The notes under the pieces: model-generated
What the model was told of the DNA's origin: nothing
Seen by the model: the letters and a program-made list of their open reading frames with translations, nothing else
Databases searched by the model: none
Shown here: positions 1 through 33,405 of the stretch, in pieces
Layout of the letters: each line of letters opens with the position of its first letter
Position numbering within the stretch: position 1 is the first letter of the stretch
From: Bacteroidales bacterium
GTDB taxonomy: Bacteria; Bacteroidota; Bacteroidia; Bacteroidales; P3
DNA: 33,405 bases
Assembly (NCBI GenBank): GCA_017509045.1
Contig: JAFWQP010000146.1
Span: forward strand, 1-33,405
Direction: 5' to 3'
Made by a program: the position numbers and the translations under genes

Positions 1-38
1 ATATACTTTTGTTTCGCAACATACTATTTTTCACCTTG

Positions 39-46
39 CAAAGATA
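39..46 (-). promoter_or_regulatory. putative -7 promoter element (TATCTTTG), leftward
   Basis: CAAAGATA on the plus strand reads TATCTTTG on the minus strand and matches the Bacteroidota TAnnTTTG -7 box. A second leftward match, TACTTTTG, lies at 162-169. Either could drive a gene beyond the left edge. No clear -33 TTTG was found at the right spacing. Confidence 0.4.
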
Positions 47-312
47 CAAAGAAATTTCGATACAAATGTTAGATTGTCTATTATTATATTTTTTTTAACG
101 TTTTTTTTCGTATTTTCAGATTATCCAGATTCATCCGCCCTGCACCGTCCCGTTTGCGGTGCAAAAGTACGCATTCTTTTTCTCCGTTGCCGCGTTCATA
201 GCATACCTAGTGGTTTAGCATTCCGTGCCTCGGCCCTCCGCCTCGCTCACTGGCGAAATCTCCACCGGAGTTTTCTTTCTTCTACCGCATTCTACCGCTT
301 CCATCTCACGAC

Positions 313-342
313 AAAAGGGCCTGACACTCGCCAGACCCTTTT
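313..342 (+). terminator. terminator-like hairpin
   Basis: AAAAGGGCCTG (313-323) pairs with CAGACCCTTTT (332-342), with one mismatch and an 8-nt loop. A T-rich tract follows on the plus strand and an A/T tract flanks the other side, so it could act in either direction. No gene it serves is visible in the window. Confidence 0.4.
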
Positions 343-357
343 TACCTTTTATTTCTA

Positions 358-640
358 ATATGGCATAAACAGACCTAAAAAGGCGTTATTGGTTGAACCC
401 AAATCGGTCATTAGGCCGACTTTTATATTCTTTCTCGCTTTTTTAGGTCTCTTTATGCCATATCAGCATTTCTTTCGGCATCTTGTCCACATCCCTGTCT
501 CGCCGTAGCTGAAAGGCATTCACTGGATGCCTTTCTCAGCTTCACCAGAGATGCGGCCAATCTGCTCGAAAGAAATACTAATCTGCCATAAACCCTAATA
601 ACCGATTTGGGTTGAAAAGTCGGCCTAATGTCCGATTGGG
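358..640. repeat. cluster of nested palindromes and inverted repeats
   Basis: Four complementary pairs are nested here. 358-385 pairs with 436-463 (about 28 bp, two mismatches). 457-477 pairs imperfectly with 567-588. 508-519 pairs with 527-540 as a local hairpin. 401-424 is nearly complementary to 615-637, and 393-408 to 601-616. The region could fold as a large branched RNA or be a nested set of REP/MITE-like units. It has no coding potential and I recognise no known RNA family in it. Confidence 0.55.
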
Positions 641-833
641 GATATCTTCTAAATGCTTATTTCTAGTGCATTACATATCAATACGGGGTCATTTCTCCAA
701 ATATGGGAAAAGTAACGGAAATATATTAGACATATAACGGAAAAAGGGTGAGGCTTTAGAGTGGAATATCCTATAGAGGTCATTCTAAGAATTAGGATAA
801 TCCTTCACATTTCATTTGTATGTTCGTACTACA

Positions 834-1625
834 TTAGTAGTGGACTTCGACTTGGGCGCCGTCGGTGGCAAGGAGGGTGTTGGGGAAGATGGTGGTGGCT
901 TCGGAAAGGAGGGATTCGGGCTCTTTGTAACGGGCGCTGATGTGGGTGAGGAGGAGCTGCTTGGCATCTGCCTTGAGGGCTAGGGTGGCGGCCTGCGAGG
1001 CGGTGCAGTGGAGTTTCTCGGCGGCGATGGAGGCAAAGGCGTTGTTGAAGGTGCTTTCGAGGCAGAGGAGGTTGACCCCCTGTATGTGGGGGAGGATGGT
1101 CTCGGTGTAGGCGGTGTCGGTGCAATAGGCGTAGCGGCGGGCGGGATTTTTGCCGCGAGGCTTTTCTTCGATAAGGTAGCCGTAGGTGGGCACGGAATGA
1201 ACCAGCGGGAAGGCATGGATGCGGCAAAGGTTGTTTTCGAAAACGGGCAGGGAGCCTTCGGTGTGGGTGAGCTCGTGGTAGCGGGTTTCGAAGTCGATGT
1301 GGCTGCCCGAGACGGCCATGATGGTCTGCATGGCATGGGCGATGCCGGCGGGGGCATAGATGTCGAGCGGCTCTCTGCGCCCGCAGAGGTGCATGCTGCT
1401 GACAATGCCGGGGAGGCCGAAGAAGTGGTCGCCGTGGAGGTGGGTGATGCAGATGAGAGAGCAGGAGAGCAGGCGTTGGTGATAGACGCGTATCTGGGTC
1501 TGGGTGTTCTCGCCACAATCGAGAAGTACGCGGAAACCGTTGATATTGACCATCTGTCCGCTGCAATGTCGGGCGGTGGTGGGCAGGGCGGCACCTGAAC
1601 CTAGTATAGTGGTGTAGAAGTTCAT
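834..1625 (-). CDS. rnz: ribonuclease Z, short form without flexible arm
   Basis: This is a metallo-beta-lactamase-fold endonuclease that trims tRNA 3' trailers in the cytoplasm. The signature THLHGDH is at residues 61-67. Other metal or catalytic positions are His143, Asp170 (in YCTDT), His206 and His228 (in LTHISARY). At 263 aa it is shorter than the usual ~305 aa. The missing part lies around residues 155-164, where the exosite arm that grips the tRNA elbow in B. subtilis RNase Z would be inserted. The ATG at 1625 is preceded on the mRNA strand by a G-free 7-bp tandem repeat. The gene lies about 100 bp downstream of DUF4831 on the same strand and may share its transcript. Confidence 0.9.
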   Translation of the reverse strand: MNFYTTILGSGAALPTTARHCSGQMVNINGFRVLLDCGENTQTQIRVYHQRLLSCSLICITHLHGDHFFGLPGIVSSMHLCGRREPLDIYAPAGIAHAMQTIMAVSGSHIDFETRYHELTHTEGSLPVFENNLCRIHAFPLVHSVPTYGYLIEEKPRGKNPARRYAYCTDTAYTETILPHIQGVNLLCLESTFNNAFASIAAEKLHCTASQAATLALKADAKQLLLTHISARYKEPESLLSEATTIFPNTLLATDGAQVEVHY

Positions 1626-1628
1626 GTT

Positions 1629-1661
1629 AAATTGAAAAGTGAAAGGTGAAAATTGAAATTG
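1629..1661. repeat. 7-bp tandem repeat in the rnz leader
   Basis: Heptads AAATTGA, AAAGTGA, AAGGTGA and AAATTGA, plus a partial unit, lie a few bases upstream of the rnz ATG. On the mRNA strand they form a pyrimidine-rich leader with no G. A related stretch (about 1710-1735) lies across the end of the next gene upstream. Confidence 0.7.
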
Positions 1662-1724
1662 GTTAAAAATGAAAGATTGAAAATGCCCGCTCCAGCGAGA
1701 TTTCGATTCTCACTTTTTCAACTT

Positions 1725-2900
1725 TCAATTCTCATAATAGATGATGGCACCGCTGGTGGGGTCGAAGAGGGCTTTGAAATGGCGGTGGGGTAGGTCGATG
1801 ACGGGGCCGAACTGGGCAACGGGGAGGGTGACTTGATAGTCGAACAGTTCGCAATGGAGTGAGAGAAGTGCCTGCGAGGGGAGGCGGTATTTGAAACTGT
1901 TGTTGCGCCAGGGGAAGAGACTCTTTTGTGGGCGGCTGTATTGGCGGACGTTCTTGATAGATTGGTCGGGACGCAGGGTGCAGGTGACGGGGAGCGCATC
2001 GTAGTCGTCGCTCTCGCAGATGCCTTCGGCGCGTGAGAAATAGAAGAGGACGGTGCGCTGAAGGGTGTCGCTGTTCTTGCCAGTGAGGTTGGGCTGAAGG
2101 AAGAAGTGGGCAGTCTCGGTGATGGGTTTGCCGATGAACTGGGTGAGTATCTGAGCCTGACGTTCTTCGATTTGGCGAAGCATCTGGGTCTTGCCTTCGG
2201 GGGTGTAGCGGTCGGAAACGGTGATGTCGGCACGGCTGTCCTCGAGTTCGGCAAATTCCTCGGCAGCGGCTTGGGCACGCTGGCGGAGGGAACGGGGTGC
2301 CTTCTTGGTGGAGGTGCCGGTGGGGTGTCCGGGGCGGTCGCCCTTGACATAGAAGGTGTCGGTGCGGTCGTAGAGGTTGTAGGTGGGGAGCATCTTGTCG
2401 GCAGTGGCATTGTGGAGGACTAGTTTGGCATCGGAGGGGGTGAGACGGTCTGTGGTGTCGGTGTAGGAGGTGACGCTGGCGAGGGCGTTGGCGGCCTCCT
2501 GCGGGGTGAGTCCTACTGAGCGCAGGAGTTGGCGGCTGTCGACCTGTACGGAGATGCCGTTGGGGGTGATGAAATAGTAGTGGTCGGGGTCGGCGGTGAC
2601 GTTGTAGGATGCCTCGATGTTTTTGATGCGGTAGGGACGTTCGACGTCGAAGTTGTCGAGGGCGAGCATCTCGGAGGCGTATTGGCTGAAGATGGCTTCG
2701 CTGAGGTCGTAGTACTGATAGGTGACGTCGACGCATATCTGCGTAAATGGCAGGGCATAGAATACTCCGCCGCCGTTGGCCTTGCCAGAGTCGGCATTGA
2801 TGGGGGTGACGGTGTAGCAGCTGGCGAAAAGCAGGGTTGCCACTAAAATAAGTTGAAAGTTGAAGGTTGAAAGTTGAATGTTGTGTAATATTCGTTTCAT
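1725..2900 (-). CDS. DUF4831 family lipoprotein
   Basis: This 391-residue protein begins at the ATG at 2900, five bases after the symporter stop codon. A longer in-frame reading from 2993 would overlap the symporter and lacks a signal sequence at its start. The N-terminus is a lipoprotein signal: basic start, hydrophobic stretch, then LLFASC as the lipobox, so it is probably anchored at the cell surface or in the periplasm. The body matches my memory of DUF4831, a Bacteroidales family of unknown function. Two oddities: part of the signal peptide (STFNF region) is encoded by a 7-bp tandem repeat at 2851-2880, and the last residues and stop (YEN-stop) lie in another copy of the same repeat type. 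Confidence 0.75.
   Translation of the reverse strand: MKRILHNIQLSTFNFQLILVATLLFASCYTVTPINADSGKANGGGVFYALPFTQICVDVTYQYYDLSEAIFSQYASEMLALDNFDVERPYRIKNIEASYNVTADPDHYYFITPNGISVQVDSRQLLRSVGLTPQEAANALASVTSYTDTTDRLTPSDAKLVLHNATADKMLPTYNLYDRTDTFYVKGDRPGHPTGTSTKKAPRSLRQRAQAAAEEFAELEDSRADITVSDRYTPEGKTQMLRQIEERQAQILTQFIGKPITETAHFFLQPNLTGKNSDTLQRTVLFYFSRAEGICESDDYDALPVTCTLRPDQSIKNVRQYSRPQKSLFPWRNNSFKYRLPSQALLSLHCELFDYQVTLPVAQFGPVIDLPHRHFKALFDPTSGAIIYYEN
2851..2880. repeat. 7-bp tandem repeat inside a signal peptide
   Basis: Four heptads (AGTTGAA, AGTTGAA, GGTTGAA, AGTTGAA) lie inside the signal peptide of the DUF4831 lipoprotein, covering about codons 8-17. Confidence 0.75.
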
Positions 2901-2905
2901 GTTGA

Positions 2906-4390
2906 TTATTTTTTTCTGATTAATAAGAGTCCGATAAATGTGATGAGTCCGTTGAGAAGGAGTATTTCGAAGCCGAAATGATAGCCTGTCCACTGAGGCA
3001 TGTAGAGCTTAAGAATATAGCAGATGATGGGGGAGAGGATGGCAATGACGGGGACCCAGCGGTCGCGGACGGTGCGGTGGGTGAAGAGTCCGAAGGTGTA
3101 GAGACCTAGGAGTGGACCGTAGGTGAAGCCGGCGATGTCGAAGAGGGTGTCGATGAGCGACTGGTTGTGGAAGGGTCGGAAGGCGATGATGACTAAGAGA
3201 AAAAGGAAGGCGAAACCGACATGGACGAGGCGTCGGATGGTGAGGGTGGAGAATTGAGAGTGGAGAATTGAGAATTGAGAATTGGTATCTTTTTCGATTT
3301 TGTCGAAATCGAGGAAGTTGTAGCAGAAGGTGGTGGTGAGGGCAGTGAGAGTGCCGTCGGCGCTGGAATAGCCCGCAGCTACCATACCGAGGACGAAGAT
3401 GACGGCGGTGAAGGTGCTGATGTGGAAGGCGACGGAGGGGAATATCTTGTCGCCGACCACGATGCCAGCTTCGTTGACGGGCAGGGGAAAGCCGCTGCTT
3501 TGGCAGTAGGCGATGAGGGCGGCACCGAGGCAGAGGAAGATGATGTTGACAACGATGAAAAGGAGGCTGGATGTGAGCACGTTTTTCTGAGCGGAACGGA
3601 GCGACTTGCAGGAAAGGTTCTTTTGCATCATGTCTTGGTCGAGGCCGGTCATGGTGATGGTGATGAACATGCCGCTAAGGATTTGTTTCCAATAATATTT
3701 GCTGGCGGTGGGGTCGGTCTCGAAGATGCGTGTGTAGCCTGCCTCGGAGGAACGTCGCAGGAGCTGTGGAAGGGTGATGTCGAGCTGTTTGAGAATGGCG
3801 ACGACGGTGACAACGGCGGCAAGGATTAGGAAGGTGGTTTGCAGGGTGTCGGTCCAGACGACGGTTTTGACTCCGCCACGGAAAGTGTAGAGCAGTATGA
3901 TGGCAATGAATATGACTGCCGGTACCCAGAAGGGGATGCCCCATGAGCGGAAGACAAATTCGTACAACACGAATACAACCAAATACATGCGCAGTGCCGA
4001 CCCCATCAAACGCGAAATGAGGAAGAAAGCGGCACCAGTACGTTCGGAGGCTGCGCCGAAGCGTTGGTTGAGGTAGGAGTAGATAGAGGTTACGTTGAGT
4101 TTGTAATATAATGGCAGCAGCACCAAGGCAATGGCGACGTATCCCAACACATATCCGAATACAAGGGGCATATAGGTGAACTGTCCGTAATAGACTCCGC
4201 CTGGGACGGACATGAAGGTGACACCGGAGAGGGAGGCACCAATCATGCCGTAGGCGACCACGAACCAGGGGGACTTGCGTTGTCCACGGAAGAAGGCATC
4301 GTTGCCGGCACCCTTGCGCGACGAGAGCCACATGACCACAAAAAGTAGTGCCGTATAGGCTAGAAAACAGACTAGAATAATTGTTTCCAA
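2906..4390 (-). CDS. sodium:solute symporter (SSS family)
   Basis: This 494-residue membrane protein has about 13 hydrophobic helices and the layout of the SSS family, which couples solute uptake to Na+. The substrate cannot be read from sequence; Bacteroidales relatives are often annotated for sialic acid or sugars. The start is taken as TTG at 4390 because the first helix begins at residue 3 and the next in-frame Met (residue 20) lies inside it. A TATCTTTG -7 box lies about 30 bases upstream. Residues about 369-382, in a polar loop between helices, are encoded by a 7-bp tandem repeat and look like an in-frame insertion. It is probably the first gene of an operon with DUF4831. Confidence 0.88.
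   Translation of the reverse strand: METIILVCFLAYTALLFVVMWLSSRKGAGNDAFFRGQRKSPWFVVAYGMIGASLSGVTFMSVPGGVYYGQFTYMPLVFGYVLGYVAIALVLLPLYYKLNVTSIYSYLNQRFGAASERTGAAFFLISRLMGSALRMYLVVFVLYEFVFRSWGIPFWVPAVIFIAIILLYTFRGGVKTVVWTDTLQTTFLILAAVVTVVAILKQLDITLPQLLRRSSEAGYTRIFETDPTASKYYWKQILSGMFITITMTGLDQDMMQKNLSCKSLRSAQKNVLTSSLLFIVVNIIFLCLGAALIAYCQSSGFPLPVNEAGIVVGDKIFPSVAFHISTFTAVIFVLGMVAAGYSSADGTLTALTTTFCYNFLDFDKIEKDTNSQFSILHSQFSTLTIRRLVHVGFAFLFLLVIIAFRPFHNQSLIDTLFDIAGFTYGPLLGLYTFGLFTHRTVRDRWVPVIAILSPIICYILKLYMPQWTGYHFGFEILLLNGLITFIGLLLIRKK
3244..3285. repeat. 7-bp tandem repeat inside the symporter gene
   Basis: Six heptads (GGGTGGA, GAATTGA, GAGTGGA, GAATTGA, GAATTGA, GAATTGG) cover 42 bp, which is exactly 14 codons. 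They encode the low-complexity stretch SQFSILHSQFSTL. The repeat type is the same one seen in several intergenic spacers. Confidence 0.8.
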
Positions 4391-4418
4391 AATGCTTTTT
4401 TTTGAATTTTTTAGTTTG

Positions 4419-4426
4419 CAAAGATA
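4419..4426 (-). promoter_or_regulatory. -7 promoter element for the symporter operon
   Basis: CAAAGATA on the plus strand is TATCTTTG on the minus strand, about 30 bases upstream of the symporter TTG start. No well-spaced -33 TTTG was found. Confidence 0.6.
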
Positions 4427-4456
4427 CTAAATTTTCCCCAATTGCGTTTTTTTTTG

Positions 4457-4464
4457 TAACTTTG
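4457..4464 (+). promoter_or_regulatory. -7 promoter element for the YD-like gene
   Basis: TAACTTTG matches TAnnTTTG, 64 bases upstream of the ATG at 4529 and divergent from the symporter promoter. The spacer between the two genes is short and AT-rich. Confidence 0.5.
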
Positions 4465-4528
4465 AACTCGCAAAATTGCGTTAAAAAATATTTAAAAGTA
4501 AGTATAATACATTATTGTATAGGTAATT

Positions 4529-5410
4529 ATGAAAATGAAGCAGTTTCTGTCTGTGGTCGTATTCTTGGGTTTGACAGGCTGTTTGGCAGCCCAAAACAAC
4601 GATAATTTGCGCGGACGAATCAACGACAGACCTAATCAGGCGGTGCAGCGTAGAGCCGACGCTCCGACGAAGGTTGACCAACGTATGCCTGACCAGATGT
4701 CGGACTGTCAGCGCGACGGTCTGCACGGCGAGGTGCGCGATGTGATGTCGGTGATGTATGAGGCCAACGAGCGTGCCAATAATGCAGGTCGTGGCAGCAT
4801 CATGGAGCGGCTCAAGACTGTCTACAATCAGAAAGGGCAGCGCCGTAGCCAGTCGTATCTTTCCAATGAGGAGGATATGATATTCAGAACCCGCTACAAA
4901 CATGACGATTTTGGTCTGGTAACGCTGGAACATATCCTTGACCCCGATGAGAACGTGATTGGACGTACCTATTATCTGTATGATGCCGATTTGATTCTCA
5001 CCGAGGTGTATGTGGAGGATGAGGAAAGGCAGATAGAGAGCCGTGTGCTGTATAAATACGACGCACAGGGCCGTGTCAGCCAGTTGAGCTACAACGACCA
5101 TGAGAACAATGTGTTCCGCCGTGAGATTTATATCTATGGCGAGAACGATAACATTTACAAGACGGTGGTATTCAACGGTAAGGGCGACAAGGTGCAGGAA
5201 ATTCGTTATGAATATGACGAGCATAATGAGCCTGTCAGCTCTACCTTGTATGACTATTATGAGGATCCCAACGAGCCAGAGTTGACCATCACGTTATACG
5301 AATATCGCTATGACGAGGAGGGCAACTGGGTGACCCGCTATGAGTATATTCTTGACAACGATAAAAAAATCCCCACCTACATTGTAGAGAGGGATATTAG
5401 ATATTATTAG
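4529..5410 (+). CDS. secreted YD-repeat-like protein
   Basis: This 293-residue protein starts with a signal sequence ending LTGC-LAAQ. LTGC fits a lipobox, so it may be a lipoprotein, though a plain signal peptidase I cut after the Ala is also possible. From about residue 100 onward it has repeated short beta-type units around YKYDAQGRV, YIYGENDNI, YEYDEHNEP and YEYRYDEEGNW, the pattern of RHS/YD-like repeats in Bacteroidales surface proteins. No enzymatic motif is visible. It has its own promoter and a Rho-independent terminator downstream, so it is probably a single-gene unit. The function is unknown. Confidence 0.75.
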   Translation: MKMKQFLSVVVFLGLTGCLAAQNNDNLRGRINDRPNQAVQRRADAPTKVDQRMPDQMSDCQRDGLHGEVRDVMSVMYEANERANNAGRGSIMERLKTVYNQKGQRRSQSYLSNEEDMIFRTRYKHDDFGLVTLEHILDPDENVIGRTYYLYDADLILTEVYVEDEERQIESRVLYKYDAQGRVSQLSYNDHENNVFRREIYIYGENDNIYKTVVFNGKGDKVQEIRYEYDEHNEPVSSTLYDYYEDPNEPELTITLYEYRYDEEGNWVTRYEYILDNDKKIPTYIVERDIRYY

Positions 5411-5415
5411 AAAAT

Positions 5416-5436
5416 TACGCCTTCCCGTCAGGCGTA
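5416..5436 (+). other. small hairpin after the YD-like gene
   Basis: TACGCC (5416-5421) pairs with GGCGTA (5431-5436) just after the stop codon. No T-run follows it; it may protect the mRNA 3' end upstream of the main terminator. Confidence 0.35.
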
Positions 5437-5460
5437 TAAACTGTCGTTTTTCATTTTTCC

Positions 5461-5494
5461 CCCGTAATGCTTGCAAAAGTGTTACGGGTTTTTT
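5461..5494 (+). terminator. Rho-independent terminator
   Basis: CCCGTAA (5461-5467) pairs with TTACGGG (5482-5488), followed by six or more T residues. It terminates the YD-like gene upstream. Confidence 0.75.
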
Positions 5495-5512
5495 ACTACT
5501 AGGGAATGATTA

Positions 5513-5675
5513 GAAGCTGTTTAAATTTGATTGATGAATTTTATTATGGACATGAACGAGCAGATTTTTCGCCTTTCCGAGGGCGCAATGGGGTTCCATT
5601 GTAACTGAGGAAAGGTAAAAAATATGCCGTTCAGGTGCTTTAAGAAAATCATTAAATTAAATTTTAAACAGCTTC
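5513..5675. mobile_element. MITE-like element abutting the era stop codon
   Basis: This 163-bp element is bounded by roughly 31-bp imperfect inverted repeats. The left one begins GAAGCTGTTTAAA; the right one ends TTTAAACAGCTTC. TTA flanks both sides (5510-5512 and 5676-5678), as expected for a 3-bp target duplication. The right TTA is also the era stop codon read on the minus strand. Inside, CCTTTCC (5572-5578) pairs with GGAAAGG (5609-5615) and CAATGG (5586-5591) with CCATTG (5596-5601), so the whole element can fold as one long hairpin. It carries no transposase. A 20-codon frame at 5546-5608 is the only open frame inside. Confidence 0.65.
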
Positions 5676-6554
5676 TTAGTCGCACTCATAGCCGAACTGG
5701 CGGAGGGCACGGTCGCTGTTGCGCCAGTCTTTCATAACCTTGACGTAGAGGTTTAGGAAACATTTCTTGCCAGTGAATTCCTCGATGTCTTTGCGGGCTT
5801 CGATGCCGACTTTTTTAATGGACATGCCCTTGTGCCCGATGAGAATGGCACGCTGCGACTCGCGTTCGACAAAGATGACAGCGCCGATGTTGTCGATGCC
5901 GTCCTTTTCCTCGTAACTCTCCACAGCCACTTCGCAGCTGTAGGGTATTTCTTTCTGATAATAGAGTAGCAGTTTCTCGCGTATTATCTCGCTGACGAAG
6001 AATCGCATCGAGCGGTCGGTGAGCTCGTCCTTGGGGAAATAGGGAGGATTTTCGGGCAGCTGTTCGATGATGTGGTCGAAGATGGTGTCGATGTTGAATC
6101 GTTCGGTGGCAGAAGCGGGCACGATGATGGCACGGGGTATTTGGTTCTGCCAATAGGCAATCTTGTCACGGATGGTCTGCTGGTCGCTGAGGTCAATCTT
6201 GTTGATGACAAGGATGACGGGAATGTTGGAGCGGATAATTTTTGCCAGCACCTCCTGATTCTTGAAGGTCTCGCCAATCTCGGTGACGAGCAGGAAGAGG
6301 TCGGCATCTTCGAGGGCGCTCTTGACGAAGCCCATCATCTGTTCGTGCAGTTTGTAATGGGGGTTGACGATACCGGGGGTGTCGGTGTATACGATTTGGA
6401 AATCGTCGCCGTTGACGATGCCCATGATGCGGTGGCGCGTGGTTTGTGCCTTGCTGGTGATGATGCTTAGTTTCTCGCCTACCAGCGCGTTCATAAGGGT
6501 CGATTTCCCCACGTTGGGGTTGCCGATGATATTGACGAATCCTGCTTTATGCAT
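5676..6554 (-). CDS. era: GTPase Era
   Basis: This essential GTPase binds 16S rRNA near its 3' end and acts in 30S assembly. The 292-aa length is standard. The P-loop GNPNVGKST is at residues 11-19, the G3 motif DTPG at 58-61 and NKID at about 118-121. The C-terminal third is a KH RNA-binding domain, with GHKGMSIKKVG as its GXXG-type loop. It is the last gene of the prs-rplY-era run. The leader directly before the ATG is a pyrimidine-rich heptad repeat, and the stop codon lies at the edge of a MITE-like element. Confidence 0.97.
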   Translation of the reverse strand: MHKAGFVNIIGNPNVGKSTLMNALVGEKLSIITSKAQTTRHRIMGIVNGDDFQIVYTDTPGIVNPHYKLHEQMMGFVKSALEDADLFLLVTEIGETFKNQEVLAKIIRSNIPVILVINKIDLSDQQTIRDKIAYWQNQIPRAIIVPASATERFNIDTIFDHIIEQLPENPPYFPKDELTDRSMRFFVSEIIREKLLLYYQKEIPYSCEVAVESYEEKDGIDNIGAVIFVERESQRAILIGHKGMSIKKVGIEARKDIEEFTGKKCFLNLYVKVMKDWRNSDRALRQFGYECD

Positions 6555-6557
6555 AAT

Positions 6558-6638
6558 GTGAAAAGTGAAAAAGTAAAAACTAGAAACTAAAACATGGTCG
6601 GCAAATGCTTAGACCAAGTTTTAGTTTCTAGTTTCTAC
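6558..6638. repeat. heptad repeats forming a long hairpin between rplY and era
   Basis: Heptads (GTGAAAA twice, AGTAAAA, ACTAGAA, ACTAAAA) run away from the era start. Their end forms a 27-bp arm (6573-6599) that is complementary, with two mismatches, to 6612-6638, leaving a 12-nt loop. In mRNA this would be a strong hairpin between rplY and era that could uncouple them. It has no U-run of the classical terminator type. Confidence 0.7.
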
Positions 6639-6657
6639 TTTCTAGTTAATACCAAGG

Positions 6658-7239
6658 TTATTCAGCCTCGACAACCTCGTTGGCGCCAGTAGCAGCAGCA
6701 CGGGTGCTGTTGATAACGACCACCTCGCTGCTCTTGGGGTTGAGGATTTCGTAGTTGTTGGTGGCAACATCCTGCACCTTGCAACGCTGGGCAACATCAA
6801 GGTTGGTAATGTCGATAAGAATCTCGCTGGGCATGTTGGCGGGGAGAGCCTTCACGTTGAGTCTCTTCTGCTTGTAAGCCAGCTTACCACCCTTCATCAC
6901 GCCGACGGAGGTGCCGGTGGTGTGGACGGGGATGGACATGACGATGGGCTTGTCGTCGCTCAGTTCGTAGAAGTCGCAGTGGTACACGATTTCGGTCACG
7001 GGGTGGAATTCGATGTCCTTCAGCATGGCGCGATGCTTGGTGCCGTTGAGGTCGATTTCAACGAAGCAAGGCTCCGGATTGAAAAGGATGCGCTGGAAGC
7101 TGGTTTGAGGAACGGAGAAGAGATACTGCTCGCCTTTACCATACATAACGCACGGCACTTTGTCTTCACGACGCAGAGCCTTAGCATCTTTTTTCCCTAC
7201 GTTCTCGCGGAGAGAACCGCTCAATGATACTATTCTCAT
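6658..7239 (-). CDS. rplY: 50S ribosomal protein L25/Ctc
   Basis: This 193-aa protein is the long two-domain form: an N-terminal L25 domain that binds 5S rRNA (about residues 1-90) and a C-terminal TL5/Ctc domain (about 95-180). The family pattern is clear: the start SLSGSLRENVGKKDAKALRR, then VPCVMYG, and the later VMSIPVHTTGTSVGVMKGG and LPANMPSEI segments. An alanine/glutamate-rich tail ends the protein. It lies between prs and era on the same strand; proximity of prs and rplY is common in bacteria. A GC-rich palindrome lies upstream. Confidence 0.95.
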   Translation of the reverse strand: MRIVSLSGSLRENVGKKDAKALRREDKVPCVMYGKGEQYLFSVPQTSFQRILFNPEPCFVEIDLNGTKHRAMLKDIEFHPVTEIVYHCDFYELSDDKPIVMSIPVHTTGTSVGVMKGGKLAYKQKRLNVKALPANMPSEILIDITNLDVAQRCKVQDVATNNYEILNPKSSEVVVINSTRAAATGANEVVEAE

Positions 7240-7257
7240 TTTTGTTTGTGATTTTTT

Positions 7258-7270
7258 GGGGCTAAGCCCC
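7258..7270. other. GC-rich palindrome upstream of rplY
   Basis: GGGGCTAAGCCCC can form a short tight hairpin in the 95-bp spacer between prs and rplY. On the minus (gene) strand it is followed by A residues, not T, so it is not a standard terminator for prs. It could be an RNA processing or regulatory site in the rplY leader. Confidence 0.4.
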
Positions 7271-7334
7271 GGGTTAATGAATATGTATTAATTAAAAAAT
7301 GTAAGCATGGTTAATTACCGGCGAAGGCGCTCCA

Positions 7335-8315
7335 CTACATTCTGTGGATAATACCTTTGCGGTGGATGGTGGTCTCGTAGAGGTTGTCCAAAGACTCGTA
7401 GCACACCACGCGGCGGATGGCCTCGGCCAACAGCCAGTCGCAACTGAGCACATGAATCTTGCTGCTCTCACGCTTCAGGGGGATGGTGTCGGTGGTGACA
7501 AGCTCTTCCAGCGCGCTGTTCTCCACCTTCTCGATGGCGTTGCCGCTCAGCACGGGATGGGTAATCATGGCGCGGACGCTCTTGGCACCGTTCTCCATAA
7601 TGATGCCTGCGGCCTTGCAGATGGTGCTGCCTGTGTCGATAATGTCGTCAAGCAGGATGACGTGCTTGTCCTTCACATCGCCGATGAGGCGCATCTCGCC
7701 AATCTCGTTGGGTTTGTTGCGGTGCTTGTAGCAGATGACGAAACTGTTGTTCAGCGTCTTGGCGTACATGCCAGCACGTTTGCTGCCGCCCATGTCGGGG
7801 CTGGCGAACATCACTTCGTCGATGTCGAATTTCTCGCGGATATAGGGCATAAACAGCGAAGAGCCATACAGATGGTCGACAGGAATGTTGAAGAAGCCCT
7901 GAATCTGGTCGGCGTGGAGATCCATGCAAATCACACGGTCGACGCCTGCCACCTGAATCATATCGGCAATCAGCTTGGATGCGATAGGCACATGAGGCTT
8001 GTCCTTGCGGTCCTGACGGGCAAAACCATAATAAGGTATCACGGCAATGATCTTCTCCGCCGAAGCGCGACGGGCGGCATCAATCATCATTAGCAGTTCA
8101 AGTAGATTGTCGGCTGGCGGGATAGTGGACTGGATGATGAACACAATGCCACCTCTGATGGTTTCCTCGTACGAGGGTTGGAATTCGCCGTCGGCATACT
8201 GAAAAATGGTGGAATTTCCGAGAGGAATTCCGTAAATTTCGGCCACTCTGCGAGCCAGATCTTCAGTCGCACGACCTGCAAAAATGAATACTTTATCAGA
8301 ATTTTTTTCGCCCAT
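7335..8315 (-). CDS. prs: ribose-phosphate pyrophosphokinase
   Basis: This enzyme makes PRPP from ribose 5-phosphate and ATP for nucleotide, His, Trp and NAD synthesis. The ATG at 8315 gives 326 aa. An in-frame TTG at 8339 would lie inside the -7 promoter box, so translation cannot sensibly begin there. Recognisable segments are VFIFAGRAT near the start, the ATP-site YYGFARQDRKD, the metal-binding VICMDLHADQIQGFF and the PRPP loop VILLDDIIDTGSTI. It is the first gene of the prs-rplY-era run. Confidence 0.96.
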   Translation of the reverse strand: MGEKNSDKVFIFAGRATEDLARRVAEIYGIPLGNSTIFQYADGEFQPSYEETIRGGIVFIIQSTIPPADNLLELLMMIDAARRASAEKIIAVIPYYGFARQDRKDKPHVPIASKLIADMIQVAGVDRVICMDLHADQIQGFFNIPVDHLYGSSLFMPYIREKFDIDEVMFASPDMGGSKRAGMYAKTLNNSFVICYKHRNKPNEIGEMRLIGDVKDKHVILLDDIIDTGSTICKAAGIIMENGAKSVRAMITHPVLSGNAIEKVENSALEELVTTDTIPLKRESSKIHVLSCDWLLAEAIRRVVCYESLDNLYETTIHRKGIIHRM

Positions 8316-8336
8316 TTTATGTTGATTTTGAGGTTG

Positions 8337-8344
8337 CAAAGATA
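8337..8344 (-). promoter_or_regulatory. -7 promoter element for prs
   Basis: Plus-strand CAAAGATA reads TATCTTTG on the minus strand, 22 bases upstream of the prs ATG. Its position rules out the upstream TTG as the start codon. Confidence 0.65.
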
Positions 8345-8384
8345 CGACTTTTTTTCAAAATAACGACTCTTTTAAAAAAAAATA

Positions 8385-8415
8385 TTTGCTATGTGCAAAA
8401 AAAGTAGTACTTTTG
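8385..8415 (+). promoter_or_regulatory. promoter of tRNA-Leu
   Basis: TTTG (8385-8388) and TACTTTTG (8408-8415) are separated by exactly 19 nt, a full match to the Bacteroidota housekeeping promoter. Initiation a few bases after the -7 box would give a short 5' leader before the tRNA at 8444. Confidence 0.75.
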
Positions 8416-8443
8416 CACCCGATTTCGAGAGACGAATCACCCT

Positions 8444-8529
8444 GCCCGGGTGGCGGAATGGTAGACGCGGTAGACTCAAAATCTGCTGTCCGCAAGGACG
8501 TGTGGGTTCGATACCCACCCCGGGTACCA
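8444..8529 (+). tRNA. tRNA-Leu (anticodon CAA)
   Basis: An 86-nt tRNA with the long variable arm of class II tRNAs. The acceptor stem GCCCGGG pairs with CCCGGGT (one G-U at the end). The anticodon stem-loop reads GTAGA-CTCAAAA-TCTGC, giving anticodon CAA for the UUG codon. The T-arm GTGGGTTCGATACCCAC is perfect, and the 3' CCA is encoded (8527-8529). A palindromic terminator follows immediately. Confidence 0.95.
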
Positions 8530-8532
8530 AAT

Positions 8533-8565
8533 GGCGGTCAATTGACCGCCGTTTGTTATTTTTAA
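8533..8565 (+). terminator. terminator after tRNA-Leu
   Basis: GGCGGTCAATTGACCGCC (8533-8550) is a perfect 18-bp palindrome starting four bases after the tRNA CCA, followed by a T-rich stretch (GTTTGTTATTTTT). Confidence 0.75.
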
Positions 8566-8654
8566 CAACCATTGTACGAATGTGTGAATGTGTTGACGTA
8601 TAAAGTTCAACTTGTCGAGGATACCCTTGACATTAAAATAAATACCAATTAGAT

Positions 8655-8688
8655 TGTGTGACACTTTTTGTCCCAAAGGAGTGTCACA
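8655..8688. terminator. hairpin between tRNA-Leu and the WYL gene
   Basis: GTGTGACAC (8655-8663) and GTGTCACAC (8680-8688) form a perfect 9-bp stem just past the stop codon of the WYL gene. Neither side has a long T-run, so termination strength is uncertain. It may end the minus-strand WYL transcript. Confidence 0.45.
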
Positions 8689-8698
8689 CGTCTTATTT

Positions 8699-9619
8699 CT
8701 ATTGTGGGTCTGTTGTATTGTACTTATTCAACATTTCAGAGAGGTTGGCTTGTATTTCCTTTCGGAAGGCTGCTGGAGCAAGAACCTCGGCATGAATGTT
8801 CATCGTCAGGATTTCCTGTTTCAGGTCGTAGGTCGGCTTTACAAACAAAGAGAAAATGGAGTATTCTGGCGTGCGTTCCACTTCTTCTTGCGATTTGTGC
8901 AGAGGAAGGCTCCGCAGATACTTGGCTTGCCACTCATCTGCTTTAATGAGAATGGTTTGCGGCTCGTCTTTAACTGTAACATACGCTCCGAATGTGCCGA
9001 AAAAGACAGCCTCGGCATCAAAGTCCTCTGGTAATCGGAAGATCTGTCCGGTCGGTTCAACATCACAGATACGGTCGAGGGAGAAGATACGCATGCCCCT
9101 TTTTGGCACACTTCCATACACATACCAGCGACGTTTGTACATTTTGAGCGTCCACGGCTGGAAGTCGTTATATTGGTTTACAACATCTTTGTCAAAGGGA
9201 TGGTATTGGAAGTTCACCGTGATATTTTCTCGCATGGCGGCCAACAGAGGAATGAGTGCCGGTGTCGTTGACGGCACTTCTTCAAGGAGTATACGGTCAC
9301 GCAGGCGGTCGTTGGCGGCAATGGTGTTGTTGAGTGAAATGGTTTCAAGGAGCCACTTGCGTAAATAGCTATGGCTTTTGATGTCATCCGTGTCGCGGAT
9401 GTAATATCGGTTGTCTGAACGATTGCAGACAATCTCAATACCAAATAGTTCCTCTACAACTTTGCGATGGTCATGGAAGGTGCGCAGCGCATACTCGCCA
9501 CCATTTGAGATGCTGTCGTTGTAACGATATTTGTCGTTTATCTCCTCAAATGTCAGACCCCTCTGCCCAGCACGGACAAGGGTGTCTACAAGCCAGATAT
9601 AGCGGTTAAGAGTATTCAT
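8699..9619 (-). CDS. WYL-domain transcriptional regulator
   Basis: This 306-residue protein has an N-terminal winged-helix region (about 1-75, beginning NTLNRYIWLVDTLVRAGQRGLTF) and a WYL-type ligand domain (about 125-215). In the latter, PWTLKMYKRRWYVYG and RIFSLDRICDVEPTG are the characteristic segments; the name motif reads WYV here. The C-terminal part resembles the WCX extension. WYL proteins sense nucleic acids or nucleotides and often control defence genes (for example BrxR/CapW types). The start codon overlaps the stop of the upstream DUF3883-like gene as ATGA, so the two are translationally coupled and probably share the promoter at 10563. Confidence 0.88.
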   Translation of the reverse strand: MNTLNRYIWLVDTLVRAGQRGLTFEEINDKYRYNDSISNGGEYALRTFHDHRKVVEELFGIEIVCNRSDNRYYIRDTDDIKSHSYLRKWLLETISLNNTIAANDRLRDRILLEEVPSTTPALIPLLAAMRENITVNFQYHPFDKDVVNQYNDFQPWTLKMYKRRWYVYGSVPKRGMRIFSLDRICDVEPTGQIFRLPEDFDAEAVFFGTFGAYVTVKDEPQTILIKADEWQAKYLRSLPLHKSQEEVERTPEYSIFSLFVKPTYDLKQEILTMNIHAEVLAPAAFRKEIQANLSEMLNKYNTTDPQ

Positions 9620-10533
9620 TTCCCCGAAATCAATTCTTGAATGAATTCATTATCTAGAATGGATTCTATGTCTTTTATTTTATAGGCATTATCTCCATTT
9701 TTTGACATTTGTAGCTCTCCGTTTTCACCATTTGGATATTTTATCACAAACTGAATACCCAAAGATGCTCGTGTTGAGTATTTAATAAACTCATCCAAAG
9801 TCATAAATACGCAATATGGGTCTGAACTCTGTTTAGAATGAATAAAATGGTCTTTTCTGCTGCTATCAGTACAAATGATAGCAAAATAGTAATTACTCCT
9901 ATTTGTTAGGGCTGATTTTAATTCTTTGAATGTTACACCTCCCCAATATTGGTCGGTCTTCGAGGTTCCTTTAATTTCAAAATACACATTGTCCTTTCTG
10001 ATTTTGTCAAAAACAACATAGTCAGCAAACACGGAATTATAGCCATTTCGACATTTTCGAATATCACTGATAACCTTACCCTCTTTGACTATAGCCGCAA
10101 ACCTATCTGAATGATCATGCAAATATTGTTCGAATATACGAACGGATTTCTCCTCCACGGATTTCTCTGAATTCGAAATATTAACTTCTACTGCTTTATA
10201 TTCAACTCTGCCAACTTTTTCTGTGTGTTTTGGAATACACTGGGAACTGTTGTTGTTAGCTTTAGATTGTTGTCGGCTTTGTTTACCGCTAATGATATTT
10301 ATGATATATTCATTGGCGCATTTCTTTACAATCTCAACTTTTTGAGAAACCTTAATATACCCTTTTAGACCTCTAATGAAAATTCTACCATCTGGTGATG
10401 AATAAACATAGGCCACCCTGTCGTCAATTGTTATCTCGCTGTTCATTGGGAAAAAATCTAGAGACTTCCTAATTTCAGGGGTTGAGATGTAAATCTGCCC
10501 GCTTTCGTACATTGTCCCGTGTATCCTATTCAT
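9616..10533 (-). CDS. putative PD-(D/E)XK nuclease, DUF3883-like
   Basis: This 305-residue protein has three parts. Residues 1-80 are beta-rich, with IYISTPEIRK, FFPMNSEITI and RIFIRGLKGYIKV. Residues 81-125 form a polar, low-complexity linker. Residues 125-305 resemble the DUF3883/restriction-endonuclease fold: Asp171 (FADYVVF), then YFEIKGT with Glu186 and Lys188 as an ExK motif, then an ELKSAL helix and NYYFAIICT strand. DUF3883 domains occur in defence and restriction proteins, so a DNA-cutting role is plausible but unproven. The gene is AT-rich compared with its core neighbours, suggesting transfer. It has its own promoter and is coupled to the WYL regulator. Confidence 0.6.
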   Translation of the reverse strand: MNRIHGTMYESGQIYISTPEIRKSLDFFPMNSEITIDDRVAYVYSSPDGRIFIRGLKGYIKVSQKVEIVKKCANEYIINIISGKQSRQQSKANNNSSQCIPKHTEKVGRVEYKAVEVNISNSEKSVEEKSVRIFEQYLHDHSDRFAAIVKEGKVISDIRKCRNGYNSVFADYVVFDKIRKDNVYFEIKGTSKTDQYWGGVTFKELKSALTNRSNYYFAIICTDSSRKDHFIHSKQSSDPYCVFMTLDEFIKYSTRASLGIQFVIKYPNGENGELQMSKNGDNAYKIKDIESILDNEFIQELISGK

Positions 10534-10562
10534 GTGTTTTTATATTTTGTGAATTTAAGATG

Positions 10563-10570
10563 CAAAGATA
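10563..10570 (-). promoter_or_regulatory. -7 promoter element for the DUF3883-like/WYL pair
   Basis: CAAAGATA on plus is TATCTTTG on minus, 30 bases upstream of the ATG at 10533. A degenerate -33 (complement of CGAAA, about 10590) lies roughly 19 nt further upstream. Confidence 0.6.
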
Positions 10571-10635
10571 CACCTTTTCTTCAAATAATCGAAAACTTTT
10601 TTCTGCCTCTGCAATAATTTCGCATACCAACACTG

Positions 10636-10643
10636 TATTTTTG
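10636..10643 (+). promoter_or_regulatory. -7 promoter element for the divergent small genes
   Basis: TATTTTTG matches TAnnTTTG, about 48 bases upstream of the ATG at 10691. It points away from the nuclease promoter, so the spacer is a bidirectional control region about 160 bp long and a candidate WYL operator. Confidence 0.55.
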
Positions 10644-10690
10644 CAATTGAAAAGACACAAATAATAGTATCTAGTTAATAACACAAGACA

Positions 10691-10960
10691 ATGTTTACGA
10701 AGAAGTTATCAAATATTGAGGTTAAGTGCGGATTGATACGATTCGGTGCCGACAATAAGGAAATGTTTCCAGCCAATGGGGAATCGGTCAAGTTCATTGA
10801 CAACCATGGTGAGGAATACGTCACACACACTCACCGCACGGTAAACCGTATAGATGGTCTTACAGCCATGCACAAGAACAACAACGCCCATGAAGGCACG
10901 ACTATCACGGTGAAAGCCATCAACGGCTATGATAATACTTATCAAGTTATTTATAATTAA
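10691..10960 (+). CDS. small beta-rich protein, unknown function
   Basis: An 89-residue protein without signal peptide or membrane segment. The segments GLIRFGADNKEMFPANGESV, then EEYVTHTHRT and NRIDGL, then TTITVKAI suggest a small all-beta domain. The FPxN-E, then Tyr, then RI-GL pattern resembles the N-terminal domain of the divergent DUF3883-like protein; this is a by-eye comparison only. I do not recognise a named family. It has its own promoter and is followed 41 bp later by the next small gene. Confidence 0.65.
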   Translation: MFTKKLSNIEVKCGLIRFGADNKEMFPANGESVKFIDNHGEEYVTHTHRTVNRIDGLTAMHKNNNAHEGTTITVKAINGYDNTYQVIYN

Positions 10961-11001
10961 GATGTAAAACCATTTGTTTAAATATTTAAAAATCAAAACT
11001 T

Positions 11002-11553
11002 ATGAACAATAACAAATTATCAATGGAAGCATTGAACGAACTGCGCACTTTGGGTGCGTGGAAGCAAATGTCTGAAGAATTCCCTTGGAATGAGGAGCAA
11101 CTTGAACGTTTCAAAAACAATGTGGACTGGAAATTGGTGTCCGCCAACGAGAATGTTGCATGGAGCATCTCTTTGATTGAGCGCTTCAAAAACCGTCTGA
11201 ATTGGAAAGAGTTGTCGCAGAACAACAGCAACCATCTTTTCCGGCCAGAGATAATCCGTGCCTTTGCTGATTATTGGGATTGGTCGAAACTATCTGGCCA
11301 GTCGGGATGGACTCCTAGTCTGATTGAAGAGTTCAAGGAGCGTATCGACTGGGGTGAACTGGTGGATAATGGTGGACTGGATGACGAGAGCTTTCTCAAC
11401 GAGGCATTCCTCATCAAATATTACGACTACATCCAGTTTCCTGAGTTCTCGTTCAATACATCTTATCGTTTCTGTACCAGACTATGGAACATACTCTGCG
11501 AGGAGACCTACAAGAAACTGTCGGATGAAGTGTCTGGCATGACCAAGAAATGA
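11002..11553 (+). CDS. protein of W-x2-LS tandem repeats
   Basis: A 183-residue soluble protein built from about five units of 23-26 residues. They start at Trp20, Trp43, Trp68, Trp94 and Trp117, with consensus W-K-x-L-S-x-N ... W-x2-x-L-I-E-x-F-K-x-R-[IL]-[DN]. The units are predicted helical, so the whole could form a solenoid that binds protein or nucleic acid. The C-terminus (about 140-183) does not follow the repeat. I recognise the repeat style from Bacteroidota hypothetical proteins but know no function. A GC-rich hairpin follows the gene. Confidence 0.7.
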   Translation: MNNNKLSMEALNELRTLGAWKQMSEEFPWNEEQLERFKNNVDWKLVSANENVAWSISLIERFKNRLNWKELSQNNSNHLFRPEIIRAFADYWDWSKLSGQSGWTPSLIEEFKERIDWGELVDNGGLDDESFLNEAFLIKYYDYIQFPEFSFNTSYRFCTRLWNILCEETYKKLSDEVSGMTKK

Positions 11554-11565
11554 TTTGTTCCATTG

Positions 11566-11616
11566 CAGTTCGGGGGGTGGAGTACGCCTAACCCCATACC
11601 CCGAACTGTTTTATTC
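11566..11616 (+). terminator. terminator or attenuator between small genes
   Basis: CAGTTCGGGG (11566-11575) is perfectly complementary to CCCCGAACTG (11599-11608). An inner GGGTGG/CCCCAT pairing is also possible, and TTTTATT follows. It lies between two same-strand genes and may reduce read-through into the next. Confidence 0.65.
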
Positions 11617-11633
11617 AAACAATACACAATGCC

Positions 11634-12335
11634 ATGAGTACAAAACAAATATACACAGAAGACACAAGGTATGTCTTTCTTTACGAGGTGGAAACCTCAC
11701 TTTGGAAGAGCCCTTTCAGGAAAACTATCACCGATGAACTGGAATATGCAAAGTTCAGACACCAGAATGCCTATCACAATCTGAAACAGTTTGTCGATGC
11801 CAACCCTATAACAGCGAGGAAGCAGGCGTTCAATTATCTGCGCAGCATAATAGAGGTAATGTGCGAGAGCGTCGGGAAGCCATACAACAACTACTGGCAG
11901 GCTGTCAGCGACCTCCAGCCGCTGCTCCGAGCCGATCATCCTCTGGCCCATCAACGCCTCTGCAATATCCAGTTCGACGACGACATTCTATGCGGCGTAT
12001 CACTCACAATGAAAGTGGAAAAAGGCAAGAAGCACGACCGTGTGGCAATTTTCAATCTTGGAGTGTATGATGACAACCACAAGGAGGAGATTCTGTCCGA
12101 TGTGCTCTATTCTATCGTGGAGCTGGAACGCGAGCGGAGATACTACGAACAGGTCAAAATACCAGTCAAGACTGAGAAGATAGACCTCTCTGGCATAGGA
12201 TTGGCGGATGCGGATGTGATGCTGAGTCTTATGGATTGGAAAGAATTTACAGATACCTTTAACGACACCAACATTGATGCAGTTCTCGACACCACAGCAA
12301 TCTACGACCGTCAGTGCGAAATGTTAATCAGCTAA
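11634..12335 (+). CDS. hypothetical protein in the accessory block
   Basis: A 233-residue cytoplasmic protein with no signal peptide or transmembrane helix. The N-terminal half is helical (LEYAKFRHQNAYHNLKQFVD and FNYLRSIIEVMCESV). The C-terminal half is mixed and acidic, with many Asp residues. I do not recognise a family. It starts 18 nt after the attenuator-like hairpin and is followed after 23 bp by another orphan gene, so the two may be expressed together. No catalytic motif stands out. Confidence 0.65.
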   Translation: MSTKQIYTEDTRYVFLYEVETSLWKSPFRKTITDELEYAKFRHQNAYHNLKQFVDANPITARKQAFNYLRSIIEVMCESVGKPYNNYWQAVSDLQPLLRADHPLAHQRLCNIQFDDDILCGVSLTMKVEKGKKHDRVAIFNLGVYDDNHKEEILSDVLYSIVELERERRYYEQVKIPVKTEKIDLSGIGLADADVMLSLMDWKEFTDTFNDTNIDAVLDTTAIYDRQCEMLIS

Positions 12336-12358
12336 CAGAGCCAAGAACCGCAAAGGGA

Positions 12359-12793
12359 ATGATTATGCCGCATAATAGAGAATTACCCATAACCGACATT
12401 CAAACCTTTGAGCAATATGCGGAGGAGGGGTCACGAATGGATGCTCTTAAAGCGTTGGATTTGCTGATTAAAGCCTATATCTCCCAGTGTGGTATTAGTG
12501 CGGGTATGCGCACCTTGATATATGCTGCTGGTGAGGTATGGCGATATTCGCGATTGCCATTGCATCCCGACAACCCCTTATCAATGAAGCATATTAAGAG
12601 CAAGCCATTTGTAATGAGTATGCCTATCCTCTGCAAGGACTATATTCCCGAAAAATATGACAAGTATGTCATTACGGGAAGTTTTGATGCTCAAATGTTA
12701 AAGGACTTGTGTGTGAAGGAAATAAATGCCTTTGGTAAAGAAACTATGCAAGCACTCTGCTGGGGTATAGCCAACTTGGATGTTCTATTATGA
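12359..12793 (+). CDS. hypothetical protein in the accessory block
   Basis: A 144-residue protein. The ATG at 12359 is preferred: it follows a purine-rich AAAGGGA and lies 23 bp after the previous stop. An in-frame GTG at 12314 would overlap the upstream gene by 22 bp. The sequence is mostly helical, with SRMDALKALDLLIKAYISQC and QMLKDLCVKEINAFGKETMQ. It has no signal or membrane segment and no family that I recognise. It is convergent with the next gene, with 78 bp of unremarkable sequence between them. Confidence 0.6.
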   Translation: MIMPHNRELPITDIQTFEQYAEEGSRMDALKALDLLIKAYISQCGISAGMRTLIYAAGEVWRYSRLPLHPDNPLSMKHIKSKPFVMSMPILCKDYIPEKYDKYVITGSFDAQMLKDLCVKEINAFGKETMQALCWGIANLDVLL

Positions 12794-12871
12794 AATCCAG
12801 TCCCCGCAAAAGCCCTTCCACGTGCATTGTCTATTTGGATATAGATGGAAGGTAGATAGTGTATCTTATGA

Positions 12872-13411
12872 CTATCGTTTCTTGCCAGCGAACAATTTCG
12901 TGCGGCGATTCTCTTCTAGGCCGCTGAAACCGACCATCTTGATGTCTTCCATGCGTAGGTAGGTGGTGCCGTCGGGCATGCCATCACCGTCCACTCGGTC
13001 AATCTCTAACACCTCGTCGTTGAAACTCCTCACCCAGCCGAAGCATTCAAAGCCGTTGTCGAGCCTTACGACCGCCATCAGCCTTTCTTGTTGGCAGAGG
13101 TTGAGCACCACGTGGTAGAGGTCTAGCTCGGGCCAATAGCCTTTTGGGAGGTCATATTTGTCAGGCTTTGGCTTGATGAACTGGAACATGTTTTTTAGGT
13201 ATAGGGTATGATGCTGGATGATGTAGGTGGCATCGTTGTGCATCACATAGTAGCCGTCGTCAAGATCCTTATCGTCGAAGGTGTGCACCAAATATTCGTT
13301 GTCGGTGCACGCGATAATGTACCCCACGCCGAATTTGTCGTAGTCGTCGCGGTTGGTGTAGAGCTCAACTAGTTCGGCGGTGTTGCATAGTTGCTTTATT
13401 ATGTCGTTCAT
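12872..13411 (-). CDS. hypothetical protein with duplicated beta domain
   Basis: A 179-residue cytoplasmic protein. Two segments look like copies of one small beta-barrel-type unit. About residues 25-70 carry DKFGVGYIIACTDNEYLVHT and DDGYYVMHNDATYI; about residues 120-165 carry ECFGWVRSFNDEVLEID and PDGTTYLRMEDIKMV. The link is a helical stretch with LDLYHVVLNLCQQERL. The first unit resembles uncharacterised Firmicutes/Bacteroidota proteins that begin TN-x-DxxKF-x-VGY. The function is unknown; an Sm- or SH3-like fold is my guess. It has its own promoter and marks the right edge of the accessory block. Confidence 0.65.
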   Translation of the reverse strand: MNDIIKQLCNTAELVELYTNRDDYDKFGVGYIIACTDNEYLVHTFDDKDLDDGYYVMHNDATYIIQHHTLYLKNMFQFIKPKPDKYDLPKGYWPELDLYHVVLNLCQQERLMAVVRLDNGFECFGWVRSFNDEVLEIDRVDGDGMPDGTTYLRMEDIKMVGFSGLEENRRTKLFAGKKR

Positions 13412-13443
13412 AGGATGGATGTAATTAGGATGGATTTAGGGTG

Positions 13444-13451
13444 CAAAGGTA
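13444..13451 (-). promoter_or_regulatory. -7 promoter element for the duplicated-domain gene
   Basis: CAAAGGTA on plus is TACCTTTG on minus, about 33 bases upstream of the ATG at 13411. Confidence 0.6.
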
Positions 13452-13519
13452 CGTTTTTTTCTTCAATTTGCAACCATTTTAAGGCAATAAATTGGAATAA
13501 TATGCGTTAGTGCAATGAT

Positions 13520-14257
13520 ATGAAGCGACTTGTTTTGAGTATGGCCGTCTTATTCTTTCTTGCCTGCGGGGGTAGGGGAGAGGATGCTATTGCCGAAGTT
13601 GCGTTGTGCGACACCGATTTTGTGACGCTTCATTGTGAGAGGGTACGCTATACAGCAACGGAACAACGTCTTCTCGCCCTCGGATTGGTCGATGTGCAGT
13701 CGCTAGACCCCACAATACGTGTGCATCTAGTCTATTCCACTGAGGATAATTTCCTAGGGCGTGTGCTGTATACCGATATTCATAGAGCGTTGCTTCATCC
13801 AACGATGGCGACAAAGGTGGTGGCTGCGCAGCAGGCGTTGCATCGTGAGCGTCCCGACCTCGACCTGCTTATTCTTGATGCCGCTCGGCCGCTCTCGGTG
13901 CAGTACCAGATGTTTCATGTGGTGGCGGGTACTCCGCAAAACCGCTATGTCGCCAACCCCAAGAAGGGTCCTGGAATGCACAACTATGGCGCTGCGGTGG
14001 ACGTGACGTTGGTCGACCACGAAGGCAACTGGCTTCCCATGGGGTCTGACTTTGACCATTTCGGCCCCGAGTCGCATATCGACAATGAGGCTCATCTACT
14101 GGCCACAGGAAAGATTACGCAGGAGGAGTACGACAACCGCCGCCTTCTGCGCCGCATTATGCGGCAACAGGGGTTGCTGCCCCTTGCCTCCGAATGGTGG
14201 CATTTCAACTTGATGACAACCGCCCAAGCTCGTAGGACGTTGCGGGCAATAGAGTAG
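13520..14257 (+). CDS. D-alanyl-D-alanine dipeptidase (VanX/DdpX family) lipoprotein
   Basis: This zinc peptidase (family M15D) hydrolyses D-Ala-D-Ala. A lipobox (FLAC, Cys16) places it outside the cytoplasm, so a role in cell-wall turnover or recycling is likelier than vancomycin resistance. Metal and catalytic residues are all present: His154 and Asp161 in GMHNYGAAVD, Glu225 and His228 in SEWWHF, with substrate-contact LDAARP at 120-125. The 245-aa length fits the family. It is convergent with the helicase gene, with only 7 bp between stop codons. No vanA/H-type neighbours are present. Confidence 0.9.
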   Translation: MKRLVLSMAVLFFLACGGRGEDAIAEVALCDTDFVTLHCERVRYTATEQRLLALGLVDVQSLDPTIRVHLVYSTEDNFLGRVLYTDIHRALLHPTMATKVVAAQQALHRERPDLDLLILDAARPLSVQYQMFHVVAGTPQNRYVANPKKGPGMHNYGAAVDVTLVDHEGNWLPMGSDFDHFGPESHIDNEAHLLATGKITQEEYDNRRLLRRIMRQQGLLPLASEWWHFNLMTTAQARRTLRAIE

Positions 14258-14264
14258 CGCCTGC

Positions 14265-16697
14265 CTACAAGTCTTTCGACAGATGTCGTGCAACGCGCAA
14301 CTGTGTATAGCTGTATTTGCCCTCGAAATGTTCAAATAGGGGCTTGAGTGTGGTGATTTCAGGGTGTTCCTGTATATGGCTTAGTATCTCGTCCTGCTGC
14401 TCTGGAGTGGCAAGCAGGTCGGGGTCGAGTATTCCTTGCTCGACGGCGGTGAGAAGGTAGTTCTCCACGGTGGTGACGGCGCGCAACATCTCGCCCGCCA
14501 CATCCTCCACGCTCTTGCCTTCGGCGTAGAGGCGTGCCGCCTGCACATAGGCTGGTTCTTTCGGGTGCTCTTGGTCGTAGCAGTAGTCCTCAACCATCTG
14601 TATGATTTCGGCACCGAAACGTTCCACCTTGGCTGCCCCTATTCCTGATATTTTGAGTAGCGCTTTGCGATCACGCGGCAGTTGGTCGGCAATGGCCAGC
14701 AGGCTCTTCTGCGTGAGGATGGTGTAGGCAGGCAACCCATCTTCCTTGGCGTGTGCTGTGCGCCATTTGGTAAGAATCTTGATGAGTTTGGGATTCTTGA
14801 TGTCGGCGTAGGTCTCTTCGATGCGGATGCTCTTTTTCTTCTTGGGCTTTTCTAGCACAAAGTCGACCTTGCATCGTTGATACGAGTCGATGTCGAAGCC
14901 TTTGTCTTGCACCAGCTGCAATACGGCCTGCTTGAGATAGTGAGCATTGCGGAAACGTTCGCCGATGTCGGTGAGCCGTTTGGCCACCTCCTTGCTGTCC
15001 ACATCTAGGTCGAAGATTGGCATCACCCTGTCCGCTATGGCGGCAGTCTGTTCTAAGAAATAGGTGGCTGCTTTGTTCACCCGTTCGGCCATCAGGGGTT
15101 TGCCTTCGGCTTCGGGCATCTGGCTGATGCTGACGAGTTGGTGGCGAAAATGTTCCGCCACATTTACTAAGTTGCTTACTTGGGGGCACACCTGTTCTGA
15201 GAGCATGGCGGCTTGTTGGGGATAGGTGGTGCGAAGGTGCTCTTGCAACAGCCGCTCCAGCGCGTTCACCTCATGGTTGATAGCACTAATATCAAACAGC
15301 TCGAACAGTAGGTCGTAGTAGTATTGTGTCCGACATTTCTCCAATTCGGCTTCTGCCTGTTGTGGCGGAGTGAGGGTGCTGTTGAATTGGGCTATGTCGT
15401 GGCTGTCGAAGATGTTCTGTGCCGAAATGGGTGAGAGTAGCGTGAGCCCTTCAAGGCTGCGGCAACGGCTGAGGGCAACATATACCTGCCCGTAGGTGAA
15501 GGCATGAGCGGCGTCAATCTGCACATGGTCGAAGGTGAGCCCTTGTGCCTTATGGATGGTTATTGCCCAGGCGGTTTTGAGGGGATATTGCACAAATGTT
15601 CCGTCGACGTTCTGTTTGATTTGGTTGTCCTTGGGGTCAATCTCGTAGCGGATGTTCTCCCATCGTTCGGGACTGACGTGGATGGTTTCGCCCTCCTCGT
15701 CATCCACAATCACCACTTGCTGAAGACTGCCATCGCTGTCGCGTTCCTCGCGCAGCTCCCTTACGGTGCCAATCTTGCCGTTATAATAGCGGTGTGCGCC
15801 GCTGCCGTCGTTCTTCACAAACATCACCTGCGCACCCGGTTTCAGCACCAATGTTCGGTCGGTGGGTGACGAGCTGTCGGGGAAATTGCCGTCAATCACA
15901 GCGTTGAGCGTAAACGGCTCGGTCTCCAATGCCTCAAGGCGTTGTTGGTTCACTCGGTCGGCCTGATAGTTGTGGGTGGTGAGTAGGATGGGCTCTGCCG
16001 TCCCGTCCGTACTTTTTGCTCCCACTCTGGTATTGAGGGCATCCAAGGTGGCTTGGTCGAAATGGTTGTCGCGCACATTGTTCAGCAATTCCACAAATCG
16101 GCTGTCCTGTTGTCGGTAGATGACGGAGAGCTGTATGGTGATATAGTGAAGTCTTTGCAATGCCTTGCTGTGGAAGAAGAACGGCGAGGGGTATACCCGC
16201 TCCATAAAGGGGCGTTCATCTTCCTTAACCACGGGAGCGAGCTGCTGGACATCGCCAATCATCAGCAGTTGAATCCCGCCAAAAGGACGGCTATTGCGTC
16301 GGTAGCGCCGCAGCACCTCGTCCACTGCGTCTAGCAGGTCGGCACGAACCATGCTTATCTCATCGATGATAAGCAGCTCAAGCGTGCGAATGATGTCAAT
16401 CTTGCTCTTGCGCAGCTGGCGTTGCTGTTCGGGCATCTGATATTCCGTCACCAACTCTGGGATGTCGGGGAGATAGGGGCAGAAGGGCAGTTGGAAGAAA
16501 CTGTGTATCGTCACTCCTCCAGCATTCACTGCTGCCACACCCGTCGGAGCCACCACCACATGGCGTTTGGGGCAATGCTCAGCAATATGGCGCAGAAAGG
16601 TGGTCTTGCCAGTTCCCGCCTTGCCTGTGAGGAAGAGCGACATACCTGTCTCCGTCACATAGCGTTCCGCCAAGTCGATTTGGGGATTTCTAGTCAT
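14265..16697 (-). CDS. Pif1-like helicase with HRDC and HTH domains
   Basis: An 810-residue superfamily 1B DNA helicase. The P-loop GKAGTGKTT is at 25-33, Walker B LLIIDEISM at about 109-117, and GDVQQLAPV and the C-terminal TAWAITIHKAQGLTFD/YVALSRCRSLEGL motifs follow (about 380-425). The C-terminal half adds an HRDC domain (about 640-715, PAYTILTQKSLLAIADQLP and LLKISGIGAAKVERFG) and a RecQ-type HTH (about 725-800). This composite is frequent in Bacteroidales. It probably resolves DNA structures or aids replication and repair. The leader upstream of the ATG consists of 9-bp tandem repeats. Confidence 0.9.
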   Translation of the reverse strand: MTRNPQIDLAERYVTETGMSLFLTGKAGTGKTTFLRHIAEHCPKRHVVVAPTGVAAVNAGGVTIHSFFQLPFCPYLPDIPELVTEYQMPEQQRQLRKSKIDIIRTLELLIIDEISMVRADLLDAVDEVLRRYRRNSRPFGGIQLLMIGDVQQLAPVVKEDERPFMERVYPSPFFFHSKALQRLHYITIQLSVIYRQQDSRFVELLNNVRDNHFDQATLDALNTRVGAKSTDGTAEPILLTTHNYQADRVNQQRLEALETEPFTLNAVIDGNFPDSSSPTDRTLVLKPGAQVMFVKNDGSGAHRYYNGKIGTVRELREERDSDGSLQQVVIVDDEEGETIHVSPERWENIRYEIDPKDNQIKQNVDGTFVQYPLKTAWAITIHKAQGLTFDHVQIDAAHAFTYGQVYVALSRCRSLEGLTLLSPISAQNIFDSHDIAQFNSTLTPPQQAEAELEKCRTQYYYDLLFELFDISAINHEVNALERLLQEHLRTTYPQQAAMLSEQVCPQVSNLVNVAEHFRHQLVSISQMPEAEGKPLMAERVNKAATYFLEQTAAIADRVMPIFDLDVDSKEVAKRLTDIGERFRNAHYLKQAVLQLVQDKGFDIDSYQRCKVDFVLEKPKKKKSIRIEETYADIKNPKLIKILTKWRTAHAKEDGLPAYTILTQKSLLAIADQLPRDRKALLKISGIGAAKVERFGAEIIQMVEDYCYDQEHPKEPAYVQAARLYAEGKSVEDVAGEMLRAVTTVENYLLTAVEQGILDPDLLATPEQQDEILSHIQEHPEITTLKPLFEHFEGKYSYTQLRVARHLSKDL

Positions 16698-16710
16698 AGG
16701 ATTTGGTTTT

Positions 16711-16764
16711 ACTAGTTATACTAGTCATACTAGTTTTTCTAGTAATACTAGTAGTACCAGTTTT
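16711..16764. repeat. 9-bp tandem repeat in the helicase leader
   Basis: Six 9-bp units run without gaps: ACTAGTTAT, ACTAGTCAT, ACTAGTTTT, TCTAGTAAT, ACTAGTAGT, ACCAGTTTT. They fill most of the 71-bp spacer between nadE and the helicase. Each unit contains the SpeI-like palindrome ACTAGT or a near match. Confidence 0.85.
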
Positions 16765-16768
16765 CTAT

Positions 16769-18325
16769 TTAGCTTACAGGCACCCTTCTATCCAATCCGA
16801 AGCTCATGGGCGACACTTTCAGTACGGGGGCGAACTGTAGGCGCTTCCACTCGTTGATGCGCACCTTGCGCAGCACCATCGCCACCAGCTCGGGGTCGTA
16901 TCCCTCTTCCACTATCTCTTCTTGGCACAACTGCTCCTCGATGTGTAGATTCAGTATCGCATCCAATACGCTGTAGTCGGGCAGCGAGTCGGTGTCCTTC
17001 TGTCCGGGGCGCAGCTCTGCCGAAGGGGGTTTCTGTATAGTGTTGATAGGAATACGCACGCCGTCGCGGTTGATATATTCCGCCAGCTCGTATACCTCGG
17101 TCTTATATAGGTCGCCTATTACGCTCAGACCGCCGCAGCTGTCGCCGTAGAGGGTGCCGTAGCCCATCGCCGCCTCCGACTTGTTGGTGGTGTTCAGCGC
17201 CATGGCGCCAAACTTGTTGGCATAGCTCATCACCATCGTGCCGCGAATGCGTGCCTGCATATTCTCCTCGGTAACGTCCTCGGGGCGGTCGCCAAACACG
17301 GGTTTCATGCACTCGCGCAGCGTGTCGAACATTGGTTTGATAGGCACTATGTCGTAGCCCATGCCCAGATTGTTGGCCAAGTCCACCGCATCCTTCACAC
17401 TGTGGTCGGTGCTGTATTGCGAGGGCATCAGCAATCCGTGCACATTCTTCGCACCCAGTGCGTCGGCGGCTATCACCGCCACCATCGCGCTGTCCATACC
17501 GCCCGACAGTCCCAGCACTGCCCGCTGTAGGCCATTTTTCCTAAAATAGTCGCGCACGCCCATCACCAGCGCCTTGTATACCAATTCCACCGCCTCGGGC
17601 TTTTCGTCGGCGCACTCCTCCATCAGCTGCATGTCCACACTCTCGGCATGTTCCTCGAAGTAGGGGAACTGGCGCAACACCGTACCTGCGGCGTTCATTG
17701 CCAGGCTGCCGCCGGCGTAGAGATAGCTCCCTTCGCCTCCCGTGCGATTCACAAACACCAGTCCTGCATTCAGGTTCTCTACAATCTTGTGCATACGATA
17801 GCGGATACGATAGGGCTTGTTGTAGTCAAACACATTGCAGCCGCAGCACACCACTATGTCGGGCTGTTCGGTATGCGATTTCGACAACTCCTTCAAGTCC
17901 TCGTAGAAACCGATGGCTATCTGCTGTTCCTGATATTGAATCACCTGTATGCCCTCGCCGCGAACGAAATACTTCTGCTCGTTGGGGGCAAGATACTTCT
18001 TGGTGATGATGCCGCGCACGGCACAGTTCTGTATAAACACGATGGCGTTGCACAGCCCCTTGTCCTGAATCTGCAAGGGCATGCCGATGAGGAAGGCGCG
18101 GTGTTCCGACCGCTCCACCAACTCCTGTAGGCAGGCCTGTGCGCGTTTCTGAATGTCGGTATATGCCACCGAGCCAAACTGGGGATAGCCGCACAGCGTG
18201 CAAGCGGGGAAGACGGTTAGCAGAGCCTCGCGGCTTTCGGGCTTGTCGAGTTCTTCGACAATCCAACGCATGTTTTCTTCAGGATTGTTGGTGGCAACGT
18301 CGTGTTGTACTATGTGGATATTCAT
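16769..18325 (-). CDS. nadE: NAD+ synthetase with degenerate glutaminase domain
   Basis: This 518-residue enzyme joins a nitrilase-like domain (about 1-230) to an NAD+ synthetase domain (about 245-518). The synthetase half is intact: LGLSGGMDSA (SGGMDS at 274-279) for ATP binding, then the NTTNKSE and YGDSCGG segments. In the nitrilase half the Glu-Lys-Cys triad is not intact. The Glu of the usual (F/P)EL segment is Ala41 (FPACTLCGY). The Cys of the usual CED segment is Tyr141 (IGFYEDL). The Lys survives (109 or 110). The enzyme should therefore take free ammonia, not glutamine. Its own promoter lies upstream. Confidence 0.9.
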   Translation of the reverse strand: MNIHIVQHDVATNNPEENMRWIVEELDKPESREALLTVFPACTLCGYPQFGSVAYTDIQKRAQACLQELVERSEHRAFLIGMPLQIQDKGLCNAIVFIQNCAVRGIITKKYLAPNEQKYFVRGEGIQVIQYQEQQIAIGFYEDLKELSKSHTEQPDIVVCCGCNVFDYNKPYRIRYRMHKIVENLNAGLVFVNRTGGEGSYLYAGGSLAMNAAGTVLRQFPYFEEHAESVDMQLMEECADEKPEAVELVYKALVMGVRDYFRKNGLQRAVLGLSGGMDSAMVAVIAADALGAKNVHGLLMPSQYSTDHSVKDAVDLANNLGMGYDIVPIKPMFDTLRECMKPVFGDRPEDVTEENMQARIRGTMVMSYANKFGAMALNTTNKSEAAMGYGTLYGDSCGGLSVIGDLYKTEVYELAEYINRDGVRIPINTIQKPPSAELRPGQKDTDSLPDYSVLDAILNLHIEEQLCQEEIVEEGYDPELVAMVLRKVRINEWKRLQFAPVLKVSPMSFGLDRRVPVS

Positions 18326-18332
18326 CTCTACT

Positions 18333-18361
18333 AAGAATTAAAAATTAAGAATTAATAAATT
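18333..18361. repeat. 7-bp tandem repeat in the nadE leader
   Basis: AAGAATT, AAAAATT, AAGAATT and a longer last unit lie just upstream of the nadE ATG and form a G-poor leader on its mRNA. Confidence 0.65.
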
Positions 18362-18392
18362 ATTGCCGTCGGAGGCATTCCACTTGGACGTG

Positions 18393-18400
18393 CAAAAATA
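18393..18400 (-). promoter_or_regulatory. -7 promoter element for nadE
   Basis: CAAAAATA on plus is TATTTTTG on minus, about 68 bases upstream of the nadE ATG. The heptad repeat lies between the two. Confidence 0.55.
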
Positions 18401-18441
18401 CTACTTTTTTGTGAAATTTCAAGTGTAAAATCAATATTTAA

Positions 18442-18472
18442 TTTGCAATTATGATTTTTTTATGTATTTTTG
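18442..18472 (+). promoter_or_regulatory. strong promoter for the outer-membrane-type gene
   Basis: TTTG (18442-18445), a 19-nt spacer and TATTTTTG (18465-18472) form a full consensus. About 60 nt of A/T-rich leader follow before the ATG at 18539. Confidence 0.75.
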
Positions 18473-18538
18473 CATTTCAAAATAGAAAGAAACGCTAATT
18501 AATAATTTTTTAATAACATTTTAAAAATCAACAACATT

Positions 18539-18997
18539 ATGAAGAAAATCGTCGTACTAGTCGTGGCAGTCTTTGCCCTTGGTTTCGCAGCTAATGCTCA
18601 GGATGCTCTTGGTCTCCGTTTCGGTGGCGGTTCCAGCTATGGCGCTGAACTCTCCTATCAGAAAGGTATGGGTGGAAACCGTATGGAATTCGATTTAGGC
18701 ATGCGCCTCAAATCCGAGTCCAATTTCTTCTATCTGGCTGGTGTCTATCAGTGGCAGGGTCAGATTACCGATTGGCTGGGTTGGTTTGCCGGTCCTGGTG
18801 TCAAGGTGAGCTATTGCGTCAACCACGGTGTTGGTCTCGCCCTTGCTGGTCAGGCTGGTCTTGAGGCTAACTTTGCAGACTTCCCCTTCCAGTTCACCCT
18901 CGATATCCGTCCGGAATACGAGTTCATCCTCCCCGCAGGCTGTGTGAACAACTTCGGCTGGGGTCTTGCTCTCGGCATCCGCTACAAGCTCAACTAA
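18539..18997 (+). CDS. small outer-membrane beta-barrel-type protein
   Basis: This 152-residue protein has a classical signal peptide (cleavage after AANA, before QDA). The rest is alternating hydrophobic/aromatic strands rich in Gly (LGLRFGGGSSYGAELSYQKG, then FEFDLGMRLK-type strands) and ends in a strand with aromatic and basic residues (GLALGIRYKLN). That is typical of small eight-strand barrels of the outer membrane. The consensus promoter, efficient terminator and codon use suggest high expression. The precise function is unknown. Confidence 0.75.
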   Translation: MKKIVVLVVAVFALGFAANAQDALGLRFGGGSSYGAELSYQKGMGGNRMEFDLGMRLKSESNFFYLAGVYQWQGQITDWLGWFAGPGVKVSYCVNHGVGLALAGQAGLEANFADFPFQFTLDIRPEYEFILPAGCVNNFGWGLALGIRYKLN

Positions 18998-19026
18998 TTT
19001 TGTTGGGCTGTAGCCAACATAGTCCT

Positions 19027-19060
19027 AAAATGCCCGGCAGATATGTCGGGCATTTTCTTT
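19027..19060 (+). terminator. Rho-independent terminator
   Basis: AAAATGCCCG (19027-19036) is perfectly complementary to CGGGCATTTT (19047-19056), with more T residues following. It ends the outer-membrane-type gene. Confidence 0.85.
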
Positions 19061-19143
19061 GTCCTTTCCCCGCTAACCGAAGTCTTTTTGGGAGAAGTGT
19101 GCATGTGCTGTAGTGCCCTAGTGGTTCCCTTACTTATCCTATC

Positions 19144-19234
19144 GTTATACCTTAGTTATACTTTAGTTATACCTTAGTTATTCTATTATATATAGTATAA
19201 CTGAGGTATAACTAAAGTATAACTAAGGTATAAC
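19144..19234. repeat. 38-bp-arm palindrome made of 11-bp tandem repeats
   Basis: The left arm (19144-19181) is made of GTTATACCTTA, GTTATACTTTA, GTTATACCTTA and GTTAT, a period of 11 bp. The right arm (19197-19234) is its reverse complement with a single mismatch; the loop is 15 nt. It lies between a plus-strand terminator and the end of the minus-strand SDR gene. The flanking 19061-19143 and 19235-19356 hold no gene that I can see. Confidence 0.85.
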
Positions 19235-19356
19235 AATAAAAGGGAGGGGAGATGCGTTGGGTAGTGAAATGAGGAGAAGGAAAGGGTTGTATTTGGATGT
19301 GGAAAAATTTGTTTGTCAATAATTTATTTGTTGCTTAGTTGCACTGATGGGCAGTC

Positions 19357-20136
19357 TTAAAGATAGTTTTTTAGTAGTTCCTCGGTCTCGTTCCATAGCC
19401 AGCGGGATGTGTTGGGATGCTGCCAGCGGTGGGGGACGGAGAGGTGGCGGTCGCCGCGGAAGAGGAATAGCGGGTTGCCATAGTTGGCTTTGAAAAGAAG
19501 GGCGTGAATGGCGGGTTTGGCTCCTTTTTTAGGACTCTTGCAGAAGGGGCGGAATACGAGGTCGGCGATGGGGTCGAACCAGCGGTTGAGGTGCAGGATG
19601 CGGCTGTTGACGATGCCTGGGTCGGTGACATGCACTGTGATATGTTCCCCGTAGCGGCGGTGAAGCTCTTCGGAAAAGAGCATCACGGCCATTTTGCTGT
19701 TGGCGTAGGTGCCAATTTGACGGTATTTGTCGGGATTGGGGTGGAGGAAGTCTGGGTCGAGGTGCGCCACGTAGCACGAGAGGGAGACGGTGTTGACCAC
19801 GTGTGCGCCGGGATTCATCAACGGCAGCAGTCGGCGGGTGAGGAGGTAGGGGCCGAGATAATTGGTGGCAATGACGCGCTCGAACCCATCGGGAGTGGTT
19901 TCGTAGTGGGGCAGTTGGGTGCCGGCATTATTGAGCAGTCCGTCGATACGGATTCCGTCGGCTTCTAGTCCTTGGACAAAGGCCTCGATGGAGGCGGGAG
20001 AACTGACGTCAAGAGAGCGGAAACCTTCGTGTTCGGCTCGACGCGAGGTGCCGATGACGGTGTGGCCAAGGGCGCGAAGTTGTTCTACTGCGGCGGAGCC
20101 GATAGCTCCTGTGGCTCCTGTTACTATGATGACCAT
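19357..20136 (-). CDS. short-chain dehydrogenase/reductase (SDR)
   Basis: This 259-residue NAD(P)-dependent oxidoreductase has the dinucleotide motif TGATGAIG near the N-terminus, NNAG at about 69-72, the catalytic Ser in TVSLS and the YANSK (YxxxK) motif. It is closest in style to the retinol-dehydrogenase/WWOX-like branch (KMAVMLFSEELHRR, TDPGIVNS). The substrate is unknown. Its ATG lies three bases after the stop codon of the second SDR, so they are co-transcribed. The leader is an 8-bp tandem repeat that also encodes the end of the upstream protein. Confidence 0.85.
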   Translation of the reverse strand: MVIIVTGATGAIGSAAVEQLRALGHTVIGTSRRAEHEGFRSLDVSSPASIEAFVQGLEADGIRIDGLLNNAGTQLPHYETTPDGFERVIATNYLGPYLLTRRLLPLMNPGAHVVNTVSLSCYVAHLDPDFLHPNPDKYRQIGTYANSKMAVMLFSEELHRRYGEHITVHVTDPGIVNSRILHLNRWFDPIADLVFRPFCKSPKKGAKPAIHALLFKANYGNPLFLFRGDRHLSVPHRWQHPNTSRWLWNETEELLKNYL

Positions 20137-20139
20137 GGG

Positions 20140-20937
20140 TTATTGTTTGATTGTTTGAATGTTTGATTGTTTGAGTTTCAGTTTTTGCCAAATGTGGGTT
20201 TCTAGGCGGTTGGGGAGAAGTTTTACCAGTATGGGTACTAGGTAGTTCATGATTCCGGGTTTGACGTAATGACGATGGCGGAACATGCCACGAAGGGCGC
20301 GGCGGACAAGCCATTGTGGAGAGCGGATGATGCCAAGACGGGTGAGGAGGGATTGTGTCTTGGGATTGAGGTTGTAGAGTGGAGTGGCGACGGCGGCGGG
20401 CAGCACAGTGGTGACACCCACGCCGTAGGGACGCATCTCGAAGTAGAGCGACTTGGAGTAGCTTTTCAGATAAGCCTTGGTGGCGGCATAAAGGGTAATG
20501 CCCGGAGCTGGAATCTGTGCGGTGAGGCTGGAAACGTTGAGGATGTAGCCTTGGCGGCGAAGTTTCATATCTTCGCCAAAGAGGGCACAGAGTCGGGTGG
20601 GGGTGAGCACGTGTAGGGCAAGCATGGCTTCAGAGCGGTCGGCATAATCAGGGGTGAGTTCGTGGAAGAAGAACATGCCTGCATTGTTGATAAGGATGTC
20701 TATCTTTAGGCCTTGTTGGCAGCACCAGTCGTAGAGTTGCCGTGCGGCATCGGGGGTGGCGAGGTCTTGGTAGCGGCCTATGGCATTGATGCCGTATTGT
20801 TGGGAGAGTTGGGTGGGGAGAATGTCGAGCAACTCTTGTTGGTTGGAGACCATGACGAGATTATGCCCGCGCAGCGCGAGCTGTCGGCAGTATTCAAGGC
20901 CCATGCCCGAGGTGGCTCCAGTGACGAGTGCTAGCAT
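20140..20937 (-). CDS. short-chain dehydrogenase/reductase (SDR)
   Basis: This 265-residue oxidoreductase has the TGATSGMG nucleotide motif near the N-terminus, NNAG at about 85-88, the catalytic Ser in NVSSL and YAATK (YxxxK). The YSKSLYFEMRPYGVGVTTVLP segment is typical of classical SDRs of the DltE/YqjQ kind. After the core, a basic C-terminal tail ends KLKLKQSNIQTIKQ; its last residues are encoded by an 8-bp tandem repeat. The substrate is unknown. It is first in a two-gene SDR operon, with a heptad repeat in its own leader. Confidence 0.85.
   Translation of the reverse strand: MLALVTGATSGMGLEYCRQLALRGHNLVMVSNQQELLDILPTQLSQQYGINAIGRYQDLATPDAARQLYDWCCQQGLKIDILINNAGMFFFHELTPDYADRSEAMLALHVLTPTRLCALFGEDMKLRRQGYILNVSSLTAQIPAPGITLYAATKAYLKSYSKSLYFEMRPYGVGVTTVLPAAVATPLYNLNPKTQSLLTRLGIIRSPQWLVRRALRGMFRHRHYVKPGIMNYLVPILVKLLPNRLETHIWQKLKLKQSNIQTIKQ
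20143..20176. repeat. 8-bp tandem repeat between the SDR genes
   Basis: ATTGTTTG, ATTGTTTG, AATGTTTG, ATTGTTTG and a partial unit cover the C-terminal codons of one SDR and the leader of the next. Confidence 0.7.
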
Positions 20938-20948
20938 TTTTTTTTGAA

Positions 20949-20976
20949 GTGAGAATTAAGAACTATGAACTAAGCG
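20949..20976. repeat. 7-bp degenerate repeat in the SDR leader
   Basis: GTGAGAA, TTAAGAA, CTATGAA and CTAAGCG follow a 7-bp period a few bases upstream of the second SDR's ATG. Confidence 0.5.
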
Positions 20977-20998
20977 TTTTTCCCCCCACATCTTTATT

Positions 20999-21691
20999 TT
21001 AGGCAAGGTCGAGGGCGCGTTCGATAAAACGGTTGAGCGGAACGGTGGCCTTCCACACTTTGACGACGTGGTCGAAGAATTGGTCGGAACCGATGATTTT
21101 CTTAGGCATGGTGTGCATACTGCAATAGTCGCGATATTTAAGCAGGTCGATGTCGGGCCAGTCGGCGGGGTATCCCTTGGGTGGGCGGCTAAGCTTGCGG
21201 CTGGTGAAGAAGCTGTCGCCATAATAGCGGTGATAGTCCTTTTGTGCCAAGATGGCCTTAAACTCGTCGGGACAGTAGAATATCTCCTGCCGTATGGCGG
21301 CGAGTTGTGCAGGCGAGGGCATAAAGATGCCTCCGCCGAGAGAGCAGCCACCGTCGAGACCGTAGTCGCCCTGACCTAGTTGCAGATAATAGCCGGGTAC
21401 GCACTGTGTGCGGTCGCCGCCGACAGGGAGGAAGCAGGCGATGTGGGTCTTATAGGGACGTTTGTCGGTGGTGAAACGCAAGTCGCGATAGATGCGGTAG
21501 ACGCATTGCTTGGCCTGTAGGTTGCCCAAGGCGGGGTCGAGAGGAGTCATCACGTCGATAAGCGCCTGTGTGAACTCCACAAATTGGTCGCGGATAGCTG
21601 TCCAGCGCGACTTGTTGTCGTTGAACCAGTCGCGGTTGTTATTTACTAACAAGTCGTCGAAAAATGGGAGGGTATCAGGATGTATATTCAT
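20999..21691 (-). CDS. DUF2461 family protein
   Basis: This 230-residue cytoplasmic protein matches DUF2461 (TIGR02453): LPFFDDLLVNNNRDWFNDNK at the start, then RIYRDLRFTTDKRPYKTHIA, GYYLQL and GGGIFMP. The family is widespread and of unknown function. The last residues carry the usual helical end. The gene is the first of a minus-strand group with the SDR pair (61 bp between them) and diverges from the MFS gene. Its -7 box lies inside the spacer of the MFS promoter. Confidence 0.88.
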   Translation of the reverse strand: MNIHPDTLPFFDDLLVNNNRDWFNDNKSRWTAIRDQFVEFTQALIDVMTPLDPALGNLQAKQCVYRIYRDLRFTTDKRPYKTHIACFLPVGGDRTQCVPGYYLQLGQGDYGLDGGCSLGGGIFMPSPAQLAAIRQEIFYCPDEFKAILAQKDYHRYYGDSFFTSRKLSRPPKGYPADWPDIDLLKYRDYCSMHTMPKKIIGSDQFFDHVVKVWKATVPLNRFIERALDLA

Positions 21692-21717
21692 TAAATTTTA
21701 AGAATTGTTTGTTTGGA

Positions 21718-21750
21718 TTTGCAAAAATACAAAAAATATTCGTATCTTTG
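21718..21750. promoter_or_regulatory. interleaved divergent promoters (MFS and DUF2461)
   Basis: On the plus strand, TTTG (21718-21721), a 21-nt spacer and TATCTTTG (21743-21750) drive the MFS gene. On the minus strand, TATTTTTG (21722-21729, CAAAAATA on plus) drives DUF2461. The minus -7 box lies inside the plus spacer. Confidence 0.65.
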
Positions 21751-21794
21751 CATCCTCATTTGAGAAAAAAACACAAATTAAAATTAGTTATACT

Positions 21795-23432
21795 ATGACA
21801 GAAACAGTTAAAACTCTCCGCGACAGCGCCGCCATGCGATGGATTGCGCTGTTGCTGCTGGCACTGGCTATGTTTTGCAGCTATGTGTTCATGGACATTC
21901 TTTCGCCAATCAAAGACCTGATGCAAGACACCCGTGGTTGGGATAGTGCCTCGTTCGGCCGTATGCAGGGTGCTGAGGTGTTCCTCAACGTCTATGTGTT
22001 TTTCCTTATCTTTGCGGGTATTATCCTCGACAAGATGGGTGTGCGTTTCACGGCGGTGCTTTCAGGCGCTGTGATGTTATTTGGCGGCATTATCAAGTTC
22101 TACGCTGTCAGCGATGCCTTTATGGGAACGGGCATTGAGGCTTGGTTTACCAACCACTTAAACTGGAATGGTGATTTGCCGGTCATCGGCGCTATTCTGC
22201 CGTTTGTGGCAGGTATGCCTGCGTCAGCTAAGTTGGCCGCGCTCGGTTTCATGTTCTTTGGATGTGGCTGCGAGATGGCTGGTATCACGGTGAGCCGCGG
22301 TATTGTGAAGTGGTTCAAGGGCCGCGAGACAGCTCTTGCTATGGGCTCTGAGATGGCTTTGGCACGTCTGGGTGTTGCCACCTGCATGATTTTTTCGCCC
22401 TACTTTGCCAAACTGGGTGGTGAGGTGCATGTTGACAATGCCGTGAAGTTCGGCGTGGTGCTGCTTTGCATCGCCCTTATTATGTTCATTACCTATTTCT
22501 TCATGGACAAGAAACTCGACAGCCAAACTGGCGAGGCTGAAGAGAAGGACGACCCGTTTAAGCTCAGCGATTTGGGCAAGATTTTCACCAGCCTTGGTTT
22601 CTGGCTCGTTGCCCTGCTGTGTGTGCTCTACTATAGTGCTATCTTCCCCTTCCAAAAGTATGCTGTGAACATGTTGCAGTGCAATCTGACACTCAATCCT
22701 GCTGACCCCTCCACTTATTGGGGAGGAAGCACAGAGGCATTCAGTGTCTCCGTCACTTGGGTTCAGTATATTATTATGCTGGTGGTAGCAATCTGCTCGT
22801 TTGCTAGCAACTTCTCCAAGAAGAAGGGTATGAAAGTCGGCCTTATGGCTTTGGCTGTTGTGGCATTGGTGGTTTATTGCTATATGGGCTACATGCGTGG
22901 CACGGCTGAGACCATTTTTGCCGTGTTCCCCCTGCTGGCTGTGGCCATTACTCCTATTTTGGGCAACTATGTCGACCATAAGGGTAAGGCTGCCTCGATG
23001 TTGATGCTTGGCTCCATTCTGTTGGTCATCTGCCACCTCACCTTCGCCTTTATCCTGCCTGCCTTCAAGGGTAATGCAGTGGGCGGCACAATCGTGGCAT
23101 ACGTCACCATCCTCGTGTTGGGAGCAAGCTTCTCACTGGTTCCCGCAGCCCTTTGGCCCTCTGTGCCTAAGCTGGTTGACGAAAAGATAATCGGTTCAGC
23201 TTATGCCGCTATCTTCTGGATTCAGAATATCGGCCTTGGCCTCTTCCCCGCCCTCATCGGTATTGTGCTTAACAAGACCAACGAGGCTGGTACCGCAGCA
23301 CACGAGCTTAACTACACATGGGCACTTGTCATGCTGGCGGCCCTCGGTATTGCAGCTCTGCTTATCTCTGTCTACCTCAGGGCAGTCGATAAGAAGAAAG
23401 GCTACGGTCTCGAAGAACCGAATATTAAATAA
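21795..23432 (+). CDS. MFS transporter
   Basis: This 545-residue membrane protein has about 12 helices and a polar central loop (about residues 235-265, KLDSQTGEAEEKDDPFKLSD). The start is ATG 21795; an upstream in-frame reading from 21705 would run through the promoter. The family-style segments are IILDKMGVRFTAVLSGAVML after the second helix and the late FSLVPAALWPSVPKLVDEK. It resembles Bacteroidales MFS proteins of the nitrate/oxalate-type branch. The substrate cannot be assigned. A hairpin made of heptad repeats separates it from the aldo-keto reductase. Confidence 0.85.
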   Translation: MTETVKTLRDSAAMRWIALLLLALAMFCSYVFMDILSPIKDLMQDTRGWDSASFGRMQGAEVFLNVYVFFLIFAGIILDKMGVRFTAVLSGAVMLFGGIIKFYAVSDAFMGTGIEAWFTNHLNWNGDLPVIGAILPFVAGMPASAKLAALGFMFFGCGCEMAGITVSRGIVKWFKGRETALAMGSEMALARLGVATCMIFSPYFAKLGGEVHVDNAVKFGVVLLCIALIMFITYFFMDKKLDSQTGEAEEKDDPFKLSDLGKIFTSLGFWLVALLCVLYYSAIFPFQKYAVNMLQCNLTLNPADPSTYWGGSTEAFSVSVTWVQYIIMLVVAICSFASNFSKKKGMKVGLMALAVVALVVYCYMGYMRGTAETIFAVFPLLAVAITPILGNYVDHKGKAASMLMLGSILLVICHLTFAFILPAFKGNAVGGTIVAYVTILVLGASFSLVPAALWPSVPKLVDEKIIGSAYAAIFWIQNIGLGLFPALIGIVLNKTNEAGTAAHELNYTWALVMLAALGIAALLISVYLRAVDKKKGYGLEEPNIK

Positions 23433-23444
23433 TAAACCATAAAG

Positions 23445-23521
23445 CAGAAACTAAAAACTAAAAGGTATTAGCCAGGGGCAAAGCCTTTTAGTTTTTAGTT
23501 CTTTTACCTTTTACTTTTTTG
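23445..23521. repeat. heptad repeats forming a hairpin between the MFS and AKR genes
   Basis: AACTAAAAACTAAAAGG (23449-23465) is perfectly complementary to CCTTTTAGTTTTTAGTT (23484-23500). Pyrimidine heptads continue to within a few bases of the AKR ATG. The construction matches the hairpin between rplY and era. Confidence 0.7.
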
Positions 23522-23524
23522 AAA

Positions 23525-24562
23525 ATGGATACAGTTACTTTAGGTCGCACAGGATTGGTGGTGCCGAAGAACGGTTTCGGCGCACTGCCCATACAGCGCA
23601 TCAGTCTTGCCGAGACTGTCCACCTGCTGCATAAGGCCTTGGACCACGGCATGTATTATTTCGACACCGCCCGATTCTATACCGACAGCGAGGAAAAGCT
23701 TGGCGCAGCCTTTGGCGACCGTCGCGACAAGGTGATAATTAGCACCAAGACCGGTGCCACTAAGGTGGAGGATTTTTGGAAACAGCTGGAAACCAGCCTG
23801 CGCCTAATGAAGACCGACTATGTAGACCTCTACCAGTTTCACAACCTGCCGTTCTGTCCCAAACCGGGCGACGGCACGGGGTTGTATGAGGCAATGCTAG
23901 AGGCTAAGGAGCAGGGCAAGATACGCCACATAGGCTTGACTAACCACCGCATGGCGGTGGCTCGCGAGGCTATCGAAAGCGGACTATATGAAACGCTGCA
24001 GTTCCCCTTCTCCTACCTTGCCAATGAGGAGGAACATGCTTTGGCTGAGAGCTGTCGTGACCACGATATGGGCTTTATCGCCATGAAAGGTCTGGCGGGT
24101 GGCCTCATCAACCATGCTGCCACAGCCTACGCCTATCTTGCACAGTTCCCTTATGTGGAGCCTATTTGGGGCATACAGCGCGAAAGCGAGTTGGACGAGT
24201 TTATCTCGTTCCAAGATAATCCGCCTGAGCTGACCGACGAGATGCGCGCCCGCATTGAGAAAGACCGCAAGGAACTATGTGGCGATTTCTGCCGTGGTTG
24301 CGGCTATTGCCAGCCCTGCACGGTGGGCATCGAGATTGAGAGCTGCAACAGGATGTACCTCTTCCTGCGTCGCGCACCCTACAACGTATATCTCACCGAC
24401 GAGTTTAACGAGAAGATGCAGAAGGTGAACGACTGTGTGGAGTGCGGCCTCTGCAAAGAACGCTGCCCCTACCACCTAGACATACCTACCCTGTTGAAGC
24501 GCAACCTTGAGGACTTCAACGAGCACTGGGCTCATCGGGATGAATTCAGAATTGAGAATTAA
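23525..24562 (+). CDS. aldo-keto reductase with C-terminal 4Fe-4S domain
   Basis: This 345-residue protein joins an aldo-keto reductase barrel to a ferredoxin-like end. The ATG at 23525 is chosen over the in-frame TTG two codons earlier. The AKR tetrad is recognisable: Asp and Tyr in YFDTARFYTDSEEKLG, Lys in IISTKTG and His in LYQFHN. The C-terminal domain has two cysteine clusters, CGDFCRGCGYCQPC and CVECGLCKERCPYH, that can bind 4Fe-4S clusters. Such proteins are common in anaerobes; the substrate is unknown. The last residues (FRIEN) and stop are encoded by a GAGAATT heptad-type repeat. Confidence 0.9.
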   Translation: MDTVTLGRTGLVVPKNGFGALPIQRISLAETVHLLHKALDHGMYYFDTARFYTDSEEKLGAAFGDRRDKVIISTKTGATKVEDFWKQLETSLRLMKTDYVDLYQFHNLPFCPKPGDGTGLYEAMLEAKEQGKIRHIGLTNHRMAVAREAIESGLYETLQFPFSYLANEEEHALAESCRDHDMGFIAMKGLAGGLINHAATAYAYLAQFPYVEPIWGIQRESELDEFISFQDNPPELTDEMRARIEKDRKELCGDFCRGCGYCQPCTVGIEIESCNRMYLFLRRAPYNVYLTDEFNEKMQKVNDCVECGLCKERCPYHLDIPTLLKRNLEDFNEHWAHRDEFRIEN

Positions 24563-24590
24563 TGATTGTTTGATTGCTTGATTGTTTGAG
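24554..24590. repeat. GAGAATT end repeat and 8-bp tandem repeat after the AKR gene
   Basis: GAATTGAGAATTAA supplies the last codons and stop. It is followed by GATTGTTT, GATTGCTT, GATTGTTT, an 8-bp period like that between the SDR genes. Confidence 0.6.
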
Positions 24591-24716
24591 TTTTCTCTCT
24601 CAAGTATTAATAAATTGCTCACTTTATCTTTTTTTTAGCGGTGTTCGCGGCCTTTGGCTCAAGAAATTGTTTAAGAATCCTTTTCAATTTTCAACTTTTA
24701 TTAAAATGTATACAAT

Positions 24717-24768
24717 GAAATCTCACAGGATAGACCACTTGCTATTTCTGTGAGATTTCAATTTTTTT
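24717..24768 (+). terminator. 12-bp hairpin with T-run just before a start codon
   Basis: GAAATCTCACAG (24717-24728) is perfectly complementary to CTGTGAGATTTC (24748-24759), followed by ATTTTTTT. It is a good terminator by shape, but the next gene starts only 12 bases later, so it could be an attenuator in its leader. No promoter is visible between hairpin and start. The preceding 24591-24716 holds nothing else that I recognise. Confidence 0.65.
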
Positions 24769-24771
24769 GTG

Positions 24772-25521
24772 ATGAGAACAACGTTGCTGTTATTTCCAAT
24801 TATGGTTCTTTTCCTTTCTTGCGAGAGGGAAAATGAAGGAATTGGCAACGTTGATGATACTACCAGTCATGGCGGCAGTAGCGAAATTATTTGCGATGGA
24901 CTGTTTTCGGTTTCGGAAATACTGAAAGTGCATTTCGCTCCTGCCAATTTGAAGTCAGGTGGACATGGTTTCGTAGCCCATCAGTATGACCGAGGTGGAC
25001 TATTTGGATGGGGAACGGGTAATAGGCCTACTATCACTACTATAGAATCTGAGGACTACAGTCTTTTCTATGACTGGGGAGGCTATAATACAGGTGGTTT
25101 GTGGCGCACATTGTCTTCGGAGGAATGGCAGTATATTTTGTCCCAACGGGAGAATGCCAGAATAAAGTGTGGGATGGGAACTGTATTGGGTGTGCCAGGT
25201 GTGGTGTTGTTGCCAGATAATTGGGCGCAGCCTAATGGTTGTACATTCAAATCAGGGTATGGATGGAGGAGAAACGTGTACGATTTGGACCAATGGAATA
25301 AGATGGAAAAGGCTGGTGCTGTTTTTCTACCGGTAGCTGGTTATAGATGGGGGATGGAAACATATTATGAGGGCGAAGGTGGGTACTATTGGACATCCAC
25401 TACCTCTTTCCCTACATCACCTGATGCAAATTATTTATGTTTTAGCGATTCCTATTTGGATCTGGGCGGTGGTCCTCGTGCGATGGGCTGTTCTGTACGT
25501 TTGGTTCAAGATAAAAGGTAA
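24772..25521 (+). CDS. FISUMP-like lipoprotein
   Basis: This 249-residue protein has a lipoprotein signal (FLSC as lipobox) and is probably surface- or periplasm-anchored. The body matches the Bacteroidota 'Fibrobacter succinogenes major paralogous domain' style: FSVSEILKVHFAPANL, then GLFGWGTGN, GLWRTLSSEEWQYIL, VVLLPDNWAQP, KAGAVFLPVAGYR, YYWTSTT and CSVRLVQ at the end. Function unknown; such proteins are often outer-surface decorations. The gene starts directly after a strong hairpin and ends next to the convergent trmO stop. Confidence 0.75.
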   Translation: MRTTLLLFPIMVLFLSCERENEGIGNVDDTTSHGGSSEIICDGLFSVSEILKVHFAPANLKSGGHGFVAHQYDRGGLFGWGTGNRPTITTIESEDYSLFYDWGGYNTGGLWRTLSSEEWQYILSQRENARIKCGMGTVLGVPGVVLLPDNWAQPNGCTFKSGYGWRRNVYDLDQWNKMEKAGAVFLPVAGYRWGMETYYEGEGGYYWTSTTSFPTSPDANYLCFSDSYLDLGGGPRAMGCSVRLVQDKR

Positions 25522-26190
25522 CTATACATGTAGTATTTCTACAACTATGATCTGCGTGTCGTTAGCGCGGAAACGTACTTCATATTTATTGAATGCCATG
25601 CCGTAGATGCGGTCAGGGTCATGTTGGTATTGCGGTCGAGGGTCGTGGGCAAGCACGTCCAATAAGGGCTGTTGCACTTCGGCTGGTAATTGATGAAGTA
25701 ACTCAGAGGGACACATTACTTTCATTAAACGTTCGGCAGGTTGTGTGGCGAAGCCGCTGCGCGCATCGGGGTGACTGTCCGCGTAGGGGAGGTAGGGCTT
25801 GATGTCGTAAATGGGGGTGCCGTCCATCAGGTCTGCACCTCTGACGTATAGCACCGGCCCTATTTGCGTATCTTGCTCCACGCGGAGCAACCTTACTGAC
25901 GATAGCCCGATGGGATTGGGTCGGAATGGACTTCGGGTGGCAAAGACGCCCATGCGCTCATTCCCGCCTAATCGGGGAGGACGCACGGTAGGTGACCAAT
26001 CATTGCGCACAGCCTCACTGAACTGCCAGATTAACCAAATATAGTCGAAACCATCCAATCCTCGCACGGCTTCTGCAACACGGTACTCGGGCTCAAATAC
26101 AATGCGCCCCGGAGTGTCGACGATTCCAGCCTGTCGTGGTATACCGAACTTGGTGGGAAAACAGGTTTCGATGTGTGCAATGGGGTGCAT
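25522..26190 (-). CDS. trmO: tRNA t6A37 N6-methyltransferase TrmO
   Basis: This 222-residue enzyme (TrmO/TsaA/YaeB family) methylates N6-threonylcarbamoyladenosine at position 37 of tRNA-Thr with SAM. Family segments are clear: HIETCFPTKFGIPRQAG near the start, LDGFDYIWLIWQF, FATRSPFRPNPIGLSSV, MDGTPIYDIKPYLPYADSHP and DPRPQYQHDPDRIYGM. The length is typical. It ends one base after the convergent lipoprotein gene. Upstream is a 95-bp spacer with a 9-bp repetitive AACCTTT motif. Confidence 0.92.
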   Translation of the reverse strand: MHPIAHIETCFPTKFGIPRQAGIVDTPGRIVFEPEYRVAEAVRGLDGFDYIWLIWQFSEAVRNDWSPTVRPPRLGGNERMGVFATRSPFRPNPIGLSSVRLLRVEQDTQIGPVLYVRGADLMDGTPIYDIKPYLPYADSHPDARSGFATQPAERLMKVMCPSELLHQLPAEVQQPLLDVLAHDPRPQYQHDPDRIYGMAFNKYEVRFRANDTQIIVVEILHV

Positions 26191-26233
26191 GTGTTATGTC
26201 AGAATAGAAAATTTAAATTTGAGAATTGTTGCG

Positions 26234-26268
26234 AACCTTTTAACCTTTAAAACTTTATAACCTTTTTC
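26234..26268. repeat. degenerate 9-bp repeat between trmO and PAP2
   Basis: AACCTTTTA, ACCTTTAAA, ACTTTATAA and CCTTTTTC follow an approximate 9-bp period. This is weaker than the other tandem repeats. Confidence 0.45.
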
Positions 26269-26285
26269 AATTTATAGAGGTCAAG

Positions 26286-26957
26286 TTAGAAGGTGAGGTA
26301 TGGCGCCAGCCAATACATCAGGCCGACGCTAAGGATGCCCACTCCTGCACCAGCAAGCACGTCGCTAGCCCAATGACGGTTATTGTACATACGCAGCAAT
26401 CCCACGCTCGTTGCCACAGTGTAGCCCGCAATGGCTACGATGGGATACTCACTGCCATACTCGCGGCGTAGCATCTCGGCACCCACAAATGCCGTGACGG
26501 TGTGTCCCGAAGGAAAACTGTTATATACATTACCGTATGGGCGTGGCACGTCGAGGGAATGCTTCAGCCCAGTGCTGATGGTGAATGCAAGCAGGGCGGA
26601 GCCCGCCTCAAGATAGGCGAGGTCGCGCCAATTGTGTCGGCTTTTCAATCCGCAGGCTTTTAGCAGTAAAACGGAGGCATCAGGAACGTATTGGATGACG
26701 TTTTCTATCTCGAAGCGTGCATGCCCGTCGCGCTGCAACCAAGTGTGGATTGGGGCATCAAAAGAGGTATGGAGAGGGGAGAATGAGATGGCTGTGCCCG
26801 TGGCGATAAGTATCGATGGCGCAATTGACTGCTGCCAAGTGAAAACATAGTCGTTGTGGGATTTCGTAGTGTCGGTATATTGGGCATGAGCCGTAGACGT
26901 GAGAATCGTACCAACAAGTGTCAACCAAAAACATAGATGTATGGCACTCTGTCTCAT
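26286..26957 (-). CDS. PAP2-family phosphatase
   Basis: This 223-residue protein begins at the ATG at 26957, which overlaps the comB stop as ATGA and gives a clean signal peptide (cleaved after AHA, before QYT). The acid-phosphatase signature is complete: KHSLDVPRP (KxxxxxxRP), PSGHT and GLLRMYNNRHWASDVLAG (R-x5-H-x3-D). It probably dephosphorylates lipid pyrophosphates or phospholipid head groups at the periplasmic side. Weakly hydrophobic helices follow the PAP2 layout. It is the last gene of the DUF4810-DUF799-comB-PAP2 run. Confidence 0.9.
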   Translation of the reverse strand: MRQSAIHLCFWLTLVGTILTSTAHAQYTDTTKSHNDYVFTWQQSIAPSILIATGTAISFSPLHTSFDAPIHTWLQRDGHARFEIENVIQYVPDASVLLLKACGLKSRHNWRDLAYLEAGSALLAFTISTGLKHSLDVPRPYGNVYNSFPSGHTVTAFVGAEMLRREYGSEYPIVAIAGYTVATSVGLLRMYNNRHWASDVLAGAGVGILSVGLMYWLAPYLTF

Positions 26958-27673
26958 ATGGTCAGCCTCCCTTCTTTTAGTACGGGAACTATCGGGCAAG
27001 TGTCGTTGCGAAAGGCAAACTCTATGTCCCTCTCAGCGCCAAAACCGATAAGTCGCTGCACATGGCTGGCATGGCGTAGGGAGTAGCCATAGGGGTCGCC
27101 CTTACAGATCAGCCATAAGTCTTTTGCCATGTGTACGGCGTCGTGGGTAGTTGTGTACATTTCATCAGTCATAAGCCGTTGGCATAGGGCTCCGGCAAAC
27201 AAGGTGTCCTCAATGCTGAAGTCGTTTTTCCAACCGCTGCACAGTATCACCAAGTCTTGCGGGTCGTCGAGTAGGCGTTGGGTGAGTGCCGTGATATTGG
27301 CGAAGGCTCCTACCAGTGTGCGGTCGGCATCGCTCCCTCGCAGAATACACACGGTTCCATTAGTGGTGCTGTATGCCATGCGTTGCCCTCGTAAGTTCAT
27401 AGTGAGGTATTCGGTAGGAGAGTTGCCGCATTCGGCACCATCCACCTTTTTGCCTCCGCGTTCCGCAGCGCGTAGGTATCCTAGTTTGCGATACTTGTCA
27501 AGTGCATCTAGACTATCAAGCGGCACTATCTCATCCACTCCAGCTTGAAATGCCGCGCATACGGCAGTGGTGGCGCGCAATATGTCCACCGCCACTGTGG
27601 TGTGATGTTCCCGTATGCTACGATACTCATATAGCGCTGGTGTCAGTGATATTTCAATTCTGGGAGGATTCAT
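26954..27673 (-). CDS. 2-phosphosulfolactate phosphatase-like (ComB family)
   Basis: This 239-residue enzyme belongs to the ComB family, whose founding member hydrolyses 2-phosphosulfolactate in coenzyme M synthesis. Bacteria with ComB proteins but without coenzyme M probably use another phosphate ester. Characteristic segments are AVDILRATTAVCAAF, AERGGKKVDGAECGNSP, MAYSTTNGT and VILCSGWKNDFSIEDTL. The ATG at 27673 is preferred over the in-frame TTG two codons earlier. It overlaps the end of the DUF799 gene by 20 bp and the PAP2 start by four, so it is translationally coupled on both sides. Confidence 0.85.
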   Translation of the reverse strand: MNPPRIEISLTPALYEYRSIREHHTTVAVDILRATTAVCAAFQAGVDEIVPLDSLDALDKYRKLGYLRAAERGGKKVDGAECGNSPTEYLTMNLRGQRMAYSTTNGTVCILRGSDADRTLVGAFANITALTQRLLDDPQDLVILCSGWKNDFSIEDTLFAGALCQRLMTDEMYTTTHDAVHMAKDLWLICKGDPYGYSLRHASHVQRLIGFGAERDIEFAFRNDTCPIVPVLKEGRLTI

Positions 27674-28454
27674 TTCCAAAAGCTTCTTCGGAGTATTGAG
27701 AACGTTCTATGCTGCCATCGGGGAGGATGGTGAAACTATAATACTGCGGGTTTGCAGGCGCATATTGGTCGTGTTGGAAATACCAGCGGCTGGCACTGGT
27801 GGGCAGTCCGCGTAGCACAAAGTCGCTCATCGCCTCCAACAGTATGCAACGATGGGCTAGGCGGCTATTGAAGCCTGTGCGGTTGATAAATTCGTTGTCG
27901 GTGCTTAGTTCCGTAGGGGTGCCTTTGGCATCCAACGGCTGTAACTTGCTGCCGCGAACCATGGTGTGCATTAGCTCCATGCCCGTTTTGGTGGAACGTA
28001 GTGTATACTCGGCATACACCACCACCTCGTTCACCTCAGGTTCCTGCCATTTGTGTATGGCTATCAGCAGCACCGCGTCGATGCCAAACTGTGAAGCAAG
28101 TCCTTTTAGGTCGCTGTTAGACAGTTGGGCGTAGTCCATCTTCACGGTGTCCATGATGACATCGGCGGCAAGAGGTGCCAAGGGATAGTAGCCTTGGTCT
28201 ACCAGCGGTTGGGCAACTGTTTGGCGTACAAACTGCGCGGCAATGCTCATTTCGTCGTTCAGCACTTGGTCTTGGGTCGTCTTGGGCAGTAGGCGTCGTG
28301 CGTTGTCCTGTGTGGGAGCTGTGAGGATGACAAAAGGCTGTTCCTTGTACACGCCTTCGTATGTGGCAATGCGTTTCTCGCTCTTGCACGAGCCTAGTAG
28401 CAGTAGGCATGTGGCAAGGAGAATGAGTGTATATAGTGTGCTAGTCGGTTTCAT
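27654..28454 (-). CDS. DUF799 (GNA1162-like) lipoprotein
   Basis: This 266-residue protein has a lipoprotein signal ending LLLGSC. The body resembles DUF799, known in Neisseria as GNA1162: ILTAPTQDNARRLLPK, then QPLVDQGYYPLAPLAADVI, FGIDAVLLIAIHKW and VVYAEYTLRSTKTGMELM. DUF799 and DUF4810 lipoproteins normally accompany a CsgG/HfaB-type outer-membrane secretion pore. Here DUF4810 is 34 bp upstream on the same strand, but no CsgG-like gene is in the window. The gene overlaps comB, forming a tight operon. Confidence 0.8.
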   Translation of the reverse strand: MKPTSTLYTLILLATCLLLLGSCKSEKRIATYEGVYKEQPFVILTAPTQDNARRLLPKTTQDQVLNDEMSIAAQFVRQTVAQPLVDQGYYPLAPLAADVIMDTVKMDYAQLSNSDLKGLASQFGIDAVLLIAIHKWQEPEVNEVVVYAEYTLRSTKTGMELMHTMVRGSKLQPLDAKGTPTELSTDNEFINRTGFNSRLAHRCILLEAMSDFVLRGLPTSASRWYFQHDQYAPANPQYYSFTILPDGSIERSQYSEEAFGNESSQN

Positions 28455-28488
28455 GGTGTTTGTTTTGTGATTATTAGGAATTGAATGA

Positions 28489-29190
28489 TTATTCTGTTCC
28501 CTTGCTCTTCGATTCTTTTTTCTTTGCTTTCTCTGCTTCGCGAGCTTCTTGTTGCTTTGTCTTGAGGGCCGCTTTCTTAGCAGATTCCTTTTCTTTCTGT
28601 GCTTTTTCTTTAGCTTTGGCTTTCTCCTTGCGCTCTTTCTCTTTTGCCTTAGCTTGTTCGCGACGGGCTTTCTTGGTCTCTAGGGCTTTCTGTTCCTTTT
28701 CTTCCTTCAGTTGCTGCTTGAGCTGCCGTTGGTATTCGGGGTCGCTCTCTATCTGCCGTTTGATTGATTCCTCTTCAGGTGTCAGGGTGATGCGGATGGT
28801 GTCGAGCGTCTTGAGGTCGATGTGCGAGGTGTCGAGATGCTTGTCTGCCGACATTTGTGGAGTGAAGGTGGAGATAAGATAGTCGACGTATGCGATACTA
28901 TTGGGGAAGAATGTCTTCTCGTTGTTGAACATGATGTATGCCTGTTCGAAGCATCCCAATCGTGCCAGTGCCACGCCGTAATCGGCATATAGTCCTGGGT
29001 GCATGGTATGCTGGTCGAGGTTCTGGTTGATGGCTTCGGCATATGCCTTGGCTGTTTCCAGCAGTCTCGCTTCGGTTGGCTTGAACTGGTATTGTGCAAG
29101 GGGCGCTGGGTTCACTACCAGTCTACCCTCGTTGTAGCACGCTGTTAGCAGACAGCATGTCATCAACATTGTTAAGATTACTTTTCTCAT
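28489..29190 (-). CDS. DUF4810 lipoprotein with Lys/Glu-rich tail
   Basis: The ATG at 29190 gives 233 residues with a lipoprotein signal (LLTAC). A longer in-frame reading to 29634 runs through the RNase P RNA gene and is not real. Residues about 25-125 match DUF4810: VNPAPLAQYQFKPTEARLLE, then HPGLYADYGVALARLGCFEQAY and FFPNSIAYVDYLI. Residues about 150-233 are almost entirely Lys, Glu, Ala and Arg, predicted as a long helix or coiled coil reaching from the membrane. It is the first protein gene after rnpB and probably co-transcribed with DUF799. Confidence 0.8.
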   Translation of the reverse strand: MRKVILTMLMTCCLLTACYNEGRLVVNPAPLAQYQFKPTEARLLETAKAYAEAINQNLDQHTMHPGLYADYGVALARLGCFEQAYIMFNNEKTFFPNSIAYVDYLISTFTPQMSADKHLDTSHIDLKTLDTIRITLTPEEESIKRQIESDPEYQRQLKQQLKEEKEQKALETKKARREQAKAKEKERKEKAKAKEKAQKEKESAKKAALKTKQQEAREAEKAKKKESKSKGTE

Positions 29191-29223
29191 CGTGTCACAA
29201 TTGTCAGTATTGTCATTAAAAAA

Positions 29224-29626
29224 GAAACGGCAACCCCGTAAGCCGGGTTCTGTCCTGTCGCATGCGACAGCCTCTATCATCAATCTACTGCCGACGTCGC
29301 CGCCGGCCTCTATCAACCTACCCCCCGACAATAGCAGATGGTTGCATCTACCGTTGGGCGAGCCAGCCCTTGACTGCCGGTGTATTTGGTCTTTCAACCC
29401 ATAAGGTTTGCCATCGGGCGGCATTGCTGCCGCCTGTCGTGAGCTCTTACCTCGCGCTTGCACCCTTGCCCGTAGGCGGTTTGTCTTTCTGTGGCACTTG
29501 CTGTCGGCAGGACGCTTGCCTTCCTGCCGCCTTCCCGTTAGGAAGTATGGTGGCTCGTGTTGCCCGGACTTTCCTCCTGCAGCACCCTCTCGGTTGCTGC
29601 CGGCGATAGAGACGGTTGCCGTTTCG
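29224..29626 (-). ncRNA. rnpB: RNase P RNA (type A)
   Basis: Read on the minus strand, about 403 nt show the conserved RNase P core: GGAGGAAAGTCCGGGC near the 5' end, ACAGAAA in the middle, GGTAAGAGCTCACG, and AGAACCCGGCTTACGG near the 3' end. The 5' and 3' ends (GAAACGGCAACC and GGTTGCCGTTTC) pair as P1. This RNA is the catalytic subunit that cuts tRNA 5' leaders. Downstream, P1 runs into TTTCTTTTTT, a likely terminator. End coordinates are approximate to a few bases. Confidence 0.93.
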
Positions 29627-29657
29627 TTTGTCAAAGTACTATCATGTTTTCAATTTG

Positions 29658-29665
29658 CAAAAGTA
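29658..29665 (-). promoter_or_regulatory. -7 promoter element for rnpB
   Basis: CAAAAGTA on plus is TACTTTTG on minus, about 32 bases before the RNase P RNA 5' end. A degenerate -33 (complement of CGAAA, about 29684) is at roughly the right distance. Confidence 0.6.
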
Positions 29666-30053
29666 CCTCTTTTTTTTGACATACGAAAAAAAAACTCACT
29701 TTTGCCCCTTTAATGTGGTTTCTTTGAGTCTCTGGTGACTATTCTTTCACACCTTCAATTGCCCCTATCATCTACCTTCTCCACTGTTGCCTTCCTCTCT
29801 TTTCGAATCCTTTTGCCCTTTTTTTGCCGTTTCCAGCTCCAGAAGCGGATAATTGGAAAAGTCTTATATGGAAAAATAGTAGGAAGGAGCGTTTTTTTCG
29901 ATATAGAAAAGGGTAGGAAAGTCGTGTTTTTTAGATTATTTAGGAATTTTTATACTTTGTAATGCAAAGTATATTTGAATAAGCTTGTAGGTTGATGTAT
30001 AGGTGACTACATATGATTGTTGTGTTGTGGAAAATGAGAAAAAGTGTCTTTTT
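29666..30053. other. intergenic region between rnpB and the ECF sigma gene
   Basis: About 390 bp of AT-rich sequence without a convincing gene. The only structure noted is a palindrome (ATACTTTG, 5-nt loop, CAAAGTAT) at about 29950-29970. The left part has pyrimidine-rich stretches on the plus strand. Confidence 0.5.
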
Positions 30054-30086
30054 TTGAGAAAATGCAATTTTTTTGCTGTATTTTTG
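30054..30086 (+). promoter_or_regulatory. promoter of the ECF sigma gene
   Basis: TTTG (30054-30057), a 21-nt spacer and TATTTTTG (30079-30086) match the housekeeping consensus, 34 bases before the ATG at 30121. This argues for basal expression by the main sigma factor; a self-recognised promoter cannot be excluded. Confidence 0.6.
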
Positions 30087-30120
30087 CAAAAAAAAAGACT
30101 TTTTTGTGTCTATAAGGTGT

Positions 30121-30675
30121 ATGTATACCGATAAAGAAAAATTGGTGGCAGGTTGCCAGCAGAAGGATCCAAAGGCTATGAAGCGGCTATATGACGAGCT
30201 GGCTCCAAAGATGCTGGGTGTGTGTATGAGGTATACGCATTCGCGCGATGAGGCGCAGGATTTGCTCCACGATGGCTTTATCAAAGCATTCGAGAGCATA
30301 GGTGAGTTGAAGAACCCAATGGCGTTAGAGTCGTGGATGACTCAGATTATGGTGAATCTGTCGATAAACTATGTGACGCGTGACGACAATTTGTGCTATA
30401 GCGATTTAGAGATGAGCGAAGGAGAGAGAGAACACTTCGATGACGAAGAGTTGGATTTAGACAGACGGACAACGCTGGTGGAGGATGTGGTGAAGGCATT
30501 GCAGGCACTGCCCTATCGCTATAGGGCGGCGTTTAGTATGAAGGCAGTGGAAGAAATGGAATATGGAGAGATAGCAGCGCTGTTTAATAAATCAGAAGCA
30601 ACTGTGCGACGCTATGTGGACCGCGCCAGACAATTGATAATAGAGAATCTAAATATGAAAGGGAAACAAATATGA
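30121..30675 (+). CDS. ECF-type RNA polymerase sigma factor
   Basis: A 184-residue sigma factor with the two usual regions. Region 2 (about residues 18-85) has MLGVCMRYTHSRDEAQDLLHDGFIKAFESI. Region 4 (about 120-178) has ALQALPYRYRAAFSMKAVEEMEYGEIA and the helix-turn-helix SEATVRRYVDRARQLI. The ATG at 30121 is chosen because an upstream reading from 30073 covers the promoter. The stop overlaps the start of the next gene as ATGA, where an anti-sigma factor would be expected. Its regulon is unknown. Confidence 0.92.
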   Translation: MYTDKEKLVAGCQQKDPKAMKRLYDELAPKMLGVCMRYTHSRDEAQDLLHDGFIKAFESIGELKNPMALESWMTQIMVNLSINYVTRDDNLCYSDLEMSEGEREHFDDEELDLDRRTTLVEDVVKALQALPYRYRAAFSMKAVEEMEYGEIAALFNKSEATVRRYVDRARQLIIENLNMKGKQI

Positions 30676-31532
30676 ACGACAAATTGAAAGATTATGCCAC
30701 CAATCCCGACCCCGAAGTGTGGGAAAGAATTGAAAAGAGTATGCGCCAACGTGGTGCGCGCCATCAGGCTTGGTCGGCTGTCGCAGGTGCTACAATTGTG
30801 GCACTGGCAATAGTCGGGGTGGTATTCTGGCCTAAGGGAAAGACGGATGTGGCCGTGCCGTTGGCTATGCCGGAAATGGCTCAGGCAATGCCGAGAAATG
30901 AGGCACGTGTTGCTGCAGAGCAACAGGAGGTTGTTGTTGAAAAGGCTATGCAAAGTGAGCCGAAAACGGTCCGCATTGAGTTGGCAAAAGCCGAGAGCTC
31001 GGCAGGTGCACAACCTGCAGCATTGCCCTCGACAACCCAGACCGAAGGATTGTCGTCAGCAGCTAGAACTGTGGTGGCATCTCAAGTGGTTACAAAGCCT
31101 GTCGCCAGTGCGCCCGTAACGGAGGAGGCTCGAGTGCCGACACCCGTAGTCAGCGAACCACAGCCGCAGGATCTGCCTGTGGCGGAAACAACTGAGCCTG
31201 TCAAGCCTTCGGTAAAGGCTACGGTAAACAATGGTAATGAAGACACAATATTATGGTTGCCAAATATCTTTGTGCCAGGTTCTGACGACGCGGTGATTAA
31301 TCTGTTCCGTGCTCGATTGAACCATCCGGGCGACGTGCTTACCAACTACCGTATGAATGTCTTTAATCGCTCGGGCAACTTGGTGTTTGTGAGTAACGAC
31401 ATAAACGCCGGCTGGGATGGCAAGTATAAGGGTCGTGATTTACCGCAGTCAACATACGTCTATGTTATCTATTATACCGACAAAGACGGCTTCCACCACC
31501 AACGCAAAGGAACTATCACGCTTGTGCGGTAA
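30672..31532 (+). CDS. membrane-anchored CHU_C-domain protein, possible anti-sigma factor
   Basis: A 286-residue protein in three parts. Residues 1-32 resemble the cytoplasmic start of Bacteroidota anti-sigma proteins (DYATNPDPEVWERIEKSM). Residues 35-53 form one transmembrane helix. Residues 55-195 are a Pro/Ala/Val/Glu-rich spacer. Residues 200-286 form a gliding-motility-associated C-terminal domain (CHU_C): LPNIFVPGSDDAVINLF, MNVFNRSGNLVFVS, GWDGKYKG, STYVYVIYYTD and GTITLVR. It is translationally coupled to the ECF sigma gene. CHU_C usually directs secreted proteins through the type IX system; here it sits on an internally anchored protein. A terminator follows. Confidence 0.8.
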   Translation: MNDKLKDYATNPDPEVWERIEKSMRQRGARHQAWSAVAGATIVALAIVGVVFWPKGKTDVAVPLAMPEMAQAMPRNEARVAAEQQEVVVEKAMQSEPKTVRIELAKAESSAGAQPAALPSTTQTEGLSSAARTVVASQVVTKPVASAPVTEEARVPTPVVSEPQPQDLPVAETTEPVKPSVKATVNNGNEDTILWLPNIFVPGSDDAVINLFRARLNHPGDVLTNYRMNVFNRSGNLVFVSNDINAGWDGKYKGRDLPQSTYVYVIYYTDKDGFHHQRKGTITLVR

Positions 31533-31563
31533 GGGTTTGTGCTGTTTTTTATGAAACAAAAGA

Positions 31564-31600
31564 AAGGGGTGCTCGAATGATGGGCACCCCTTGCTATTTT
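31564..31600. terminator. terminator after the CHU_C gene
   Basis: AAGGGGTGC (31564-31572) is perfectly complementary to GCACCCCTT (31584-31592), followed by GCTATTTT. It lies between convergent genes and may serve both. Confidence 0.65.
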
Positions 31601-31616
31601 CAATCGGGATACTTGT

Positions 31617-32453
31617 CTATAGGCTGCGGAGCCAACTGATTTCTTGGGCCCAAAGAGTGGGATCGGGAGTTTCGAGGATGATGGGCATGTTGTCGAAGCG
31701 GGAGTCGTGCATGAAGCGGACGAAGAACTCTTTGCCAAGGAATCCATTACCGAGGGTTTCATGACGGTCGACATGTGAGCCGGCACCCTTCTTGCTGTCG
31801 TTAAGATGAATGGCACGGAGATATTGGAGTCCTATGATGCTTTCAAAGTCATCGAAGCAGAATTGGTAACCCATTTCGTTGCTTAGGTCGTAGCCGGCGG
31901 CGAGGGTGTGGCAGGTGTCGATACAGACACCTACACGGCTTTTGTCATCAATGCCTTCGATGATACGGGCGATGTGCTCAAACTTCCAGCCGAGGTTGGT
32001 GCCCTGTCCGGCGGTGTTCTCGATGACGGCGGTGACGCCTTCAGTCTCAGCCAAGGCGGCGTTCACCTCGTGGGCTATTTGGTCGAGACATTCCTCTTCA
32101 CTTACTTTGTTGAGGTGGCTGCCAGGATGGAAGTTGAGCATGGTCAACCCAAGTTGTTCGGCGCGTTTCATCTCGTCGAGGAATGCGTTGCGGCTTTTCT
32201 GAAGTGTCTCCTCGTCGGGCGAACCTAGGTTAATAAGGTAGCTGTCGTGGGGCAGCACGTATTGTGGCTCAAAGCCCCGTTCGGTGAGCAGTTGGCGGAA
32301 GCCGTAGATTTCTTCTTGTCCGAGAGGTTTGCTCACCCAGCTGCGCTGATTGCGAGTGAAGAGCGCAAAGGCATTGGCTCCAATAGCCTCAGCATTAAGA
32401 ATGGCGTTACTTACACCGCCCGACGCGCTTACATGTGCTCCGATATATTTCAT
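31617..32453 (-). CDS. nfo: endonuclease IV (apurinic site)
   Basis: A 278-residue AP endonuclease of the xylose-isomerase-like barrel, which nicks DNA at abasic sites in base-excision repair with three Zn ions. Metal-ligand segments are all present: GAHVSASGG at the start, FHPGSH, AVIENTAGQG, VGVCIDTCHTLAAGYD, IHLNDSKKGAGSHVDRHETLGNG and IILETP near the end. The length is usual. Its ATG overlaps the stop of the upstream DUF805 gene as ATGA. Confidence 0.96.
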   Translation of the reverse strand: MKYIGAHVSASGGVSNAILNAEAIGANAFALFTRNQRSWVSKPLGQEEIYGFRQLLTERGFEPQYVLPHDSYLINLGSPDEETLQKSRNAFLDEMKRAEQLGLTMLNFHPGSHLNKVSEEECLDQIAHEVNAALAETEGVTAVIENTAGQGTNLGWKFEHIARIIEGIDDKSRVGVCIDTCHTLAAGYDLSNEMGYQFCFDDFESIIGLQYLRAIHLNDSKKGAGSHVDRHETLGNGFLGKEFFVRFMHDSRFDNMPIILETPDPTLWAQEISWLRSL

Positions 32454-32989
32454 TCTGTTAAGGTAGTTTGTTCTTCTGTGGGGTTGCCTTCGCCTTTAGG
32501 GTTCGGTCCATACTGGTTGGGACCATAGTCGGAATTAGTAAACATCCACACGAGGCTGATAATACAGATGACAAAACCTGCTAAGGCAATGAGAATGTAG
32601 GCAACAGTGTTAGTCCCTTGTATATAGGAACTAATGGTGCCGAGTAGAGAACCTCCACAAATAAAGAATGCCCAAAAGCCTGATTTACCAATGTCGTGCA
32701 GACGACGCACCATGACGGCAAGGCTAGGAATGATTATGGCAAGATAGTAGATGAGGTAGATGTATAGGAACGGACTTTTCATCGCAGTGAGCATTATCTC
32801 CATTTCGTCAAAGTCATCCACCCCAGCAACAGCTGAATTATATCCAATCTTGATGAGGGGAATGCAAAACCCTATCATCAATGCCATCATGATGATAAAG
32901 TTGATTACCGTAAACCACCAGTATTCCTTGCGGCGGGCGCGGCCGCTGAAGTCGGCGTATTGCTTTAAGCATTTGAAAAACCATTTCAT
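32450..32989 (-). CDS. DUF805 membrane protein
   Basis: A 179-residue inner-membrane protein with four hydrophobic helices. Family marks are YADFSGRARRKEYWWF at the start and VRRLHDIGKSGFWAFF before the third helix, the DUF805 (YhaH-type) pattern. A polar tail with GPNQYGPNPKG repeats ends it, as in many relatives. The function is unknown. It lies between pepE (4-nt gap) and nfo (ATGA overlap), so the three probably form one transcript. Confidence 0.88.
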   Translation of the reverse strand: MKWFFKCLKQYADFSGRARRKEYWWFTVINFIIMMALMIGFCIPLIKIGYNSAVAGVDDFDEMEIMLTAMKSPFLYIYLIYYLAIIIPSLAVMVRRLHDIGKSGFWAFFICGGSLLGTISSYIQGTNTVAYILIALAGFVICIISLVWMFTNSDYGPNQYGPNPKGEGNPTEEQTTLTE

Positions 32990-32993
32990 GGTG

Positions 32994-33405
32994 TTATGCT
33001 TTTAAAAGGAAATTGATGTCGGCATCGAGGGGGAGTTCTTGCGTGTTAGCGATGTTGGTTTTGAACACCTTCATCTTGTTAGGCTTGCCAATGAGGGAGA
33101 GATTGCCGTTCTCAAGGAGCAGGGCTGTTGCCTCGCGGATGGCGGCAACGGTGGCCTTGGGGTTGACCATGATGTATTCTTTCAGACGGTCGTCGCGGGT
33201 CTCACCACCGTGCTTGGGGTCAAAGAAATCGGTGTAGTGGGGGTTGATTTGGAAGGGGACGAGGCCCATGCAGTCGAACGAGTCGGGCATGACGATAGGC
33301 ATGTCGTTGGTGGTGCAAAGGGTAGGTCCTGCCACGTTGCTGCCAGCACTCCAGCCCATGTAAGGCATACCGTCGAAGGCACGCTGGCGGATGGCCTGCA
33401 TGAGG
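32994..33405 (-). CDS. pepE: peptidase E (aspartyl dipeptidase), partial
   Basis: The C-terminal part (at least 135 residues) of a family S51 dipeptidase that cleaves Asp-X dipeptides in the cytoplasm. The nucleophile segment GWSAGSNVAGP and the later INPHYTDFF and GETRDDRLKEY segments are diagnostic. The reading frame is open at the right edge, so the N-terminus lies outside the window; the first Met seen (33401) is internal. It is upstream of DUF805 on the same strand. Confidence 0.88.
   Translation of the reverse strand, partial: LMQAIRQRAFDGMPYMGWSAGSNVAGPTLCTTNDMPIVMPDSFDCMGLVPFQINPHYTDFFDPKHGGETRDDRLKEYIMVNPKATVAAIREATALLLENGNLSLIGKPNKMKVFKTNIANTQELPLDADINFLLKA

Follow-up and report, generated by a model that had tools for sequence, protein, structure and literature searches.

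The best-known palindromic elements lying in frame within housekeeping genes are those of Rickettsia. These Rickettsia palindromic elements (RPEs) are short palindromic repeats that fall into several families in each genome and are present in spacers and in frame in unrelated housekeeping genes, and a review calls the frequency of such in-frame elements in Rickettsia unusually high (PMC10969869). REPs tagged with GTAG or CGTC are described as hairpin modules located mainly in spacers, with some intragenic copies, the CGTC type coming from Bacteroidetes (PMC3733652). Heptameric repeats are reported from Calothrix, Xanthomonas (GGGAATC) and Nostoc (GGGGATT) as 7-bp arrays in spacers that vary between related species (PMC4692102). 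The BrickBuilt MITE of Porphyromonas gingivalis has a 23-bp unit, and one strain carries it at 19 places, all of them intergenic by that account (PMC4596501). In archaeal Borg elements, both spacers and ORFs contain A-rich tandem repeats that evolve fast (PMC9879509).

We analyzed a stretch of 33,405 nt from a Bacteroidales bacterium (GCA_017509045.1, contig JAFWQP010000146.1), hereafter the window. In the comparisons the genome under study is G000, and each species is represented by one genome. A literature search, judged by titles and abstract openings of mostly open-access papers, found no description of the elements reported below in Bacteroidales.

Tandem arrays in the window and across the genome

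Seven short tandem arrays in the window had been placed directly upstream of start codons by a sequence-only reading, and all of them are visible at or near the positions assigned, each close to an ATG. Array calling by TRF at a score of 30 recovered six; the array at about 20949, consisting of four degenerate heptads, was not reported. Spacer features are given here without a strand.

The lipoprotein-rnz spacer is filled by a heptad element (1629-1736; TRF, arms by eye), which on the + strand comprises a purine array (1629-1684), a core (about 1685-1711) and a pyrimidine arm (about 1712-1736); it is also present in G006. A heptad hairpin lies between rplY and era (6570-6641; arms 6570-6599 and 6612-6641; TRF arrays 6561-6592 and 6617-6647). 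The nadE-helicase spacer carries a 9-bp array of near-palindromic TACTAGTAA-type units (16706-16764; TRF), and inspection by eye showed no unit of this type in the orthologous spacers examined in relatives. In the MFS-AKR spacer, a heptad hairpin also present in G006 is joined by pyrimidine heptads reaching the AKR start (23448-23519; arms 23449-23465 and 23484-23500; TRF arrays 23448-23463 and 23486-23519). The other three are a single-arm 7-bp array before nadE (18332-18362; TRF), for which no counterpart was found in six relatives inspected, an 8-bp array forming the C-terminal tail codons of SDR2 just before SDR1 (20142-20174, − strand; TRF), where G006 has a 7-bp array instead, and the degenerate heptads before SDR2 (20945-20975; by eye, below TRF score 30). 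The proposal that such arrays form unstructured leaders agrees with the folding of three sites, those before nadE, SDR1 and SDR2 (z +1.2, +1.2 and −0.9). It conflicts with rplY-era, nadE-helicase and MFS-AKR (z −9.4, −5.5 and −3.6 vs. shuffled sequence) and, more weakly, with lipoprotein-rnz (z −2.4; 3/200 shuffles fold equally well). In all, 4/7 of the sites fold better than shuffled sequence and 3/7 do not.

Arrays of the same kind also occur elsewhere in the window: inside genes, between convergent genes, and at or behind gene ends. Heptads form N-terminal codons of a DUF4831 lipoprotein gene (2850-2883, − strand; TRF), and in a sodium:solute symporter an in-frame heptad array (3241-3284, − strand; TRF) contributes the peptide NSQFSILHSQFSTL to a variable loop. 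This loop likewise contains a heptad-type peptide, KFSIFNFQFSIL, in G002; the alignment did not demonstrate a clean insertion in the symporter of the window, the loop being variable among the aligned relatives. An 11-bp hairpin in the order pyrimidine-core-purine stands between convergent genes with no start downstream (19128-19238; TRF, 19128-19234; z −11.5). The last codons of AKR (FRIEN) are heptads, and an 8-bp array follows behind its stop (24542-24589, + strand; TRF).

The genome was sampled as 61 stretches totaling 799 kb out of 2.71 Mb, 14 kb of N included; they were picked by contig number from a draft assembly, blind to repeat content and not strictly at random, and the assignment to CDS or intergenic DNA rests on gene calls by a home-made script with starts adjusted afterwards. 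The 127 kb of intergenic DNA in these stretches contained 567 arrays, as against a mean of 31.8 in Markov sequences. Periods of 7, 8, 9 and 11 were seen and 10 was hardly present, and a second, TRF-free count of exact-period runs gave 63, 17, 2, 0 and 33 for periods 7, 8, 9, 10 and 11, where simulations gave 0-0.2. The arrays are therefore real and far above chance, and they are members of repeat arrays scattered through the genome rather than special to gene starts. The same unit families occur at many loci of this genome, while relatives show the same few periods again with other units, most of the 11-mer units listed being found once; this supports the suggestion of a shared generating process. 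The near-absence of period 10 offers a clue to that process.

We counted 165 arrays of 7 bp in the 799 kb of G000; 21 other genomes of the genus together yielded 33 in 433 kb, and 13 genomes from other families of the order a single one in 316 kb, the comparison covering the genus and these families. A phylum-wide repeat was rejected: an exact 21-mer of the GAGAATT array occurred in 3/296 genomes including its own, in a draw with only two other genomes of the order. The linker TTGGCTGCCGCACC was found in 7/59 genomes of the genus, its own counted. The closest relative retains three hairpin junctions with similar length, and at several junctions relatives have other repeats, or nothing, in place of the array.

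Paired arms, recurrent cores and in-frame copies

Neighboring arrays follow a fixed order, which we counted over co-directional, convergent and divergent spacers together, groups with one or two pairs being left out of the listing. Among 54 heptad pairs, 34 were purine-core-pyrimidine, 1 was the reverse, 13 ran the same way and 6 were unclear; 16 of 21 11-mer pairs were pyrimidine-core-purine, none was the reverse and 5 were others; and no opposite-order pair occurred among 19 octad neighbors. A simple complementarity test detected an inverted partner for 47/222 arrays in co-directional spacers (heptads 22/121, octads 9/47, 11-mers 11/24) and none at all for 149. Part of the arrays are thus arms of palindromes, and many form hairpin-like elements between genes.

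The sequence-only reading had also described the arrays as G-poor on the mRNA strand. For paired heptads this follows from the fixed arm order, which accounts for the orientation of pairs, and an orientation set by transcription was rejected for them. Arrays with no detected partner also lean toward pyrimidine near starts (37:13), and toward purine near stops (59:17; within 15 nt of stops, 42:5). The stop-side bias is not an artefact of ORFs crossing pyrimidine arrays, as every array located up to 90 nt from an ORF end (n = 9) reads purine. A search for hidden partner arms in 9 and 6 spacers gave the expected direction without significance (p = 0.19 and 0.26). By eye, every purine heptad gives the impression of carrying a stop codon, possibly under selection for it.

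Some cores recur, for example TTGGCTGCCGC(ACCCGG) and one containing CCCCTCTAAAGAGGGG, and others are unique. The linker TTGGCTGCCGC was intergenic in 17/23 sample copies, and heptad arrays adjoin it in the 14 copies listed. Ordered unit variants, compared by eye, are common to different loci. Some cores found in spacers also lie in frame within RlmN, CinA and MtaB: the core of the RlmN insert had 16 sample matches at ≥60% of its length, itself included, with 6 in CDS and 10 intergenic, and the peptide FSTLRKASEEGKSQDLHYSEPKQCLEEILNSQF is common to the inserts of CinA and MtaB. The core of the rnz element had 4 further matches in the 61 stretches, of which two fell in CDS (L071, where TatD carries a related core, and L086:10223). 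TatD of G000 and RlmN of G006 have similar inserts (SETSQERASQDLNNFNF / SEISREQTSQDSDNFNF). Predicted proteins in such genomes can contain repeat-derived peptides, e.g. NSQFSILNSQF.

The host loops were compared in a set without five further CinA and three further RlmN loci of other families. The RlmN loop is 43 aa in G000, 30 aa and of another type in G006, and 3-19 aa in the 13 other genomes of the genus that were read. The CinA loop is 77 aa in G000 and 5-6 aa in G003, G008, G009 and G015; it reached at least 18 aa in 7/11 genomes of the genus read, or 7/14 when three unread ones with short gaps of 12, 21 and 39 nt are counted, 6 of 17 loci (G005, G013, G002, G029, G030 and G026) lying outside this reading. 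The empty sites are not letter-exact, because the loops vary in relatives without the element, and no target-site duplication was seen at the RlmN and CinA loci inspected. The elements read were about 70 to 230 bp, and some intergenic copies fold strongly.

We favor, at slightly better than even odds (roughly 55%), the reading that the arrays are parts of short elements, mosaic and in part palindromic, that abound in this genome and are less dense in other species of the genus. Its direct support lies in the abundance, the period preference, the fixed arm order of heptads and 11-mers, the recurrence of cores between and inside genes, the in-frame inserts missing in relatives, and the replacement between species. 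In a typical heptad element, a core would separate a 7-bp tandem array rich in purines from an inverted array rich in pyrimidines; 11-bp elements would have the opposite arm order, and 8-bp and many single arrays would stand with no detectable partner. Recurrent copies may have spread as elements, with arm length changing by slippage or hairpin-templated synthesis. Copies would survive where they do little harm, in co-directional and convergent spacers, at gene ends and, when in frame, in enzyme loops, which are probably tolerant surface loops; arrays near starts would likewise be tolerated and not selected for translation tuning. A search for the transposase family PF01797, the only one searched, identified no mobilizer: two Y1_Tnp genes were found, neither with 7-bp arrays around it, and nothing linked the elements to mobilization by RAYT. 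One of the two loci has 9- and 11-mers plus other palindromes.

Terminators, slippage and translation leaders

The hairpins could instead be intercistronic terminators or mRNA-end stabilizers made of repeats, with the arrays retained for that role, which we consider unlikely. The position of the rplY-era stem-loop is kept in six members of the genus with changed sequence, diverged hairpins occurring in G006, G017, G021 and G018 and a GC stem-loop with a T-run in G020. In G003 and G011, inspection by eye also showed plain stem-loops. Of the 21 predicted pairs at this junction 4 were altered on both sides, but the covariation term was unfavorable (+2.48, with only 5 sequences aligned). Classical GC terminators were fewer in array-bearing spacers (5/105 vs. 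16/88 others, p = 0.004), and hairpins are present between convergent genes too. Against such a role, the TAnnTTTG promoter motif occurred in 11/94 array spacers vs. 16/71 others (p = 0.09), which suggests read-through into many downstream genes. Elements also lie within ORFs and before divergent genes, and the transcript strand folds no better than its complement, which was the more stable in 32/44 spacers with one array; selection on the sense-strand RNA was rejected on this ground.

A second alternative, likewise unlikely in our view, is that the arrays are plain microsatellites that originate and grow locally by polymerase slippage, with neither dispersal nor function. Over-representation of heptameric repeats has been reported for many bacteria, together with the idea of a polymerase footprint behind it (PMC4692102), and the different units with the same few periods in different species, including the 11-mers mostly found once, would fit. 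Neither the rplY-era nor the MFS-AKR hairpin has a core with a second copy in the 61 stretches, so these hairpins may have grown locally; most arrays have no detected partner, and octads show no inverted order. Slippage alone, however, accounts neither for inverted pairs with a fixed arm order, nor for recurrent linkers and cores or the shared unit variants, nor for the skipped period 10 in this genome.

The position of arrays was compared with random placement in co-directional spacers with a length of 60 bp or more (n = 211 arrays). Within 20 nt of a start lay 46/211 (22%, random 18%) and within 50 nt 69/211 (33%, random 41%), while 59/211 were within 20 nt of a stop. Proximity to starts, which the sequence-only reading had noted in the window, is thus close to random at 20 nt and below random at 50 nt, and was rejected as a rule. 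That the arrays are selected translation-leader elements tuning expression by copy number is very improbable: they touch several starts in the window, show a small excess at 0-10 nt (26 vs. 17.9) and a pyrimidine orientation near starts (29:13), and are unstructured at three named sites, but they lack overall enrichment before starts, fold at the other four, are less frequent in those short divergent spacers that contain the starts of both genes (4/26 vs. 71/131 co-directional), and give way to other repeats or nothing at several junctions in relatives. Repeats adjoining start codons need not be regulatory.

Comparison with described elements

At the rplY-era junction, position and fold fit an intrinsic terminator, termination itself being a prediction. 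Borg repeats share with the arrays described here the A-rich, fast-evolving character and the placement in spacers as well as ORFs. They differ in that they are perfect, have in-ORF units divisible by three and are nearly all unique, and the account of them describes no dispersed palindromes (PMC9879509). BrickBuilt shares with our elements the tandem repeats within an inverted-repeat element of a Bacteroidales (PMC4596501); of the MITE features, inverted arms are present here, with no target-site duplication at the loci inspected and one transposase family searched. Inverted pairs of 7-bp arrays are also described for Xanthomonas heptamers; that account has one G-rich unit type per genome, whereas here there are many AT-rich units with several periods, arrays joined to recurrent cores, and in-frame copies (PMC4692102). 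One recurrent core contains CGTCCCCTCTTTAGAGGGG by eye. In CGTC REPs the tag stands beside an 8-9 bp stem with a 4-5 nt loop; in the core here the stem, by eye, is 7 bp and the loop shorter. REPs resemble the elements here as hairpin modules located mostly in spacers with some intragenic copies, but they are 20-40 bp and, as described, have no tandem-repeat arms (PMC3733652). Unlike GTAG REPs with RAYT, the transposase genes here are not flanked by 7-bp arrays, and the repeat-bearing Y1 locus has other palindromes.

The behavior is best read as comparable to that of RPEs. The same repeat family occurs in spacers and in frame in unrelated protein genes (RlmN, CinA, MtaB, TatD and others), and inserts are absent from orthologues, the RlmN and CinA loops being short in several members of the genus at sites that are not letter-exact. 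RPEs are palindromic, of about 150 bp and hairpin-forming; the elements read here measured about 70 to 230 bp, and part of the intergenic copies fold strongly. A difference from RPEs is that the arms here consist of tandem arrays with 7- or 11-bp units and variable length, in a Bacteroidales, and the likeness is one of kind, with no common descent claimed. At clearly lower probability, a gut Bacteroidales lineage may possess translated palindromic elements that form a class of their own, with arms stemming from a repeat-making process that prefers steps of 7, 8 and 11 bases (in this genome not 10); different species would then have received different elements in one and the same tolerant loop of a housekeeping enzyme (CinA). 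A second lineage besides Rickettsia, rich in species and with turnover that can be observed, would allow a comparative test of element spread and protein effects. In-frame palindromic elements as such are already known; new relative to RPEs would be the arms made of tandem arrays and the Bacteroidales host.

Abundance and placement of short-period arrays

The source genome is a 2.71 Mb draft in 154 contigs, and the named records closest to it are metagenome assemblies of Bacteroidales, many of rumen or other gut origin. We analyzed the window together with 60 further stretches of this genome, amounting to 799 kb including 14 kb of N, in which 611 genes were called by script. TRF returned 37 rows on the window. 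The sequence-only reading had described arrays directly before rnz, era, the helicase gene, nadE, both SDR genes and the AKR gene; all seven were seen at or near these places in the sequence and ORF list, and six exceed TRF score 30. The 126.8 kb of intergenic sequence in the sample contained 567 arrays at TRF score 30, compared with a mean of 31.8 over ten order-3 Markov sets. At score 40, periods 7, 8, 9, 10, 11 and 12 were represented by 111, 39, 21, 2, 59 and 11 intergenic arrays, and a TRF-free count of exact-period runs of at least 13 gave the same picture (63, 17, 2, 0, 33 and 3; 0-0.2 in simulations).

Around nadE in relatives (80 loci, including coding sequence), the counts for the same periods were 61, 27, 21, 4, 54 and 27, with units that differ from those of the source genome. 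Period 10 is absent or scarce amid common periods 7-9 and 11 in both the sample and these loci. Its depletion is milder across 21 other genomes of the genus, where 433 kb held 33, 12, 12, 8 and 33 arrays of periods 7 to 11. The 7-bp arrays numbered 165 in the 799 kb of the source genome and a single one in 316 kb from 13 genomes representing other families of the order.

The arrays had been proposed to be a feature of start codons, which the sample does not bear out. Co-directional spacers of 60 bp or longer contained 211 arrays, of which 69 lay within 50 nt of a start (33%), compared with 41% under random placement, and 46 lay within 20 nt (22%; random 18%). Immediately ahead of starts (0-10 nt), arrays are locally more frequent than expected (26 vs 17.9), and at 20-50 nt they are less so. 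Proximity to stops was seen for 59 arrays within 20 nt (28%; random 18%) and 92 within 50 nt (44%; random 40%). Arrays occur in 130/370 co-directional, 25/53 convergent and 28/63 divergent spacers; for spacers of 60-200 bp, the figures are 71/131 co-directional and 4/26 divergent.

Folding and architecture of the elements

An unstructured leader had been envisaged at the seven sites. The spacers before nadE and the two SDR genes, which do not fold above chance, are compatible with this idea; those before era, AKR and helicase, which fold well above chance, contradict it, and the rnz spacer, with weak folding, does so weakly. With four of the seven sites folding and no overall enrichment at starts, a general leader role is unsupported. 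Between rplY and era, each of the six genus members that were folded has a stem-loop, with z from -4.8 to -9.4; in one of them it is a GC stem-loop with a T-run. The consensus fold of the five repeat-type sequences has 21 pairs, four changed on both sides, and is weak evidence because its covariation term is unfavourable. GC terminators are scarcer in spacers with arrays than in those without (5/105 vs 16/88, p 0.004), and so, to a lesser degree, is TAnnTTTG (11/94 vs 16/71, p 0.09), which we take to be the Bacteroidetes -7 element. A side role of the elements as intercistronic hairpins is possible.

Arrays separated from their neighbour by less than 80 bp were analyzed as pairs. The 54 heptad pairs were purine-then-pyrimidine in 34 cases, the reverse in one, the same way in 13 and unclear in six, while the 21 11-mer pairs were pyrimidine-then-purine in 16 cases, never the reverse, and otherwise in five. 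No opposite-order pair was found among 19 octad pairs, and 12-mer and mixed-period pairs were few or mixed (mixed-period, co-directional: 11 vs 2). The heptad order and the 11-mer order each apply to co-directional, convergent and divergent spacers alike; because an inverted repeat is identical when read on either strand, arm order is a property of the element, not of transcription. When complementarity was tested more strictly, with G-U pairs disallowed, 47 of 222 co-directional arrays had a partner arm and 149 had none. Unpaired arrays lean purine close to stops (59:17; 42:5 within 15 nt) and pyrimidine close to starts (37:13), with no comparable skew in spacers without arrays (purine 0.53 and 0.51). 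Hidden partner arms could explain this lean; a search for such arms of the unpaired arrays was not significant. The linker TTGGCTGCCGC has 23 copies in the sample, 17 of them intergenic, and adjoins heptads in all 14 copies examined. By eye, modules like AACTTCTTAGTTCATAGTTCTTACTTC recur with their unit variants in unchanged order.

Turnover between species and copies inside genes

In the closest relative, G006, the hairpins at the lipoprotein-rnz, rplY-era and MFS-AKR junctions are retained, whereas the SDR2-SDR1 junction carries a 7-bp array in place of the 8-bp array of the source genome. The array before nadE was not found in the orthologous spacer of G006, and the nadE-helicase spacer of relatives holds other arrays or none.

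Called ORFs contain the centres of 48 arrays of periods 7, 8, 11 and their multiples with scores of at least 36. Of these, 29 lie mid-ORF, 10 towards the N-terminus and nine towards the C-terminus; part of the 29 look like chance. Clear cases are RlmN, CinA, TatD, alpha-2-macroglobulin, an M16 peptidase, PrmA, aminopeptidase P, the window's symporter and a UPF0004/radical-SAM protein that we label MtaB. The symporter loop differs among aligned relatives and gives no proof of a clean insertion. Against solved structures, RlmN (query 29-121 and 153-400) and CinA (1-133 and 217-463) each gave two matching stretches that mostly or wholly skip the insert. The RlmN insert core has 16 matches in the sample counting itself, six in CDS; for the CinA insert, the right-hand core has four counting itself, three in CDS. 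A long insert peptide is common to CinA and MtaB. In the source genome the RlmN loop measures 43 aa. G006 has a loop of 30 aa and of a different type, the other 13 genomes read within the genus have 3-19 aa, and five from other families have 7-27 aa (27 in G032). The CinA loop measures 77 aa in the source genome; six other genus genomes have loops of 18-36 aa containing repeat or palindrome sequences of various kinds, and four have 5-6 aa. Three further genus genomes, outside the loop-pattern reading, have locus gaps of 12, 21 and 39 nt. In two other species, this CinA loop (L272 in G012 and L274 in G004) carries a different in-frame palindrome, with the peptide LTPSPSP.GEG. For the rnz element of the window, the core has four further matches in the sample, one within TatD, which ties this reported array to in-frame copies.

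Other dispersed elements and known repeat families

The transposase search of the source genome covered a single family, PF01797, and found two Y1 genes, neither with 7-bp arrays in its neighbourhood. One of them (IS200/RAYT-type; contig C78, 8650-8994) lies amid copies of another palindrome, one with ACCCCTACGGGGTA / TACCCCGTAGGGGT, in tandem units of about 50-68 bp, and near an 11-mer hairpin and 9-bp arrays. Together, this gene and the palindrome copies resemble a REPtron, here in a genome of the Bacteroidales. Another module, with the palindrome CCCCTCTAAAGAGGGG, recurs in genes and spacers alike (stretches L032, L062, L078 and L086 and several intergenic places) and reads in frame as HTPVFDHPSKEGTG in two genes. 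At 355-600 of the window, long imperfect inverted repeats (355-385/436-466 and 452-477/567-592) surround the 10-mer CCCAAATCGG, which has 29 copies in the intergenic sample and none in coding sequence; this is another dispersed element. The window also carries a tRNA-Leu gene (anticodon caa) at 8444-8529.

Rickettsia palindromic elements are described in a review as ~150 bp long and almost half within ORFs (PMC10969869). The elements studied here appear similar in being tolerated in frame, a likeness of behaviour rather than a claim of descent. GTAG and CGTC REPs are also reported within genes, and CGTC repeats are known in Bacteroidetes (PMC3733652). Heptameric repeats are described as over-represented in bacteria, with inverted pairs in Xanthomonas (PMC4692102), and further comparisons are offered by BrickBuilt (PMC4596501) and the Borg repeats (PMC9879509).
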